64,000 nucleotides of DNA from Comamonadaceae bacterium (GCA_947447985.1 CANFLX010000011.1:1-64000), one strand, 5' to 3'; counted from the stretch's first letter, positions 1-64,000 are shown. Numbers and translations: made by a program. The notes: generated from the letters alone by a model not told the origin.

Positions 1-482
1 GCGACCATGGCGCTGGCAGCGAGGCCGGTGAGCACAATGCCGGCGCCCGGGCCGGTGTAGATCATGGCGCCCAAACTTGCATGGCCGCGCAGTGCCACCT
101 GGCTCAGGCACCAGCCTGAGGTGTAGACAAAAACGAAGGCGCTGGCGATACCCGCCAAAAATCGCAAAAAAGGCCAGAGCGGCGCATAAGGAGCCGCCAT
201 GCCGAGCGTCAACACAAGGGTGCTGACCAGCCCCACGCGAATGACGAGCGTGGGTTTCGAAAACGGAAAGAAAGTGCAAAACAAGGCCCCTACCAGGTAG
301 CCCAAGTAGTTGGCGCTGGCCAACCAGCTGGCATCAGCCAGCGAGACCACGCCGTCATGCAACATCATGGGCAAGAGCGGCGTAAACGCAAAGCGCCCTA
401 TGCCCATGGCCGTGGCCAGAGAAAGCAGGCCCGCGACGATGATGCGTTGGTGGCTGGCCTGAGGCCGCGAGGGAGAATCCAT
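1..482 (-). CDS. YbfB/YjiJ-family MFS transporter (partial, N-terminal part)
   Basis: The minus-strand frame starts at ATG 482 and runs off the window's left edge, so about 160 N-terminal residues are seen. The early motif GIGRFAFTPLLPMM in the first membrane helix is typical of the YbfB/YjiJ branch of the major facilitator superfamily. At least four hydrophobic helices follow, consistent with a 12-helix inner-membrane transporter of about 400 residues. Its start overlaps the stop of the upstream channel gene by one base (TGATG), which suggests translational coupling. The substrate is unknown, as it is for most of this family. The frame has no stop within the window. Confidence 0.85.
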   Translation of the reverse strand, partial: MDSPSRPQASHQRIIVAGLLSLATAMGIGRFAFTPLLPMMLHDGVVSLADASWLASANYLGYLVGALFCTFFPFSKPTLVIRVGLVSTLVLTLGMAAPYAPLWPFLRFLAGIASAFVFVYTSGWCLSQVALRGHASLGAMIYTGPGAGIVLTGLAASAMV

Positions 483-1351
483 CACTGGACCCGTTCAATG
501 TCGTGGATCCGGTTGAGGTCGATAGACGACCTTCCGGTGACAGGGTCTTCCATGAACATGTCTTGGAAGCGATGGCCCCACCGGATATCGGTGCAACGGT
601 AGGCGTAGTTTGCGTGTACCGTTTGAGAGATGGTCTCATCCAAGCCCTTGAGGGTGGCCACCAAAGCGAAATCGCCCTTCTCTAAGCTCTCGGGGGATTG
701 CCCAAACAGCGGACTGCCTTCGACGATGGGATGAAAAATAAGCCAGGTCAGGGACAGCAGGGGGTGGTGATTGCGGACCAGCGGCAGGTCATAAATACGG
801 CGAATGCTGTCCCCCTCTTTCGTGGTCTCGCGAATAAACAAATGGAGGGCGAGCTCCGCGCCGATGATGGTATTTTTTCGTTCGTTGGCCACCCGAAACA
901 TCAAGGTGGGCGCGCCGTCAAAGTCGGCGATGACGGCCGAGTTGCTGAAAATAATGCGCGACCGTGGAATCGAGAGCCGCGCAAATGCAATAGCCGCGAA
1001 TACACCGAGACCCAACAAGCCCGTCATCGCCTCGATCGTGACCAGCACATCGGCGTACATCGTCTGCGGGAACTTCGTGCCATAGCCAATCGTGGCCAGC
1101 GTCTGCACACTGAAAAAGAAATACTCCCAGTAAGACGCGCTACTCAACCCGCCAATCGACGCGTCACCCACGTAATACAAAAATCCAAACGCGGCATTGA
1201 CCACAAAAAATGCCACCGCAAAAAAACCCAGATAGGCAGTCCAACGCATGGAGACCACCGAGTGGTAGAGGTCGACGCGGCTGTTGGAAGCCACTTCGAT
1301 GGTCGACCCCCGAATAGGGCTCTTTTTGATAGTTTTATGGGGTGACATCAT
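482..1351 (-). CDS. KirBac-type inward-rectifier potassium channel
   Basis: A protein of 289 residues with two membrane helices flanking a pore loop that carries the potassium selectivity filter TIGYG (context ATIGYGTKFPQT). The C-terminal half is a soluble beta-rich domain (from roughly residue 130), as in prokaryotic Kir channels; total length fits the family. It should form a tetrameric inner-membrane K+ channel gated by its cytoplasmic domain. ATG 1351 is preferred; a GTG three codons upstream (1360) is possible and neither has a strong ribosome-binding site. The downstream MFS gene overlaps its stop by one base, so the two are probably co-transcribed, but nothing else shows a functional link. 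Confidence 0.88.
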   Translation of the reverse strand: MMSPHKTIKKSPIRGSTIEVASNSRVDLYHSVVSMRWTAYLGFFAVAFFVVNAAFGFLYYVGDASIGGLSSASYWEYFFFSVQTLATIGYGTKFPQTMYADVLVTIEAMTGLLGLGVFAAIAFARLSIPRSRIIFSNSAVIADFDGAPTLMFRVANERKNTIIGAELALHLFIRETTKEGDSIRRIYDLPLVRNHHPLLSLTWLIFHPIVEGSPLFGQSPESLEKGDFALVATLKGLDETISQTVHANYAYRCTDIRWGHRFQDMFMEDPVTGRSSIDLNRIHDIERVQ

Positions 1352-1456
1352 GGATTTCACAATTCTTATAGGATGCGTGCCGTTTTGAGCCTCAACAACG
1401 CGTCACTGACATTTACGAGATGAACTTACTCTATTGCATTTCCAAGGGCCGCCGCG

Positions 1457-1870
1457 ATGAACGCACTTGCTGAAAAAAACCTTGCAGGGTCCGCGGATGT
1501 TTCTTTGCTCACCCAAGACGGCACCACCATTGTTGCGCGCGTCTTCAAATGCCCCGGCGATGTGCGGGCGCGGCTGGTCGTGGCGGGCGCCACCGGTGTG
1601 CCGCAGACCTTTTACCAAGCGTTTGCCGAGTTTGCTGCGTCCCACGGCGATGAGACGCTGACCTTGGACTACCGCGGTATCGGGCAGTCCAAGTTCGCCA
1701 CGCTCAAGGGCTATCACATGGACTACCTGGACTGGGCCTACCAAGACCTGGCCGCAGCCGTTGACCACTGGCACAGCAGCGATGCCAAAGCACTGCAAAT
1801 CGACCGGAAGCGGTGCTCAACCCCCGACACCGGGGTGACACAGAGGTGTTCAACACCGCACGTACATTAG
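1457..1870 (+). pseudogene. Truncated alpha/beta-hydrolase (N-terminal remnant)
   Basis: The first ~110 of 137 codons match the N-terminal part of a family of alpha/beta-hydrolases (serine aminopeptidase S33 type) of about 290 residues: strand, oxyanion region and the DYRGIGQS segment are visible. The nucleophile elbow (GxSxG) and the catalytic Asp and His are missing. After SSDAKALQ the reading frame enters low-complexity sequence encoding two RCSTP copies and stops at TAG 1868-1870. That tail comes from a short repeat-rich stretch (1811-1857) and is unlike any hydrolase. I read this as a decayed gene whose 3' part was lost by deletion or replacement; the start ATG follows a weak purine stretch. 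A functional short protein is unlikely. Confidence 0.7.
1811..1857. repeat. Short hairpin-rich repeat at a gene truncation point
   Basis: Two imperfect direct copies of 15 bases (starting at 1811 and 1844, 11 of 15 identical) flank a palindrome CACCGGGGTG (1829-1838). The second copy contains the perfect dyad GGTGTTCAACACC (1845-1857). The block coincides with the place where the hydrolase homology stops, so it may be the scar of a deletion or a remnant of a mobile or REP-like element. Nothing here identifies a known IS end. Confidence 0.5.
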
Positions 1871-1906
1871 CGATTTGTTGAAATTGTTTTTATCAAAGGA
1901 ACCAAC

Positions 1907-2887
1907 ATGCAGCTTGGAATGATTGGCTTGGGGCGGATGGGTGGAAACATTGTGCGGCGCCTGCTGCGCGGGGGCCACAGCTGCGTGGTGTTTGACACCA
2001 ACGCCGCCAGCGTCGATCAACTGGCCCAAGAAGGCGCCACCGGCAGCCAGGACATGGCGCATCTGGTGGCGCAAATGCCCGCACCCCGCGCGGTGTGGGT
2101 CATGTTGCCCGCCGGTGCCATTACCGAAGCGACGGTTGCACGCTTGGGCGAGCTGCTGCAGCCCGGTGACACCATCATTGACGGTGGCAACTCCAATTAC
2201 CAAGACGACGTGCGCCGCGCCCAGGCCATGGCCGCCAAAGGGATTCGCTACATTGATGTCGGCACCAGCGGTGGCGTCTGGGGACTGGAGCGCGGTTACT
2301 GCATGATGATTGGCGGCGACAAACCCGCCTTCGACCACCTGGAGCCGATTTTTAAAACGCTGGCGCCCGGCATCGGCACGATCGAAAAAACCCCTGGCCG
2401 CGAAAGCCGCCAGTCCACGGCTGAGCATGGTTACCTGTACACCGGCCCGGCCGGGTCGGGCCACTTTGTGAAGATGGTGCACAACGGCATTGAATACGGC
2501 CTCATGCAGGCCTATGGCGAAGGCCTGGACATTCTCAAGGGTGTGAACCAGGACGCGATTCCTGCCGAGCGACGCTACAACCTGGACCTGGCGGACATCA
2601 CCGAACTTTGGCGCCGTGGCAGCGTGGTGTCCTCGTGGTTGCTGGACTTGTCGGCGATTGCGCTGGCAGAGGACCCGGAACTCAGAGCCTTTTCTGGCTA
2701 CGTGGACGACTCGGGTGAAGGCCGTTGGACCATCCAGGCCGCCATTGAAGAGGCCGTACCCGCCGACGTGCTGACTGCCGCCTTGTACACCCGCTTCCGT
2801 TCACGCAAAGAACACACCTTTGCCGAGAAAGTGCTCTCGGCCATGCGCAAGCAGTTTGGCGGCCACCAGGAACCTGGCAAAAAGTAA
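1907..2887 (+). CDS. gnd: 6-phosphogluconate dehydrogenase, short form
   Basis: Catalyses oxidative decarboxylation of 6-phosphogluconate to ribulose 5-phosphate in the cytoplasm. The N-terminal Rossmann motif GLGRMG, the substrate segment [11 protein letters not shown], the loop [12 protein letters not shown] and the catalytic [10 protein letters not shown] are all present. At 326 residues it belongs to the short class (about 300-330), not the ~470-residue E. coli type; short forms are often NAD-preferring, but coenzyme use cannot be read here. A good ribosome-binding site (AAAGGA) precedes ATG 1907. zwf follows on the same strand after 64 bases, so the pair forms an oxidative pentose-phosphate unit; no 6-phosphogluconolactonase gene lies between them. 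Confidence 0.93.
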
Positions 2888-2904
2888 GCACGCTTTGATC
2901 CGTT

Positions 2905-2933
2905 GGGCTGCAATGGGTAGCCCTCCCTTTTTT
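2905..2933 (+). terminator. Possible weak intrinsic terminator between gnd and zwf
   Basis: A five-base-pair stem (GGGCT 2905-2909 with AGCCC 2919-2923), then TCCC and six T residues. The stem is short and the T-run is offset by four bases, so it may only reduce readthrough from gnd into zwf. Confidence 0.35.
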
Positions 2934-2951
2934 ACACTTTAGGAGCGCCGA

Positions 2952-4481
2952 ATGGCCCAAGACATCGAACATGCCGTGACGCCCCATGGCGAGCAAGCAC
3001 CCTCCAGCACCATGGTGATTTTTGGCGCAGGGGGCGACCTCACCAAGCGCCTCTTGATGCCCGCGCTCTACAACCTGGCACGCACCGGTTTGCTCCCTGC
3101 GCAATTTGCCTTGGTGGGCGTGGATCGGGTGGAGATGGGTGATGCCCAGTTCCGCAGCCATGTGGAAGCGTCGATCCGTGCTTTTGCGGCGGACAAGCAT
3201 TACAGCCAGGCGATTGACGAGGCCAATCTGCAGCGCCTGTTGGCAGCCATCGTCTACATGCCTTTGGACTTCTCGGCGCCGGCCTCGTACGTGGCCTTGG
3301 GCGAGCGCCTGAAGCAGCTCAAGACCAGCCACGGGGTGAGTGACAACGTGATGTTTTACCTCGCAGTGGGGTCGCGCTTTTTTGGCGGCATCGTGGACCA
3401 GTTGGGCGCAGCCGGCCTGGTCACCGAGACCAACCAATACTGGCGCCGCGTGGTGGTGGAAAAGCCCTTTGGCCACGACCTGGAGTCGGCGCAGGCGCTC
3501 AACACGCAGTTGCGCCACAGCCTGTCGGAATCTCAGATTTACCGCATGGACCATTTCCTGGGCAAAGAGACCGTGCAAAACATCATGCTCATGCGTTTTG
3601 CCAACGGCATCTTCGAGCCGCTGTGGAGCCGCGAGCACATCGACCATGTGCAAATCACCGTGGCCGAGACCGTGGGCGTGGAGGCGCGCGCGGCTTTTTA
3701 CGAGACCACCGGCGCCTTGCGCGACATGGTGCCCAACCACGTGTTCCAGCTGCTGGCCCTGACCGCCATGGAGTCGCCCGCATCGTTTGACGCCGATGCG
3801 GTGCGCAACGAAAAGACCAAGGTGCTCGAGTGCGTGCACACCGTCAACGCGGCCACCGACAGCGTGCGCGGCCAATACGCGGCGGGCGAGCGCGACGGAC
3901 AAGCGCTCAAGGCCTATGCCAACGAGACCGGCGTGGCCTCGGGCAGTGAAACCGAGACCTATGTCGCGCTCAAGCTGGGCATCGACAACTGGCGCTGGGC
4001 GGGCGTGCCCTTTTACTTGCGCACCGGCAAGGCCATGAACAAGCGCCAAAGCGAAATCGTGATCCAGTTCAAGCGCCCGCCCTTGTCGCTGTTTCGCAAT
4101 ACCGCCACCGAGGGACTCACGCCCAATGCGCTGGTGCTCAAGCTGCAACCCGACGAAGGGGCCATGTTGTCCTTTGGCGCCAAGATTCCCGGCCCCAAAA
4201 TCTCGATTGGCCAGGTGCACATGGACTTTCATTACAAAGACTATTTCCAGAACGCGCCCAGCACCGGCTACGAGACTTTGATTTACGACTGCATGATTGG
4301 AGACGCGACGCTGTTCCAACGCTCGGACAGTGTGATGGCGGGTTGGCGCATCGTGCAACCGCTGCAGCAGTACTGGGCCAGTGGCGGTGCACCTCTGGCG
4401 CACTACGCTGCGGGATCAAGCGGCCCCCAGGAGGCACAAGACCTGTTGCAGGCAGCAGGCCGGGAGTGGCGCGAACTCTGA
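2952..4481 (+). CDS. zwf: Glucose-6-phosphate 1-dehydrogenase
   Basis: Oxidises glucose 6-phosphate to 6-phosphogluconolactone, feeding the pentose-phosphate and Entner-Doudoroff routes. The N-terminal nucleotide-binding segment GAGGDLTKRLLMPALYNL, the substrate-binding EKPFGHD and the signature RMDHFLGKE with its substrate-contacting Lys and catalytic His are intact. The length, 509 residues, is normal. AGGAG lies directly upstream of ATG 2952. It follows gnd on the same strand. Confidence 0.96.
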   Translation: MAQDIEHAVTPHGEQAPSSTMVIFGAGGDLTKRLLMPALYNLARTGLLPAQFALVGVDRVEMGDAQFRSHVEASIRAFAADKHYSQAIDEANLQRLLAAIVYMPLDFSAPASYVALGERLKQLKTSHGVSDNVMFYLAVGSRFFGGIVDQLGAAGLVTETNQYWRRVVVEKPFGHDLESAQALNTQLRHSLSESQIYRMDHFLGKETVQNIMLMRFANGIFEPLWSREHIDHVQITVAETVGVEARAAFYETTGALRDMVPNHVFQLLALTAMESPASFDADAVRNEKTKVLECVHTVNAATDSVRGQYAAGERDGQALKAYANETGVASGSETETYVALKLGIDNWRWAGVPFYLRTGKAMNKRQSEIVIQFKRPPLSLFRNTATEGLTPNALVLKLQPDEGAMLSFGAKIPGPKISIGQVHMDFHYKDYFQNAPSTGYETLIYDCMIGDATLFQRSDSVMAGWRIVQPLQQYWASGGAPLAHYAAGSSGPQEAQDLLQAAGREWREL

Positions 4482-4502
4482 CACCCCAACACCTTTGCAA
4501 CC

Positions 4503-5687
4503 ATGTCCAAGATCATCGTTTTTGCCTTCCCCGTTTTTTTGCTCTTGATTGCCGTAGAGCTGTGGTGGGACCGCCGCAAGGTGGCACATGCCGCACAGGA
4601 CGGCTCGGTGCAGGTGAGCAGCTACGGCGTCAGTGACACGCTCAACAACCTGAGCCTGGGCCTGATGAGCCAGGTGGTCGGAGTGCTGGGCAAGTTCATT
4701 GGCATTGCCGTCTACGCCGCCGTGTTCAGCACCGTGGCGCTATGGCTCGACGCCGAGCTGTGGAAGCACTGGTACGGCTGGGTTCTGGCATTGGTGGTGT
4801 ACGACTTTTGCTACTACTGGCTGCACCGAGCGGGGCACGAGGTGGCGCTGTTTTGGGCGGCGCACGTAGCGCACCACCAGAGCCAGCACTACAACCTGTC
4901 TACCGCACTGCGCCAAACTTCCACTGGCGCCTTGCTGGGCTGGATGTTTTACCTCCCCATGGCGGTGATGGGTGTGCCGCCGCTGGTCTTTGGCATTGTG
5001 GCGCTGGTGGATTTGCTCTACCAGTTTTGGGTGCACACCGAGCATGTGGGAAAACTCGGCTGGTTTGACCGCGTGTTTTGTTCGCCCAGCAACCACCGGG
5101 TGCACCACGCCATCAATGACGGCTATGTGGACCGCAATTACGGCGGTATTTGGGTGCTGTGGGACCGCATGTTTGGCACTTTTGAGCCCGAGACCAAAGC
5201 CTGCGTGTACGGCACCCGCACACCATTGAACAGCTGGGACCCGGTCTGGGCGAACCTGTCGGTGTACGCCGAACTCTGGCAGCGCAGCCGGCTGGCACCG
5301 CGCTGGGGTGACAAGCTGCGCGTTTGGCTGAAACCGCCGGGCTGGATGCCCTCCGACCCCCACTACCGCACGGCCCTGGAGAACAAGGGCATCAGCACCC
5401 GGGCCTTTGACCTGTCACAAGTGCGCACCTACGCGCCGCCCTTGTCGACCGCTCAGGCCGTGCTGGCCGTGGTTCAAAACGGCGTGCTCACGGCGGCCGG
5501 AGCCTGGTACCTGTGGAATGTCGATGGCCAAGCGCTGCCGCTGGCCGTGGCAGGCTGCGCTGCCTTAACGCTGGGTCTGTGGGCGCTGGGGCGCTATTTG
5601 CAGCACCAACTCCATCTGGTGAGCGTTCTGTTGATTCAGGGCTTGGCCATTGCCACGGTTCTGGCCTTGAGCCCCTTGCCGTTCTAA
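4503..5687 (+). CDS. Sterol desaturase / fatty acid hydroxylase family membrane protein
   Basis: A 394-residue integral membrane protein with the three histidine clusters of the di-iron fatty acid hydroxylase superfamily: LHRAGHE, AHHQSQHYN and NHRVHHA. Such enzymes use O2 to hydroxylate or desaturate lipid substrates. Helices flank the clusters at the N-terminus, and an extra hydrophobic region of about 90 residues at the C-terminus (after about residue 310) resembles longer bacterial members. It starts 21 bases after zwf, so it may be co-transcribed with it. The substrate is unknown. Confidence 0.88.
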   Translation: MSKIIVFAFPVFLLLIAVELWWDRRKVAHAAQDGSVQVSSYGVSDTLNNLSLGLMSQVVGVLGKFIGIAVYAAVFSTVALWLDAELWKHWYGWVLALVVYDFCYYWLHRAGHEVALFWAAHVAHHQSQHYNLSTALRQTSTGALLGWMFYLPMAVMGVPPLVFGIVALVDLLYQFWVHTEHVGKLGWFDRVFCSPSNHRVHHAINDGYVDRNYGGIWVLWDRMFGTFEPETKACVYGTRTPLNSWDPVWANLSVYAELWQRSRLAPRWGDKLRVWLKPPGWMPSDPHYRTALENKGISTRAFDLSQVRTYAPPLSTAQAVLAVVQNGVLTAAGAWYLWNVDGQALPLAVAGCAALTLGLWALGRYLQHQLHLVSVLLIQGLAIATVLALSPLPF

Positions 5688-5705
5688 GGGACGAGATCGA
5701 CGGGC

Positions 5706-6776
5706 TCAAAACCCCGGCAACTCGCCCGCGTTGCTGGGCGGCGTCACCCCCAGGTGGCGATAGGCCGCCAAGGTGGCAATGCGCCCGCGCGGTGTGCGCT
5801 GCAAAAAGCCCTGTTGAATCAGGTAGGGCTCAATCACATCCTCGATGGTTTCGCGTTCTTCGCCAATGCTGGCTGCAATATTGTCCAAGCCCACGGGCCC
5901 GCCATCAAAACGGTGGATCACCGCCTCGAGCAGCTTGCGGTCCATCAGGTCAAAGCCCTGCGGGTCCACATCCAGCATGGCCAAGGCCCGGTTGGCGATA
6001 TCGAGCGTGATGGTGCCCGCGCCTTTGACTTCGGCGTAGTCGCGCACCCGGCGCAGCAAGCGGTTGGCAATGCGTGGTGTGCCGCGCGAGCGCCGTGCGA
6101 TCTCAAAACCACCTTCGGCATCCATGGGCACCTTGAGCAGCCCCGCGCTGCGGGTGACGATGCGCAACAACTCCTGCGAGGTATAAAACTCCAAGCGCGC
6201 CACGATGCCAAAACGGTCGCGTAACGGGTTGGTCAGCATGCCCGCGCGGGTGGTCGCACCCACCAGGGTGAAGGGCTGCAGATCGAGCTTGATAGACCGG
6301 GCCGCCGGGCCTTCGCCGATCATGATGTCGATTTTGTAGTCCTCCAATGCGGGGTACAAAATCTCTTCGACGACAGGCGAGAGCCGGTGAATTTCATCAA
6401 TAAAGAGAACGTCGTTTTTTTCCAGATTGGTCAGGAGCGCCGCCAGATCTTTGGGCTTTTCCAGCACCGGGCCACTGGTTTGGCGCAAGTTAACGCCGAG
6501 TTCGTGCGCAATGATGTGCGAGAGCGTGGTTTTTCCCAAACCGGGTGGCCCAAACAGCAGCACGTGGTCCAGCGCTTCGTCGCGTTTTTTGGCGGCGCCA
6601 ATAAAAATCTCCAACTGCTCCCGCACCTTGGCCTGGCCCACGTATTCGTCGAGCAACTTGGGCCGCAGGGCGCGCTCAATGGCTTCTTCGGCGCCGGATA
6701 CGGGCATGGCAGACACCATGCGCGCAGCGGCACCGCTCTCGGGGTGGGGGGCGAAATCGTCGGTTTGAATGCTCAC
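5706..6776 (-). CDS. ruvB: Holliday junction branch-migration ATPase RuvB
   Basis: Hexameric AAA+ motor that drives branch migration of Holliday junctions with RuvA and RuvC. Walker [10 protein letters not shown], Walker B FIDEIHRL, the sensor motif GATTRAG and the winged-helix C-terminus (ending around [16 protein letters not shown]) are all present. GTG 6776 (Met-Ser-Ile-Gln-Thr) gives 356 residues, the usual length; the frame is open further upstream, but that extension is not RuvB-like. ruvA and ruvC are not adjacent. The gene is convergent with the sterol-desaturase gene (18 bases apart) and divergent from uppS. Confidence 0.95.
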
Positions 6777-6954
6777 AGCGGGTGGCGTACTAGCGCCGGG
6801 AATGGTTGAATCAGGGTGCCATGGTAGCGCGGGCGCAGGCCCTGTCCGGGCGACATGGCCTCGTAAGACACACACCATAGAATCTGTTCGTCAAATTGAC
6901 GGCGGTATTGCCGCTGCGAACGCCCCATTTTCGAGATTTCACTTGTCACACACC

Positions 6955-7692
6955 GTGTCCCCCGCCCTGCCAAAGCATGTGGCCATCATCATGGACGGCA
7001 ACCGCCGGTGGGCCCGTGCGCGCGGACTGCCCAAGGCGGTGGGACATGGCGCCGGGTCACGCCGGGTGCGCGCGATAGTGCAAGCCTGCGCCGAAAAAGG
7101 CATTAGCCACCTCACCCTGTTTGCTTTCAGCACCGAAAACTGGCGCCGCCCTATGGACGAGGTGGGCAGCCTGATTGGCCTGCTCACCCTGTATTTGCAA
7201 AAAGAAATCGACAACCTCAACGCCAAAGGCGTTCGCCTGTGCGTGGTTGGTGATGTATCGGCCTTCGACCAGCGTGTACAGGCCTTGATCCGCGACGCAC
7301 AGGACAGCACGGCCCACAACCGGGGCTTTACGCTCACCCTGGCCCTGAACTACGGCGGGCGCTGGGACATTTTGCAAGCCGTGAAAGCCTGGCAACAGGC
7401 GCACCCGGGCGAGTCGGCAGACGCCTTGAGCGAGGCGGCGCTCGCTCCCTACCTGCAAATGGCCGACGCGCCACCGCCCGACCTGATGATCCGCACTGGC
7501 GGCGAATCCCGCATGAGCAATTTCATGCTCTGGCAAATGGCCTACACCGAGTTGTATTTCACCGACTTGCTCTGGCCCGAATTCACACCCGAGGCCTTGG
7601 AGCACGCGCTGGCCTGGTTTGCCGAGCGCGATCGCCGGTTCGGTGGCGAAAGCACCATTGCACACCCTGCCATTGAAACCCAAGCGTCATAG
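6955..7692 (+). CDS. uppS: Isoprenyl transferase, undecaprenyl diphosphate synthase family
   Basis: A cis-prenyltransferase that elongates farnesyl diphosphate, normally to the C55 carrier lipid for cell-wall synthesis. The catalytic Asp lies in IIMDGNRRWA, followed by FAFSTENW and the C-terminal RTGGESRMSNFMLWQ motif. GTG 6955 gives 245 residues; an in-frame TTG at 6943 has a better-spaced GAGA and adds four residues, so the start is uncertain. It lies divergent from ruvB and not in the frr-dxr-bamA neighbourhood where the housekeeping copy usually sits. The MDGNRRW form differs from the MDGNGRW more common in that copy, so this may be a paralogue. Confidence 0.88.
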   Translation: MSPALPKHVAIIMDGNRRWARARGLPKAVGHGAGSRRVRAIVQACAEKGISHLTLFAFSTENWRRPMDEVGSLIGLLTLYLQKEIDNLNAKGVRLCVVGDVSAFDQRVQALIRDAQDSTAHNRGFTLTLALNYGGRWDILQAVKAWQQAHPGESADALSEAALAPYLQMADAPPPDLMIRTGGESRMSNFMLWQMAYTELYFTDLLWPEFTPEALEHALAWFAERDRRFGGESTIAHPAIETQAS

Positions 7693-7754
7693 GGCGCCGC
7701 TACCATCGCCAGCGCGCACTACACTGCCGCATTTTTCGCAACTGGAGAGACCGC

Positions 7755-8330
7755 ATGGAAGCCCACGAAGCCTCAGAAATCATTGAAGAAAGCCACGGCG
7801 ATGGCAAAAATCGCACCGCACTGACCATTTCCATCCTGGCCATGGTGTTGGCGATTTCCAGTCTGGGGGGATCCAACGCGGGCAAAGACATCACGCAGGA
7901 GAACATCCTGGCGGCCAACAGCTACGCCTTCTACCAGGCCAAGTCGATCCGTCAAACCTCGCTCAAAATTGCGGCAACCGACTTGGAGTTGCAACTGCTA
8001 CGCGAACCCGGCATGCCTGCTGCCGCCAAAGAGGCGATGCAAAAGAAGATCGAGGACTACAAAAAGACCATCGATCGCTACGAGTCTGAACCCGAAACCA
8101 AAGAAGGCAAAAAGGAGTTGCTGGTCACGGCCAAAGAGCATGAGGCCGTGCGCGACCGTGCCAGCCGCCAGGACCCGTGGTTCGACTACGCCGAAGGCAT
8201 GTTGCAAATTGCCATCGTGCTGCTGTCGGTATCCATCGTTGCAGGACTGCCCATCCTGTATTGGGCGGGCACGGTCTTGGGCGCTTTGGGCGCCGTGTCT
8301 GCGGCCAACGGCTTTTTCCTGTTTTATTGA
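7755..8330 (+). CDS. DUF4337 domain protein
   Basis: A 191-residue protein that I recognise as a DUF4337 family member, a group of unknown function. An acidic N-terminus (to about residue 20) is followed by a hydrophobic helix (ALTISILAMVLAISSL). A charged coiled-coil-like middle (about 65-130) follows, and two C-terminal membrane helices end in GFFLFY. It is probably an inner-membrane protein with a soluble helical domain. A GGAGA sequence precedes ATG 7755. Its last seven bases overlap the 3' end of the convergent hydantoinase-like gene. Confidence 0.8.
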   Translation: MEAHEASEIIEESHGDGKNRTALTISILAMVLAISSLGGSNAGKDITQENILAANSYAFYQAKSIRQTSLKIAATDLELQLLREPGMPAAAKEAMQKKIEDYKKTIDRYESEPETKEGKKELLVTAKEHEAVRDRASRQDPWFDYAEGMLQIAIVLLSVSIVAGLPILYWAGTVLGALGAVSAANGFFLFY

Positions 8331-10366
8331 GTCGAAGCGGCCTTGCGCCGCGGCGCGCCACTGGCGGTGGCGGTGACCACCGCTTCAAAAAACACATTGC
8401 CATCAATGTCGTTGTCCACGCTGTTGTTGCGCTGCGTGAACACCACGTCGGCGGTCTGCGCGCCTGCCGCCAGAGCGCGGGCCAGTGCTTCGTCCCCCGC
8501 CAGCTGCTGGGCGTGTGCCACTGCCGACGGCAGATCGCCAAAATCCTGCGGCCCCTGGGCGGTGAAGACCTTGAAAACGCCGCGCGCGGGTTGGGTGAGC
8601 GTGATGTGCACCCGCTGCGACACCTGCCCCAGCACTGCACCGACCGCGTTGGCCACTTCGGCATGGGGCGGCAATTGCAAACCCACACCCAGAGCCTGCG
8701 CGACCGCAGGGTAGTAGCTCGTGGCCGGGGCACCCACGCCCACCAGGGGCATGCTCGGAGAAAACTGCAGTTGAAACACCGCGGAGGACCCAGCCTGTGC
8801 GGTCTGCGCGCCGCTTTTGGCCATGGTGGTCAACAGCGCGGCCACTTTGCCTGCGGAGGTTTCATTCATCTGGCCTGCGTCGTTCAGGCCGGCTTCAATC
8901 AGCTTCTGGCAAATCGTGTCCACGACCTTGGCCACCACGTCCTGGGCCGGGCCCATAGCGTCACCCGTTTTCCAGGTGCCCAGGCCGTACATGTGGCGCA
9001 TTTGGCGCGCCCAAATGCGCGCAGCCAAGGTCGCACCCGCCGTGCTCCAGTGGCTGGACAGGCCCAGCACATGGGCCGCGTCGCTGGGCGTAAAACCGGT
9101 GTAAATCGCCAAGCCTTTGCGCTCTAAGCGAGCAATGGCGCGGGCCAGGGCGCGGTTCTCCATGTTGGCCCACTCGAGATCGACCGGGCCCTTGGCCATG
9201 GTTTCCCAGGCAAACAACTCATCGTCGTTGAGCCGTGCCAACAGTGCCGCATCGGCATGCAGGCGCTGGGCAAAGCGCATCTGGCTGGCGTGTGGCGTCT
9301 CATGTTGCTGGCGCTCCAGCGCCGCCAAAATATGCGGATGCTGGTGGGCCAGCAAGCTCAAGGGCACAACGCGGCGCGGACCGATGGTGAGGCCCTCGCC
9401 CCCGTGCAGGCGTACTTCGCTGTCGCCACCCAAGCCCACGGCATAGACCTTGACCGCCTCCACCATGGGCCGCCAGTTGCCGACCATGGCGCCATCAAAA
9501 CTCAACTCCGGCAGGCCATTGCGTACCACCGCGATGTCGGTGGTGGTACCGCCCATGTCGGCCACCACGGCGTTGTGCAGGCCGCTCAAGGCACAGGCGC
9601 CCAGCACGCTGGCTGCGGGCCCTGAGAGCACGGTGTTGACCGGGCGGCGCAAAGCGCTGGCCACATTGATCAAGGAGCCGTCGCCCTGCACCACCATCAG
9701 CGGTGCGTCAATCGCGCGCGCGGCCAGGGTGCGCTGCACCGAATCGATCAGCGCCTTCACATGAAAAATCATGCGGGCGTTCAAGGCCGCTGTCATCGCG
9801 CGACGTGGTGCACCCAGGCTGGAGGCCAGTTCATGGCCGCAGGTCACGGGCACGTCGCACATCTCTTGCACCCACGCACGCAGCTGCACTTCATGCGCCG
9901 GATTGCGCACGCCAAAGGTGGCTGAGATGGCAAACGCAGACACCCGGGCCATGTGCTGTGCAATGGCGGCGCGCGAAGCGGTTTCGTCCAAGGCTTCGGT
10001 GGCAATGCCGCCCGCGTCGTGTCCGCCTGGCAAACGCACAATGGCGTCGCTGCCCAGCAAATCGATCAAACCACTGCTTTTGACCTGCAGCGCGTCATAG
10101 CCCGCCAGCAACACGCACACCGGTGAGCCCTTGCCCTCCACCACCGAGTTGGTGGTGAGCGTGGTGGACAGGGACACCAGCGTGACCTGTTGCAGCAGGT
10201 CCTGCGGCAGCTGGTCCAAGGCGCTGGCGATGCCTTGGGCCAGGTCAAAGCGTGTGGTCAGGCTTTTGGCAGATGCCGTGACACGGCGCTCGCCATCGAG
10301 CAGCACCACGTCGGTGAACGTGCCGCCCGTGTCGATTCCTAGCGAATAGGCCACGCGGTCAGGCAC
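8324..10366 (-). CDS. Hydantoinase/oxoprolinase (HyuA) family ASKHA protein
   Basis: A 680-residue protein with the N-terminal phosphate-binding motif DTGGTFTDVVLLDG and the second ASKHA motif DMGGTTTDIAVV, as in the ATP-dependent hydantoinase A / 5-oxoprolinase family. Known members open cyclic amides, including N-methylhydantoin, or carboxylate ketones, usually with a HyuB partner. No hyuB is present here. It is the last gene of the minus-strand run sdaA-soxBDAG, 15 bases after soxG, starting at GTG 10366. The context suggests a role in N-methyl amino acid metabolism, for example forming sarcosine precursors, or an ATP-dependent activator of another protein. The substrate is not evident. 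Confidence 0.82.
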   Translation of the reverse strand: MPDRVAYSLGIDTGGTFTDVVLLDGERRVTASAKSLTTRFDLAQGIASALDQLPQDLLQQVTLVSLSTTLTTNSVVEGKGSPVCVLLAGYDALQVKSSGLIDLLGSDAIVRLPGGHDAGGIATEALDETASRAAIAQHMARVSAFAISATFGVRNPAHEVQLRAWVQEMCDVPVTCGHELASSLGAPRRAMTAALNARMIFHVKALIDSVQRTLAARAIDAPLMVVQGDGSLINVASALRRPVNTVLSGPAASVLGACALSGLHNAVVADMGGTTTDIAVVRNGLPELSFDGAMVGNWRPMVEAVKVYAVGLGGDSEVRLHGGEGLTIGPRRVVPLSLLAHQHPHILAALERQQHETPHASQMRFAQRLHADAALLARLNDDELFAWETMAKGPVDLEWANMENRALARAIARLERKGLAIYTGFTPSDAAHVLGLSSHWSTAGATLAARIWARQMRHMYGLGTWKTGDAMGPAQDVVAKVVDTICQKLIEAGLNDAGQMNETSAGKVAALLTTMAKSGAQTAQAGSSAVFQLQFSPSMPLVGVGAPATSYYPAVAQALGVGLQLPPHAEVANAVGAVLGQVSQRVHITLTQPARGVFKVFTAQGPQDFGDLPSAVAHAQQLAGDEALARALAAGAQTADVVFTQRNNSVDNDIDGNVFFEAVVTATASGAPRRKAASTQ

Positions 10367-10381
10367 GCAGAGCCGTCCGAC

Positions 10382-10990
10382 TCACGCGGCACCGGCTTCG
10401 CACAGCCAGCGGAACAGGTAGTCGGCAAAACTGCGGCGCACGGTCAGCTCGAAATGGCTGCCCGGCGCCAGGCACAGAACCGTCGCTCCTGCTTTGGCTA
10501 CGTGGCTTTGCGCCACAGCCCCTGCTGCAAAGGCCCGGGGATGCAAATCCAAGGGGCAGCCGCGCGCCAGCAAAGCAGCGGCGCCCGCGCCCTGCACGGT
10601 CATCGTGGCAAAGCCATGGCCCACCGGCACCAGCGATACGTGCTGGCCGGCCAAGGCGGTGCGCAGAGCGCCTTCCATGGCCTCCAGCGGACCCGCGCTT
10701 TGGTAATTTGACCCCGCCGGTGGCAGTTTGAGCACCCACTCGTCAGGGCCCAGCCACAGCAGTTGACCCGCTGCGCCCAGCGTGGCGGTGTTGGCTTGCA
10801 GGGGCAAGGCCAGACTGGTCACGCGCTGCACCACTTCCACAAAATGGGGGTCGGCGGCGTTGCCGCGGATGTTGAGCATGTCAACAAAAGCGACTTCGCC
10901 CAGCGTGACGCTAGCGCCATCCACCGACAAAACGCGCTGGCCCAGGCCGGTCACTGCGGCCAATGGGCTTTCCAGAACAACATTAGACAT
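10382..10990 (-). CDS. soxG: Sarcosine oxidase gamma subunit
   Basis: Small subunit (202 residues) of heterotetrameric sarcosine oxidase. It resembles the SoxG family: an N-terminal PLAAVTG segment, the central LWLGPDEWVL motif and a C-terminal YLFRWL region. ATG 10990 overlaps the end of soxA by eight bases, indicating coupled translation. Gamma subunits are structural and share the fold of aminomethyltransferase domains. Its place as fourth gene of soxB-D-A-G is the standard order. Confidence 0.9.
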   Translation of the reverse strand: MSNVVLESPLAAVTGLGQRVLSVDGASVTLGEVAFVDMLNIRGNAADPHFVEVVQRVTSLALPLQANTATLGAAGQLLWLGPDEWVLKLPPAGSNYQSAGPLEAMEGALRTALAGQHVSLVPVGHGFATMTVQGAGAAALLARGCPLDLHPRAFAAGAVAQSHVAKAGATVLCLAPGSHFELTVRRSFADYLFRWLCEAGAA

Positions 10991-13985
10991 GGTGACGCTT
11001 TCCTTCGGGATCGTAAAAGACCGGGCTGCAAATGGTGGCGGCAACGATGCGGCCATCCACCAGCGGGATGTAAACCTTCTCGCCCATGCGGCTCAAACCA
11101 CCGCGCACCACAGCCATGGCAATCGGGCGCTGAACGGTCGGGCTGAAGTAGCTCGAGGTGACATGCCCGACCATGGGGACAGGCAGCGCAGGCAAGGTCG
11201 CACTGCGGGTGATTTGCGAACCTTCGGGCAAGACCGTCACGGCGTCATCGGTGAGCAAGCCCACCAATTGCTTGCGATCGCTGGCCACGGTATCGCTGCG
11301 GCTCAGAGACCGTCGGCCCAAAAAGTCTTTGGTCTTGGACACCATGGCGCCCATACCGAGGTCGTAGGGTGTGATCGAGCCATCGGTTTCCTGGCCAACG
11401 ATGATGTAGCCCTTCTCGGCTCGCAACACGTGCATGGTTTCGGTGCCGTAGGGCGTGATATCGAACTCGGCGCCTGCGGCCATCAGCTCGCGCCACACAT
11501 GGGCGCCGGTGTGGGAAGGCACATTGATCTCGAACGAGAGTTCACCAGAGAAGCTGATGCGCATGATGCGCGCCCGCACACCCGCCACGGTGCCTTCGCG
11601 GTAGCTCATGAAAGGAAACGCTTGCGGCGACAGATCCACATCGCTGCAGAGCTTTTGCACCACAGCGCGGCTCTTGGGACCTACCACGGCAAAGGTGGAC
11701 CACTGCTCGGTGACCGTGGTCATGAACACCTTCATGTCGGGCCACTCGGTTTGCACCCAGCGCTCCATCCAGCCCAGCACGCGTGCGGCGCCGCCGGTGG
11801 TGGTGGTCATCAAAAAGCGGTCTTCGGCCAGGCGCACGGTCACGCCGTCGTCGAACACCATGCCGTTTTCATCGAGCATCAAACCGTAGCGGGCCTTGCC
11901 GATTTCGAGCTTGAGCCACGGGTTGGTGTACATCCAGTTCAGCAGCTTGGCAGCGTCCGGCCCTTGGATGTCGATCTTGCCCAGCGTGGACGCATCCATG
12001 ATGCCCACGCCATTGCGCACGGCCAGCACCTCGCGGTTCACCGCCTGGTGCATGTCCTCACCCGCCTTGGGGAAGAACCAGGGGCGTTTCCACTGGCCCA
12101 CATCTTCAAAGGGCGCACCCGATGCCAGGTGGTGGCGGTGCGCACTGGTGTGGCGTGCGGGGTCAAACAGGTCGCCGCGCTCCAGTCCGGCAAAGGTACC
12201 GAAAGTAATGGGCACGTAGTTGGGACGGAAGGTGGTGGTGCCGACTTTGTCGATCGGCTTGTTCAAAGCGCGCGCAGCCAAGGCCATGCCATTGATATTG
12301 CCCAGCTTGCCCTGGTCGGTACCAAAGCCCATGGCGGTGTAGCGCTTGATGTGCTCGATCGACTCAAAGCCTTCGCGCACCGCCAGTTCGATGTCGCTGG
12401 CGCCCACGTCGTTTTGGTAGTCGATGAAGGCCTTGGCACGGCGCGACACCGGCTCACCGGTCTCGGCAATCCAAAAGGCCGCGATCGGCTCTTGCTGCGG
12501 CTCGGTGACATTGAAGGTCTGCGCGCTGGCTGCAAAACCTGTGGCGCTGGCAGCCTGTGCCCCTGCCTGGCTGGCGTGGGCCAAGGTCTGCGCCAGGCCG
12601 AAGTCGGCAGCGCAGGCGCCCACGCTCATCTGCTTGGCCATCGGTGCGCCGGGCTGGAAAGAGCAGGTCGCGTCGTTCCACACGGCTTTACCGCCGGAGT
12701 GGGAATACAGGTGGATGGCAGGGTTCCAGCCGCCGGCCATGCCCAGGGCGTCGCAGGCCAGCACACGGCGGCCACCCGTCGCACGGTCGCCCACCATTTG
12801 GCACACGGTCACCGAGCTGACGGCCACGCTGCCGTCGGCCTGCAGCGGCACATGGCCGCGCAGCACGGTGACACCGGCGTCCTGGGCTTCTTGCACCAGG
12901 CTGCCCATGTGCTGGCTCTCGGGGCGGGTGTCTACCACGGTAACGCTAGCACCCGCGCCCTTCAAGGCCAAGGCGTCGGCATAGGCGCTGTCGTTGTTGG
13001 TCAAGAGCACCAGGTTTTTGCCCACCAGCACGCCATAGAGCTGCAAGTAGTCGGCCATGGCCGAAGACAGCATCACACCCGGCAGGTCGTTGTTGCCAAA
13101 CACCATGGGGCGCTCGTGTGCACCCGTGGCCAGCACCACCTGGCCGGCCCGCACGCGCCACAGGCGTTCGCGGAAACCGCTGCGCTGGGCCAAGGGCAGG
13201 TGGTCGCTCAAGGATTCACGGATCGTGACAAAGTTGTGGTCGTGGTAACCAAACACCACACCGCGCTGAATGATGCGCACCTCGGGGTAAGAGGCAAGCT
13301 CGGCCTGTGCGGCTTGCACCCAGGCCGAGGCCGACAGGCCGTCGATCGTGCCTTGAATCCGGTGCGCGCTGCCACCGAGCACGGGTCCGAGTTCGGCCAG
13401 GATCACCCGCGCACCGCTGCGTGCTGCGGCCAGGGCTGCGGCCAATCCGGCCACACCGCCACCGGCCACCAGCACGTCGCAATGCACGTTCTGGTGCACA
13501 TAGCGGGCATCGTCTTCCACCTCGGGGGCAGCACCCAGGCCACCGGCCTTGCGGATAAAGCGTTCGTAAAACATCCAGGCCTTGGCCGGCCACATGAATG
13601 TTTTGTAATAAAAGCCCGCCGGAAACAAAGGCGTGCCCCAGCGGTTCGGGCTGAGCAAGCGGCTCAGCAGATTGGGCCAGCCATTGACGCTTTCGGCCTG
13701 CAAATGGGCGTACAGCTCCACCTCTGGCATCTTGGCATTGGGAATGGTGTGGCTGCCGGACTCGAGCTGCACCAGTGCGGAGGGCTCTTCAATGCCCGAC
13801 GTCACCAGGCCGCGCGGGCGGTGGTATTTCCAGGAGCGGGAGAACAGGCTCTCGCCTGCGGCCAACAAGGCAGAGGCCAGGGTGTCGCCTGCAAAGCCCT
13901 GAAAACTGCGGCCATTGAACTGAAACTGCAGCGGCTTGGAGCGGTCAATGCGCTCGCCGCGTGCGGGGATACGACGTGCGCTCAC
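10983..13985 (-). CDS. soxA: Sarcosine oxidase alpha subunit
   Basis: Large subunit (1000 residues). It has an N-terminal ferredoxin-like region, a dinucleotide-binding domain with VAGGGVAGLAAALAAARSGA (about residue 170), a pyridine-nucleotide-oxidoreductase-like middle and a C-terminal aminomethyltransferase (GcvT-like) domain from about residue 600. The enzyme oxidises sarcosine to glycine with O2 and transfers the methyl-derived carbon to tetrahydrofolate as 5,10-methylene-THF; the alpha subunit carries the NAD and folate sites. It starts at GTG 13985, overlapping the soxD stop by four bases. Confidence 0.95.
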   Translation of the reverse strand: MSARRIPARGERIDRSKPLQFQFNGRSFQGFAGDTLASALLAAGESLFSRSWKYHRPRGLVTSGIEEPSALVQLESGSHTIPNAKMPEVELYAHLQAESVNGWPNLLSRLLSPNRWGTPLFPAGFYYKTFMWPAKAWMFYERFIRKAGGLGAAPEVEDDARYVHQNVHCDVLVAGGGVAGLAAALAAARSGARVILAELGPVLGGSAHRIQGTIDGLSASAWVQAAQAELASYPEVRIIQRGVVFGYHDHNFVTIRESLSDHLPLAQRSGFRERLWRVRAGQVVLATGAHERPMVFGNNDLPGVMLSSAMADYLQLYGVLVGKNLVLLTNNDSAYADALALKGAGASVTVVDTRPESQHMGSLVQEAQDAGVTVLRGHVPLQADGSVAVSSVTVCQMVGDRATGGRRVLACDALGMAGGWNPAIHLYSHSGGKAVWNDATCSFQPGAPMAKQMSVGACAADFGLAQTLAHASQAGAQAASATGFAASAQTFNVTEPQQEPIAAFWIAETGEPVSRRAKAFIDYQNDVGASDIELAVREGFESIEHIKRYTAMGFGTDQGKLGNINGMALAARALNKPIDKVGTTTFRPNYVPITFGTFAGLERGDLFDPARHTSAHRHHLASGAPFEDVGQWKRPWFFPKAGEDMHQAVNREVLAVRNGVGIMDASTLGKIDIQGPDAAKLLNWMYTNPWLKLEIGKARYGLMLDENGMVFDDGVTVRLAEDRFLMTTTTGGAARVLGWMERWVQTEWPDMKVFMTTVTEQWSTFAVVGPKSRAVVQKLCSDVDLSPQAFPFMSYREGTVAGVRARIMRISFSGELSFEINVPSHTGAHVWRELMAAGAEFDITPYGTETMHVLRAEKGYIIVGQETDGSITPYDLGMGAMVSKTKDFLGRRSLSRSDTVASDRKQLVGLLTDDAVTVLPEGSQITRSATLPALPVPMVGHVTSSYFSPTVQRPIAMAVVRGGLSRMGEKVYIPLVDGRIVAATICSPVFYDPEGKRHHV

Positions 13986-14281
13986 TGGGCACCTCCTGCG
14001 GGGGCTGTGGTGTCCACCGGTGCTTCACCGGGCTTGTAAAACTGGGTGAAGGTGTAGCTCACGGTGTGGCGTTCGGCATTGAACCAGCGACGGCAGCCCG
14101 ACGCGTGCAGCCACTGTTCACGGTGCAAGCCCTTGGGGTTTTTGCGCATGAACAGGTAGTCACCCCACTGCTCGTCAGTCAGGGCATCGGTATCGAGTGG
14201 GCGGGCGATGTGTGCCTCGCCGCCGCAGGTGAATTCACTTTCGGCGCGGGGACCGCACCAGGGGCAGGTAATTTGTAGCAT
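13982..14281 (-). CDS. soxD: Sarcosine oxidase delta subunit
   Basis: A 99-residue zinc-binding subunit of heterotetrameric sarcosine oxidase. The N-terminal CPWC motif (Cys6, Cys9) with a further Cys at 19 and the SGCRRW region supplies candidate zinc ligands; GGEAHIARP is typical of the family. It sits between soxB (25 bases upstream) and soxA (four-base overlap), the canonical order. Confidence 0.93.
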   Translation of the reverse strand: MLQITCPWCGPRAESEFTCGGEAHIARPLDTDALTDEQWGDYLFMRKNPKGLHREQWLHASGCRRWFNAERHTVSYTFTQFYKPGEAPVDTTAPAGGAQ

Positions 14282-14305
14282 CTTGAAGTGTGTGTGAGGT
14301 CGTGT

Positions 14306-15556
14306 TCAGTGTGCGACGCCTGCGGCACCGTGCTCGTCGATCAGGTGGCCGGTGTTGAAGCGGTTGAGCTCGAACGCCGCATTGAGTGCGTGCGGCCGGT
14401 CTTGCGCAATCGTGTGCGCCATGACCCAGCCCGAACCTGGCGTGGCCTTGAAGCCGCCGGTGCCCCATCCGCAGTTGAAGTACAAGCCCTTGATATGGGT
14501 TTTGGAGATGATGGGGCAGGCGTCGGGCGCGACATCGACAATGCCGCCCCACTGCCGGTTCATGCGCACGCGGCGGAAGATGGGGAACAACTCGCAAATC
14601 GCTTGCAAGGTGTGCTCAATCACAGGGAAAGAGCCGCGCTGGCCGTAGCCCACATAGGAGTCAATGCCCGCGCCGATCACCAGATCGCCCTTGTCGGACT
14701 GGCTGGCATAGGCATGGATGGCGTTGGACATGACCACCGTGTGCAAAATCGGCTTCATGGGCTCAGAGACCAGCGCCTGCAAGGGGTGGCTCTCCAAGGG
14801 CAGGCGAATGCCCGCCATGTCGGCAATCACGGTGCTGTGGCCTGCGGCGACCACGCCAATTTTTTTGCTCTTGATGGTGCCGCGCGTTGTCTCTATGCCC
14901 ACAACCTGGTCACCCTCGCGCTGCACGCCGATCACTTCGCAGTTTTGAATAATGTCCACGCCCAGCTTGTCCGCCGCACGGGCGAAACCCCAGGCAATCG
15001 CGTCATGGCGTGCGACGCCGGCACGCGGTTGGAAGGACGCGCCCATGACCGGGTAACGCAGGCTGTTGCTGGTGTTCATGATGGGCACCATGGCCTTGAT
15101 CTCTTGGGGGCTGAGCACCACGCCGTCCACACCATTGAGGCGGTTGGCATTGACGCGGCGATGGATGTCGCGCATGTCTTGCAGCGAGTGCCCCACGTTC
15201 ATCACGCCACGCTGGCTGAACATGGTGTTGTAGTTCAGGTCCTGCGACAGGCCTTCCCACAATTGCAAGGCTTTTTCATACAAGTGGGTGGCATCGTCCC
15301 ACAGGTAGTTGGAGCGCACGATGGTGGTGTTGCGCGCGGTGTTACCGCCGCCCAACCAGCCGCGCTCGACCACCGCAATATTGCGCATGCCGTGCTCTTT
15401 GGCCAGGTAGTAGGCCGTGGCCAGGCCGTGGCCGCCGCCGCCGACGATGATGGCGTCGTAGCTGGCTTTGGGCGCGGGGCTGCGCCATTGTTTTTGCCAG
15501 TCCTCGTGGTAGGACATGGCGTTGCGTGCAAGCGCAAAAATGGAAAAGTGACTCAC
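14306..15556 (-). CDS. soxB: Sarcosine oxidase beta subunit
   Basis: FAD/FMN subunit (416 residues) that performs the sarcosine dehydrogenation. The Rossmann motif [17 protein letters not shown] is followed by [19 protein letters not shown]. His184 in the ARHDAIAWG segment matches the position of the covalently bound FMN in known SoxB proteins (from memory). The C-terminal [16 protein letters not shown] motif is complete. GTG 15556 is the likely start because the first ~15 residues resemble other SoxB N-termini. It heads the soxBDAG operon, 68 bases after sdaA. Confidence 0.95.
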
Positions 15557-15623
15557 AGGGTTTCTTTCATCACAAAACGGCTAAACAAAAACTAACGGGT
15601 GCACATCGGAATTAGGCAGGCGT

Positions 15624-17027
15624 TCAACATTCAATGACATTGACGGCCAAGCCGCCGCGGCTGGTCTCTTTGTATTTTGTCATCATGTCCCGTCCGGTAT
15701 CGCGCATGGTCTTGATCACCTGGTCCAGCGACACAAAGTGCGTGCCATCGCCGCGCAGCGCCATGCGCGCGGCATTCAAGGCTTTGACCGAGCCCATGGC
15801 ATTGCGCTCAATGCAGGGAATTTGTACGCGACCGCCCACCGGGTCGCAGGTCAGGCCCAGGTTGTGCTCCATGCCGATTTCAGCCGCGTTTTCCACCTGC
15901 ATGGGGGTGCCGCCGGTCACTGCGGCCAAACCAGCGGCGGCCATGGAACAGGCCACGCCCACTTCGCCCTGGCAGCCCACTTCGGCGCCGCTGATGGAGG
16001 CGTTTTCTTTGTACAAAAGCCCAATCGCACCGGCGGTGAGCAAAAAGTCGCGAATGCCTTCCTGGTTGGCACCCGCACAAAAGCGGTCGTAGTAGTGCAT
16101 CACGGCCGGCACGATGCCCGCCGCGCCGTTGGTCGGGGCGGTCACCACGCGGCCACCGGCGGCGTTTTCCTCGTTCACCGCCATGGCGTAGACGTTCAAA
16201 AAGTCGAGGATGGTGAGCTGGTCTTTGAGCGCCTGCTCGGGGCGGCTGCTCAAAGACCGGTGCAACTCTGCGGCCCGGCGCTTCACCAGCAGGTTGCCAG
16301 GCAAATGGCCTTCGGTGCGGATGCCGCGCTCCACACAGGCTTTCATGGCGTCCCAAATGCGGTCCAAGCCCGCGTTCAGCTCGGCATCGGTGCGCCACGA
16401 CAACTCGTTGGCGCGCATCACCTGGGCAATGGTCAGGCCGCTGCCCGCGCAAATATCCAACAGCGCCTGGCCGCTGGCAAAGGGAAAACGCACCTTGGTC
16501 GGGTCGGGAACGATGCGCGGCACGGCGCCGGTGCTGGCGTTGTGGGCATCGGCGTCTTCTTGCGACACCACAAAGCCGCCACCCACCGAAAAATAGCGAC
16601 GCTCTTGCAGCAAGGCGCCTGCGGCGTCAAATGCCATGAATTTCACCCCGTTGGGGTGGTATGACAGGGTCTCGCGGCGCAAGAACAGCAGGTCCGTTTT
16701 TTCCACGAAACTGATCTCTTTGGTGCCATGGATGCGCAAAGTCTTGCTGGCGCGCATGGCTGAAAGACGGCTGGCAATGGTGTCGGGGTCAATCGTGTCG
16801 GGTTGCGCGCCTTCCAGACCCAGCATGACGGCGGTGTCGGTGCCGTGCCCTTTGCCGGTGGCGCCCAGCGAACCGTACAGACGCACTTCGATGCGCGCGG
16901 TGGCGTCCAAATGGCCGTCTGCCTGCAGTGCCTTGCCAAACAGAGCAGCGGCTTTCATCGGTCCCACCGTGTGGGACGAAGACGGGCCGATGCCAATCTT
17001 GAAGAGGTCAAAAACGCTCAAGGCCAT
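15624..17027 (-). CDS. sdaA: L-serine ammonia-lyase, single-chain iron-sulfur type
   Basis: Deaminates L-serine to pyruvate. The N-terminal SSSHTVGPM motif and the three cluster-binding cysteine regions [15 protein letters not shown] and [10 protein letters not shown] are present, so a [4Fe-4S] L-serine dehydratase fused from alpha and beta halves is expected; 467 residues fits. ATG 17027 is chosen because the protein begins [20 protein letters not shown]; the upstream open frame is not conserved-looking. Lying just ahead of soxBDAG, it can finish sarcosine catabolism: glycine plus the methylene-THF made by SoxBDAG gives serine (GlyA, not in this window), then pyruvate. Confidence 0.95.
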
Positions 17028-17224
17028 TGCGGATCTACTCCAAATGCGGCACACGCTGCCCTGCAGCCCCTTTGAGCGCATAGTGCCAGTGCATGGACGG
17101 CATTGTGCGCAGCAGGACCAGGCTGCGGGTGTTCGTTTTACGACGCGCGAATGCGCCTGTGCGACAGGGTTGCGGCCTCGGGGCGGGGCCCTGTCGGCGC
17201 GCCCATTGTGACGTTGACGTGCAA

Positions 17225-17237
17225 ATGCGAGTCGCAT
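17225..17237. promoter_or_regulatory. Dyad ATGCGA-G-TCGCAT between sdaA and mttB
   Basis: A perfect six-base inverted repeat centred on one base, about 85 bases upstream of the mttB start in the 293-base divergent sdaA/mttB intergenic region. The element GTCGCAT also occurs, on the minus strand, upstream of the carnitine operon (34376-34398 dyad). Possible operator for one of the GlxA-type regulators; no binding data support this. Confidence 0.35.
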
Positions 17238-17320
17238 CAGGGCTATTACGCAGACGCCGGGGTATCGATACTTTGCCAAAGCAATTCGGCGCACCCGCGC
17301 GCGCACGCCTGGAGAAGACC

Positions 17321-18913
17321 ATGACCGACGCCACCCCCACCACCGCAACGCCCGAGGCCGCAGCGCCCCGCAACCGCCGCACCGCCGGAGGCCGCGAGGC
17401 CAAACGCGCTGCCCGCAGTGCCCGTAGCGGCCACTCCGTGCCCTACATCACCCGCAAGATTCCGTACTACGAGGTGCTGGACGAAGAAGGCTTGGCCATC
17501 ATTGAGTACAACGCGGACACGATCCTGGAAGAAATCGGCATTGATTTCCGCGATGACCCTGAGGCCTTGGACATCTGGCGCAAAGCCGGCGCCGACGTGA
17601 AAGGGGAACGGGTGCGCATGCCCCGTGGCATGTGCCGCGCCCTGGTGCAGGCAAGTGCCCCCCGCGAATTCACCCAGTACGCACGCAACCCCGCCAACAA
17701 CGTGGTGATCGGTGGCAAAAACACCGTCTTCGCGCCCGCCTATGGCTCGCCCTTTGTGCGCGACCTTGACCATGGTCGCCGCTACGCCACCATCGCTGAC
17801 TTCCAGAATTTCGTGAAACTGGCCTACACCGCCAACGCGATTCACCACTCGGGCGGCACGATTTGTGAGCCGGTCGACCTGCCGGTCAACAAGCGCCATT
17901 TCGACATGGTGTATGCGCACATGAAGTACAGCGACAAGCCCTACATGGGTTCGGTCACCCACCCCAGCCGCGCGCACGACACGGTCGAGATGTCCAGAGC
18001 CCTGTTCGGCGACAACTTTATCGACCCCCTGACCGGCAAGCCCAAAACGGTGTGTATCAGCCTGATCAACGCCAACTCGCCCATGACTTTTGACGACACC
18101 ATGCTCGGTGCGGCCAAGGTCTACGCCCGCGCCAATCAGGCCACCATCATTACGCCCTTTATTTTGGCGGGCGCCATGTCACCCGTAACGGTGGCAGGCA
18201 CCTGCGCCCAAACGCTGGCAGAAGCACTGGCGGGCATGGCCTTTGTGCAGCTCGTCAACCCGGGCGCGCCCGTGGTGCTGGGCAGCTTTGCGTCCAGCGT
18301 TTCCATGCAATCCGGCGCTCCCACTTTTGGCACGCCTGAGCCTGCGCTCGTGCTGTATGTGATGGCCGCTTTGGCACGCCGCGTGGGCGTCCCTTTCCGT
18401 TCGGGCGGTGGTCTGTGCGGCTCCAAAATTGCCGACGCGCAAGCGGCGTCTGAGGCCGCCAATACGATGCTGCCCACCTGCCTGGGGGGCGTCAATTTTG
18501 TGCTGCACACGGCCGGCTGGCTCGAAGGCGGACTGTCCATGGGCTACGAGAAGTTCATCATGGACTGCGATCAGGCGGGCATGATGCACACCTTGCTCGC
18601 AGGGGTGGATGTGTCTGAAAACGGCCAGGCCATGGACGCCATCCGCGAAGTGGGACCTGGCAAACATTTCTTGGGCTGCGCCCATACCCAGGCCAATTTC
18701 GAGAGTGCGTTCTACCGCTCGCCGATCACCGACAACAACAGCTTTGAGCAATGGGAAGCCGAAGGCTCAGTGGACATGTCGGTGCGCGCCAACACGCTGT
18801 GGAAGAAGCAACTCGCCGAATACGAGGCGCCTGCCCTGGACGTGGCCGCCGACGAGGCGGTGCTGGACTACATGAACCGCCGCAAAGCCTCGTTCCCCGA
18901 CTCCAACGTCTGA
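17321..18913 (+). CDS. MttB-family corrinoid-type methyltransferase (non-pyrrolysine)
   Basis: A 530-residue member of the trimethylamine methyltransferase (MttB) superfamily. The reading frame has no internal TAG, so it is the non-pyrrolysine branch, whose characterised members (for example MtgB of Desulfitobacterium) demethylate glycine betaine to dimethylglycine by methylating a corrinoid protein. Family features include the long TIM-barrel region with [17 protein letters not shown] and a glycine-rich [13 protein letters not shown] segment. ATG 17321 follows GGAGAAG. The first ~35 residues are Ala/Arg/Thr-rich and probably disordered. It is the only plus-strand gene in the amine block, divergent from sdaA-soxBDAG. 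No corrinoid protein or activase gene lies nearby, so methyl acceptor and substrate are open. Confidence 0.85.
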
Positions 18914-18949
18914 GGCTTATCGCCTCCGCTTGGATCCAATCAGGGCCGG

Positions 18950-20566
18950 TCAGGCCGACGCCGTTTGGCGTTTGGCCATGACCTCGTCGAGCCAGTCCAC
19001 CCGCATCTCGGGCACCGCAGTGATCAATTTCTGGGTGTAGGCGTGCTCGGGGTGGTCAAAGATTTTGTCGGTGTCGTCAAACGCCACAAACTGCCCCTGC
19101 AGCATGACTGCCGTGCGGTGTGCGATGCGGTGTACCACGTCCAGATCGTGGGTGATGAGCACATAAGACAGGCCCAGCTCGCGCTGCAGCTTGCGCAGCA
19201 GGGTCAAAATTTCTTCGGCCACCAGCGGGTCTAGCGCCGAAGTCGGCTCGTCCAGAATGATCAAATCGGGCTTGGCTGCCAGCGCACGCGCAATGCACAC
19301 GCGCTGCTTTTGCCCCCCCGAGAGCTGTCCGGGGCGGCGCTCCAAAAAGTCCACGGGCAACTCCACCAGCGCCATCAGTTCTTTGGCTCGCGCAAGTACT
19401 TCGGCGCGGCCCGCACCAAAGTAAAACTCGACCGGGCGCCCGATGATATCGAGCAGGGTTTGGCGCGGATTGATGGCCACGTCAGGGATTTGGTACACGA
19501 GTTGAATCGTGCGCTTGAGTTCTTTGCTGCGATCTTTGAGGGCCGCAGGCAGCGCATTGCCTTGGAACGCAATTTCGCCGCTGCGCGGCATCAAAAGTCC
19601 GGTGATGATGCGTGCCAGGGTTGATTTGCCCGAACCGGACTCTCCCACCACCGCGACGGTTTCGCCGCGTTTCACATCCAGCGACACACCACGCACCACA
19701 TGGAAGTCGCCATAGTAGGCATGGCAATCCTGGATGGACAAAACTGTTTCGGGCTTGACGGTCGCCGCAACAGCGCGCTCGCTGGCCGCAGCACCCCGTA
19801 CTGCCACCAAACGGGCGGTGTAGTCTTGCTTGGCGTCGTGCAGAATTTGGGCCGTCAAACCCTCTTCCACCTCTTTACCGTGGCGCAATACCTTGATGCG
19901 GTCCGCCACCTGGGCCACCACCGCCAGGTCGTGGGTGATGTAAAGCGCTGCGGTGTGGTACTGCCGAATCAGCGACTTGAGCAGAATGAGCACTTCAATT
20001 TGGGTGGTCACGTCCAGCGCCGTCGTGGGCTCGTCCAGCACCAATACATCAGGACGGCAGGACATGGCCATGGCAGCCATGGCCCTTTGCAATTGCCCGC
20101 CGGAGACCTGGTGCGGATAGCGCTTGCCGAAGTTTTGAGGGTCCGGTAAATCGAGCGCTGTAAACAATTCGCAGGCCCAGGCTTCTGCCTCGGGGCGGCT
20201 CATGAGCTTGTGCATCAATGGTGCTTCGCAGACCTGGTCCATCAGGGTGTGCGCGGGGTTGAAGGCAGCGGCTGCCGACTGCGCAATGTAGGCCACGCGC
20301 TTGCCACGCATTGCACGGCGGCCTTCGGCGTCGAGCGCACGGATATTGGTTCCGCCCAAAATCACCTCGCCCCCTGCAATGTGCAAACCCGCGCGGGCGT
20401 AGACCATGCTCGACAGTCCAATGGTGGACTTGCCCGCACCGCTTTCGCCGATCAGTCCAAGCACCTCGCCCTTGCGCAATTGCAAGTCGACGTTGTCCAC
20501 GATCAGATTGCCCGCCACGCTCTCGAGGCGCAGACCCTTGATGTTCAGAATGACTTGTTCGTCCAT
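18950..20566 (-). CDS. Dual-domain ABC importer ATPase (DppD-DppF fusion type)
   Basis: One 538-residue polypeptide with two complete ABC domains. Domain 1 has Walker A GESGAGKS and signature VSGGQLQR; domain 2 has GESGSGKS and LSGGQKQR. Each has a Walker B ending LDEPT. Each half resembles the peptide/nickel class (DppD and DppF), so the fusion energises the two permeases encoded just upstream (13-base gap). The C-terminal YTQKLI segment is typical of this class. ATG 20566 gives MDEQVILNIKGL; the upstream open frame lies inside the permease gene. Substrate is probably an amine or peptide, see the binding protein. Confidence 0.93.
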   Translation of the reverse strand: MDEQVILNIKGLRLESVAGNLIVDNVDLQLRKGEVLGLIGESGAGKSTIGLSSMVYARAGLHIAGGEVILGGTNIRALDAEGRRAMRGKRVAYIAQSAAAAFNPAHTLMDQVCEAPLMHKLMSRPEAEAWACELFTALDLPDPQNFGKRYPHQVSGGQLQRAMAAMAMSCRPDVLVLDEPTTALDVTTQIEVLILLKSLIRQYHTAALYITHDLAVVAQVADRIKVLRHGKEVEEGLTAQILHDAKQDYTARLVAVRGAAASERAVAATVKPETVLSIQDCHAYYGDFHVVRGVSLDVKRGETVAVVGESGSGKSTLARIITGLLMPRSGEIAFQGNALPAALKDRSKELKRTIQLVYQIPDVAINPRQTLLDIIGRPVEFYFGAGRAEVLARAKELMALVELPVDFLERRPGQLSGGQKQRVCIARALAAKPDLIILDEPTSALDPLVAEEILTLLRKLQRELGLSYVLITHDLDVVHRIAHRTAVMLQGQFVAFDDTDKIFDHPEHAYTQKLITAVPEMRVDWLDEVMAKRQTASA

Positions 20567-20579
20567 ACCCGTGTCTTTC

Positions 20580-21413
20580 TTAGAGTTCTGCCTGGGCACC
20601 GGAGGGGCGCGCATCGATGGACAACATCCAGTCCACCACCAGATTGACCGATACCGTGAGCAAGGCAATTGCGGTCGCCGGGTAAATGGGCGCCATCATG
20701 CCGAAATTGATGGCGGAGGCGTTTTCGCGCACCATGCCGCCCAGGTCGGCGTAAGGCGGTTGAATGCCCAGGCCCAAAAAGGACAGTCCGGCGATAAACA
20801 AAAAGTTAAAGCAAAAGCGCAGACCAAACTCAGACACCAGCGGAGCCCAGGCGTTGGGCAAGATTTCGCGGGTGATCACCCACCACAGGCCCTCGCCACG
20901 CAAACGCGCTGCCTCGACATATTCCATGACGGTCAGGTTCATGCCCAAGGCACGGGCCAGGCGGAACACGCGGGTGGAATCCAGCACCGCAATGGTCAGG
21001 ATCAGCACCGGAATACTGGAGCCGAACACACCCAAAATAATGAGCGCAAAGATGAGCCCCGGAATCGACAACATCACGTCCACCAAGCGGGTGAAGAAAA
21101 TGTCCACCCAGCCACCCACGACCGCGCTGACCAGGCCGGTCAGGATACCGATCAAGAACGACAGCGAGGTGATGGCCAAGGCCACGCCAATCGTCATGCG
21201 GCTGCCGTACATCATGCGGGTGAGCATGTCGCGTCCGATTTGGTCTGCGCCAAACCACATCGTCATCGAGGGCTCATCCCAGGTGCCGCCCACGCTGTCT
21301 GATTCAGAAAACGGCGCCAGCCAAGGCGTGAAAAGCGCAATGAAAATAAACAGGCCCACCACGGTAAAACCGAAGGCGGCAGAAATCGTCAGTTTGTGGC
21401 CGAAAAGTTTCAT
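20580..21413 (-). CDS. ABC importer permease, DppC type
   Basis: A 277-residue inner-membrane permease of the peptide/nickel class. Around six hydrophobic helices are visible and the EAA-like loop is in the segment EAARLRGEGLWWVITREILP. ATG 21413 is preferred to GTG 21419 because AGGAG is then eight bases away. It follows the DppB-type permease by 12 bases and precedes the fused ATPase. Confidence 0.92.
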   Translation of the reverse strand: MKLFGHKLTISAAFGFTVVGLFIFIALFTPWLAPFSESDSVGGTWDEPSMTMWFGADQIGRDMLTRMMYGSRMTIGVALAITSLSFLIGILTGLVSAVVGGWVDIFFTRLVDVMLSIPGLIFALIILGVFGSSIPVLILTIAVLDSTRVFRLARALGMNLTVMEYVEAARLRGEGLWWVITREILPNAWAPLVSEFGLRFCFNFLFIAGLSFLGLGIQPPYADLGGMVRENASAINFGMMAPIYPATAIALLTVSVNLVVDWMLSIDARPSGAQAEL

Positions 21414-21425
21414 GGTCACGGCTCC

Positions 21426-22373
21426 TTATCGTTGATGGCGCAGGCGCGGATTGACCAAAATCACCAGGATATCGGCCAAGGTATTGAGCAAGACAAAGAC
21501 GGTGGCAAACACCAGGCCGCAGGCCTGGATCACCGGCACGTCCCGCTTGGACACCGCATCCACCATCAATTGCCCCAAACCGGGGTACACAAACACCGCT
21601 TCAATCACCACCACACCGACGACCAGGTAAGCCATATTGAGCGCAATGACCGTGATGATGGGCGCCGCCGCATTGGGCAGCGCATGGCGCACGATCACGC
21701 GGTGCCGTGGCGCTCCTTTGAGGAAGGCCATTTCAATGTAGGGCGTGGACATGACCGAAAGCACCGAACTGCGCGTCATACGCAGCATGTGCGCGGCCAC
21801 CAGCAGGGTCAGCGTAATAGCCGGCAGCGTGGACTGGTACACCCGCTCTGAAAAAGGCATTCCCTTGAACACGGTGGACAGCGAGGGGAACCAGTCCACA
21901 TCGACCGCCAAGAAAATAATCAGCAGGTAGGCAATAAAAAACTCCGGCAAAGAAATCGCCACCAGCGTGACGATATTGGCCAGACGATCGGACCATTTGC
22001 CCTCGTTGATCGCAGAAAAGACACCCAGGCCCACCGCCAAAGGAATGGCAATCAGCGCCGCGTAACCCGCCAAAAACAGGGTGTTACCCAAGCGGGGCAA
22101 TATTTCATCAATGATCACCCGCTTGTTGGTGAGTGCGACGCCCAGATCACCGTGCAGAGCCCCCACCAGCCAGTTCCAGTACCGCAAGTGTGCAGGCACA
22201 TCCAGCCCCAACTCCCGACGAAAGATCACCAGTGCTTCCGGCGTAGCGCCCTGCCCCAGTACCGCCGAGGCAACGTCACCCGGAAGAATTTGGGTACATA
22301 CAAAAATAAGCACAGAGACCGCAAAAAGGGTCAGTATGCCCAACAGCAGTCTGTTAACAATGAGCTTTGCCAT
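21426..22373 (-). CDS. ABC importer permease, DppB type
   Basis: A 315-residue inner-membrane permease with the DppB-type N-terminus (IVNRLLLGILTLFAVSVLIF) and the LPGD motif after helix 1. The cytoplasmic EAA loop lies in the region FLKGAPRHRVIVRHALPNA. First of the three membrane/ATPase genes; separated from the binding-protein gene by 183 bases that contain an intrinsic terminator. Confidence 0.93.
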   Translation of the reverse strand: MAKLIVNRLLLGILTLFAVSVLIFVCTQILPGDVASAVLGQGATPEALVIFRRELGLDVPAHLRYWNWLVGALHGDLGVALTNKRVIIDEILPRLGNTLFLAGYAALIAIPLAVGLGVFSAINEGKWSDRLANIVTLVAISLPEFFIAYLLIIFLAVDVDWFPSLSTVFKGMPFSERVYQSTLPAITLTLLVAAHMLRMTRSSVLSVMSTPYIEMAFLKGAPRHRVIVRHALPNAAAPIITVIALNMAYLVVGVVVIEAVFVYPGLGQLMVDAVSKRDVPVIQACGLVFATVFVLLNTLADILVILVNPRLRHQR

Positions 22374-22471
22374 GGGTTGCTACAGGTAATGAAAAATCAT
22401 AGTGGGAGACGACAGGCTATTGGAGCACAAGGACACCACGAGGACAGCACAAGGGTACCAAAATTTGAAGC

Positions 22472-22503
22472 AAAAAAGGGGTCGGGCGCAAACCCAACCC
22501 CTT
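22472..22503 (-). terminator. Intrinsic terminator after the binding-protein gene
   Basis: Read on the minus strand: stem AAGGGGT plus GGG pairing with CCC plus ACCCCTT (one internal mismatch, six-base loop), directly followed by a T-run. It lies between the substrate-binding protein gene and the permeases of the same transporter. It probably acts as an attenuator, leaving more binding protein than membrane components. Confidence 0.75.
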
Positions 22504-22556
22504 AGCGCTTAGTGCAATGCGACGCCGGTTGTCAAACAACCGGCGGTCGTACGGCT

Positions 22557-24125
22557 TTAGGCGAACCAGCCTTTTTCAGCAATGCGGTCGTCACCCATGT
22601 CGTAACGGCCAGAGATGGTCAAACCTTGCAGATTGGTGGTGTGCGCGTCCAGGTAATCCTGCACTGCGTAGTTCACCATACCGGCGTTTTGAGACACGAG
22701 GGCCTGGCACTCGGAGTACAGCGCCTGGCGCTTTTTCTGGTCCAGCTCAACGCGAGCGGCTTCCAGCGCCTTAGAGAATGCGGCATTCTCAAAGTGGGTG
22801 TCGTTCCATGGGTTCTTGGTGCCGCCATAGAAGATACTGGTGAGCTGGTTGTCGATGGTGGGACGGTTGCCCCAGTACACGGCGCAGAACGGGGCCTTCA
22901 ACCAAACGTTGTCCCAGTAGCCGTCACCAGAGACGCGCTTGAGGTCCATCTTGATGCCGCACTTGGCCAAGGATTCTTGGAAGATTTGGCCAGAGTCGGT
23001 TGCACCAGAGAATGCGCCTTCAGACACTTGCAACTCAATTGCCGCGCTGGTGTTGGCTTTCTTGAAGTGGAACTTGGCTTTGTCGGGGTCGTAGCTGTTC
23101 TTGACCTGTTTGGGGTCATAAAACTTCATTTTTGGACCGACGCAGTTGTCATTGCCAATCGAAGCGTAGCCGCTGTACACGTTGTCGACGATTTTCTTGC
23201 GGTCGATACCGTACTTCAAAGCCATCATCAGATCGCGGTTGGAGTAAGGATCTTTGTCGGTGTGCGCAACAAACGCGAAGCGGTTGCCCATGCCGGGTGT
23301 ACGAGAAACTTTCAGCTTGTTGTTCTTGGCCAGCAAACCAGCGGTCTTGGGGTCCACGCGGTTGATGATGTCCACCTGGCCGGTCACCAGCGCTTGGGTA
23401 CGTGCAGCAGCGTCGCCGATGTAGCGCAGTTCCACGCGGTCGAAGTTGCCGCGGTTGGGCTTCCAGTAATTGCCAGGCTTGCGCTTGAAGGTTGCGCGAA
23501 CGCCAGGTTGGAACTCTTCGAGCACGAATGCGCCAGTGCCATCGGGCTTGCTGAAGTCTTTAAAGCCATTCGGCACCACGATGATGTGGTAGTCGCTCAG
23601 GTTGAAAGGCAAGTCCACATTGCCCTTGCTCATGGTGATTTGCACCTGAGTCGCAGACAGTTTCTTGACATCAGTGATGTCAGCCAGCAATGCTTTGGCA
23701 GGAGACTTGGTCTCGCCGCGGTGCATATTGATCGAATAGATCACGTCGTCGGCATCGAGCGTTTTGCCCGAAGTGAAGGTAATGCCCTTGCGGATGTTGA
23801 AAGTCCAGTCAGCCGCGCCAGGCTTGACTTCCCAGCTCTCAAACAACTCGCCGACGGCGTCGCCGTTGTCAGCCACTTCGACCAGGTTGTTCCAGAGCAT
23901 CAAGCTCATGGTGATTGGGATGGAATCCGCATAGGTCAGGGGATCCAGACTGTCGGAGGGAGAGCCTCCTTCCATACCCATGCGCAAGGTGCCGCCTTTT
24001 TTGGGCGCTGCCATGGCAGACGTCGCACCAAAGGTGGACGACAGACCGACCGCAGACGCTCCGAGAATCAGTTGACGACGGTCGAGGATGATGCCCGAGT
24101 CGCTGGTGGTTTCGACATTTGCCAT
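22557..24125 (-). CDS. ABC substrate-binding protein, family 5, with probable Tat signal
   Basis: A 522-residue periplasmic solute-binding protein of the DppA/OppA class (SBP_bac_5). The N-terminus has DRRQLILGASAVGL, a twin-arginine-like motif and hydrophobic stretch, with a likely cleavage after AMA (about residue 40), so export by Tat is suggested. ATG 24125 is preceded by GGAGA at good spacing. Class 5 proteins bind peptides, opines, nickel and various amines. Its position between the GlxA-type regulator and the mttB/sox genes suggests uptake of carnitine, betaine or a related N-methylated compound; the residues here do not prove this. Confidence 0.9.
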   Translation of the reverse strand: MANVETTSDSGIILDRRQLILGASAVGLSSTFGATSAMAAPKKGGTLRMGMEGGSPSDSLDPLTYADSIPITMSLMLWNNLVEVADNGDAVGELFESWEVKPGAADWTFNIRKGITFTSGKTLDADDVIYSINMHRGETKSPAKALLADITDVKKLSATQVQITMSKGNVDLPFNLSDYHIIVVPNGFKDFSKPDGTGAFVLEEFQPGVRATFKRKPGNYWKPNRGNFDRVELRYIGDAAARTQALVTGQVDIINRVDPKTAGLLAKNNKLKVSRTPGMGNRFAFVAHTDKDPYSNRDLMMALKYGIDRKKIVDNVYSGYASIGNDNCVGPKMKFYDPKQVKNSYDPDKAKFHFKKANTSAAIELQVSEGAFSGATDSGQIFQESLAKCGIKMDLKRVSGDGYWDNVWLKAPFCAVYWGNRPTIDNQLTSIFYGGTKNPWNDTHFENAAFSKALEAARVELDQKKRQALYSECQALVSQNAGMVNYAVQDYLDAHTTNLQGLTISGRYDMGDDRIAEKGWFA

Positions 24126-24392
24126 TTTTGAAAATCTCCAATCCAAGCAGATAAATAAAACAGTTTCCTGACCACCGTGCCTGAAAGATGCGCGGAAGCC
24201 CGGGTTCGGAGTGCAATTTCATTTGCGTCCTGCCACCATAGTAATGCAATAAATTGGCGGTCTCAAGGCGAACGTATTGGCATATTCCCTTAGAAAAACC
24301 GGCTTTTTCACCCTGCAGGGCAATTTTTGAAATTGATTGCTTCGCCATGGGGCGCAAGCCGTGAAGGACAGTCGCGCCGGCCCGCCGATGCC
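24126..24392. promoter_or_regulatory. Intergenic region upstream of the family 5 ABC transporter
   Basis: 267 bases between the regulator stop and the binding-protein start. It should hold the transporter's minus-strand promoter. Visible structure: a perfect palindrome CCCTGCAGGG (24311-24320) next to AT-rich runs, and an AAAAACCGG/CCGGCTTTTT-like palindrome at about 24294-24308 that could end the regulator transcript. I could not place a convincing -35/-10 pair. Confidence 0.4.
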
Positions 24393-25340
24393 TCAGCGCA
24401 AGGCAATGCGCTCGTCTTTGGGGCGCTGCCCAAACCGGCTGCGGTAGGCGCGGCCAAAGTGCGAGGCGGAGCCAAATCCACACGCCAGTGCCACTTCCAT
24501 GATCCCCAAGTCGCTTTGGGCCAGCAATTGGCGGGCGCGGTCCAGGCGCAGCCCCAGGTAAAAGGCCGCGGGTGAGGTCTGCAAATGGCTTGCAAACAAG
24601 CGCTCCATCTGCCGTCGTGTCACACCCATGCGCGACGCCAAATCCGCCAAGGGGAGTGGCTCTTCCAAGTGGGATTGCATGGTTTGAATCGCTTGCACCA
24701 ACTTTTTGTCGTGCACGCCAAAGCGCGCCACCAGTTCCGTACGTTGGTGCTCCGAGGGGCTGCGTACCGGGCCGTGCAGGAACTGCTCGGACACGGTAGC
24801 GGCCAGCGCATGGCCGTGGCGCTTGCCAATCAAGGCCAGCATCATGTCCATCGCGGCGGTACCGCCCGCGCAGCTGATGCGCCTATCGCCCCACTCAAAC
24901 AGTTCCTGCGTCACCGTCAGCGCCGGGAAAAGCTCCTTGAAGGCCGACTGCGCCTCCCAGTGCAAGGTCACCGGCTGCCCCTGCAAGAGGCGCGCCTGCG
25001 CCAGCACAAAGGCGCCGGTGTCGATGGCTCCCAGCGTGGCGCCCTGCCGGTCCAGTTGCCGCAAGGTGTCGCCCAGCGGCTGCCCATAGTGCTGCAAAGG
25101 GTTGAAGCCGGCGACCACCAGCAGGGTTTTGACGTCCCGGGCATCGGCCAGTGCGGCGTCCACATTGAGTGACATGCCGTTGCTGGCGACGACCGGGCCG
25201 CCGTCCAGGCTGAGAATGCGCCAGCGGTAGGCGTCGACCTTGAAACGGTTGGCCACCCGCAGCGGCTCCACCGCCGATGCAAAGCCCATCACCGAAAACT
25301 CCGGCAGCAGCAGGAAGTGAAACTCCTGGGTCTCAGCCAT
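24393..25340 (-). CDS. GlxA-type AraC-family regulator (GbdR/CdhR-like)
   Basis: A 315-residue activator with an N-terminal DJ-1/PfpI-like (class I glutamine amidotransferase-fold) sensor (to about 200) and a C-terminal AraC DNA-binding domain (about 215-315). The second helix-turn-helix lies around DLGIMEVALACGFGSASHFGRAYRSRFG. In Pseudomonas, regulators of exactly this architecture (GbdR, CdhR, SouR) respond to glycine betaine/dimethylglycine, carnitine and sarcosine. Here it sits between the carnitine/acyl-CoA genes and the ABC importer, all on the same strand, so it is the obvious local regulator. Which ligand it senses cannot be read. Confidence 0.9.
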   Translation of the reverse strand: MAETQEFHFLLLPEFSVMGFASAVEPLRVANRFKVDAYRWRILSLDGGPVVASNGMSLNVDAALADARDVKTLLVVAGFNPLQHYGQPLGDTLRQLDRQGATLGAIDTGAFVLAQARLLQGQPVTLHWEAQSAFKELFPALTVTQELFEWGDRRISCAGGTAAMDMMLALIGKRHGHALAATVSEQFLHGPVRSPSEHQRTELVARFGVHDKKLVQAIQTMQSHLEEPLPLADLASRMGVTRRQMERLFASHLQTSPAAFYLGLRLDRARQLLAQSDLGIMEVALACGFGSASHFGRAYRSRFGQRPKDERIALR

Positions 25341-25370
25341 GGCTGCGCCAGCGCCTGCCGCAGAGCATAT

Positions 25371-26165
25371 TTAGCGCCCCGTCCAGCGGGGCGGTCTTTT
25401 TTCGGAAAACGCCAGCGGACCTTCGGCCGCGTCCTGCGAGCGCAGCATGGCGCGGTAGGTGGGCAAGGTGCCACTGCGCAGGGTTTGGTAGGCACTTTGC
25501 AAGTCCTGGCCCTCGGTCGCACTGACGATTTCCTTGACCGCTGCCACCGCCAGCGGCGCGGCCTGCACGATTTGCTGCGCCAGCGCACGCGCAGCGTCCA
25601 TCAAATCTGCTGCCGCAGTGACCTGGTTGAGCAGACCCCAGCGCAGAGCTTCGTCGGCACGCATGCGCCGCCCGGTGAGCATCAGCTCCATGGCCAAAGG
25701 ACGTGGCAGGCGCTGGGGCAGGCGCAGCACGCCACCCGAGTCCGCCACCATGCCCAGTTTGACTTCGGGCAGGGCAAACTCCGCCGTGTCACTGGCCAGC
25801 ATCAGGTCGGCTGCCAGCGCCAGCTCAAAGCCGCCACCCATGGCCAGCCCGTTGACGGCGGCAATCACCGGCTTGCCCAGGCTGAAAAACTCGGTCAAAC
25901 CGCCAAAGCCGCCGGGGCCGTGGTTGGCGTCTATGGCTTCGCCCTCGGTCGCACCCGCAAGATCCCAGCCCGCCGAAAAGAAGCGCCCGGTGCCCGTGAG
26001 GATGGCCACACGCAGGTCCGGGTCTTCTTGCAGCCGGACAAAGGCCGCGTGCAGAGCCAGGCTGGTGGGCACATTGATGGCATTGGCCTTGGGCCGGTTC
26101 AGGGTGATGGTGAGCACGCCGCCTTCGGCCTGGGTGTGGACTGCGTCCAGCAGCGCATCAGTCAT
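25371..26165 (-). CDS. Enoyl-CoA hydratase/isomerase family protein (CaiD-like role)
   Basis: A 264-residue crotonase-fold enzyme. The N-terminal ITLNRPKANAIN segment and the central FSLGKPVIAAVNGLAMGGGFELALAADL segment with its oxyanion-hole glycines are present. Its start overlaps the stop of the acyl-CoA ligase by eight bases, and an acyl-CoA dehydrogenase lies upstream in the same operon. Given carnitine genes in the same run, hydration of crotonobetainyl-CoA to carnitinyl-CoA (the CaiD reaction) is a reasonable guess; other short-chain enoyl-CoAs are possible. Confidence 0.88.
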   Translation of the reverse strand: MTDALLDAVHTQAEGGVLTITLNRPKANAINVPTSLALHAAFVRLQEDPDLRVAILTGTGRFFSAGWDLAGATEGEAIDANHGPGGFGGLTEFFSLGKPVIAAVNGLAMGGGFELALAADLMLASDTAEFALPEVKLGMVADSGGVLRLPQRLPRPLAMELMLTGRRMRADEALRWGLLNQVTAAADLMDAARALAQQIVQAAPLAVAAVKEIVSATEGQDLQSAYQTLRSGTLPTYRAMLRSQDAAEGPLAFSEKRPPRWTGR

Positions 26166-28275
26166 GGGGATCTCCTTGCAAGCGAATCAGGGCATCCACC
26201 GCCAGCACGCCGCGGGGCATGACCAGCACCGGATTCACGTCCAGTTCCAGCAGCGCGTCGGCGTGGTGCTCGGCGTAGCGGGCCACGGCCATGAAGGCAT
26301 CGACCAGCGCGTCCACATCGCCCGCAGGCCGGCCACGAAAGCCCTGCAGCAGTGGCCAGATCGTGAGTGACTCCAGCGCCAAGCGAACCTCCTGGCGCTG
26401 CACAGGCAGCAAGAGCGTGCAGGCGTCTTGCAGCAGCTCCACCAACACGCCGCCCGCGCCCACCGTGAGCGACAAGCCGAACTGCGCATCACGCTGCACG
26501 CCGACAATGATTTCGGCTACGACGCCGTGCGCCATTTGCTCGACCAAAAACAGGTCTGACAAGCCGGCCATCTTGTCCAGCGCGGACTGCACTTGTGCGG
26601 CAGTGGCCAGATTCAGATGCACCGCCCCTGCTTCGGTTTTGTGTGCCAGATGCTCAGACACGGCTTTGAGCACGACGGGGTAGCCGATGGCCCCGGCAGC
26701 GGCGAGCACCTCGCCAGCAGCTACCACGCGGCCCTGGGGCACGGGCAAACCAAAGGCCGCCAAAGCGCGTTTGGCGCTCGCCTCGTCCAGCGTGCGTGCC
26801 TGTCCAGCCCGCAGCGCTTGCACCGGCTGCAATGGCAAGCGCTGGGCTTGGGTTTGCGCAGCGGCTCCGATGCGGGCGGCGTGCGCAACGGCGTCCAGGC
26901 AATCGGGCAAGCCCTGCATGGGTGCAATGCCGCGGGCCATCAGACTGTGTGCTGCGTCTTCGGGCAAATCCTCGGGCAGGCTGGCCACCACCGTGGCAGC
27001 CTTGGGGCCCGATGCGGCGCCAGCGTGTGCGGCCGCCACAAAAGCGTCCACCGTGGTGCCCCAGCTGTCGGCACTGCAGCGGTCCAGGCGTGGGTAGTCC
27101 AGCACCAACAGGTGGGCGTCAAACTGGCAGTCCATCAGCGCTGAAAAACATTCGGTCTGGGCCGCCAGATGGCCCCAGATGTAGGTGTGGTAATCCAGCG
27201 GATTGGCCACCGTGACTTTGTCGCCCAGCACCGCGCTCAAGCGATGTTGGGCCGCAGGGGGAATGGCGGGCATATCCAAGCCGCGCGGCTGCGCCAGATC
27301 GGCCACCAGCGAGGCCTCGCCGCCCGAGCAGCTGGCCGAAATAATGCGCCTGCCGCCCAAGGACCCGTGCACATGCAAGAACTTGCAGGTCTCGATCAAA
27401 CCCGCCGGGTCGCGCACCCGGGCCACACCGCAGCGGTCAAACAAGGCGTCGTACAAAGCATCGGGCCCGGCCAGCGAGCTGGTGTGGCTCATGGCCGTTT
27501 GGGCGCCCAGCGTGGACGATCCCGCCTTGAGCGCGACCAAGGGCACGCCCTGGCGCAGTGCTTTGAGCGCCACGCGCGAAAACGCGGCCACATCGTCCAA
27601 ACCTTCAATGTGCAGGCCGATCACGCTCACGCGCGGGTCGGCCAGGAGCGCATCAACCAAGGCTTCCATGCTGTTGCCGGCTTTGTTGCCCACGGTAATC
27701 AAATAGGCCAGCGGCAATGCACGCCGCTGCATGGTCAGGTTCAGGCCGATGTTGCCGCTTTGCGTGACCAGCGCCACGCCGCGCTCCACCCGCTGGCCCC
27801 CGTGCTGGTCAGGCCAGAGCGCCACACCGTCCAGATAATTCAGCATGCCGTAGCAGTTGGGCCCGAGCAGTGCCATGTTGCCGGCCTGCTGCACCAACTG
27901 CTTCTGCAAGGCCTGGCCCTGAGCCCCCACTTCGGCAAAGCCCGAGGCATAGCAAATGGCGCCGCCTGCGCCGCGCACGGCCAACTGGCCCACGATGTCC
28001 ACGGTCGCCTCCCGCGGCACCGCCACGAAGCTGGCGTCCGGCGCTTGCGGCAGCGAGGCAACGTCGGGATAGCAGGCGATGCCTTCGACCTCTTTGCGGG
28101 TCGGGTGCACCGGCCACAGCGCACCGGCATAGCCGAGCTTGCGGCATTGGCGAATCGCCTCAGCGGCGGCATTGCCACCAAACACTGCAATGTGGCGTGG
28201 CGAGAACAGCCGCTGCAGTTGCGCGCGAGCAACGCTGTCTTGCGCTTCAAGGGCTGACATCGACGCCAGGCTCAT
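26158..28275 (-). CDS. Acetate-CoA ligase (ADP-forming) family acyl-CoA synthetase
   Basis: A 705-residue fused NDP-forming acyl-CoA synthetase. It has an N-terminal CoA-binding domain (from about residue 20, SPRHIAVFGG), succinyl-CoA-synthetase-alpha-like domains with GPNCYGMLN, and a C-terminal ATP-grasp domain (from about 490) containing GYPVVLKAVSEHLAHKTEAG. ATG 28275 overlaps the acyl-CoA dehydrogenase stop (ATGA), so translation is coupled; an ATG at 28260 is also in frame. It probably activates a carboxylate as a CoA thioester for the adjacent dehydrogenase and hydratase. In this context gamma-butyrobetaine or crotonobetaine is the likely substrate, which would make it an ADP-forming alternative to CaiC. 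Confidence 0.88.
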   Translation of the reverse strand: MSLASMSALEAQDSVARAQLQRLFSPRHIAVFGGNAAAEAIRQCRKLGYAGALWPVHPTRKEVEGIACYPDVASLPQAPDASFVAVPREATVDIVGQLAVRGAGGAICYASGFAEVGAQGQALQKQLVQQAGNMALLGPNCYGMLNYLDGVALWPDQHGGQRVERGVALVTQSGNIGLNLTMQRRALPLAYLITVGNKAGNSMEALVDALLADPRVSVIGLHIEGLDDVAAFSRVALKALRQGVPLVALKAGSSTLGAQTAMSHTSSLAGPDALYDALFDRCGVARVRDPAGLIETCKFLHVHGSLGGRRIISASCSGGEASLVADLAQPRGLDMPAIPPAAQHRLSAVLGDKVTVANPLDYHTYIWGHLAAQTECFSALMDCQFDAHLLVLDYPRLDRCSADSWGTTVDAFVAAAHAGAASGPKAATVVASLPEDLPEDAAHSLMARGIAPMQGLPDCLDAVAHAARIGAAAQTQAQRLPLQPVQALRAGQARTLDEASAKRALAAFGLPVPQGRVVAAGEVLAAAGAIGYPVVLKAVSEHLAHKTEAGAVHLNLATAAQVQSALDKMAGLSDLFLVEQMAHGVVAEIIVGVQRDAQFGLSLTVGAGGVLVELLQDACTLLLPVQRQEVRLALESLTIWPLLQGFRGRPAGDVDALVDAFMAVARYAEHHADALLELDVNPVLVMPRGVLAVDALIRLQGDPHD

Positions 28276-29444
28276 GCCCCGTGCACGCGCAGCATGGCGC
28301 GGGAAATGATGTGGCGTTGGATTTCGCTGGTGCCATCCCAAATGCGTTCCACCCGGGCGTCGCGCCAGTAGCGCTCAATGGGCAGCTGGTTCATCAAGCC
28401 CATGCCACCAAAAATTTGAAGCGCGTTGTCGGTGACCCGCGCCAGTGCCTCGGAGGCAAACAACTTGGCCATGGCGGCATCCGAGTCGGTCATGGTGCCT
28501 TGGTCGCACTTCCAGGCGGCTTGGAGTGTGAGCAGTTCGGCGGCGGCCAGTTCGGTGGCCATGTCGGCGAGCTTGAAACCGGTGCCTTGAAACTTGCCGA
28601 TGGGCTGGCCAAACTGCTTGCGCGTGGCCGCCCATTCGGTGGCCATCTCCATCACCCGCTGGCCCCGGCCCACGCTGGTCGCCGCCACGGTGAGGCGGGT
28701 CGCACCCAGCCACTGGCCCATCAAATCAAAGCCTGCCCCTTCCTCGCCCAGGCGCTTGTAAGCAGGCACACGGCAGTCGGTGAAAAACAATTCGCACTGG
28801 TGGTAGCCCCGGTGCGATACGCAGGCCGGGCCCCGGCGCACGGTCAAGCCCGGCGAGTTCAGGTCCACCAGAAAACCGGTGATTTTTTTCTTCGGGCCAT
28901 GCTTGGTGTCCTCGACCCCGGTGGCGGCAAACAGCACCACAAAGTCGCTCATGTCGGCGTGGCTGATGAAGTGCTTGGTGCCGTTGATGCGGTAGTCGGC
29001 GTTCTCGCCCGTGCCGTCGCGGGTGGCGCGGGTTTGCATGCCGCGCACGTCGGAGCCGGCGTTGGGCTCGGTCATGGCCAGGCAGTCGTGGCGCTCGCCA
29101 CGGATCGTTGGCAAGAGGTATTCCTCAATCTGCGCCCCTTCGCAGGCCCGCAAGATGTTGCTGGGGCGCGCCACCAGCATTTGCAAGCCGTAGGACGCGC
29201 GGCCCAGCTCGCGCTCCATGAGCGTGATGGTGAAGTTGTCCAAGCCGCCGCCGCCCAGTTCGGCCGGCATATTGGCGGCGTACAAGCCGACTTCGATGGC
29301 CTTGGCCTGGATGGAGGCGGCCAGGTCGGGCACGATGGCGTCGGTGCGCTCCACCTCGTCTTCAAAGGGGTACAGCTCTTTTTCAACAAAGGCGCGCACC
29401 GTGTCGACGATCATGGTCTGTTCGCTGCTGAGTTGGAAATGCAT
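28272..29444 (-). CDS. Acyl-CoA dehydrogenase (CaiA-like role)
   Basis: A 390-residue FAD-dependent acyl-CoA dehydrogenase. The signatures LAMTEPNAGSDVRGMQT and the C-terminal QIFGGMGLMNQLPIERYWRDAR are present, with the terminal GTSEIQRHIISR motif. It would oxidise the CoA thioester made by the neighbouring ligase to the enoyl-CoA used by the hydratase. With carnitine genes in the same operon, gamma-butyrobetainyl-CoA is the favoured substrate, by analogy to CaiA. An electron-transfer flavoprotein is needed and is not encoded here. Confidence 0.9.
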   Translation of the reverse strand: MHFQLSSEQTMIVDTVRAFVEKELYPFEDEVERTDAIVPDLAASIQAKAIEVGLYAANMPAELGGGGLDNFTITLMERELGRASYGLQMLVARPSNILRACEGAQIEEYLLPTIRGERHDCLAMTEPNAGSDVRGMQTRATRDGTGENADYRINGTKHFISHADMSDFVVLFAATGVEDTKHGPKKKITGFLVDLNSPGLTVRRGPACVSHRGYHQCELFFTDCRVPAYKRLGEEGAGFDLMGQWLGATRLTVAATSVGRGQRVMEMATEWAATRKQFGQPIGKFQGTGFKLADMATELAAAELLTLQAAWKCDQGTMTDSDAAMAKLFASEALARVTDNALQIFGGMGLMNQLPIERYWRDARVERIWDGTSEIQRHIISRAMLRVHGA

Positions 29445-29476
29445 GGTGGTGGCTTTCAGAAAATGCGGGGTGATGG

Positions 29477-30046
29477 TCAGGCCGTTTTGCGGCGTATGCC
29501 CATGGGCTTGCCCACCTGGGGCGGCAGGGGCAGGCTGGCGTGGGCTGCTGCAACGGCTTGCACCCGTGCGCGCAGGTCACCAGGCATGGGGGCAGCACGG
29601 CCTTGCTTCATATCCACGTGCACCAGCATTTGCTCCGCCGTGGCCAGCAAATCGCCGCTGCTGCCGTGGTACATGGCGTGAAAAATATGCATGCGCTTGT
29701 CGTCGGCATCGAGCAGCTGCAGCGTCAAGCGCAAAGGCTCGCCTTCGGCCACTTCCTGCACGTTGTAGATGTGCGTCTCCACGGTATAGAAGGAATACCC
29801 CCCTTCATCGCGGTAGGACTCGTCAATACCGATCATGCGGAAGTAGGCGTCCGAGTTGTCGCCAAACACCAGCAGGTAGCAGGACTCGCTCATGTGGCCG
29901 TTGTAGTCCACCCACTCGGGCAGCACCACCGGGCGGTACAGGCACAAAGGCGCGGCAATGGGCGCGTTCGGGTCCCACGGTGGCGCGGGAGTGCCTTCAA
30001 GCGGCGTGCTCAGGCCGTGGGATTTGGAAGATGAGGGTGCATTCAT
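29477..30046 (-). CDS. 4HBT-fold thioesterase, possible carnitinyl-CoA hydrolase
   Basis: A 189-residue hot-dog-fold thioesterase with the active-site region LPEWVDYNGHMSES (Asp and His conserved) and the HVDMKQGR strand near the C-terminus. It is clearly related to the second thioesterase in this operon (31192-31689), which has [16 protein letters not shown] 30046 is preferred to TTG 30052. The proline-rich first ~25 residues are probably flexible. Since CdhC-type activity can be assigned to the other copy, this one may release L-carnitine from carnitinyl-CoA, joining the acyl-CoA branch to carnitine dehydrogenase. That role is inference. Confidence 0.8.
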   Translation of the reverse strand: MNAPSSSKSHGLSTPLEGTPAPPWDPNAPIAAPLCLYRPVVLPEWVDYNGHMSESCYLLVFGDNSDAYFRMIGIDESYRDEGGYSFYTVETHIYNVQEVAEGEPLRLTLQLLDADDKRMHIFHAMYHGSSGDLLATAEQMLVHVDMKQGRAAPMPGDLRARVQAVAAAHASLPLPPQVGKPMGIRRKTA

Positions 30047-30066
30047 AGGCAAGCGTGATCTCGCGT

Positions 30067-31182
30067 TCAGGACGGGGCCAGCAACACGATTTTTCCAACA
30101 AAATTCTTCGCTTCAAAAGCCTGCTGCGCCAAGCCGATCTCGCGCAGCGCAAAGGTCTGCGCCACCACCGGGGCAATTTCGCCGCGCTCAATGTAGCCCA
30201 CCAACTGGTCAAAAATCCGGTCTTCTTGAAAGGTGCAACCCAACAGCGTCAGGTCTTTGAGGTAGAGGGTGCGCAAGTCCAAATCCACCACCGGCCCGGC
30301 AATCGCGCCTGCACTGGCGTAGCGCCCGCCACGGCACAGCACCTCCAGCAGCGCAGGCCACTGTGGGCCGCCCACCAGGTCGATGACCACATCAATCGAT
30401 TCGTTGCCCAAGGCCTGCACCGCGTTGACATCGCGCGGCAAGCACTCGTGAGCGCCCAGCGCTCGCAAAGCTTGGTGTTTGTCAGCCGCGGCCAATGCCA
30501 CCACATGGGCACCCCGACGGCGGGCCAATTGCACCGCAGCGCTGCCCACACCGCCCGACGCACCTGTGACCAGCACACGGCTGCCCGCAGACACCCCCGC
30601 ACGATCCACCAGGTTTTCAGCGGTCGAATAAGCGCAAGGAAAGGAGGCCAGTTCCGCGTCACTGAGCCCGCTGCGCACTGCCACGGCAGCCGTCGCAGGC
30701 ACGCAGGTGTACTGCGCAAAACCCCCATCGCACTCCGAGCCAAAGTACTGGCAGGCGTAAGGCTGCGTGCTGCGATGATCGCGCAGCACCGGGCGCACCA
30801 ACACGCGCTGCCCGATGCGGGCGGCGTCCACCCCCGACCCCACGGCGACGATCGAGCCGCAGCAATCGGCGCCCTGGATGCGCGGAAACACCAATGGCGT
30901 GCCGCCCCAGCTCGGGTCCGGGTCACGCGTGCTGTCCACCACGGCAGCAGCACCGTCGGTGGCGCTTGCACTGGTTTTGGAATACCACCCGACGCGGGTA
31001 TTGATGTCGGTGTTGTTCACTGCACTGGCCGCCACGCGGATCAGCACTTCGCCCGCGCCAGGGCGCGGCACGGGCAGGTCTTCGCGGTAGTGCAGCACCT
31101 CCGGGCCACCGAAGCCGGTCAGCACCACGCCACACATGGTGGCGGGCAATGCAGCGGCGGTGGCGGTGGCGGCAGTGGTCAT
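30067..31182 (-). CDS. MDR-superfamily oxidoreductase, quinone-oxidoreductase type
   Basis: A 371-residue medium-chain dehydrogenase/reductase. The N-terminal GroES-like domain (to about 150) leads into a Rossmann domain with VLVTGASGGVGSAAVQLARRRGA. The catalytic zinc motif GHE of classical alcohol dehydrogenases is replaced (QGADCCGSI) and the upstream Cys is absent, so it looks zinc-independent like quinone or enoyl reductases. It starts at ATG 31182, nine bases after the CdhC-type thioesterase. Its job in the carnitine operon is unclear; reduction of an unsaturated CoA ester or an aldehyde are possibilities. Confidence 0.8.
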   Translation of the reverse strand: MTTAATATAAALPATMCGVVLTGFGGPEVLHYREDLPVPRPGAGEVLIRVAASAVNNTDINTRVGWYSKTSASATDGAAAVVDSTRDPDPSWGGTPLVFPRIQGADCCGSIVAVGSGVDAARIGQRVLVRPVLRDHRSTQPYACQYFGSECDGGFAQYTCVPATAAVAVRSGLSDAELASFPCAYSTAENLVDRAGVSAGSRVLVTGASGGVGSAAVQLARRRGAHVVALAAADKHQALRALGAHECLPRDVNAVQALGNESIDVVIDLVGGPQWPALLEVLCRGGRYASAGAIAGPVVDLDLRTLYLKDLTLLGCTFQEDRIFDQLVGYIERGEIAPVVAQTFALREIGLAQQAFEAKNFVGKIVLLAPS

Positions 31183-31191
31183 GGTCAAAGG

Positions 31192-31689
31192 CTATTTGGG
31201 CTGGGGCAAGGCCATGACCCGCCCGATCTGCGCCGGGCGTGGCAGGCTTGCGTGCGCTGCTGCCAGGGGCTGCAGATAGGCCGCCACAGCCGGGGCAAAG
31301 ACCGCAGAACGCGGCCCAACCATATCGACATTGAGCAGCATTTGCTCGGTCAGCGCCATGCACTCGGTGCCACCTTGCGCGTACAGGCTCAGCGCCACGT
31401 GCAGCCGCTTGGCATCCAACCCGAGCAACTGCAGACGCACTTCGACGGCGGCGCCCTGCTTGACCTCGTGCAGATAATTCACATGCGCTTCCAAAGTGAA
31501 CCAAGAGTGCCCGGTGGCTTTGCGCCCGGCTTCATCCAAACCGGCGAGATCCATCAGCGCGTCCACTGCGCTGCTGAACAGCACCATGTAGTAGCCGTCG
31601 CGCAGGTGGCCGTTGAAGTCCACCCACTCGGGGCCAATGGTGCAACGGTAAACCACCGGCAGCGCTGCCGCGCTCGTGGCTTCAGGCAT
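31192..31689 (-). CDS. cdhC: Betainyl-CoA thioesterase
   Basis: A 165-residue hot-dog thioesterase with the active-site segment [18 protein letters not shown] 31689 overlaps the carnitine dehydrogenase stop, and the BKACE gene is next upstream. This reproduces the cdhA/cdhB/cdhC association of Pseudomonas, where CdhC hydrolyses betainyl-CoA to glycine betaine. In some bacteria this domain is fused to carnitine dehydrogenase, which further supports the link. Assignment rests on family and operon position; the other thioesterase in the operon could share or swap roles. Confidence 0.82.
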
Positions 31690-32647
31690 CGGGCGCAATT
31701 CCGTGCTTGAGCTTGGTCGCCTTGATGGCCGCTTGCACCGCCATCAGACAGTCGTCACGGTAGCGTTCCCAGTCGGCAATGCTACGGCTGCCCAGTTGCT
31801 CCACGCTGCCTTCGGCCACGGCATCGAGCAGCGAATCGGTCAACTCCGGCGCCTCCAGCTTGGTCCAGGGCAGCTTGAGCGCAGGACCGAACTGGGCCAT
31901 GAAGTGGCGCATGCCCGCATCGCCACCCGCCAGTGTGTAAATCAAAAAGCTGCCCATGAATGACCAGCGCATGCCCGCACCAAAGCGGATGGCGTCGTCA
32001 ATTTCACCGGTCGTGGCCACGCCGTCGTTGACCAGGTGCAAAGACTCGCGCCACATGGCTTCGAGCAGGCGGTCGGCGATAAAGCCAGGTACCTCTTTGC
32101 GCACGTGCAGCGGGCGCATGCCCAAACTGCGGTAGACCTGCATGGCCGCTTGCACCGCCTCAGGCGCGGTGTTCACGCCGCCCACCACTTCAACCAATGG
32201 CAGCAAGTACACCGGGTTGAACGGGTGTCCAACCACACAGCGCTCGGGGTGCTTGGCATGCGCATAAAAGTCGGTCGGCAGCAAGCCGGAGGTGCTCGAT
32301 CCAATCAAGACATCAGGGCGCGCTGCGGCGGTGATTTCGGCATGCAGTGAGAGCTTCAGGTCCTGGCGCTCAGGCGCGCTCTCTTGGATGAAATCGGCAT
32401 GGGCGACGCACTCTTGCACCGTGGCCACAAATTTCAGCCGGTCTTGCGATGCACCGGGCGCCAGGCCCTGTGCTTGCAATGCGCCCCAGGCCTTGGCCGT
32501 GCGCTCGCGCAGCGCGGCCTCAGCGCCGGGTGCCGGGTCCCAGGCGATCACGTCCAGGCCGTGGGCCAGCGCGCGGGCAACCCAGCCGCTGCCGATCACG
32601 CCGGTGCCCAGGGCTGCAAAGGTTTTGATGTCGGTGACAAAGTTCAT
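31682..32647 (-). CDS. cdhA: L-carnitine 3-dehydrogenase
   Basis: A 321-residue enzyme of the 3-hydroxyacyl-CoA dehydrogenase superfamily, oxidising L-carnitine to 3-dehydrocarnitine with NAD+. The Rossmann motif [14 protein letters not shown] is near the N-terminus, and the region [18 protein letters not shown] with the catalytic His and the downstream [12 protein letters not shown] segment match carnitine dehydrogenases rather than fatty acid enzymes. It is flanked by BKACE (upstream, 40 bases) and thioesterase (overlapping), the expected carnitine set. Confidence 0.9.
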
Positions 32648-32687
32648 GCTGTTCTTTCGCTGTGGTGAATAGGCGGGCAGCGCGCGA

Positions 32688-33575
32688 TCAGCCGCGCTTT
32701 TTCAGGCCCATTTTTTCGCGGCCTTGCGCCGGGGTCATGGGCGTACCGCCCAGGCGGGTGATGATTTCCACTACACGCTCGGTGAGCGAGCCATTGGTGG
32801 CCAAGACGCCTTTGTCCAGCCACAGGTTGTCCTCCAGACCCACGCGCACATTGCCGCCCAGCAGCATGGCCTGTGCCGCCATGGGCATTTGGGTGCGGCC
32901 AATACCAAAGCCCGACCACACCACGCCTGGTGGCAGGTTGTCCACCATGGCTTTCATGGTGGTGGTGTCGGCCGGTGCGCCCCACGGAATGCCCAGGCAC
33001 AGTTGGAACAGCGGGTTGTCCAGCAGGCCCTCTTTCATCATCTGTTTGGCAAACCAGAGGTGGCCGGTGTCAAAAATTTCGAGTTCCGCTTTCACGCCGA
33101 GTTCGGTAATGCGCTTGGCACCGGCGCGCAAGGCGGCCGGGGTGGAAACATAAATCGTGTCGCCATCGCCAAAGTTGAGCGTGCCGCAGTCCAGCGTGCA
33201 GATTTCGGGCAGCATTTGCTCCACATGGATCAGACGGGCCATGGGGCCAATCAGGTCGGTGGCGGGGCCGAAAGCCATGGGGTTTTCGCCAGGACCGATG
33301 TCCAGGTCACCGCCCATGCCGGCAGTGAGGTTGACGATGATGTCCACGCCGCTGTCGCGGATGCGGTCCATCACCTCGGCATAAAGCGCCGGGTCGCGGC
33401 TGAACTTGCCGGTCTGCGGGTTGCGCACATGGCAGTGCACCACGGTCGCTCCGGCCTTGGCGGCTTCCACCGCAGCGGCGGCGATTTGTGCTGGCGTGAC
33501 CGGCACATGGGGGCTTTTGGCGGCGGTGTCGCCCGCACCCGTGAGTGCGCAAGTGATGATGACGTTGGGGTTCAT
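32688..33575 (-). CDS. cdhB: 3-Dehydrocarnitine cleavage enzyme (BKACE family)
   Basis: A 295-residue zinc-dependent beta-keto acid cleavage enzyme. The metal-binding HCHVRN motif, the N-terminal [12 protein letters not shown] segment and [15 protein letters not shown] are present. It condenses 3-dehydrocarnitine with acetyl-CoA to yield betainyl-CoA and acetoacetate. The substrate assignment comes from the adjacent carnitine dehydrogenase and thioesterase. Its start overlaps the class II aldolase stop (ATGA). Confidence 0.92.
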
Positions 33576-34315
33576 GTGGTGTACTCCGGTTCTTCGTGGT
33601 CAAGGATTAGTTTCAGGGCTGCGAGGTGCAGATCGCAGTAGTCGGTGGGGTAATCGTTCCATTGTGCGCAGGCCAGCGCGGCCAGAGGCTCGGGAATCAG
33701 TGCCAGCGGCCGCCCGGTGGACAGGGCCAGCACCTGCAGCTTGGCGGCGCGCTCCAAGTAATACAGCGCGTCGAGCGCCTGCGCTACGGTGGCGCCCACC
33801 ACGATCACGCCGTGGTTGCCCATGAACAGCACGTTTTTGCCTGCGCCCAGCAAGCCCGCAACGCGCTGGCCCTCGGCGGCATCCAAGGCCATGCCCGCGT
33901 AATCGCGGTCATAGGCAATGCGGCCATGAAAACGACAGGCGTTTTGGTCGAGCGCCATCCATTCGAAGTCTTGCAGGCAGCACAAGGTGGTGGCGTAGTG
34001 CATGTGGGTGTGCAGAATGCAGCGCGCCTGCGGCAGGCGCTGATGCAATTCGGCGTGCAGGTTCCAGGCGGTGGGGTCGGGTGTTTTGCCACCTTCTAGT
34101 GCCCCAGGCCGCTGGCTGTCCACCAGCAAGAGGTCACTGGCCCGGATGCGCGAGAAATGGCTGCCTACGGGGTTGAGCAGGAAGCGTGCGCCGTCATCCG
34201 AGACCGCCACACTGAAGTGGTTGGCGATCGACTCGTGCATATCCCAGCGCGCAGCCCAGCGAAAGGCGGCGGCGAGATCGATGCGCGCTTGGGTCTCAAA
34301 AGGCGTGGCGGCCAT
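33572..34315 (-). CDS. Class II aldolase/adducin family protein
   Basis: A 247-residue protein of the class II aldolase/adducin fold. Metal-binding histidines are seen in [11 protein letters not shown], and the [11 protein letters not shown] motif is conserved. ATG 34315 is chosen because [20 protein letters not shown] resembles family N-termini. It is the first gene of the long minus-strand carnitine operon and is translationally coupled to cdhB. Related proteins cleave or epimerise sugar phosphates or decarboxylate; its role in carnitine use is unknown. Confidence 0.83.
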
Positions 34316-34375
34316 GCATCCATCCAATAGAAAAAGGTGACACTGTGCTGGCGCACTGTAGCCCCACGGCACGCG

Positions 34376-34398
34376 CCGTCGTAGCACCTATGCGACGG
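34376..34398. promoter_or_regulatory. Dyad CCGTCG-N11-CGACGG upstream of the carnitine operon
   Basis: A perfect six-base inverted repeat with an 11-base spacer, about 60 bases upstream of the first carnitine-operon gene, in the 229-base region divergent from the MFS gene. The spacing suits a dimeric or tandem AraC-type regulator. Its minus-strand reading contains GTCGCATAGG, similar to GTCGCATCAGG upstream of mttB. Confidence 0.4.
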
Positions 34399-34544
34399 TT
34401 AATCAGCTTTTTACGACTTCTTTGGACTGAAACCTTCCGCCAGCGTCGCATTCACGCCGCACGCGAGCTACGCGCTGTGTCAACATGGAAGCCTTCGCAC
34501 ACGCACCCCATTAAGCACCGCTTTTTTTTGTCAGCCTGACCTCC

Positions 34545-35822
34545 ATGAACACCACCATCAAACGCTCACTGGCCTGGCCGCTGGCCTCACTGCTCAGCGG
34601 CGTGAGCATGCTGGTGGTGGGGATCGCGCTGCTCTCCGTGGCGATTGGTGCACAAGCGGGCTTCGCCAAGTACTCGGTGCTAGTGACCGGCATGATCATG
34701 TCGGCTTACTTTGCCGGTTTTGTCTATGGCACTTATGCCTGCCCGGCCTTGATCCGGCGGGTGGGCTATATCCGTGCGTTTGCGGTGATGGCCTCGGTGG
34801 CGTCGGCGCTGCCGGTCTTGCATGCCGTGTGGACCAACCCCTGGTTTTGGGGCTTGCTGCGTTTTGTGACGGGCTTGTGCATCGTCGGCCTGTACATGGT
34901 GATTGAGAGCTGGCTCAATGTGGTGGCCGACCGCGAGAGCCGGGGCAAAGTGTTTGCCGCGTACATGGCGGTCAGTGGCGTGTCCATGGCGCTGGGACAG
35001 TGGCTGATTCTGGTGGGTGACCGGTTTGGCTTTGTGCCGTTTGCGCTGGTCTCGGTGCTGTTTTCGTTCGCACTCATTCCCACCACCATGACCACGATCC
35101 GCGAGCCTCGCCAGGCCGAGGCGCCGTCCATGAACCTGCTGGCCTTGTTTGCGGTCTCGCCCATCGGCTTTATTGCGGCTTTAGGCTCCGGCCTGATCAA
35201 CGGCACCTTTTACAGCCTGGGCAATGTGTTTGGCCAGGGCGTGGGCTTTAGCGACAACCGCACGGCGGCCTTCATGGCCATTACGATTTTGAGCGGCGCC
35301 GCATTCCAGTGGCCGGTCGGGCATCTGTCGGACCGCTACGACCGGCGCTGGATTTTGTTTTGGATTTGCGTTATTTCGGCCATGCTGGCGGCGGTGGGCT
35401 TTTACCTGGCGCGCGAGTACGAAAACTTCTTAATTTTGCTGGGCGTGCTCTACGGGGCCATGTCCTTTGCCATCTACGGCTTGAGCGTGGCGCATACCAA
35501 CGACCTGATTGAACCCGCCAAAGTGCTGGAAACCACAGGCGGCTTGCTGCTGCTGTACGGCATTGGCGCCACCATTGGCCCCACCTTGGCGGGGGGCTTG
35601 ATGGACTACATCGGGCCGGAGGGTTTGATGCTTTACTTCTCGATGGTGCTTGGCGTACTAGCGCTCGCCGTGTGGTACTTCACCAACCGCCAAGGTCGTG
35701 AGTTGCCGGTGCCCGCACACCGCGCCGATTACGTGATGATGGACGCCAGCTCGCAGGCAGTGCTGCGAATGGACCCACGCGGCGTGGCACCGGCGGAGTT
35801 GGACGAGGCCACGGGAGTTTGA
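34545..35822 (+). CDS. MFS transporter (YcaD-like)
   Basis: A 425-residue permease with about 12 hydrophobic helices. The N-terminal half includes GLYMVIESWLNVVADRESRG, a region characteristic of YcaD-type MFS proteins, and the cytoplasmic loop HLSDRYDRRW is a typical MFS motif A. It is divergent from the carnitine operon, which allows shared regulation, but many YcaD-like proteins have unknown substrates. The hydrophilic last ~40 residues are cytoplasmic. Confidence 0.9.
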   Translation: MNTTIKRSLAWPLASLLSGVSMLVVGIALLSVAIGAQAGFAKYSVLVTGMIMSAYFAGFVYGTYACPALIRRVGYIRAFAVMASVASALPVLHAVWTNPWFWGLLRFVTGLCIVGLYMVIESWLNVVADRESRGKVFAAYMAVSGVSMALGQWLILVGDRFGFVPFALVSVLFSFALIPTTMTTIREPRQAEAPSMNLLALFAVSPIGFIAALGSGLINGTFYSLGNVFGQGVGFSDNRTAAFMAITILSGAAFQWPVGHLSDRYDRRWILFWICVISAMLAAVGFYLAREYENFLILLGVLYGAMSFAIYGLSVAHTNDLIEPAKVLETTGGLLLLYGIGATIGPTLAGGLMDYIGPEGLMLYFSMVLGVLALAVWYFTNRQGRELPVPAHRADYVMMDASSQAVLRMDPRGVAPAELDEATGV

Positions 35823-35853
35823 TCGGCCCGAGCGCAATGACATACTGCAGCCT

Positions 35854-36090
35854 ATGCCATTGAAACGCCACCCCACGTCTTTTTTGTTGGCCAGCACAGG
35901 ACTGTCGATGCTGGCAGCGTGTGCGCAAATGCCCCAGTCTTATACAGACCTCCACTGGACTGACCTTCAAGGCGATCGCGGAAGTCAAGTCATGGCGCGC
36001 GACTTTGGAATGTGTGAGAAATTGGTCGAGCAACGCAGCCAGCTCAGGGGTTGTATGTTCGCGCGCGGCTGGGGCTTGGCGCCTGACTAG
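35854..36090 (+). CDS. Small lipoprotein of unknown function
   Basis: A 78-residue protein with a lipoprotein signal: basic start (LKRH), hydrophobic core and lipobox LAAC (Cys near residue 23). The mature part is about 55 residues, hydrophilic, with two further cysteines (GMCEKLVEQ and RGCMFARGW) that could form a disulfide. It begins 31 bases after the MFS stop. I do not recognise a named family. Confidence 0.75.
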   Translation: MPLKRHPTSFLLASTGLSMLAACAQMPQSYTDLHWTDLQGDRGSQVMARDFGMCEKLVEQRSQLRGCMFARGWGLAPD

Positions 36091-36118
36091 CTGTGCCGCT
36101 TAACGGCAAAACTTGCGC

Positions 36119-36703
36119 TCAGCGCTGGGCCAGGGCCTTTTTCACGTCACCCAGCAGCGAGGCGCTGTCGGGCGTGGTGATACTGGAGTAGCTGTCAATC
36201 AGTTTGCCGTCGCGACCTACCAGGTATTTGTAGAAATTCCATTTGGGCTCGCCGCCTCCGGCTTTGGCCAGTTCCTGGAACAAGGCGTTGGCGTTTTTGC
36301 CTTTGACGACCGATTTCTCGAACATCGGGAACTTCACGCCGTAGGTGTTGAAACAGAAATCAGCAATGTCTTTGCCCTTGCCGGGTTCCTGCTGTCCAAA
36401 ATCATTGGACGGAAAGCCCAGCACCACCAAGCCTTGCGCGCTGTAGTTGGCGTAGAGTTTTTCCAGCCCCTCGTACTGGGGCGTAAAACCACAGTAGCTG
36501 GCCGTGTTGACCACCAGCAGCACCTTGCCAGCGTACTGGCACAGGTTTTGGGGCGCGTCGTCTTGCAGGCGGTTAAAGGTTTTTTGCAACAGTGCCGGGC
36601 AGGCCGCTGGGGACGCCTCAGCCGCCTGTGAGGGCACGCCGCTCAGCCACAAAGTACAAAGCAACGTGCCATGGACCACCAGACGAAATTGCAAACGGGC
36701 CAT
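36119..36703 (-). CDS. Exported glutathione peroxidase family protein
   Basis: A 194-residue thiol peroxidase. The catalytic NTASYCGFT motif (Cys form), the Gln in FPSNDFGQQ and KWNFYKYLV supply the Cys-Gln-Trp-Asn tetrad. A signal peptide (FRLVVHGTLLCTLWLSGVPSQA) precedes the domain, so it acts in the periplasm; the second copy in this window (53910-54398) lacks one. ATG 36703 is preferred to the upstream TTG. It probably reduces peroxides with thioredoxin-like donors. Confidence 0.9.
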   Translation of the reverse strand: MARLQFRLVVHGTLLCTLWLSGVPSQAAEASPAACPALLQKTFNRLQDDAPQNLCQYAGKVLLVVNTASYCGFTPQYEGLEKLYANYSAQGLVVLGFPSNDFGQQEPGKGKDIADFCFNTYGVKFPMFEKSVVKGKNANALFQELAKAGGGEPKWNFYKYLVGRDGKLIDSYSSITTPDSASLLGDVKKALAQR

Positions 36704-36759
36704 GGCGGCGATCAAAAATAGGGAGAGTGAGGAGGCTTTTGCTGGGAAACAATGGCCTA

Positions 36760-36900
36760 TCAGGCCATGGTTACCGCAATAAAGGCCAGCAAAAACATCA
36801 GCACGGCGCCTGCGATGGGCAGGACGATGGGCATCATGGGGACAATTTCCTCCACGACGTCGTGGTTGGCTTCGTGAGGGGCATCGTGGTGTGCGGACAT
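36760..36900 (-). CDS. 46-residue single-pass membrane protein, His-rich N-terminus
   Basis: A short frame encoding MSAHHDAPHEANHDVVEEIV followed by a hydrophobic helix (about residues 22-45). The N-terminus carries five His and several acidic residues, and the helix is flanked by Pro residues. It starts at ATG 36900 and ends at TGA 36760, 56 bases before the exported peroxidase and on the same strand. Codon use matches the surroundings and the protein makes sense as a membrane miniprotein. Function unknown; metal binding or a small subunit of a membrane complex are possible. Confidence 0.6.
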   Translation of the reverse strand: MSAHHDAPHEANHDVVEEIVPMMPIVLPIAGAVLMFLLAFIAVTMA

Positions 36901-37099
36901 GGTGATTCTTTCAACAATTCGGGCTGCGCTTCGGGTTTAGCGCCAAGCGCTGAATTTTACCCGTATGCGGCGTGAGCCTGCGGTTTTGGTCCATTTACCC
37001 CTCCCAAAAGTGCCAATCGGCACCTTCATGGGGCTTTTTTGTATTTTTTTGTAAATTTAGGCCATGGCCTGTCAACCTGCGGCGGGGCTGAAGCGTGAT

Positions 37100-37144
37100 A
37101 GGTGGACACATTGGACACACGGGTGTCAGTGACCTGACCCACCT
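37100..37144. repeat. Nested inverted repeats upstream of a small gene
   Basis: AGGTGG (37100-37105) pairs with CCACCT (37139-37144), and inside it GACAC (37114-37118) pairs with GTGTC (37123-37127). The nested stems lie 13 bases before the start of the 97-residue gene. Could be a regulatory hairpin or protein-binding site; the rest of the 257-base gap holds T-rich sequence and nothing else I can name. Confidence 0.35.
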
Positions 37145-37157
37145 AAACCTGACTTTT

Positions 37158-37451
37158 ATGCAAAAAACACCGATCGCAATGCCCGAAAAAGGGACGTACA
37201 AGTGGCAGTTGTTCAGTTACTGGTCGGACGAATACCGCCAAACCCGTGCCGACCACTCGGCCTATATTGCCCTGAATTTCGCGGGCGCGCTGGATGTGTG
37301 CCGCACCAAACTGCAGGCCTTGATGCAGCACCACAGCCAGCACGCGGCTGACGCCGACTGCGGCCACCGCCATCACCGTGCCATTGAGCGCCTGCAAAAC
37401 ACGCTCAGCGGCGCCGCCATGGCCTACGAAAGCAGTTTTCAACGCCACTGA
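37158..37451 (+). CDS. Hypothetical protein, 97 residues
   Basis: A short soluble protein, unrecognised. The N-terminal part (MPEKGTYKWQLFSYWSDEY) is aromatic-rich; the C-terminal part is helical with many His (QHHSQHAADADCGHRHHR) and two Cys. ATG 37158 is the best of three possible starts, though its ribosome-binding site is weak; ATG 37179 is also plausible, and GTG 37095 would add an unconvincing leader. It is convergent with recQ. Coding status is moderately supported by its protein-like composition. Confidence 0.55.
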   Translation: MQKTPIAMPEKGTYKWQLFSYWSDEYRQTRADHSAYIALNFAGALDVCRTKLQALMQHHSQHAADADCGHRHHRAIERLQNTLSGAAMAYESSFQRH

Positions 37452-37471
37452 GTGCGCATCTTGGGCTCTTT

Positions 37472-39319
37472 TCAGCCCGCCGCGCCCACGACACGCAGTA
37501 CTTCCTGGGCGTAGGCTTCGAGTTTTTTCACCCCCATCCCACTGATTCCTTGCAGATCGTCCATGGTCTGCGGTGACCGCTCTGCAATCGCCGCCAGTGT
37601 GGCGTCATGAAAAATCACATACGCCGGTAAATTGTGTTCGCGCGCCACCTCGGCACGCCAGGCCTTGAGGTCGGCATAGCGCTGCAAGGCCACGCCATCC
37701 AACTCGATCGGCGCCTTCACGACCGTTCTTCCCGCCGTCAACCGGCCCTTGGTGGCTTTGGGCAGTGACACCGATTCGCGCAGCAGCACGGGCACCTCGC
37801 CCTTCAAAATGGCGCGAGACTGCGCGGTCAAGACGAGCGTGTTGAAGGCCTGCACATCCACCATCACCGCGCCCATGGCCAGCAACTGGCGCAGCACACC
37901 GCGCAACTGCAGTTCGCTGAAATTCGCGCCAACGCCAAAGGTGCTGAGGCGCTCGTGCCCGTGTTGCGCCACTTTTTCGGTCTTTTTCCCGCGCACGATG
38001 TCCATCAACTGGCCTGCGCCAAAGCTGATGCCGCTGAGCTTGTCAATCCGGTAAATGGTGGACAAAAGCATCTGCGCCGCCTGCGTGCCGTCCCACACGG
38101 CGGGCGGCTGCAAGCAGTTGTCGCAGTTGCCGCAGGGCTGGCTGGCTTCTCCAAAATAGGCCAGCAAGCGGGTGCGGCGGCAATCGATGGCCTCGGCCAA
38201 ACCCAACAAGGCCTCGAGCTTGCCGCGCATGGATTGCTTGAACGCTTCTTCGGCCGGGCCTTCGTCAATCATGCGCCGCTGGTTCACCACGTCACTCAGG
38301 CCGTAGCACATCCAGGCATCAGCGCTCAGTCCGTCGCGCCCGGCACGGCCGGTCTCCTGGTAGTAGCCCTCGATATTTTTGGGCATGTCCAGGTGCGCGA
38401 CAAAACGCACGTCGGGCTTGTCAATGCCCATGCCAAAGGCGATCGTGGCGACCATGACCACGCCCTCTTCCCGCAGAAAGCGATCCTGGTGGGCCTGGCG
38501 CACGGCACTGTCCAGACCCGCGTGGTAGGGCAGCGCGTCGATGCCCGCCTCGCACAAGGTGTGGGCCATGTCCTCGACTTTTTTGCGCGATTGGCAGTAA
38601 ACAATACCCGCCTCGTCCGGGTGTTCACGTTCAACAAAGCGCAGGAGCTGGGTCGTGGCATCGCGCTTTTCAACAATGGTGTAGCGAATATTGGGCCGGT
38701 CAAAACTGCTCACAAAGGCGCGCGCCTCTTGGAGCTGGAGCCGCTCCAAGATGTCGGCGCGGGTCAAGTCGTCGGCGGTGGCGGTGAGCGCCATGCGCGG
38801 TACACCGGCATAGCGCTCATGCAAGACCGTGAGTGCCCGGTATTCAGGACGGAAATCATGGCCCCACTGGCTTACGCAGTGGGCTTCGTCAATGGCGAAC
38901 AAACTGAGTTGGCCGCGCTCAAACAGCGCATCGAGTTGCGCCAAAAAACGCGGCGTGGTCACCCGCTCAGGTGCGGCGTACAACAAGGTGATGTCACCGC
39001 GCAGCATGCGCTGCTCCACCTGGTAAGCCTCTTCGCCGGACAGCGTGGAGTTCAAAAATGCCGCACTCACCCCCGCTTCGTGCAGGGCACCCACCTGGTC
39101 GTGCATGAGTGCGATCAGGGGCGAAATGACGACGGTCACACCCTGCCCCGCACGCTGGCGGGCAATGGCAGGTATCTGGTAACACAAAGACTTGCCGCCG
39201 CCGGTGGGCATGAGCACCAGAGCGTCTCCGCCGCCGCCCACGTGTTCAATGATGTCTTGCTGGGGGCCACGAAAGCGCTCGTAGCCGAAAATTTCATGCA
39301 GGATGTGGGAATAGGACAC
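37472..39319 (-). CDS. recQ: ATP-dependent DNA helicase RecQ
   Basis: A 615-residue 3'-5' DNA helicase for recombination and repair. Walker [15 protein letters not shown], the DEAH box with the RecQ-specific loop ([18 protein letters not shown]), motif [11 protein letters not shown], the zinc-binding cysteines ([12 protein letters not shown]...CGNCDNC), the winged-helix RQC domain and a C-terminal HRDC domain (about 535-610) are in order. It starts at GTG 39319. Confidence 0.96.
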
Positions 39320-39367
39320 GCCCTATTGTCTCGCCGATTACCCCCCATCGCAGCGCAGCCCAGCGCT

Positions 39368-40909
39368 TTACGCGTTTTTCAGGGTGCGCCGGTACTGCAT
39401 GGCTTCAGCCACGTGACCCAAGGCGGTGGTGTCCGACCCCGCCAAATCAGCAATGGTGCGCGCGATCTTCAAGGTGCGGTGGGTGCCGCGCGCCGACCAC
39501 CCCAGCTGGGCGGCAGCGCTGTTCAAGAACTTGGCGGCGCTGGGCTCCAAGCGCACTTGCACATCAATATCGCCGCCGTTCAGCGCCTGATTGGATTTGC
39601 CCTGTCGCACTTTGGCGCGTTCCCGTGCTTCGGTGCAACGCGCACGAATCGCGCTGGTGGCTTCACCCGCCGGGGCCCCCAGCAGCTCGTGGCTGGGCAG
39701 CGCGGGTACTTCGACATGCAAATCAATACGGTCCATCAGCGGCCCGCTGAGCTTTCCCTGGTAACGACTCACCTGATCAGGCGTGCAGCGGCAAACCCGC
39801 AGGGTGGCGCCCAAATAGCCGCAGGGGCAGGGGTTCATGGCCGCGATCAACTGAAAGCGGGCCGGAAACTCGGCGCGCCTTGCTGCGCGCGAGATGGTGA
39901 TGGTGCCGGTCTCCAGAGGCTCACGTAGCGCTTCAAGTGCGCTGCGCGGAAACTCCGGCAGCTCGTCCAGAAACAGCACACCGTGGTGGGCGAGGGAGAT
40001 TTCGCCGGGTCGAGGTGGCGAGCCGCCACCCACCAAAGCGACCGCACTGGCCGAGTGGTGGGGGCTGCCCGTGGGACGCTGGCCCCAGCGGCGAATGTCA
40101 AAACGACCGCTCAGGCTGGCGATGGCCGCGCTTTGCAGTGCCTCGTCCGTGGACATGGGGGGCAGCAATCCCGCAAAGCGCTGCGCCAACATGGACTTGC
40201 CCGCGCCGGGCGGCCCCACCAGCAAGAGACTGTGGCCACCCGCTGCGGCGATCTCCAGCGCGCGTTTGGCGCCCGCCTGGCCTTTGACATCAGCCAAGTC
40301 GGCCAGTACTTCGCCCTCGCGCGCAGGCGTGGGGCTCACCCGCGCCCAGCCTTCGTCTCCGAGGGATGCGTCGGGAGCCGCAACGGCACCCTCCGGGGCA
40401 AACTGGCGCACCACGTCCAGCAAATGCACCGCACGGTAAACCTGCGCGCCAGGCACCAGCGCCGCTTCCTCGGCGCTGGATGGTGGTAACACCAGACGAC
40501 TGTCCACGCGCGCCGTGTGAAGCGCCAAAGCCATCGCCAAGGCACCGCGCACGGGGCGCAAGGCGCCGGAGAGTGACAGTTCGCCGGCAAATTCGTAGTC
40601 GGCCAAGCGCGCCCCATCAATTTGCCCGCTGGCCGCCAATATGCCCAAAGCAATGGGCAGGTCCAGGCGCCCCGAGTCTTTGGGCAAATCGGCCGGTGCC
40701 AGATTGACGGTGATGCGCTTGTTGTGGGGGAATTCCAAGCCCGCGTTTTGAATGGCGCAGCGCACCCGCTCGCGCGCCTCTTTGACCTCGACATCGGCCA
40801 AGCCCACCAGCGTAAAGCTGGGCAGGCCATTGGCCATATGGACTTCCACTGTCACCTGCAAGGCGTCCAAACCCAGCAGCACACGACTTTGAACCAGCGA
40901 CAAGCCCAT
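39368..40909 (-). CDS. comM: YifB/ComM-family Mg-chelatase-like AAA+ ATPase
   Basis: A 513-residue hexameric AAA+ helicase. ComM promotes branch migration when single-stranded DNA is integrated during natural transformation. The N-terminal Lon-like domain (VQSRVLLGLDALQVTVEVH) precedes Walker A GPPGAGKS, the Walker B region FLDELPEF, the MNPCPCGYLG...CRC cysteine cluster and the PLMDRIDLHVEVP motif. ATG 40909 matches the family start; the open frame extends further but is not conserved-looking. It is divergent from glnK-amtB, and the NtrC site lies about 50 bases upstream of its start. Confidence 0.93.
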   Translation of the reverse strand: MGLSLVQSRVLLGLDALQVTVEVHMANGLPSFTLVGLADVEVKEARERVRCAIQNAGLEFPHNKRITVNLAPADLPKDSGRLDLPIALGILAASGQIDGARLADYEFAGELSLSGALRPVRGALAMALALHTARVDSRLVLPPSSAEEAALVPGAQVYRAVHLLDVVRQFAPEGAVAAPDASLGDEGWARVSPTPAREGEVLADLADVKGQAGAKRALEIAAAGGHSLLLVGPPGAGKSMLAQRFAGLLPPMSTDEALQSAAIASLSGRFDIRRWGQRPTGSPHHSASAVALVGGGSPPRPGEISLAHHGVLFLDELPEFPRSALEALREPLETGTITISRAARRAEFPARFQLIAAMNPCPCGYLGATLRVCRCTPDQVSRYQGKLSGPLMDRIDLHVEVPALPSHELLGAPAGEATSAIRARCTEARERAKVRQGKSNQALNGGDIDVQVRLEPSAAKFLNSAAAQLGWSARGTHRTLKIARTIADLAGSDTTALGHVAEAMQYRRTLKNA

Positions 40910-40958
40910 ACCAGCACTCCCTGTAATAGTGCGCACATTCCACACATCCACCCTGCGA

Positions 40959-40975
40959 CGCACCATTTGCGTGCA
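40959..40975 (+). promoter_or_regulatory. Probable NtrC enhancer site
   Basis: CGCACCATTTGCGTGCA fits the NtrC consensus GCAC-N7-GTGC with its dyad symmetry. It lies about 105 bases upstream of the -12 element of a sigma-54 promoter ahead of glnK-amtB, a usual enhancer distance. Confidence 0.7.
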
Positions 40976-41065
40976 TTATGGGTTTTTATACAGTTAATAC
41001 TAACGGAATTTACAAGTTTTGCAAAGCGAGCTCTCACAGGGGAGCGGGCTGGTCCCAGACCCACT

Positions 41066-41081
41066 TGGCACGGGTTCTGCT
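41066..41081 (+). promoter_or_regulatory. Sigma-54 promoter of glnK-amtB
   Basis: TGGCACGGGTTCTGCT matches the -24/-12 consensus TGGCACG-N4-TTGCT with one mismatch. It is 89 bases before the glnK start. With the upstream NtrC-like site it predicts induction under nitrogen limitation. Confidence 0.8.
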
Positions 41082-41160
41082 AAGTCAGTTGATCTCCCAC
41101 ACCCGTGGGGAGGCAGCGCAGTGATCCGGTGTGCCTGCAAACCACTCTTTTACAAGCTGA

Positions 41161-41508
<348 letters not shown>

Positions 41509-41533
41509 CGCTCGGCACAGAAAGGAATCCATG

Positions 41534-43066
41534 ATGAAAAAACTACTCGTATCCCTCGCGCTAGGCTTGGGTCTGCTGACGGCAGGCTCGTTTGCTCTGG
41601 CACAAACAGCCGCTCCAGCAGCAGCCACTGCCTCTGAAACCAAGGCCGCTGCGCCTGCCGACGCTGCAGCCCCTGCCGCTGAGGCTGCCGCCGCCTCTGC
41701 TCCGGCAGCGGACGCTTCTGCACCCGCGGCAGTGCCCAACAAAGGTGACACCGCTTGGATGATGGTCTCCACCCTGCTGGTGATTTTGATGACGGTTCCT
41801 GGCCTGGCCCTGTTCTACGGAGGCTTGGTACGCAGCAAAAACATGCTGTCGGTGCTCATGCAGGTCATGGTCACCTTCTCGCTGATCGTGGTGCTGTGGT
41901 TCATTTACGGCTACAGCCTGGCGTTCACCGAGGGCGGCGCTTTCTTTGGCGGCTGGGACCGCTTGTTTATGAAGGGTATTTGGGACAACGCGGCTGGCAC
42001 CTTTGCCAACGCTGCGACCTTCAGCAAGGGCGTTGTGATTCCTGAGATCGTGTTCGCCGCATTCCAGGCGACTTTCGCAGGCATCACCGGCGCGCTGATC
42101 GTGGGTGCATTTGCCGAGCGCATGAAGTTCTCTGCCGTGTTGGCTTTCATGGTGCTGTGGTTCACTTTCAGCTACGCCCCGATCGCGCACATGGTCTGGT
42201 TCTGGATGGGTCCTGACGCCTACACCGGCAAAGAAGTGGTTGACGCCATGAACGGCAAAGCCGGTTACCTGTGGCAAATGGGCGCGCTGGACTTCGCCGG
42301 CGGCACCGTGGTGCACATCAACGCCGCTGTGGCGGGCCTGGTAGGCGCCTTCATGGTGGGCAAGCGCATCGGTTACGGCAAAGAGGCCATGGCGCCCCAC
42401 AGCCTGACCTTGACCATGGTCGGCGCTTCGCTGCTGTGGGTGGGCTGGTTCGGTTTCAACGCCGGCTCCGCGCTGGAAGCCAACGGTTTTGCGGCTCTGG
42501 CCTTCATCAACACCTTTGGTGCAACCGCTGCCGCTGTGCTGGCCTGGTGCGTGGGTGAGACATTGATGCGCGGTAAAGCGTCCATGCTGGGTGCAGCATC
42601 CGGTGCAGTGGCTGGTCTGGTGGCCATCACCCCTGCCGCCGGCAATGTGGGTATCGGCGGCGCGCTGGTGATCGGTTTCCTGTCGGGCTTTGCCGGACTG
42701 TGGGGCGTGAACGGCCTGAAGAAGCTGCTGGGCGCAGATGACACCCTGGACGTGTTCGGCGTGCATGGCGTCTGCGGTATCTTGGGTGCGATCCTGACGG
42801 GCGTGTTCAACTCGCCTTCTTTGGGCGGACCTGGCTATGTGGCGGATTGGGTGACGGCAACCGGCGTGACTGCTGGCGACTTCTCCATCGCGGCCCAGGT
42901 GTGGACGCAGACCAAAGCAGTGCTCATCACTGTGATCTGGTCTGGCGTAGTCTCCTTGGTCTCCTTCAAACTGGTGGACCTGGTGATCGGTCTGCGCGTG
43001 ACGGAAGAAGAAGAGCGCGAAGGCCTGGACATCAGCTCCCACGGCGAAACCGCTTACAACCGTTAA
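41534..43066 (+). CDS. amtB: Ammonium transporter AmtB
   Basis: An ammonium channel/transporter of 510 residues. A signal peptide (to about residue 26) is followed by an Ala/Pro-rich periplasmic leader of about 40 residues, then 11 membrane helices. The family motif WVGWFGFNAGSALEANG and the DTLDVFGVHGVCG segment with a pore His are clear. The leader explains the length above E. coli AmtB (about 430). AAGGA is best spaced for ATG 41534, though ATG 41531 is possible. It is cotranscribed with glnK and followed by a strong terminator. Confidence 0.95.
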   Translation: MKKLLVSLALGLGLLTAGSFALAQTAAPAAATASETKAAAPADAAAPAAEAAAASAPAADASAPAAVPNKGDTAWMMVSTLLVILMTVPGLALFYGGLVRSKNMLSVLMQVMVTFSLIVVLWFIYGYSLAFTEGGAFFGGWDRLFMKGIWDNAAGTFANAATFSKGVVIPEIVFAAFQATFAGITGALIVGAFAERMKFSAVLAFMVLWFTFSYAPIAHMVWFWMGPDAYTGKEVVDAMNGKAGYLWQMGALDFAGGTVVHINAAVAGLVGAFMVGKRIGYGKEAMAPHSLTLTMVGASLLWVGWFGFNAGSALEANGFAALAFINTFGATAAAVLAWCVGETLMRGKASMLGAASGAVAGLVAITPAAGNVGIGGALVIGFLSGFAGLWGVNGLKKLLGADDTLDVFGVHGVCGILGAILTGVFNSPSLGGPGYVADWVTATGVTAGDFSIAAQVWTQTKAVLITVIWSGVVSLVSFKLVDLVIGLRVTEEEEREGLDISSHGETAYNR

Positions 43067-43102
43067 TCCGGTTCAAGCATTCAGGGGCGCACCGCCCCTG
43101 CG

Positions 43103-43144
43103 AACCGCCCGGCAAGACCCCTGGTTTTGCCGGGCGGTTTTTTT
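43103..43144 (+). terminator. Strong intrinsic terminator of glnK-amtB
   Basis: A perfect 13-base-pair stem (AACCGCCCGGCAA 43103-43115 with 43127-43139), an 11-base loop and a run of seven T residues. Confidence 0.93.
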
Positions 43145-43212
43145 ATGTCTTCAGCGTGCGCGGCACAATGCCGGTGCACCGATCCTGTCCTATTCCACCC
43201 TCACCATTGACC

Positions 43213-44142
43213 ATGATCCAAAGCCCTGTTTGGCAGACCCTGCATTCCACCCCCTATGAATTGGGCGAATCGCCGTTTTGGCATCCGCACGAGCAGCGCT
43301 TGTACTGGGTCGACATTCCCGGCAAAAAAATTCTGCGCTGCGCGGCCGACGGCACCGCGCTGCAGGCCTGGGACATGCCCGCTGAGCCGGGTTGCATTGC
43401 GCCCGCGCAAACTGGCGGACTGGTGATCGCACTGCGCCATGGCGTGTTTCGGGCGCAGCACTGGGGGGCAGAGTTGGAAGCGGTGGCGGTTTTGCCCTAC
43501 GACACTGCCAGTGTGCGGGCCAACGACGGCAAATGCGATGCACTCGGCCGCTTTTGGGTCGGCACGATTGACGAGCCCAAGGCCTCGCGCGCGGCCTCGC
43601 TGTGGAGCATCGACGCGCGTTCAGAGGGCGCTGCGGTCGTGCAAGAACAGGCCAAGGGTGCACTCACAGCCAACGGTCTGGCGTGGGCACCGGACAACGC
43701 TACTGTCTACTGGGCGGATACGCCCCAGCACATCGTGCACTGCTGGGACTACTCGCTAAAAAGCAATCAACTCAGCGCACGCCGCACTTTTTTGCAATTC
43801 GAGCCCAAACCCGCGGGGTGGACCTTCCAAGACGCCAGCTACCAAGGCCGTCCCGACGGCGCGGCGGTGGACGCGCAAGGCGCTTACTGGGTGTCCATGT
43901 TCGAAGGGGCCCGCATCTGCCGCTTTGCGCCCGACGGAACCCTGCTGGCGCAATACGCCACACCCGCGCAGTGCCCCACCATGCCCTGCTTTGGCGGGCC
44001 CGACCTGCAGACCCTGTTTGTCACCACCGCCCGCCACGGGCGCAGCGCCGCGGAGTTGGCGCAGTACCCGGAGTCAGGCTGCGTGTTTTCAATGCGGGTG
44101 GACGTGCCCGGCCTGCCGGTCAACTTCTACAGCGGGGCCTGA
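43213..44142 (+). CDS. SMP-30/gluconolactonase family protein
   Basis: A 309-residue six-bladed beta-propeller lactonase. The metal-ligand Glu in LGESPFWHP, the RANDGKCDALGRFWVGT segment, TANGLAWAPDN and the Asp in GRPDGAAVDAQGAYW match the SMP-30 family, which hydrolyses sugar acid lactones with a divalent metal. It overlaps the convergent nucleotidyltransferase gene by 16 bases. Substrate could be any aldonolactone; it might complement the zwf/gnd pair, which lacks a nearby phosphogluconolactonase, but that is a guess. Confidence 0.88.
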   Translation: MIQSPVWQTLHSTPYELGESPFWHPHEQRLYWVDIPGKKILRCAADGTALQAWDMPAEPGCIAPAQTGGLVIALRHGVFRAQHWGAELEAVAVLPYDTASVRANDGKCDALGRFWVGTIDEPKASRAASLWSIDARSEGAAVVQEQAKGALTANGLAWAPDNATVYWADTPQHIVHCWDYSLKSNQLSARRTFLQFEPKPAGWTFQDASYQGRPDGAAVDAQGAYWVSMFEGARICRFAPDGTLLAQYATPAQCPTMPCFGGPDLQTLFVTTARHGRSAAELAQYPESGCVFSMRVDVPGLPVNFYSGA

Positions 44143-44699
44143 GGCTTCGCACCTATCCGATGGCGGGCGGCTTCCAGTGCCTCGGGCGTGTCGACGTCGA
44201 ACACACAGCCGGCATCGCCCACGGGCAGCAGATGCGCACCAAAGCGCTGCACCACAGAGCGGGCACCGCTGTCGCCCGACAGCGCCAGTAACGCGTCCCG
44301 ACAGCCAGCAGCAAACCCGACGGGATGACCGCGCTCGCCTTGCCAGCTGGGCACCACCACGGTATGCGTGGCCAGGGCTTGCCACACCTGCAACAGAGTG
44401 CTGGGCTGTACCAAAGGCAGGTCGGCGGGCAGGACCAGCCAGCCTTGGGCCTGCGCCGTGGCGGCAACGCCACAGGCAATGCTGTCTCCCATGCCGGGCA
44501 GTTCCAGGTGCGTCGTGTGGCTGCGCTCGACCACGTGCCAAGGCAAACCACTGCGCTGCACACTGTCCAGCACCCAGTCGCGCACTCGCCGCCCACCCAA
44601 GTCCGCCTCGAGTTTGTCCACGCCCCCGCTGGCGGCGCGAAAACGCTCGCTGCGACCGGCGGCCAAAATCAGGACGGTGGGCGTGAACGGCAAGGTCAT
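44127..44699 (-). CDS. MobA/MocA-like nucleotidyltransferase
   Basis: A 190-residue NTP-transferase-fold protein. The N-terminal signature LILAAGRSERFR, LPADLPLV metal-binding region and GHPVGFA motif match the MobA/MocA family, which attaches GMP or CMP to molybdopterin. Partial Lys-containing motif (GGVDKLEADL) is unusual in spacing. Which nucleotide and which cofactor cannot be told; no molybdoenzyme gene is adjacent. Confidence 0.82.
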   Translation of the reverse strand: MTLPFTPTVLILAAGRSERFRAASGGVDKLEADLGGRRVRDWVLDSVQRSGLPWHVVERSHTTHLELPGMGDSIACGVAATAQAQGWLVLPADLPLVQPSTLLQVWQALATHTVVVPSWQGERGHPVGFAAGCRDALLALSGDSGARSVVQRFGAHLLPVGDAGCVFDVDTPEALEAARHRIGAKPQAPL

Positions 44700-44836
44700 G
44701 GATCGAAAATACAGCTCTTAAAGTGGCCATTGTGCTGGCATGCGCCGCCAATGGCGCTGATAAGGTCCAAGTTTTCAACCAGAAGGCATTCAAAAAATTC
44801 ACGGATTGCCCTGGTCGGGGCATTTACCATCAAGCC

Positions 44837-45994
44837 ATGCAAAACAACGCCCCGGCACTGGCCGATATCACAGACCAGATTCAGCAAGCCCGTGCCTCGT
44901 CCAGTTTGCTGCGTATCCGCGGCGGTGGCAGCAAAGATTTTTTTGGCAGTGCGCTGCAAGGCGATACCTTGGACACCCGCGCCCTGCAAGGCATCGTGAG
45001 CTACGAGCCCAGCGAGCTGGTCGTCACGTTACACGCGGGCACACCGCTGGCCGAATTAGAGGCCGCACTGCGCGAAAAGAAGCAGTGTCTGCCTTTTGAA
45101 CCCCCGCACTTTGGACAGAGCCCCGCAACGGTGGGCGGCATGGTCGCCGCTGGCTTGGGCGGCCCATCCCGGGCCAGCGTGGGCGCGACACGGGACTATG
45201 TGCTGGGAGCGCGCTTCATCAACGGTCGGGGCGAACACCTGACTTTTGGCGGCCAGGTCATGAAAAACGTAGCGGGCTATGACGTCAGCCGCCTGCTGGC
45301 CGGCAGCTGGGGCACGCTCGGTGTGATCACGGAGGTGTCGCTCAAAGTGCTGTCCTTCGCGCCCTCCGAGGCCACCCTGGTGTGCACCCTGGCCCAGGCA
45401 CCCGCCTTGGAACTGCTACATCGCTGGGGCGGCCAGCCCCTGCCCCTGAATGCGAGCTGCTGGCTGAATGACACTGCGGACGGCGGCGAGACATTGTTTG
45501 TGCGTCTGCGTGGCGCCGTTGCGGCAGTGCAGGCGGCCCTGCCGCGCATGTGCGCCGATGTGGCTGCAATCGGCGGCAAAGCAGACGTGATGGACAACGC
45601 GCAGGCCGGCCCCGGCTGGGCGGCTGCGCGCGACCAGCGTTTGCCGTTTTTCACAGCGCCGCCGGATGCTGATTCTTGCCTGTGGCGCTTGTCAGTGGCA
45701 CAGACCACGCCGGCGCTCGATCTGCCCTATGCAACTTTCATTGAGTGGCATGGCGGCCAGCGTTGGCTGTGGGCCCCTGCCACGGCCGCTTCGCAGCTGC
45801 ATGCGCTGGCGCAGCGAAGTGGTGGACATGCCACCCTGTTTCGCCGACCCGCCGGTGCGCAGGCCGATGCGCCCGCCGGTGGACAGGTGTTTACCCCCTT
45901 GGACGCTGCGCAAGAGCGCATTCAATCCGCCTTGCAACACCAGTTTGACCCCGACGGCGTGTTCAACACGCGCCGCATCCAAGCCGGGGCCTAG
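44837..45994 (+). CDS. glcE: Glycolate oxidase FAD-binding subunit GlcE
   Basis: A 385-residue FAD-linked oxidase subunit. The FAD-binding segment IRGGGSKDFFG, the PPHFGQSPATVGGMVAAGLGG region and the GGQVMKNVAGYDVSRL motif are typical of GlcE. It works with GlcD and GlcF to oxidise glycolate to glyoxylate at the membrane. ATG 44837 is chosen over an earlier in-frame start that lacks conservation. glcF follows by 14 bases, but glcD, usually directly upstream, is absent from the window. Confidence 0.92.
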   Translation: MQNNAPALADITDQIQQARASSSLLRIRGGGSKDFFGSALQGDTLDTRALQGIVSYEPSELVVTLHAGTPLAELEAALREKKQCLPFEPPHFGQSPATVGGMVAAGLGGPSRASVGATRDYVLGARFINGRGEHLTFGGQVMKNVAGYDVSRLLAGSWGTLGVITEVSLKVLSFAPSEATLVCTLAQAPALELLHRWGGQPLPLNASCWLNDTADGGETLFVRLRGAVAAVQAALPRMCADVAAIGGKADVMDNAQAGPGWAAARDQRLPFFTAPPDADSCLWRLSVAQTTPALDLPYATFIEWHGGQRWLWAPATAASQLHALAQRSGGHATLFRRPAGAQADAPAGGQVFTPLDAAQERIQSALQHQFDPDGVFNTRRIQAGA

Positions 45995-46008
45995 GCCACC
46001 GTATTGCC

Positions 46009-47259
46009 ATGCAAACCACGCTTTCTCCTGAATACCAACACTCGGCCGATGGCCAGGCCGCCGAGGCGATTGTGCGCAACTGCGTGCACTGTGGCTTTTG
46101 CACCGCCACCTGCCCCACCTACCAATTGCTGGGTGACGAACTCGACGGACCCCGGGGGCGCATTTACCTGATCAAGCAGGTGCTCGAGGGCACCGAACCC
46201 ACGCGCGCCACGCAGCAACACCTGGACCGCTGCCTCACCTGCCGCAATTGCGAGTCCACCTGCCCCAGCGGTGTGGAATACGGGCATTTGATCGACTTGG
46301 GGCGCAAACTGGTGGACGCCAAAGTACCGCGCCCTTTGCCCGAGCGCGCGGTGCGCTGGGCCCTGAAAGAGGGCCTGCCTTCACCCCTTTTTGGCGCGGC
46401 CATGAAGCTGGGCCAGGCCGTACGAGGCGTGCTGCCCGAAGCGATACGCGCCAAAGTGCCCGCCGCACAAGACGCCGGTCAAATGCCTGTGACAGTGCGC
46501 AATCGCAAGGTGTTGATGCTGGCCGGTTGTGTGCAACCCTCCATGTCGCCCAATATCAACACCGCAACGGCACGGGTACTCGACGCAGCCGGTCTGCAAA
46601 CCGTGGTGGCGCCCAAAGCCGCTTGCTGCGGCGCCGTCAAGTTTCACTTGAATGACCAGGACGGCGCCAAAGTGTCCATTCGCGCCAACATCGACGCCTG
46701 GTGGCCCCACATTGCGCCCGAGCAAGGCGCCGGTGTGGAAGCGATTGTGATGAATGCGTCGGGCTGCGGCGTGATGGTCAAAGACTACGGCCACGTGCTG
46801 CGCGACGATCCGCTCTATGCCGACAAAGCCAAGCGCGTCAGTGAACTCACCAAAGATTTGAGTGAGCTACTGCCTGATCTGGTTGCAGCGCTCCAGCCCC
46901 GCATCAGCCGCGCCGCTGCGCAGGCGGCGGGCCTGCAGGTGTTTCACCCGCCCTGCACCTTGCAGCATGGACAGCAATTGCGGGGCGGGGTCGAAAGCCA
47001 GATGGCGGCCTTGGGCTTTGCCGTGAAAGTGGCCAGCAATGAATCGCATTTGTGCTGCGGCTCGGCGGGCACCTATTCGGTGTTGAACCCCAAGATCGCC
47101 TATGAACTGCGTGACCGCAAGCTCGGCAATTTGCAGGCCATGAAGCCACAGGGCATTTGCAGCGCCAACATCGGCTGCATCACCCACTTGCAAAGTGGCA
47201 CGGACACGCCGGTGCGGCATTGGGTGGAAGTGTTGGATGCGGCGCTGAGCACCCACTGA
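46009..47259 (+). CDS. glcF: Glycolate oxidase iron-sulfur subunit GlcF
   Basis: A 416-residue protein with two [4Fe-4S] ferredoxin motifs near the N-terminus (CVHCGFCTATCPT and CLTCRNCESTCPSG) and two C-terminal CCG domains (CCGAVKFH and CCGSAGTY). It passes electrons from GlcD/GlcE toward the quinone pool. It is tightly linked to glcE. Confidence 0.95.
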   Translation: MQTTLSPEYQHSADGQAAEAIVRNCVHCGFCTATCPTYQLLGDELDGPRGRIYLIKQVLEGTEPTRATQQHLDRCLTCRNCESTCPSGVEYGHLIDLGRKLVDAKVPRPLPERAVRWALKEGLPSPLFGAAMKLGQAVRGVLPEAIRAKVPAAQDAGQMPVTVRNRKVLMLAGCVQPSMSPNINTATARVLDAAGLQTVVAPKAACCGAVKFHLNDQDGAKVSIRANIDAWWPHIAPEQGAGVEAIVMNASGCGVMVKDYGHVLRDDPLYADKAKRVSELTKDLSELLPDLVAALQPRISRAAAQAAGLQVFHPPCTLQHGQQLRGGVESQMAALGFAVKVASNESHLCCGSAGTYSVLNPKIAYELRDRKLGNLQAMKPQGICSANIGCITHLQSGTDTPVRHWVEVLDAALSTH

Positions 47260-47294
47260 GTCGCGATACGCGGCGTGGCGTTAGACGCCAGGAT

Positions 47295-48131
47295 TTACTC
47301 AACGACTCCGCGCAAGGCCACGCTGCGACGGCGCAGCATTTCCAGCAAGAGCAGCATGCTGATGGCAAACAAGATCAGCATGAAAGCAGCAGACAAAATG
47401 GTGGGCGAGAGCTGCTCACGCAGACCCGTCCACATCTGGCGAGGCAAAGTAGTTTGCTCCGGTCCGCCCAGGAAAAGCACTACGACGACTTCGTCAAACG
47501 AAGTGGCGAACGCAAACAGCGCACCCGAGAGCACCCCGGGCCAGACGATGGGCAACATGATTTTGCGAAATGCCAAAAACTGCGATGCGCCCAAACTGCG
47601 GGCGGCACGCATCAGGTTCATATCAAAACCGCCCAGCGTGGCGGTGACCGTAATCACCACAAACGGCATGCCCAACACTGCGTGCACCAACACGATGCCC
47701 AACAGGTTGTTGGCAATGCCCAGCTTGGAGAAAAAGAAATAGGAGCCCACTGCCAGTACCACCACAGGCACGATCATGGGTGAAACCAGCACCGCCATGA
47801 TGAAGCGTTTGCCCGGCAGGTTGTGGTGATTCAGACCGACCGCCGCCAAAGTGCCCAGAGAGGTTGCCAGCACCGTGGCCAGCACCGCGGTGATCACGCT
47901 GTTGTAAATCGCATGCAGCCAGACGGGATTGCCAAACAGATCGCGAAACCAGCGCAGGCTGTATTCCTGCACGGGAAAATGGAAGTAAGGCTCGTTGTTG
48001 AACGCCAGCGGCACCACGACCAGCACTGGCGCGATCAGAAACAACAATACCGCCGCACCAAACAGGCGCAGCGCCCAGTGCCCCGCGCGCTGCATCGGGG
48101 TGGCATAAAGGGGAACGGAGGAAGCGCTCAT
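47295..48131 (-). CDS. ABC importer permease, PotC type
   Basis: A 278-residue permease of the spermidine/putrescine class with six membrane helices; the EAA loop lies in RAARSLGASQFLAFRKIMLPIVWPG. ATG 48131 overlaps the upstream permease stop (ATGA). It is the last gene of the minus-strand run regulator-creatinase-ATPase-binding protein-permeases, which suggests creatine or a related guanidino compound as substrate. Confidence 0.92.
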   Translation of the reverse strand: MSASSVPLYATPMQRAGHWALRLFGAAVLLFLIAPVLVVVPLAFNNEPYFHFPVQEYSLRWFRDLFGNPVWLHAIYNSVITAVLATVLATSLGTLAAVGLNHHNLPGKRFIMAVLVSPMIVPVVVLAVGSYFFFSKLGIANNLLGIVLVHAVLGMPFVVITVTATLGGFDMNLMRAARSLGASQFLAFRKIMLPIVWPGVLSGALFAFATSFDEVVVVLFLGGPEQTTLPRQMWTGLREQLSPTILSAAFMLILFAISMLLLLEMLRRRSVALRGVVE

Positions 48132-49360
48132 CCGAGTTTCAAGTTTCCAGGGCCTGCGATGCGGTCATACAGCGCATAGAGCACCAGTACCGCCGCCAGC
48201 AAAATTGCTGCCAGCGCTGAAGCCAGCCCCCAGTTGAGTGAGCGCCCCATGTTGTCGGCCACAAAGTAGCTGATCATCTGGTCGGTTGAGCCGCCAAGCA
48301 ACGCGGGGGTGATGTAGTAGCCCAGCGCCAGGATGAACACCAGCAGCGCACCTGCGCCTATGCCAGGAATGCACTGCGGCAGGTACACCCGCAAAAAAGC
48401 GGTGGTCGGACTCGCGCCGAGTGAACGCGCGGCGCGCACATAGGACGCAGGAATTTGGCGCATGACCGAATACATCGGAAGAATCATGAAGGGCAGCAAA
48501 ATATGCGTCATGGCCGCCACGACCCCAAAGCGGTTGAACACCAGCGGCAGCGGTTCACTGATGAGGCCCACGGTCTGTAACAGCGAGTTAATCACTCCCT
48601 CTTTTTGCAGCACCACCATCCACGCGGTGGTGCGCACCAGAAGCGACGTCCAAAATGGAAGCAGCACCAAAATCAGTAACAAGTTCGCCGTTTTGTCCTT
48701 CAAGTGGGCCAGCAAATACGCAAGGGGAAAGCCCAGCAAAATGCACATGAACGTCACCGTAAAGGCCACGCCCAGCGTGCGAAGGTAAATCGTGATGTGG
48801 ATGCGCTGGTCCTCAGGCTGTGGCGCCACGGAACCATCAGACAGTCGGCGCGAATCCAAGGCTGACAAGAAAAACAAAGAATGCGTAGGCGAGGACAGAT
48901 TGCGCAGGGTGCCCCAGATTGCGGGTTGCGCCCACGCAGGGTCGGCCTCTGCAAAAAATGGCGCCCAAGGGCCTGTGTCTTGGGTGGCAATACGGCGGGC
49001 GGGGCGCATGAAAATGGCGCGCAAGCCCGATTCTTCGATGTTCAGACGGTTCGCAATAGAGCCCGCTTTTTGCTCCTGCATCGCATCTTTCAAATCCAAT
49101 GCCAATGCGGCAAACACCGGCTCCGGGGGGACCTGATCCCGAGGACCATTCCAGGCATCCAAAGCGCGCACGGTTCGCGCCAGGTTGTCAGGAATGATCG
49201 GGTCGTAAACGCTATTGAGCAATACCGTGCCCAAGGGCAGCAGAAAGCTCAAGGCAACGAACAGAAACAAGGGCGCGATCAGCGCGTAGGCCCACAGGTG
49301 TCCGCGCCGCTCTGCTTTGCGCAGGCGTTGACCCAGGTCTGTCGTGCTGATCGCAGTCAT
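48128..49360 (-). CDS. ABC importer permease, PotB type, with large periplasmic insertion
   Basis: A 410-residue permease, longer than the usual ~280-300. After helix 1 there is a hydrophilic stretch of roughly 130 residues (about 55-185) before the conserved helices resume; this long loop is known in a subset of polyamine-type permeases. The EAA loop lies in RAARSLGASPTTAFLRVYLPQCIPG. It follows the binding-protein gene by four bases. Confidence 0.92.
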   Translation of the reverse strand: MTAISTTDLGQRLRKAERRGHLWAYALIAPLFLFVALSFLLPLGTVLLNSVYDPIIPDNLARTVRALDAWNGPRDQVPPEPVFAALALDLKDAMQEQKAGSIANRLNIEESGLRAIFMRPARRIATQDTGPWAPFFAEADPAWAQPAIWGTLRNLSSPTHSLFFLSALDSRRLSDGSVAPQPEDQRIHITIYLRTLGVAFTVTFMCILLGFPLAYLLAHLKDKTANLLLILVLLPFWTSLLVRTTAWMVVLQKEGVINSLLQTVGLISEPLPLVFNRFGVVAAMTHILLPFMILPMYSVMRQIPASYVRAARSLGASPTTAFLRVYLPQCIPGIGAGALLVFILALGYYITPALLGGSTDQMISYFVADNMGRSLNWGLASALAAILLAAVLVLYALYDRIAGPGNLKLG

Positions 49361-49364
49361 GTTC

Positions 49365-50447
49365 TTACTTGGCCAGCCAAGCAGCGAACTTCTTGTTCAA
49401 GTCGTCGCCGTTTTCCATCCAGAACTGGGCATTGGTGGGCATCGCACGTCCGGGGTGTCCGGCATTGGGCAGCCAAGCTTTGTAGGGGTTGGAAGCAGGA
49501 ATCAAAGCCAGTGCCGAGTTCCGGGTAGGCGCGTAAGGGATGTACTTCGCCTGGTCAGCCAAGGGCTGGCTGCTGCTGGCAAAGCGAATGAACTCTTGCG
49601 CACTTTCAACGTTCTTGGAACCCTTCAGAATCGCATACAGGTCGGGAATCTGGATCTGGCCGTCCCACATCACTGCGAAGTCTTTCTTCTCCTTGTTGTT
49701 GGCGTCCACAATGCGGCCGTGCCATGCGTGGGTCATTACCACTTCACCCGAGGCCAGCAATTGGGGAGGCTGTGCACCCGCAGACCACCAGACAATGCTG
49801 CTCTTGATGGTGTCGAGCTTTTTAAACGCACGGTCCACACCGGCGGAGGTACCAAGCACTTTGTAGACGTCGCCAACTGCTACGCCATCGGCCATCAGAG
49901 CCCATTCCAGAATCACGCTGGGGTCTTTTTTGACGCCGCGCTTGCCAGGGAATTTGCTGACGTTGAAGAAATCTTCCAGCGTCTTGGGGCCGTTGGCGCC
50001 CAATTTGGCTTTGTCGTACGCAACGATGTTGGCGTAGGTAATCACACCAATGGCGCAAGGCAGGATCATGCCAGCCGAGAAGTCTTTGGCCGCTGGCGTG
50101 CCGTCGGCACCTGCGGGCAGTTTGCTCGGGTCAATGCGCTCCAGCAAACCTTCTTCGCAGCCTTTGAGGGCTTCAGCAGGCTCCAAATCCACCACATCCC
50201 ACTTGATGTTGCCGGACTTCACTTGGGCACTGATTTCGCCCAAAGTTCCACCCCAGTCCACCGAAGTGATCTTGGTGCCGGTCTTGGCAGTGAAAGGCTT
50301 GTGATAGGCCTCGACCTGGCTGTTGGTATACGCGCCACCCCAAGAGGCCACGGTCAACGCTTGTTGCGCAGCGCCGGTGCTTGGCAGGACGGCAATAACG
50401 GCGGCGCTAACGACCGTCAGAGCGCTTAATTGGATCTTCTTGAACAT
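49365..50447 (-). CDS. ABC substrate-binding protein, PotD class
   Basis: A 360-residue periplasmic protein with a clear signal peptide (cleavage after about residue 27, GAAQQA). The mature part begins LTVASWGGAYTNSQVEAYHKPF, as in spermidine/putrescine-class proteins; GEVVMTHAWHGRI is another family segment. It lies between the ATPase and permease genes and downstream of creatinase, so creatine is the favoured ligand. Confidence 0.92.
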   Translation of the reverse strand: MFKKIQLSALTVVSAAVIAVLPSTGAAQQALTVASWGGAYTNSQVEAYHKPFTAKTGTKITSVDWGGTLGEISAQVKSGNIKWDVVDLEPAEALKGCEEGLLERIDPSKLPAGADGTPAAKDFSAGMILPCAIGVITYANIVAYDKAKLGANGPKTLEDFFNVSKFPGKRGVKKDPSVILEWALMADGVAVGDVYKVLGTSAGVDRAFKKLDTIKSSIVWWSAGAQPPQLLASGEVVMTHAWHGRIVDANNKEKKDFAVMWDGQIQIPDLYAILKGSKNVESAQEFIRFASSSQPLADQAKYIPYAPTRNSALALIPASNPYKAWLPNAGHPGRAMPTNAQFWMENGDDLNKKFAAWLAK

Positions 50448-50480
50448 GCTATTTTCCTGTGAGATGAATGAATGCCGCCC

Positions 50481-51566
50481 TTACACGCCGTCCAGAGCCC
50501 GGCAATCGGCCACATTCCACCCGAGGGTGGCGGTGCTGCCAGATTGCAAACTCAGGTCGCGTCCATCGTTGGGAAGCGTAACGATGAAATCTTCAAGTCC
50601 GCACGCGTTCATGCGCAGGCGCGCATAGCGCCCGAGGTAGGTGACGTCGATCACGGTACCGGTCACTGTGGTTTGAACCGCGCCCGATGGCGGGTTCAGG
50701 TGAATGCGCTCAGGGCGGATCGAAAGCCGCGTTGATTGCCCCACTTGCTGCACGGCCACCGACTGTGCGTCCAGACGCAGGCCATTGCCCAGCGTCACTT
50801 CACAGGTACTGCCGGTGATTGCACTGACATGGCCGTGCAAGGTGTTGTTTTCGCCAATGAACTGCGCCACAAATGCGTTCGACGGGCTTTCATACAACTG
50901 GGTGGGCGTGTCGATTTGCTGGATCCGTCCATGGTGGAACACGGCGACCCGGTCCGACATGGCCAAGGCCTCGGTCTGATCATGCGTCACATAGACGATG
51001 GTGATGCCCAACTCATGGTGCAAGCGCTTGATCTCGTACTGGAGTTGCTCGCGCAGTTGCTTGTCCAGGGCCGATAAAGGCTCGTCCATCAGCACCAACT
51101 GCGGCTCAAAGACCAGCGCGCGCGCCACAGCAACGCGCTGCTGCTGGCCACCGGACATTTGGGCGGGACGGCGTGATTCATAGCCTTTGAGGCCCACTTT
51201 TTCAAGGGCTCGCGTGACCCGCTCGTGCGCCTCGTGACCACTGACACCGCGCACACTCAGGGGGAATCCGACGTTTTCGGCCACGGTCATGTGCGGGAAC
51301 AGCGCATAGCTCTGGAACACCATGCCAATGTTGCGGTGTTCCGGGGCGATGCGGTTGATGGGCTTGCCAGCCAGGTAAATTTCACCCGCCGTGGCGGTCT
51401 CAAAACCCGCCAACATCATCAGGGTGGTGGTCTTGCCAGAGCCCGAAGGCCCCAGCAGGGTCAAAAACTCTCCTTGGGCGATATCAAGGTTAAGGTCTTG
51501 CACCACGAGCTGTCGACCGTCGTAGCTTTTTTCTACATGGTCGAAGCGGACATAGGGCTGTTGCAT
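50481..51566 (-). CDS. ABC importer ATPase, PotA class
   Basis: A 361-residue ATPase with Walker A GPSGSGKTT, signature MSGGQQQRVAVARAL, Walker B LVLMDEPLSALD and switch His in YVTHDQTEA. The C-terminal TOBE domain (about 280-355) is typical of polyamine and similar importers. It lies between creatinase (53 bases upstream) and the binding protein (33 bases downstream). Confidence 0.94.
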   Translation of the reverse strand: MQQPYVRFDHVEKSYDGRQLVVQDLNLDIAQGEFLTLLGPSGSGKTTTLMMLAGFETATAGEIYLAGKPINRIAPEHRNIGMVFQSYALFPHMTVAENVGFPLSVRGVSGHEAHERVTRALEKVGLKGYESRRPAQMSGGQQQRVAVARALVFEPQLVLMDEPLSALDKQLREQLQYEIKRLHHELGITIVYVTHDQTEALAMSDRVAVFHHGRIQQIDTPTQLYESPSNAFVAQFIGENNTLHGHVSAITGSTCEVTLGNGLRLDAQSVAVQQVGQSTRLSIRPERIHLNPPSGAVQTTVTGTVIDVTYLGRYARLRMNACGLEDFIVTLPNDGRDLSLQSGSTATLGWNVADCRALDGV

Positions 51567-51619
51567 GGGGAGCAGATTCCAGATTCAAGATATACGCAGA
51601 AGGTAAGCAGGTTTTGTGC

Positions 51620-52831
51620 CTACCCCGGGATGACGTTGTGCTGCGGACCGTAAGGGAAGCCTGTGATGTTTTGGTGTCCATGGTCTGTAACCACCAATAT
51701 ATCGTGCTCGCGGTACCCGCCGGCACCGGGCAAACCCTCGGGCAACATGATCATGGGCTCAATCGAAACCACCATACCGGGCTCGAGCACTGTCTCAATA
51801 TCCTCACGGAACTCCAGCCCCGCTTCGCGCCCGTAATAGTGCGAAAGCACGCCAAAAGAGTGCCCGTATCCGAAAGTACGGTACTGCAGCAGGCCATATT
51901 CCTCGTAAATTTTGTTGAGCTCATTGGCCACATCGCAGCAGCGCACGCCGGGTTTGACCAGTTTTTGGCCTTCTTCGTGCACCCGCACGTTGACTTCCCA
52001 CAACTTGAGGGAAGCAGCATCCACTTCGCCGAAAAACAGGGTGCGCTCCAGCGCCGTGTAGTAGCCAGAGATCATGGAAAAGCAGTTCAGGCTCAGGATG
52101 TCGCCCTTTTGCACCTTGCGTGTGGTCACCGGATTGTGGGCACCATCGGTATTGATTCCGGACTGGAACCAGGTCCAGGTGTCCATCAACTCGGTATGCG
52201 GGTAGCGCTTGGCGATCTCGCGCACCATGGCCTGGGTAGACGCCAGAGCCACTTCGTGTTCGGGCACGCCTTCGTGCACCGCTGCCACCAGGGCCGCGCC
52301 ACCGACGTCGCACACCTGAGCGCCGTTCTTGATGAACTCAATCTCTTCGGCCGACTTGACCATGCGCAGCTTCATGCAATCCGCGGCGATATTGGTGAAC
52401 TCCACATGGGTGAGAACGGACTTGATTTTTTCCATGCGCTCCAGCGGCAGGTGGTCGTATTCCAAGCCAACGCGGCCGCGGTTGGGCACTTCTTGCGCAA
52501 TGGCGCGGAAGTAGTTGCCGCTTTGCCAGTCGGTGTAAATGACCGCGCGGTCGCACACGCCCTTGCGCCAGGGCTGGCCGCCGTCGATGTTGGCCGCGAT
52601 GATGACTGCCTTGTCCTGCGTGACCACCAGGCTGTAAAAGCGGCCGAACGAGCAGTACAGGAAATCGCTGTAGTAGTTGATGTTGTGGTAGCTGGTGAAA
52701 ACAACCGTGTCGACCGAGCGCTGGGCCATCATGGCGCGCAGCTTGGCAATACGGCGGGCGTATTCGCCGTCCGAAAAACTGTGGCGCACGCGCTCACCGT
52801 TGTCGATCGTTATCAGGCTGGGCATGGTCAT
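51620..52831 (-). CDS. Creatinase (creatine amidinohydrolase)
   Basis: Hydrolyses creatine to sarcosine and urea. The 403-residue length equals the Pseudomonas putida enzyme, and the active-site residues known from its structure fall at the same numbers here: Arg64 (SFGR), His232 (TDGAHNP), Glu262 (ALER), Arg335 (YYGR), Glu358 (SIEP) and His376 (YREH). It has the pita-bread fold of M24 peptidases but is metal-independent. ATG 52831 follows GGAG at seven bases. A GlxA-type regulator lies upstream and an ABC importer downstream; the product sarcosine can enter SoxBDAG (10.4-15.6 kb). No urease is in the window. Confidence 0.94.
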   Translation of the reverse strand: MTMPSLITIDNGERVRHSFSDGEYARRIAKLRAMMAQRSVDTVVFTSYHNINYYSDFLYCSFGRFYSLVVTQDKAVIIAANIDGGQPWRKGVCDRAVIYTDWQSGNYFRAIAQEVPNRGRVGLEYDHLPLERMEKIKSVLTHVEFTNIAADCMKLRMVKSAEEIEFIKNGAQVCDVGGAALVAAVHEGVPEHEVALASTQAMVREIAKRYPHTELMDTWTWFQSGINTDGAHNPVTTRKVQKGDILSLNCFSMISGYYTALERTLFFGEVDAASLKLWEVNVRVHEEGQKLVKPGVRCCDVANELNKIYEEYGLLQYRTFGYGHSFGVLSHYYGREAGLEFREDIETVLEPGMVVSIEPMIMLPEGLPGAGGYREHDILVVTDHGHQNITGFPYGPQHNVIPG

Positions 52832-52901
52832 GGTGGTACTCCGTTAGTGGCTTGAAAGTTGTCCCGAGTATTAGGGCAATACGGCGGACACAATTTCCGA
52901 A

Positions 52902-53894
52902 TTACGACAAGATTTTTTCTTTATACGCCAATCCAACTTCCCGGCTGGCCCGGTCTTTTTGCGGCGGCGCTCCAAAACGGGGCGTGTAGCGCGCAGTCAG
53001 GTGCGAGGGGGAGGCAAATCCGGTCTCATGGGCAATTTCGCGAAGGCTTTTTTCGCTTCGACGCACCAAAATGCGCGCATGCGTGAGGCGGATGTCCAAA
53101 TAAATGCGCTCTGCAGATTTGGAAAACTGCTGGCGAAACAAGCGCTGCAAACTGCGCAAAGGCATGCCGCTAAATTGTGCAATTTCGGCAATGGTGAGGG
53201 GCTCGGATACATTCGCCTCCATCAAGCGCAGCGCCTCCACCGCCACCGGATGCGTGACGCGCTCCTGGTGGATGATGGATACCGTTTGCACATCGGTCAG
53301 ACTGCGCCGCTCCACCACCAGCAAATTCGCCACTTCGTTGGCCAACTGGCGGCTGCCGGGCGCACGGGTCAGCAAATAGGTCATCAGGTCCAAGGGTGCC
53401 ACACCACCGCTGCAGGTGTACCGGTCCCGATCCACTTCAAAAAAATGGGGCGTCACGATCACTTGAGGAAACTGCTCCACCATGGCCTCGTGGTCCTCCC
53501 AGTGGATCGTGCACCGATACCCGTCGAGCAGCCCGGCCTGTGCCATCAAATAGGCACCTGTGTCGATACCCCCCAAGGGCAAACCTTGGGACGCCATGCG
53601 TTTCAACCAGAGGGTGAGCGGGCGCAAACCGCGCTTCGGGATGGGGTTGGGCCCGATGACAAACACCACGTCCAGTGGTGGCGCCTCCGACAGACTGCGC
53701 TGGGTCATGACCGCAATGCCATCACTGGACACCACCAGGCCTCCGTCTACCGACAACAACACCGAGCGGTAGCTTGCGCGCCCCAACACCGCGTTGGCGA
53801 TGCGCAAGGGATCCACGCAGGCGCTCAGCGCAATCAAGGAAAAGTTGGGCACCACCACAAAGCCAAACACCAGCGTCTGCTTGGGCTGCGCCAT
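52902..53894 (-). CDS. GlxA-type AraC-family regulator of the creatine module
   Basis: A 330-residue regulator with an N-terminal DJ-1/PfpI-like domain (to about 195) and a C-terminal AraC domain; helix-turn-helix segments lie at LTIAEIAQFSGMPLRSLQRLF and SLREIAHETGFASPSHLTARY. It has the same architecture as the regulator at 24393-25340. It is 70 bases upstream of creatinase on the same strand, so it probably senses creatine or sarcosine and activates the module. Confidence 0.9.
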   Translation of the reverse strand: MAQPKQTLVFGFVVVPNFSLIALSACVDPLRIANAVLGRASYRSVLLSVDGGLVVSSDGIAVMTQRSLSEAPPLDVVFVIGPNPIPKRGLRPLTLWLKRMASQGLPLGGIDTGAYLMAQAGLLDGYRCTIHWEDHEAMVEQFPQVIVTPHFFEVDRDRYTCSGGVAPLDLMTYLLTRAPGSRQLANEVANLLVVERRSLTDVQTVSIIHQERVTHPVAVEALRLMEANVSEPLTIAEIAQFSGMPLRSLQRLFRQQFSKSAERIYLDIRLTHARILVRRSEKSLREIAHETGFASPSHLTARYTPRFGAPPQKDRASREVGLAYKEKILS

Positions 53895-53909
53895 GGGCTT
53901 CAGACCCCC

Positions 53910-54398
53910 TTAGTTTGCGGGCAACACCGCCTCAATATCGCGGGCTAAATCGGCAGGCTTGTCGGTGGGCGCATAGCGTTTGCGCACCACGCCGTCGGGG
54001 CCGATCAAAAACTTGGTGAAGTTCCATTTGATGCTTTGGGTGCCCAATATCCCGGGTGCCTCTTTGGTCAGCCACTGGTACAGCGGGTGGGCACCGGAGC
54101 CATTGACATCAACCTTGGACATCATGGTGAAGCTCACGCCATAGTTTTTCTGGCAGAAGTTGGCAATCTCGTCGTTGCCGCCCTTGTCCTGCGAGCCAAA
54201 CTGGTTGCAGGGAAAACCCAGCACCACCAGGCCCTTGCTGCCAAACTGCTGGTGCAAAGCCTCCAAACCCGCAAATTGCGGGGTAAAGCCACAGGCACTG
54301 GCCGTGTTGACCACCAGCAAAGCTTTGCCCTCGAATTCTTTGAGCGCCAAGGGGTGGCCGTCAATCGCGAGAGCGTCAAAGTCAAAGGCAGTGGTCAT
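53910..54398 (-). CDS. Cytoplasmic glutathione peroxidase family protein
   Basis: A 162-residue thiol peroxidase with catalytic Cys in NTASACGFT, Gln in FPCNQFGSQ and Trp-Asn in IKWNFTKFLIG. There is no signal peptide, unlike the exported copy at 36119-36703. It ends 15 bases before the regulator gene, likely as an independent or leading cistron. Confidence 0.92.
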   Translation of the reverse strand: MTTAFDFDALAIDGHPLALKEFEGKALLVVNTASACGFTPQFAGLEALHQQFGSKGLVVLGFPCNQFGSQDKGGNDEIANFCQKNYGVSFTMMSKVDVNGSGAHPLYQWLTKEAPGILGTQSIKWNFTKFLIGPDGVVRKRYAPTDKPADLARDIEAVLPAN

Positions 54399-54438
54399 GG
54401 GGGAACTCCTGGATGGGTGAGGTCAAAGGGGCGCGAAA

Positions 54439-55722
54439 CTAACCGTGCATATTGTCATTGCGGGCTATCTCGAGCAGGTGATCCACTTCGGCGCCATGTT
54501 CGCGGCAGTTGCGGGCATGCCAGCGCTTGATCAGCCACATGCACCCCGCCACCAGCACGCCAAACACACTGATCGCAACAAAGGCGGAAACGCCCATGCC
54601 GGTGGACAGGCTGTACAAGCCCCCCAACACCAGAATGCAGGTTTGCTCGTTGAAGTTTTGCACTGCGATGGAACGCCCCGCGCCCATCAGGTTGTGCCCG
54701 CGGTGCTGCAACAAGGCGTTCATGGGGACCACCAAAAAGCCGCCCAGACCACCCAGCAACACCAAAAAGGGCGCAGCCACCCAGACATTGGAAATCACGT
54801 TGAGCAGAATCACCAGTAAACCCATGGCAATGCCCAATGGAATTACCCGGGTGGCCATGTCGAGCCGCATGCGCAGCGAGGCCACTACCGCGCCCATTGC
54901 GGTACCCAAGGCCACCACGCCCACCAAGGACGAGGCCTGCGTCACCGAATAGCCGAGCGCCAAGGCAGCCCAAGCCAGCACGATATAGCGCAAATTGCCG
55001 CTCACTCCCCAAAACAAAGTCGTGGTGGCCAGGGAAATTTGCCCCAGGCGGTCTCTCCATAAGCGCATATTGCAAGACCAGAAATCGGGCAGCAAGCTGA
55101 CCAGACGCGCGGGCAGCGGACGCATTTCCACGCCCGTCAAAGGGATGCGTGCGTTAAACCATGCTGCGGCCAAGTAAACAAAAATCAGTGCGCAAATCGC
55201 AGCTTCCGGCGGGGTATCGATGCCGGTATCGATCAGCGGCACATCCAAGGACAACAAAAAGGGCGCCACATGCGACCCCACCAACTGGCCGCCCAGCAGC
55301 ACGCCCAAAATGATGGAGGCAATCGTCAGCCCCTCAATCCAACCATTGGCCTTGACCAATTGCGAGGCCGGCAAGAACTCGGTCAAGATGCCGTACTTGG
55401 CCGGAGAATAGGCGGCCGCACCCAGACCCACCACCGCATAAGCCATCAAGGGGTGGCTGCCAAACAGCATCAGCAAGCAACCCACAATCTTGATGCCGTT
55501 GCTCATCAGCATCACTTTGCCCTTGGGGAAAGCGTCGGCATAGGCCCCCACAAAGGGCGCCAGAACCACGTAAAACAGGGCAAACATGGGCACCAGCGCC
55601 GCTTGCTGCCACTCGGGGGCCTGGGCGCTGCGCAGCAATTGCACGGCCGCTACAAACAAGGCGTTGTCGGCCAGCGAGCTGAAAAACTGCGCCGCCATGA
55701 TGGTAAAAAAACCGCGTTTCAT
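54439..55722 (-). CDS. lplT: Lysophospholipid transporter LplT
   Basis: A 427-residue MFS flippase that moves lysophospholipids to the inner leaflet for reacylation. The N-terminus (FFTIMAAQFFSSLADNALF), ALGAAAYSPAKYGILTE-like segment and 12 helices match LplT. It stands alone without the fused acyltransferase (Aas), and is divergent from alr. Confidence 0.9.
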   Translation of the reverse strand: MKRGFFTIMAAQFFSSLADNALFVAAVQLLRSAQAPEWQQAALVPMFALFYVVLAPFVGAYADAFPKGKVMLMSNGIKIVGCLLMLFGSHPLMAYAVVGLGAAAYSPAKYGILTEFLPASQLVKANGWIEGLTIASIILGVLLGGQLVGSHVAPFLLSLDVPLIDTGIDTPPEAAICALIFVYLAAAWFNARIPLTGVEMRPLPARLVSLLPDFWSCNMRLWRDRLGQISLATTTLFWGVSGNLRYIVLAWAALALGYSVTQASSLVGVVALGTAMGAVVASLRMRLDMATRVIPLGIAMGLLVILLNVISNVWVAAPFLVLLGGLGGFLVVPMNALLQHRGHNLMGAGRSIAVQNFNEQTCILVLGGLYSLSTGMGVSAFVAISVFGVLVAGCMWLIKRWHARNCREHGAEVDHLLEIARNDNMHG

Positions 55723-55853
55723 GAATACAGGAAAGTGTCGCTAAGGGGCAGGAGCGGTTTGGGGCGCAATGGGGTGTGCAAAGTTTGTGGGTTATAGCAC
55801 GCAGGCAGAAGCCGGACGGCGCAAAGGCATCGGGGCGCGGCTACAGTTAGGCC

Positions 55854-56939
55854 ATGCCACGTCCCATTCAAGCCACCATCCATAGCCAGGCCCTGCGCCA
55901 TAACCTGCAAGCTGCGCGCAACCGTGTACCCGATGCCCGCGCCTGGGCTGTCGTCAAGGCCAATGCCTACGGCCATGGCATTGAGCGTGCATTTGACGGA
56001 CTGCGCGGTGCGGACGGTTTTGCGCTTTTGGATCTGGACGAAGCCCAGCGCCTGCGCGCTTTGGGGTGGCGTGGCCCCATCTTGCTGCTCGAAGGTGTAT
56101 TCGAGCTGCGCGACCTTGAAATCTGCTCGCGCCTGGATTTGTGGCATGCGGTGCACAAAGAGGCGCAAATTGACATGCTGGCAGCCCACAAAACCAATGT
56201 GCCGCAACGCGTTTTCTTGAAAATGAACAGCGGCATGAACCGGCTGGGCTTTCGCCCCGACCATTTCCGTGCGGCCTGGACACGCCTCAACGCCCTGCCG
56301 CAGGTGGATGAAATTTCGCTGATGACGCATTTCAGCGATGCCGACGGCGCTGTAGGTGTGGCGGCGCAAGTCGCGGCTTTTGAGGCCGCCTGCGCCGATT
56401 TGCCGGGCGAGCGCTGCATCAGCAACAGTGCTGCCACGCTGCGCCATCCGCACTGCGCCAATGACTGGGTGCGCATTGGCATTGCGCTGTACGGCAGCGC
56501 GCCGGACCATCCCGAACATCCAGCGTCTCACTGGGGACTGCAGCCCACCATGAGCCTGCGCGCCCAGGTGATTGCAGTGCAAGATTTGCTACCAGGGGAC
56601 ACGGTGGGCTACGGATCAAGCTTTGTGGCGCACAAACCCATGCGCATTGGCGTGGTGGCCTGCGGCTATGCCGATGGCTACCCCCGTACCTGCCCGACCG
56701 GCACGCCCGTGCTGGTGGACGGCGCGCGAAGCCATACGGTGGGGCGGGTGAGCATGGACATGCTGGCGGTGGACCTGACGGGTCTGCCCCATGCCAGCCT
56801 GGGCAGTGAAGTCACGCTGTGGGGCGCAGCATCCAGCGGTGAGGTGCTGTGCATCGACGAAGTGGCAGCCCACGCCCAGACTCTGGGCTACGAACTGATG
56901 TGCGCGCTGGCCCAGCGCGTGCCCGTGGTGGCGGATTAG
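55854..56939 (+). CDS. alr: Alanine racemase
   Basis: A 361-residue PLP enzyme that makes D-alanine for peptidoglycan. The PLP lysine lies in [10 protein letters not shown] (about residue 35) and the catalytic Tyr is in [26 protein letters not shown]. The segment [14 protein letters not shown] is also conserved. It is divergent from lplT, a common arrangement in Burkholderiales. Confidence 0.95.
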
Positions 56940-56948
56940 TTTGGCGAC

Positions 56949-59069
56949 TTAAAAAGGCGCGGTCACTGACATGCCAAGCATCCAGTTCCTGGGCAAGCCC
57001 GGTTCAATGTACTGCGCGCTGTTGACGATGACTGAGCCCACATAGCGCTCATCGCTTGCATTGTTCAAACGCAGGTAGGCCGACACCGCGGCTTTTTCGA
57101 CCGCCCAGCGCTGGCTGGCGCTCAGATTGAACACGGTGTGGCCATCGACCGAGGCGGTATTGGTGTCATTGGCAAAAATACGACCGGACTGCACCATCTC
57201 AATCGCCAGACGGGTGCCGGGTGCAGGGGCCTTGGCGCCATGGGTCAGGGGTGCGCTGGTCCATGCCAATTCAGAAAACACCGAGGTCTCGGGGATACCC
57301 GGAATTTTGTTGCCAGCCTGAACCGTGGTGGTACCTGTCACGGTTGCCGAGGTAAATGTTTGGGAATACTTGGCATCGATCAAGTTTGCCGACAACGAAG
57401 CCGACACATGGGGCGTTAGCAGCGTACTTGCGCCCAGCTCGATACCTACGCGTGATGTACCCGGCGCACTTTTGTAGGAGGTCTTGCCTCCCGCAGCAGC
57501 ATCCACGACGATCTCGTCGGTGGCGTCGATCTGGAACAAAGCGAGGTCGATCCGCGACGCACGATCAGGAACCCATTTCGTTCCCACCTCGTAGTGCTGG
57601 CTGGTGGAAGCTTTCAAGCTGCGGTTGAAGACGCCGACCGGGGCACCCGCACTTGTTTTGTAAGCCACTTCTGCCAGCGTCGGCGTCTCAAAGCCCTGGC
57701 CGTAATTGGCGTATAGATTCAAATGGTCAGTCGCAAAGTAGGTCATTCCCAACACGGGGCTGATCGCACTGTAGCTCACGTCACCGGAGGCTGCGCCATT
57801 GTTTTGGAAGTCGATGCTGGCAAAACGGACATTGCTGGAACGCAGGCCACTGACGACTGCGACGGACTCCGACACCTGGGCGATCGCCTGGGCAAAAAGG
57901 TCGCTGTTTTCAGCCTGGTTTTCTTCGTTGCGGGTGGTCCCATTTATTTGCCCAACCCTAGCGGGCCCTGCTTTGCGCAACTCGCGCGAGCGGTCAAACT
58001 CATAGCCTGCCACCCACTCCACAGGCGTGTCAGCGACCTGCAGCTTCTCGTTGTACTGCAGGCCCACTCCGTAATAGGCCCGGTTCAAACCCGTCCACGC
58101 GCCATCGATACTGGGGCCCGTCGTCCCCACCTGGAACTGCAAGTTATCCCGTGTGCCGTAATACATGCGGCTGGTCACGGAACGGTCCTTGTCGATGCTG
58201 TAGACCGCATTGCCACCCAGCTGGTTTTGCAAAATAGTTTTACGCACGCCGAACTCGGCGGCCGTCTTGGTGCCCTGCGAGTTGCGCCCCTGTTGTTGCG
58301 GGTTAGCCGCCCAAAACGCTGGGGTCAAACCCAAGGGGTCCTGCGCCAGCGGCATATCAAACTGGTTGAACACCAGGTTGACGCGTGTCTGGTCGTTGGG
58401 CTTGAAGTCCATCTTGCCGTTGAACTGGTTGCGCTCGGTACGGCTGTTGTCACGGTAGCCATCGATGCTGAAAGTGCTGTAGTCGGCCACGAGGCCGTAG
58501 TCACCCACGGTATCCGAGAACTGGTAGTCGGCGCGGTGCAAACCGTAGTCACCGACAAAGTACTGGTAGTCCACCTGAGGCACTTTGGATGCCGGCTTGG
58601 TGAATGCCTGGATGACTCCGCCTGAAGCATTGCCGTAGAGCTGCGCCAAGGGTCCGCGCAAGACCTCGATATGGTCCATGGAGGTCAGGCTCACGGACGA
58701 TCCTTGCCCCTGCCCATCCGGCGTAGACGCGGGAATACCGTCAATCAGCAGGCGAATGCCACGGATGCCAAACGGTGAGCGTGCGCCAAAGCCCCGGATC
58801 GACACCTGCAGGTCTTGTGCGTAGTTGCTACGGTCCAGAATGGTCAAACCCGGCACACGGACCAGCGACTCCGACAAGTTGACCTGCGGACCACCGTTTT
58901 GAATGGCGTCGCGGTCCACCAACTGAATGGCCGCTGGCGCGTCAAAGCTGCGAGCCTGGGCGCGCGAGGCGGTGACCACCACGTCGTCAAGGGTTTGGGC
59001 ATTGGCACTGGCCAACACCACCATCATCACCGCTTGTGCAACCAAGGTACGCTGAGAAAATGAGATCAT
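56949..59069 (-). CDS. pqqU: TonB-dependent receptor, PqqU/YncD-like
   Basis: A 706-residue outer-membrane receptor with a signal peptide (cut after ANA), TonB-box-like DDVVVTAS, plug domain and beta-barrel ending in Phe. Several stretches closely resemble E. coli YncD (now PqqU, the PQQ receptor) as I remember it: NYAQDLQVSIRGFGARS, GIRGIRLLIDGIPA, YGQGFETPT, DATDEIVVDAAAGGKTSYK and RYVGSVIVN. The two are also nearly the same length. A small cytochrome c and a PQQ-dependent dehydrogenase lie just upstream on the same strand. PQQ import is therefore the favoured function. ATG 59069 opens the signal peptide; the upstream extension is not signal-like. Confidence 0.82.
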   Translation of the reverse strand: MISFSQRTLVAQAVMMVVLASANAQTLDDVVVTASRAQARSFDAPAAIQLVDRDAIQNGGPQVNLSESLVRVPGLTILDRSNYAQDLQVSIRGFGARSPFGIRGIRLLIDGIPASTPDGQGQGSSVSLTSMDHIEVLRGPLAQLYGNASGGVIQAFTKPASKVPQVDYQYFVGDYGLHRADYQFSDTVGDYGLVADYSTFSIDGYRDNSRTERNQFNGKMDFKPNDQTRVNLVFNQFDMPLAQDPLGLTPAFWAANPQQQGRNSQGTKTAAEFGVRKTILQNQLGGNAVYSIDKDRSVTSRMYYGTRDNLQFQVGTTGPSIDGAWTGLNRAYYGVGLQYNEKLQVADTPVEWVAGYEFDRSRELRKAGPARVGQINGTTRNEENQAENSDLFAQAIAQVSESVAVVSGLRSSNVRFASIDFQNNGAASGDVSYSAISPVLGMTYFATDHLNLYANYGQGFETPTLAEVAYKTSAGAPVGVFNRSLKASTSQHYEVGTKWVPDRASRIDLALFQIDATDEIVVDAAAGGKTSYKSAPGTSRVGIELGASTLLTPHVSASLSANLIDAKYSQTFTSATVTGTTTVQAGNKIPGIPETSVFSELAWTSAPLTHGAKAPAPGTRLAIEMVQSGRIFANDTNTASVDGHTVFNLSASQRWAVEKAAVSAYLRLNNASDERYVGSVIVNSAQYIEPGLPRNWMLGMSVTAPF

Positions 59070-59263
59070 GAAAAAGTCCAAAATGGAGACCAATGCGAGT
59101 CTGACAACAACGCATACTGCCGTGAGAGTCAAACTACAAATTTAACGTAGTAACTTGGAATTTCCTTTTATTCACCAAGGAAACTTTTTCAAATTCCTCG
59201 CAAAAACCATTCAGGGAATATGAGGGCGACCTGACCATTGCGCCCCGTGTGGCACACAGGGAC

Positions 59264-59293
59264 GCTTTGGCAGCGATCAAACCCTGCCAAAGC
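59264..59293. repeat. Perfect 10-bp inverted repeat between cytochrome c gene and pqqU
   Basis: GCTTTGGCAG (59264-59273) and CTGCCAAAGC (59284-59293) with a 10-base loop. There is no T-run on either strand, so it is either a rho-independent-like hairpin without tail, an mRNA stability element, or an operator. The rest of the 284-base gap shows smaller dyads (TTTCCTT/AAGGAAA; ACTAC/GTAGT) near the pqqU start. Confidence 0.5.
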
Positions 59294-59353
59294 AACAACC
59301 TTGGTCATGCAAGCCCCTTGGAAAGCATGAACGCAATGAATGGCGGGCGCGGT

Positions 59354-59668
59354 CTAATGTGTTTCGACCGTGACTTTCACCGCGCTGAACCATGCCGAAA
59401 GATTAGCGATATCAGCATCTGACAAGGGCTTGGCGATCATATTCATGACTTCGTTCTGCCGTTTACCGCTGCGGTAATTGCGCAATTGCTCGCTCAGATA
59501 AATGGCCTGCTGACCCGCAAGATTGGGAGCATTGGGCAGTGTGGCGATGCCCAGGGCGCCATGGCACAGCGCACATGCCGCATCCGCTTTGGCGCGGCCA
59601 TCGGCCACATCGTTGGCAAAGGCATTGAACATGACGCCAAGAAGCGCGGAAATTAGTAACTTTTTCAT
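59354..59668 (-). CDS. Small c-type cytochrome
   Basis: A 104-residue periplasmic cytochrome c. The signal peptide (MKKLLISALLGVMFNAFA) is followed by one haem site CALCH and a distal Met in EVMNMIAKPLSD. The domain resembles cytochrome c553/c4-type halves (LAGQQAIYLSEQLRNYRSGKR). ATG 59668 gives the signal peptide. It lies just downstream of the PQQ dehydrogenase, so it is the likely electron acceptor. Confidence 0.88.
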   Translation of the reverse strand: MKKLLISALLGVMFNAFANDVADGRAKADAACALCHGALGIATLPNAPNLAGQQAIYLSEQLRNYRSGKRQNEVMNMIAKPLSDADIANLSAWFSAVKVTVETH

Positions 59669-59682
59669 ATTGCACTCGTAAT

Positions 59683-59738
59683 AAAAAGGGCCCCCTAAAG
59701 GGCCCAGTTCTTCTGAGCACGGACCCGAGGGTCCGTGC
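59683..59738 (-). terminator. Tandem hairpins with T-run between PQQ dehydrogenase and cytochrome genes
   Basis: Minus strand, first a 10-base-pair stem GCACGGACCC/GGGTCCGTGC (59717-59738), then GGGCCC/GGGCCC with a six-base loop (59688-59705), followed by TTTTTATT. Intrinsic terminator or attenuator after the dehydrogenase gene, just ahead of the cytochrome gene. Confidence 0.75.
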
Positions 59739-59750
59739 ATCAACCCAGGA

Positions 59751-61028
59751 TTACATGCCGGTGTAGCTGATGCGATAGATCGCGCCAGCGTAGTCGTCAG
59801 ACACCAAGATCGAACCATCAGGCAGGTTGGCCACGTCTACAGGGCGAGCCAAGGCACGTCCGGTTTTCTTGTCCAAGAAGCCGTCAGCAAACACTTCGGC
59901 AGGTCCTGCATTGCCGTCAGCTTTGATTGGCACAAAGTTGATCAGGTAGCCGCTGGGCACGGTGCGGTTCCAGGAACCGTGGGATGCCACAAACAGACCA
60001 TTTTGGTACTTGGCGGGGAATGCCTTGCCGGTGTAGTGCGCCACGCCGAGCTGAGCCTGGTGGGCAGGGAACTCCACTTGCGGGAAGATGTGGCCTGCGG
60101 GCTCTTTCATGTCCTTCAGGTCTTCAGCCGCTGGAGAGCCTGCGACCTTGAAGTGGCCGTTGTAGTAGGGGAAGCCGAAGTGCTCGCCCGCCTTGGTCAG
60201 CTTGTTCAGCTCGCCTGGAGGAATGTCGTCACCCAAACCGTCAACTTGGTTGTCTGTGGTCCAGATGTCACCCTTTGGTCCAATGGTCAAACCTGCGGGA
60301 TTGCGCATGCCTTTGGAGTACACAGTGCGTCCGCTTCCGTCCAGGCCGTTAAAGCGCAGAACGCCACCAATGCCCAAGCTCTCGAACAGCGCCACTTTGT
60401 CTGCGGGCTGAACGTTGTAAGGCTGGCCCATGGTCACATAAATTTTGCCGTCTTTGTCGACCTTGCAAACGCGACCAGTGTGGTTGAACGACTGCTCTTC
60501 CACGGGGATCAACTTGCCTTCAGGAACAATCACGCCCACAGCAACGTCCGGACCTTCGTAGAAGTACTCAGCGGCGGGGAAATGCAAGATGCGGTTCGAT
60601 TCAGCAACGACCAAGAAACCGTCATTGGTAAAGCAAACACCGTTGGGGTTGCTGAACTTGATGGAAGGAGCAAAAGCCTTCACTTCGGTCGCAGCGTCAC
60701 CGTTGTTGCGGTTGGTCACGGCCCAGACATTGGTCTTGCGGGTACCAACGAACAGCATGTTGGTCGAAGGTGCAACGGCCATGTAGCGCGCATCGGGAAC
60801 GACGGCGTACAGGTCGATTTTGAAACCATCAGGCAATTTGATTTTCTTCAAATTGGCGCGGATAGCGTCAGCATTCTTGCCTTCTTGAGGTACGGTAGGG
60901 ATGACCATATTGGTCGCGGTATTGCCCATGCGCTGGAGGGTGGACAGATTAGCATCCTGCGCGTTGGCTACTGTGGCGCACAGTGCGGCGGCCGCAATGG
61001 CGAGAGATGTCAGTTTGATGAGTTTCAC
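59751..61028 (-). CDS. PQQ-dependent sugar dehydrogenase (sorbosone/soluble glucose dehydrogenase type)
   Basis: A 425-residue periplasmic beta-propeller dehydrogenase with signal peptide (cut after ANA, about residue 23). The motifs GMRNPAGLTIGPKGDIW, WTTDNQVDGLGDD, VASHGSWNR and ARPVDVANLPDGSILVSDDYAGAIYRISY match the soluble PQQ glucose/sorbosone dehydrogenase family. It would oxidise an aldose or similar in the periplasm, delivering electrons to the cytochrome c encoded next. It starts at GTG 61028 with AAAGGAAAA upstream. No pqq biosynthesis genes are seen, but a probable PQQ receptor is. Confidence 0.88.
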   Translation of the reverse strand: MKLIKLTSLAIAAAALCATVANAQDANLSTLQRMGNTATNMVIPTVPQEGKNADAIRANLKKIKLPDGFKIDLYAVVPDARYMAVAPSTNMLFVGTRKTNVWAVTNRNNGDAATEVKAFAPSIKFSNPNGVCFTNDGFLVVAESNRILHFPAAEYFYEGPDVAVGVIVPEGKLIPVEEQSFNHTGRVCKVDKDGKIYVTMGQPYNVQPADKVALFESLGIGGVLRFNGLDGSGRTVYSKGMRNPAGLTIGPKGDIWTTDNQVDGLGDDIPPGELNKLTKAGEHFGFPYYNGHFKVAGSPAAEDLKDMKEPAGHIFPQVEFPAHQAQLGVAHYTGKAFPAKYQNGLFVASHGSWNRTVPSGYLINFVPIKADGNAGPAEVFADGFLDKKTGRALARPVDVANLPDGSILVSDDYAGAIYRISYTGM

Positions 61029-61225
61029 GATTTTCCTTTGGAATGGTTCATGGCAGTAACAAAAAAGCCCTCAACAAACTCGGGAGGATGGCTGAGGCCC
61101 GAACAAAATGTAGTCAGCTACGCCGCCCCATCAAATAGGGTTAACCCGAAAAATCCCGCTCTCATTTTTCAAGCGCCCATGGAAAAAAATTCATTCGCCG
61201 TCACCGAGCCGACATACTGCCCTAG

Positions 61226-61252
61226 ATACTATTTCTATTAATTGAATAGTAT
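61226..61252. promoter_or_regulatory. AT-rich dyad ATACTATT-N11-AATAGTAT upstream of the PQQ dehydrogenase
   Basis: A perfect eight-base inverted repeat lying between the Rrf2 gene stop and the PQQ dehydrogenase start. Its ATAC...GTAT ends and 27-base size recall Rrf2/IscR operators (type 1 sites, about 25 bases), so the adjacent regulator may bind here. Remaining sequence in this 252-base gap shows no other clear element. Confidence 0.5.
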
Positions 61253-61280
61253 TCAAAATGGTATTTTATTTGAATCATCA

Positions 61281-61814
61281 CTATGTCCTTGTCGGCACCC
61301 ACTGCCCCAGGGCAAACACCGAATTGGGCGCACTGGGAAGCTCGAAATTCGCGCGGGGCTTCTTCAAGATGCCTTTGTTCGCCACTTTGCGCTCCTGAAC
61401 CTGAAACCCCTTGGCGCGCTGTTCCTGGGCCAGGCTGCGCAGGCTGATGGTCTGCATATGCAGCATGAGCGACGAGTGCAATTGGTCCCACAGCGCCTGG
61501 GTCATATCGCTGGGGCCACCTGCGCCAGCGTCACTGTTTTCTGGCGCGCCTGGGCTGCTGTCCTCAATGGCGGAAACGATATCGGCCACCGAAATGGCGT
61601 CGCCCCGAAACCCCAGCGTGTAACCGCCACCCGGCCCGCGCGTGCTCTCTACCAGGCCGTGCTGGCGCAACTTGGCAAACACCTGCTCTAAATAAGACAG
61701 CGAAATGCCGTGGCGCAAAGCCAGCTCGCTCAGCGGCACTGGGTTGTGGCGCTCGCGCAGCGCCAGATCAATCATGGCGTTGATCGCAAAACGGCCTCGG
61801 GTACTCAGTCGCAT
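61281..61814 (-). CDS. Rrf2-family regulator, IscR-like but without cysteines
   Basis: A 177-residue winged-helix regulator. The N-terminal MRLSTRGRFAINAMIDLAL and recognition region RHGISLSYLEQVFAKLR strongly resemble IscR. The three cysteines that hold the [2Fe-2S] cluster in IscR are absent; the equivalent loop reads GAPENSDAGAGGPSDMTQ, and the whole protein contains no Cys. It is therefore unlikely to sense iron-sulfur status by a cluster. It sits directly upstream of the PQQ dehydrogenase on the same strand, divergent from nhaR. Confidence 0.9.
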   Translation of the reverse strand: MRLSTRGRFAINAMIDLALRERHNPVPLSELALRHGISLSYLEQVFAKLRQHGLVESTRGPGGGYTLGFRGDAISVADIVSAIEDSSPGAPENSDAGAGGPSDMTQALWDQLHSSLMLHMQTISLRSLAQEQRAKGFQVQERKVANKGILKKPRANFELPSAPNSVFALGQWVPTRT

Positions 61815-61856
61815 ACCAATCTCCTTAGGAAAAACGCACGTCAGGGTGCCGGTAAA

Positions 61857-61878
61857 TGGGCCCGATTTTGGGCCCGAT
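61857..61878. repeat. Tandem direct repeat TGGGCCCGAT in the Rrf2/nhaR gap
   Basis: Two identical 10-base units (61857-61866 and 61869-61878), 12 bases apart, about 45 bases upstream of the Rrf2 gene start. Each includes the palindrome GGGCCC. Possible operator for autoregulation. Confidence 0.4.
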
Positions 61879-61934
61879 GGGAGGCACTGTAAAAGCGTTT
61901 ACTCTTCGTGTAAATTCGTATTTTTTACAATTTC

Positions 61935-61953
61935 ACTTCGATTAATTCGAAGT
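61935..61953 (+). promoter_or_regulatory. LysR-type operator candidate upstream of nhaR
   Basis: ACTTCGATTAATTCGAAGT is a perfect seven-base inverted repeat with a five-base spacer and contains the LysR T-N11-A pattern. It ends 37 bases before the nhaR start. Likely NhaR autoregulation site. Confidence 0.55.
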
Positions 61954-61990
61954 ATTTGCAAATCATTGCTAAGGAAAGTGTCCAAACACC

Positions 61991-62884
61991 ATGAACTTCA
62001 AACATTTGCACTACTTTTGGGTCACAGCCAAAGCGGGAGGCGTGATGCGCGCGGGCGCGCAGTTGCACACCACACCGCAAACGCTGTCAGGCCAAATTCG
62101 GCTTCTGGAAGAAGACCTGGGCCACAAGCTGTTCCAAAAAAGTGGGCGCACCATGGAGTTGACCGAAACCGGGCGCGTCGCGCTGGGCTATGCCGACCAA
62201 ATTTTTAACCTTGGCAATGAGCTCGAAGCCGCGGTGCGAGAGGCCCATGACGGGCAGGCGGTGCAGGAGTTTCGTGTCGGCGTGGCCGACGCCGTGAACA
62301 AGTCGGTGGTCTACCGGTTGCTGGAGCCCGCGCTCGCCCTGCCGGTGCCCGTGCGCATGGTGGCCAGCGAAGGCAAGTTTGCCGATCTGCTGGCCCAGCT
62401 CGCCCTGAACCGGCTGGACCTGGTGATCGCGGACGAACCCATGTCCAAACGCCTCAATGTGCGCGCCTTCAACCACGCGCTGGGGGCCAGCAGCATGGCG
62501 TTTTTCGCAAGCCCTGCTCTGGCGGCTCAACTTCAGGGCGCCTTCCCCGGGTGCCTGAATGGATTTCCTCTGTTGATACCCGGCATCCAAGCCTCAGTGC
62601 GCCAGCAGCTCGAAGCGTGGCTCACGCGACACGGCATCACCCCGCGCATCGTGGGCGAGTTCGACGATGGCGCTCTGATGACCGCCTTTGGCCGCCAAGG
62701 CAAAGGCGTCTTCATGGTTCCCAGCGTCATGGAGGCGGAGACGGTGGCCCAATTCGGCGTGCAGTGCGTGGGCCGCAGCGAAGAACTGGTGGATGAATTT
62801 TTTGCCGTGTCGGTCGAGCGGCGCATCACCCACCCCTGCGTGGTGGCCATTACCGACGCGGCACGGGGTCAGTTGTTCGGCTGA
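61991..62884 (+). CDS. nhaR: LysR-family transcriptional activator NhaR
   Basis: A 297-residue LysR-type regulator. The N-terminal MNFKHLHYFWVTAKAGGVMRA with its helix-turn-helix and the LTETGRVALGYADQIFNLG linker are characteristic of NhaR, which activates Na+/H+ antiporter and stress genes. No nhaA is adjacent, as is common in betaproteobacteria. It overlaps the 3' end of the convergent EamA gene by 16 bases. Confidence 0.9.
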   Translation: MNFKHLHYFWVTAKAGGVMRAGAQLHTTPQTLSGQIRLLEEDLGHKLFQKSGRTMELTETGRVALGYADQIFNLGNELEAAVREAHDGQAVQEFRVGVADAVNKSVVYRLLEPALALPVPVRMVASEGKFADLLAQLALNRLDLVIADEPMSKRLNVRAFNHALGASSMAFFASPALAAQLQGAFPGCLNGFPLLIPGIQASVRQQLEAWLTRHGITPRIVGEFDDGALMTAFGRQGKGVFMVPSVMEAETVAQFGVQCVGRSEELVDEFFAVSVERRITHPCVVAITDAARGQLFG

Positions 62885-63792
62885 TTGCCGGTGGTGCCGG
62901 ACCGGCCCCGCCACACAGGGCGCAGCGGCACGATGCCCTGCGCAACAAGCACTCCCAAGCCCACCACAGCGGCCGCCAGTGCTTGCGTCCACTGCCAGGC
63001 ACCGCCCATCGCGAACAAGATCAGCATCACGTAAAACGGCGTTGCATTGATGTGCAAGGACGACAGAGCGATCCCCAAGCTGCCGATCGACATGATCCAC
63101 AGCACCTGACTGATGGCCAGGCCCCCGATGGCAAATACCGCCAGCGCGCCCAGCTCTTTGGCTCCCAGCAACTCCCACTGGGGACCCGCCCCGCCCAGGA
63201 GTGCGTTCAAAACAGCGGCCAAACTGGTCGCCAGAGCGGCACCGGTGAGCGTGACGGTGGTTCGGCCCAAGGGGGTCAGGGTGGGAAAAGCACTGACCGT
63301 CAAGCGCGAACCCAGGGTGTAGAGCACTATGGAGCCCAGACACAGCAGTGCCCCCAGGCCCAAGCCAAGACCATCGCCACCCCCCTGCAAAACCATCAGG
63401 CCGCCAGCCAGGCTGAGCACGACACCGAGCACCAAGGCCAGGCTTATCTTTCGCCCGTCCAGCACCACTTCAATCGCAATGCCCACCACCGGCATGGCCG
63501 CGGAGATGATCGCCACCGTCACCATATTGGTTTTGCCCTGCCCCAGCACCAGCAGAAAAGCCCCCAGCCCCAGCCCGGCGCCTCCCACCACAATGCCCTT
63601 ACCCCAGTGCGCAGAACGAAGCGCGTCGCTGCCTTCCGTCAAGCACCACAGAGGCAGCAAAAACAGGGCCGCCATCACCATGCGTGCTGCGGTCAAGGGC
63701 AGTGCGGGAACCGGTCCAATGAGAAGGTCGGCAGCCGGCAGGCCCACCGCCCAAATCAACATGGACAGCATACACAAGACATTGGCCCGCAC
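62869..63792 (-). CDS. EamA/DMT-family transporter
   Basis: A 307-residue protein with ten hydrophobic helices in two EamA repeats (about 5-140 and 150-290), typical of drug/metabolite exporters. The conserved start of the second repeat is LGALLCLGSIVLYTLGSRLTV. The frame extends to a TTG at 63846, but GTG 63792 gives the usual short N-terminus (MRANVLCMLSMLIWAVG). It begins 22 bases after the stop of the cupin gene on the same strand. Substrate unknown. Confidence 0.85.
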   Translation of the reverse strand: MRANVLCMLSMLIWAVGLPAADLLIGPVPALPLTAARMVMAALFLLPLWCLTEGSDALRSAHWGKGIVVGGAGLGLGAFLLVLGQGKTNMVTVAIISAAMPVVGIAIEVVLDGRKISLALVLGVVLSLAGGLMVLQGGGDGLGLGLGALLCLGSIVLYTLGSRLTVSAFPTLTPLGRTTVTLTGAALATSLAAVLNALLGGAGPQWELLGAKELGALAVFAIGGLAISQVLWIMSIGSLGIALSSLHINATPFYVMLILFAMGGAWQWTQALAAAVVGLGVLVAQGIVPLRPVWRGRSGTTGNQPNN

Positions 63793-63814
63793 CGGGCCTT
63801 GGCCGGCCTGCAAA

Positions 63815-64000
63815 TCAAACGCCGCCGTGGGGATGCGTCGGATCAATCCAGAGCACCGTTTCGGGTTTTTCGGCGGGCTCGATGTCCATGTTCACGGCAA
63901 TGGCCTGGCCATCGCTGCGGCACAACACGCATTCCAGGGCCTCATCAGCGCTGGCATTGATCTCCTGGTGCGGCACAAAGGGCGGCACATAGATAAAGTC
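63815..64000 (-). CDS. Cupin-domain protein (partial, C-terminal part)
   Basis: The last 61 residues of a minus-strand gene entering from the right edge. The visible segment begins DFIYVPPFVPHQEINASADE, matching the second half of a cupin barrel with its metal-ligand His (PHQEIN), and ends at TGA 63815. It is upstream of the EamA gene in the same direction. Too little is seen to name a function. Confidence 0.75.
   Translation of the reverse strand, partial: DFIYVPPFVPHQEINASADEALECVLCRSDGQAIAVNMDIEPAEKPETVLWIDPTHPHGGV

Follow-up and report, generated by a model that had tools for sequence, protein, structure and literature searches.

An aerobic MtgBCD route of glycine betaine degradation was published in 2025 for Ruegeria pomeroyi, whose MtgBCD(E) is described as a glycine betaine demethylase and split methionine synthase, with genetics for MtgC and MtgD and with growth and proteomics as precedent for the pathway; this organism induces two MttB proteins, MtgB1 and MtgB2 (PMC12478193). 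For the S. meliloti member of the PRK07534 group it has been argued that the betaine-binding residues are lacking, that the protein is homologous to MtgE and that, given methionine, betaine can be used without it (PMC12478193). In Eubacterium limosum, MtcB and MtyB are described as demethylases of other quaternary amines, namely carnitine, gamma-butyrobetaine or similar (PMC8604678). The anaerobic glycine betaine clusters of Desulfitobacterium hafniense and strain DCMF combine an MttB-type MTI with a corrinoid protein and a THF methyltransferase, and that of strain DCMF also encodes a 668-aa protein annotated as N-methylhydantoinase A, listed as Unknown and strongly upregulated on betaine (PMC9768040).

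The window analysed here (the whole stretch of 64,000 nucleotides, GCA_947447985.1 CANFLX010000011.1:1-64000) comes from a Comamonadaceae-type, Rhodoferax-like genome, assembled in 86 contigs with 2.4% contamination, and contains a 26-kb block (8324..34315) of carnitine, betaine and sarcosine genes. This genome shares with R. pomeroyi an MTTB-family MtgB, a separate corrinoid protein MtgC and pterin protein MtgD, RamA, DUF1638 and MetF2, as well as CdhABC-type genes, SdaA, an MtgE-type gene and the absence of any MetH-type fusion found. However, mtgB here adjoins sdaA-soxBDAG and the carnitine genes, whereas mtgCD-ramA share a different contig with betBA and the MtgE-type gene. The host is also of a different kind, the main text of PMC12478193 making no mention of Betaproteobacteria or freshwater. 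Judged by sequence, this is the known aerobic MtgBCD route in a Comamonadaceae-type genome, with its predicted mtgB placed beside sdaA-soxBDAG and the carnitine genes.

The likeness to the anaerobic clusters lies in the three methyl-transfer components, but there sarcosine is reduced, whereas here it would be oxidised. CdhA, a beta-keto acid cleavage enzyme (BKACE), a thioesterase and a GlxA/GbdR-type regulator recall the CdhABC system of Pseudomonas with its CdhR/GbdR regulation (PMC5806209). The block differs by extra acyl-CoA genes and an Opp-type importer, and no GbcAB was found in a search of the genome for GbcA. Azoarcus sp. KH32C carries, in a single island on plasmid pAZKH, mttB, mtgC, DUF1638, metF2, mtgD, ramA, a gene for a DMGDH (dimethylglycine dehydrogenase)-type FAD enzyme, soxBDAG, sdaA and betAB, along with glyA, a Rieske oxygenase gene and an orthologue (62.8%) of a HyuA-like gene of our block; in the stretches of the island that were read, no gene is annotated for carnitine.

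Organization of the block

Gene families were called with Pfam and NCBIfam profiles, bit scores being compared with the cut-off of each model. The 11 gene types named in an earlier sequence-only reading were all present and lie together (cdhB and cdhC by family only), and the overlaps that it described were seen at ech/acs (8 bp), cdhC/ald2 (4 bp) and soxD/soxA (4 bp). That reading had also proposed that the genes make up one catabolic system taking carnitine or betaine to pyruvate. Gene content, conserved neighbourhood and the Azoarcus KH32C island support this well, but not as a single operon: the block forms about four transcription units, and mttB, the only gene on the plus strand (all other block genes below are on the minus strand), diverges from sdaA and converges on the ABC genes. 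The genes of the system occupy at least three loci. Further genes, outside that reading, are those for an acyl-CoA dehydrogenase, an NDP-forming ligase, a crotonase, a zinc-type alcohol dehydrogenase and a class-II aldolase in the carnitine part, and for a 680-aa HyuA-like ATPase at the left end of the block.

Predicted steps from betaine to pyruvate

The mttB gene (17321..18913, ATG at 17321; PF06253, 778 bits) is a candidate mtgB, for a non-pyrrolysine glycine betaine:corrinoid methyltransferase. Its product scored 755 bits against PDB entry 4yyc, 422 against 2qne, 419 against 9yce and 118 against 7xcl. With 422 bits for MtgB, a betaine methyltransferase of solved structure, and 118 for the pyrrolysine MttB, it is closer to the former. 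A leucine aligns to the pyrrolysine position, as in 2qne, and the match has no internal stop codon. The presence of three MttB-type genes or pieces in the genome counts against fixing betaine on the block MttB; one of these, mttB2 on contig C10, reached 363 bits against the solved MtgB.

The candidate partners are found on contig C4, in the order mtgC-DUF1638-metF2-mtgD-ramA-opuAC-betB-betA, followed by a gene of the PRK07534 'betaine--homocysteine S-methyltransferase' family (BHMT/MtgE-type; 476 bits, cut-off 338); mtgCD are therefore linked to mttB by genome only. The 232-aa mtgC product is a separate corrinoid protein (PF02310, 94 bits; PF02607, 61 bits) that scored below both NCBIfam MtgC cut-offs (206 vs 370 and 175 vs 310 bits). 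Pfam matches were obtained for MtgD (PF00809), MetF2 (PF02219), RamA (PF14574/PF17651/PF17650) and DUF1638 (PF07796), and a match to NF005719 within this set reached 368 bits (cut-off 259). The conversion of betaine into dimethylglycine is explained by the block MttB as putative MtgB together with the C4 mtgC, mtgD, ramA, DUF1638 and metF2 products. MttB would methylate the corrinoid protein MtgC, MtgD would pass the methyl group to tetrahydrofolate, RamA and DUF1638 would keep the cobalt reduced, and MetF2 would oxidise the methyl-THF. The basis of this step is homology and the published genetics of MtgC and MtgD in R. pomeroyi (PMC12478193).

On contig C10, a DMGDH-type gene accompanies mttB2 and soxBDA. 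It encodes an FAD oxidoreductase fused to GCV_T (domains DAO, FAO_M and GCV_T) and closest to DMGDH, which scored 602 bits against 4p9s (positions 13-819), 599 against the mitochondrial 5l46 and 309 against the dimethylglycine oxidase 1pj5, is 40% identical to the FAD enzyme of the Azoarcus sp. KH32C island, and would convert dimethylglycine into sarcosine. The sequence-only reading, which saw no GbcAB, BHMT or DgcAB genes, had left both demethylation steps without known enzymes. This is true inside the block; elsewhere the genome has the PRK07534 protein and the DMGDH-type enzyme, and the two steps would be covered by MttB with the C4 genes and by the C10 enzyme, respectively. The genome search for gbcA that it had suggested returned a single Ring_hydroxyl_A protein with 61 bits to the GbcA model (cut-off 670), the scanned neighbouring ORFs being rhodanese, EamA and DNA polymerase.

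Sarcosine would be converted into glycine by SoxBDAG, encoded by soxB (14306..15556; PF01266, 224 bits), soxD (13982..14278, start approximate; PF04267, 129 bits), soxA (10983..13985; PF17806, PF01571) and soxG (10382..11056; PF04268, 77 bits). A postulated GlyA would form serine from glycine and methylene-THF, and SdaA, an L-serine ammonia-lyase (15624..17027, ATG at 17027; TIGR00720, 690 bits, cut-off 345), would yield pyruvate.

The carnitine part, importer and regulator

The best-supported gene of the carnitine part is cdhA, for L-carnitine 3-dehydrogenase (31682..32647; NF005471, 618 bits, cut-off 414). Carnitine would be converted into betaine by CdhA and, by family and position, by CdhC and CdhB. 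The cdhC-type BKACE (32688..33575; PF05853, 322 bits) has solved relatives of this type and no NCBIfam model above cut-off. Two CdhB-like 4HBT thioesterases (29477..30052 and 31192..31698; both PF13279) aligned with the thioesterase half of PRK07531 at 169 and 119 bits, short of the cut-off of 592 for this fused thioesterase/carnitine dehydrogenase model. A class-II aldolase/adducin-type protein (33572..34387, ATG at 34315; PF00596, 144 bits) and a zinc-type alcohol dehydrogenase (30067..31188; PF00107, PF08240; no NCBIfam model above cut-off among the 25 of 44 matches listed) also lie in this part.

A gamma-butyrobetaine branch in the block is likely, as judged from an NDP-forming acyl-CoA ligase (26158..28341; PF13549, PF13607), an acyl-CoA dehydrogenase (28272..29444; PF00441) and a crotonobetainyl-CoA hydratase-like crotonase (25371..26165; top NCBIfam model NF002936, 364 bits, cut-off 500). 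With a thioesterase, these could convert gamma-butyrobetaine or crotonobetaine into carnitine. None of the three exceeded a specific cut-off among the NCBIfam matches listed; the dehydrogenase gave 194 bits to the crotonobetainyl-CoA dehydrogenase model (cut-off 540), another model scoring higher. Substrate import is attributed, tentatively, to a peptide-type ABC importer (Opp, SBP family 5) consisting of a double ATPase (18950..20668, start perhaps 20566; two ABC_tran stretches), two permeases (20580..21419, PF00528; 21426..22373, PF00528 and PF19300) and a family-5 solute-binding protein (22557..24146; PF00496, 225 bits). The adjacent GlxA/GbdR/CdhR-type AraC regulator (24393..25340; PF12833 and PF01965) has GbdR as its top NCBIfam model, at 327 bits (cut-off 480).

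Conservation of the neighbourhood

We compared 80 loci containing relatives of the block MttB, the counts, other than those out of all 80, being limited to those with enough flank. The order hyu-soxG-A-D-B-sdaA / mttB recurs across Comamonadaceae-type loci: sdaA is divergently upstream of mttB in 14/15 of them (vs 0/46 of the others), sox genes lie upstream in 9/10, and soxB is 89-98% identical to the block copy wherever it is present. None of 17 such loci has mtgC, mtgD or ramA near mttB, whereas at least one of these is on the same stretch in 37 of the 54 non-Comamonadaceae-type loci (flank of at least 5 kb) that hold MttB relatives of 73-83% identity. The Opp-type importer adjoins mttB in 8/19 Comamonadaceae-type loci, and cdhA was seen in just one of the 80. 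The clustering is not due to chance, because the gene order recurs in relatives.

The HyuA-like ATPase

The final gene of the sox operon, after soxG, encodes hyu680 (8324..10366; PF05378/PF01968), a stand-alone HyuA-like ATPase with the ASKHA fold and conserved phosphate loops present. Its AlphaFold model (pLDDT 86.9) has acetone carboxylase subunit B and caprolactamase as nearest folds, N-methylhydantoinase also matching over the full length. The protein was considered as a RamA/RACo-type corrinoid activator and rejected, having neither an Fe-S nor a RACo_C_ter domain by Pfam; an alignment of 47 rows showed no invariant cysteine.

In the class, the wider HyuA-like family (E<=1e-80) occurs in 13 of 321 genomes, all 13 among the 16 with mtgC, three of which have no member at this threshold; soxA is also present in all 13. 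At the family level, hyu680 orthologues and mtgC fall in the same 4 of 120 genomes (raw lists of 5 and 5, 4 common). The hypergeometric values are 1e-20 (class) and 1e-7 (family), uncorrected for kinship. Of the members in the other 12 class genomes, that of G383 alone (53%) is clearly orthologous to hyu680; the remainder are 37-43% identical and almost as close to a paralogue on contig C1, which has no mtg neighbour. In G193 the gene overlaps ramA by 4 bp, and its sequence is nearer the C1 copy. In loci of Pseudomonas, Billgrantia and Denitromonas, orthologues of hyu680 adjoin mttB or follow ramA; with that of the Azoarcus island they are 62-68% identical to it. Relatives of about 40% identity lie apart from mtg genes in 4 of 5 alphaproteobacterial stretches and adjoin an MttB gene in the fifth. 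The HyuA-like gene is absent from PMC12478193 (0 matches for hydantoin, oxoprolinase or ASKHA), and the 668-aa protein of strain DCMF is likened to hyu680 by annotation alone (PMC9768040). The family travels with mtgC and recurs as an accessory of the MtgBCD system. As to its role, we hypothesise that hyu680 most likely uses ATP to assist the corrinoid or the methyl-transfer step and is not a hydantoinase.

Alternative interpretations

We consider it likely that the genes form a multi-locus system from carnitine, and probably gamma-butyrobetaine, through betaine to pyruvate, in which MttB is MtgB and the HyuA-like family an MtgBCD accessory. Another quaternary amine (carnitine, gamma-butyrobetaine or similar) as substrate of the block MttB, with betaine left to the C10 MttB2, is doubtful but conceivable. 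The carnitine genes and the importer beside mttB would suit this, the C10 mttB2-DMGDH-soxBDA group resembles a self-sufficient betaine set, and the two MttB proteins induced in R. pomeroyi offer a parallel. However, the block MttB exceeds MttB2 against the solved MtgB, its close relatives outside the lineage sit with mtgC, mtgD or ramA, and cdhA was seen in just one of the 80 loci. Very little weight falls on the PRK07534 protein as the source of dimethylglycine from betaine, MttB having some other purpose. It scored well above its cut-off and directly follows betA, but its S. meliloti counterpart has the properties noted above (PMC12478193) and, since no MetH-type fusion was seen, a split methionine synthase may need it as its homocysteine module. 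The genome has just two Pterin_bind matches, MtgD and a 319-aa frame on contig C20 that is presumably FolP; the B12 frame of 1044 aa resembles IcmF, with 887 bits across its first 595 positions.

That hyu680 is an ordinary ATP-dependent hydrolase, feeding sarcosine through an N-methylhydantoin/creatinine or oxoproline route as a mere passenger of the betaine genes, is unlikely. Its full-length fold matches and its place at the end of the sox operon agree with such a role, as does a Creatinase_N/M24 protein, or one annotated as Xaa-Pro peptidase, near a HyuA-like member in three other records. Against it, no Hydantoinase_B (PF02538) match, and thus no HyuB partner, was found in the genome or among 20 neighbouring ORFs scanned, and the family follows mtgC, occurring in 0/20 class genomes with soxA and no mtgC. 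That separate amine pathways with no common role came together here by chance or history is hardly credible: there are several transcription units, and sdaA, mttB, opp and acyl-CoA genes were seen together in only two of the 80 loci (L016 and L069), many stretches being too short to judge, but the conserved order and the head-to-tail joining of the steps speak against it.

Under the favoured reading of a multi-locus carnitine-to-pyruvate system, we tentatively propose, as a possibility somewhat short of an even chance, that hyu680 and its HyuA-like family are a hitherto unassigned, ATP-dependent part of B12-dependent betaine demethylation, required for sustained MtgB-MtgC-MtgD turnover. If true, this component would be common to aerobic Proteobacteria and, by annotation, to some anaerobes, and it might, for example, protect, load or reactivate the corrinoid protein together with RamA.

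Organization of the block

The source genome (2.85 Mb in 86 contigs, 99.6% complete, with 2.4% contamination), of which the window is bases 1-64000 of contig C11, has its closest listed relatives, for both the window MttB and the HyuA-like protein, among Comamonadaceae and Rhodoferax MAGs. All the gene types that the sequence-only reading had claimed for the 26-kb carnitine/betaine block (8324..34315) were found by Pfam and NCBIfam family matches. Three gene sets, each given here as transcribed, occupy the minus strand. One consists of a class-II aldolase, a BKACE protein (cdhC), cdhA, a thioesterase, a Zn-alcohol dehydrogenase, a further thioesterase, an acyl-CoA dehydrogenase, an NDP-forming acyl-CoA ligase, a crotonase and a GlxA/GbdR-type regulator; another of a family 5 solute-binding protein (SBP), two permeases and a double ABC ATPase; and the third of sdaA, soxB, soxD, soxA, soxG and a gene for a 680-aa HyuA-like ATPase (hyu680, 8324..10366). 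The mttB gene, on the plus strand, starts at position 17321, between the ABC and sdaA-sox-hyu sets, about 290 bp from the start of the divergent sdaA. Given these strands and gaps, with mttB on the opposite strand, the block would comprise about four transcription units.

Homology supports the predicted steps from carnitine to pyruvate, GlyA excepted. CdhA and SdaA scored above specific model cut-offs, and CdhC, CdhB and the acyl-CoA genes were putatively assigned from family and position. In strain HK4, gamma-butyrobetaine is reported to be converted to carnitine by a route resembling fatty-acid degradation (PMC2131755).

Probable genes for the betaine and dimethylglycine steps

Conversion of betaine to dimethylglycine and of dimethylglycine to sarcosine had been considered uncovered by known enzymes. 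This holds for the block but not for the genome, which probably covers the first step with the block's MttB and mtg genes on contig C4, and the second with a DMGDH-type enzyme on contig C10. The observations of the sequence-only reading were largely right and its interpretation partly so, the gap being mostly filled by a known, recently described system, the B12-dependent MtgBCD route. The window MttB scored 755 bits against 4yyc (a putative trimethylamine methyltransferase by its listing), 422 bits against 2qne and 419 bits against 9yce, versus 118 bits against the pyrrolysine MttB, and both it and 2qne carry a leucine at the pyrrolysine position. PMC9842639 identifies 2qne as the glycine betaine methyltransferase MtgB, and the structure entry name of 9yce is likewise that of MtgB. 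The remainder of the predicted MtgBCD system is located on C4, in the order proV, proW, GlxA-type regulator, purU, mtgC, DUF1638, metF2, mtgD, ramA, opuAC, betB, betA and a PRK07534 protein. For Ruegeria pomeroyi, PMC12478193 shows with mutants that using betaine and making methionine both depend on MtgC and MtgD, and reports that two MttB proteins, CdhABC and SdaA are raised on these substrates. Fragments of a third MttB-type gene lie at two contig ends (C62, locus L105, 1-1310, and C72, locus L106, 1-412), and C62 also carries a second Opp-type ABC importer including a family 5 SBP.

The PRK07534 gene, of 'betaine--homocysteine S-methyltransferase' type, follows betA on C4 (locus L167, 13463-14578). 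PMC12478193 also argues that the homocysteine module MtgE is represented in Sinorhizobium meliloti by Bmt, which the paper names as a Bhmt. A Pterin_bind search of the genome yielded just two proteins, neither in a frame with a B12 domain, so no MetH fusion was found, and the longest B12 frame resembles IcmF; a split methionine synthase is therefore likely in this genome too.

Three FAD-GCV_T fusions of the DMGDH/DMGO type were found, on C10, C48 and C66. The C10 fusion scored 602 bits against 4p9s and 599 bits against the mitochondrial 5l46, that on C66 was closer to dimethylglycine oxidase (375 bits) than to DMGDH (242 bits), and that on C48 was identified by the family-library scan only. 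On C10 (locus L102, about 6226-15493), mttB2, a second MttB-type gene, precedes DMGDH, soxB2, soxD2 and soxA2 on a single strand; soxB2 is 53% identical to the window soxB, and soxD2 and soxA2 scored 104 and 1210 bits. The gene in the place of soxG is weakly recognized (20 bits to GCV_T, under the cut-off) and had no match to the window soxG. The C10 set is possibly a complete betaine-to-glycine operon.

A nearly complete betaine-to-pyruvate gene set is present on an island of about 58 kb (144089-201766) of plasmid pAZKH from Azoarcus sp. KH32C, with folD, mttB, betAB, an hyu680 orthologue (62.8% identity), opuAC, ramA, mtgD, metF2, DUF1638, mtgC, purU, a GlxA regulator, proWV, ETF genes, a DMGDH-type FAD enzyme, folC, folB, soxGADB, sdaA and glyA. 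The plasmid is typed as mobilizable, and genes annotated as an aromatic ring-hydroxylating dioxygenase and a hybrid-cluster oxidoreductase lie at the island end. Between DUF1638 and metF2, mtg operons carry DUF5981, a small protein of the methylene-THF reductase C-terminal type (pAZKH 171707-172180; genome G193, locus L139, 6082-6543).

Conservation of the MttB neighbourhood

We examined 80 loci, those of the top-scoring MttB relatives among at least 591, comprising 22 of Comamonadaceae type (L005-L025 and L069, grouped from record titles and identity) and 58 others; loci with too-short flanks were dropped from the counts, and n therefore varies by gene. Among these best 80, sdaA was divergently upstream of mttB in 14/15 Comamonadaceae-type versus 0/46 other loci, and sox genes were upstream in 9/10 versus 4/42, whereas mtgC, mtgD or ramA was nearby in 0/17 versus 37/54. 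MttB is therefore mostly accompanied by mtg genes outside the lineage and adjoins sdaA-sox within it. Locus L016 shows the same block between hyu and the acyl-CoA dehydrogenase, at which the fetched stretch ends. The records with two 77-80% relatives of the window MttB (L076 and L053) bear the names Klebsiella pneumoniae and Candidatus Planktophila lacus in their titles, which may misfit the contigs.

The HyuA-like ATPase family

The HyuA-like ATPase family tracks mtgC in two genome samples, from the family (n=120) and the class (n=321). The raw family lists (1e-30) gave 5/120 genomes for hyu and 5/120 for mtgC, 4 common to both; they include an extra hyu genome (G036) matched over residues 8-319 only, an mtgC match at 41% (G061) not counted as an orthologue, and a genome (G112) in which both matches are partial and a second HyuA-like copy is also present. 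The class hyu search used a stricter threshold (1e-80). A like-annotated protein of unassigned role is up on betaine in an anaerobe (PMC9768040).

The genome has a paralogue of hyu680 (C1:27218-29206; 40-42% identity), which adjoins an S15 peptidase and DUF2126 and has no mtg neighbours; a 72% relative of this paralogue occurs in genome G082. A 4-bp ramA-hyu overlap in G193 was rejected as support for hyu680 itself and counts for the HyuA-like family only, since the G193 copy is nearer to the C1 paralogue (45% versus 38%). Despite this, we kept the odds of a corrinoid-system role for the hyu680 family, because C1-type copies (71-75%) lie 1-6 kb downstream of mttB in five Comamonadaceae-type loci (L008, L009, L017, L019 and L020). 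Beside an hyu relative in genome G273 (L143, 9380-11407), an ORF combines MerR-type HTH and B12-binding_2 domains and is possibly a cobalamin-sensing regulator.

Conclusions

The system filling the gap was already known; the novelty lies in how the genes are arranged in this lineage and in the HyuA-like family's association with mtgC. The aerobic MtgBCD betaine route is now placed in a Comamonadaceae-type lineage, joined to carnitine use by position, and surveys based only on GbcAB or BHMT may therefore miss carnitine and betaine turnover.
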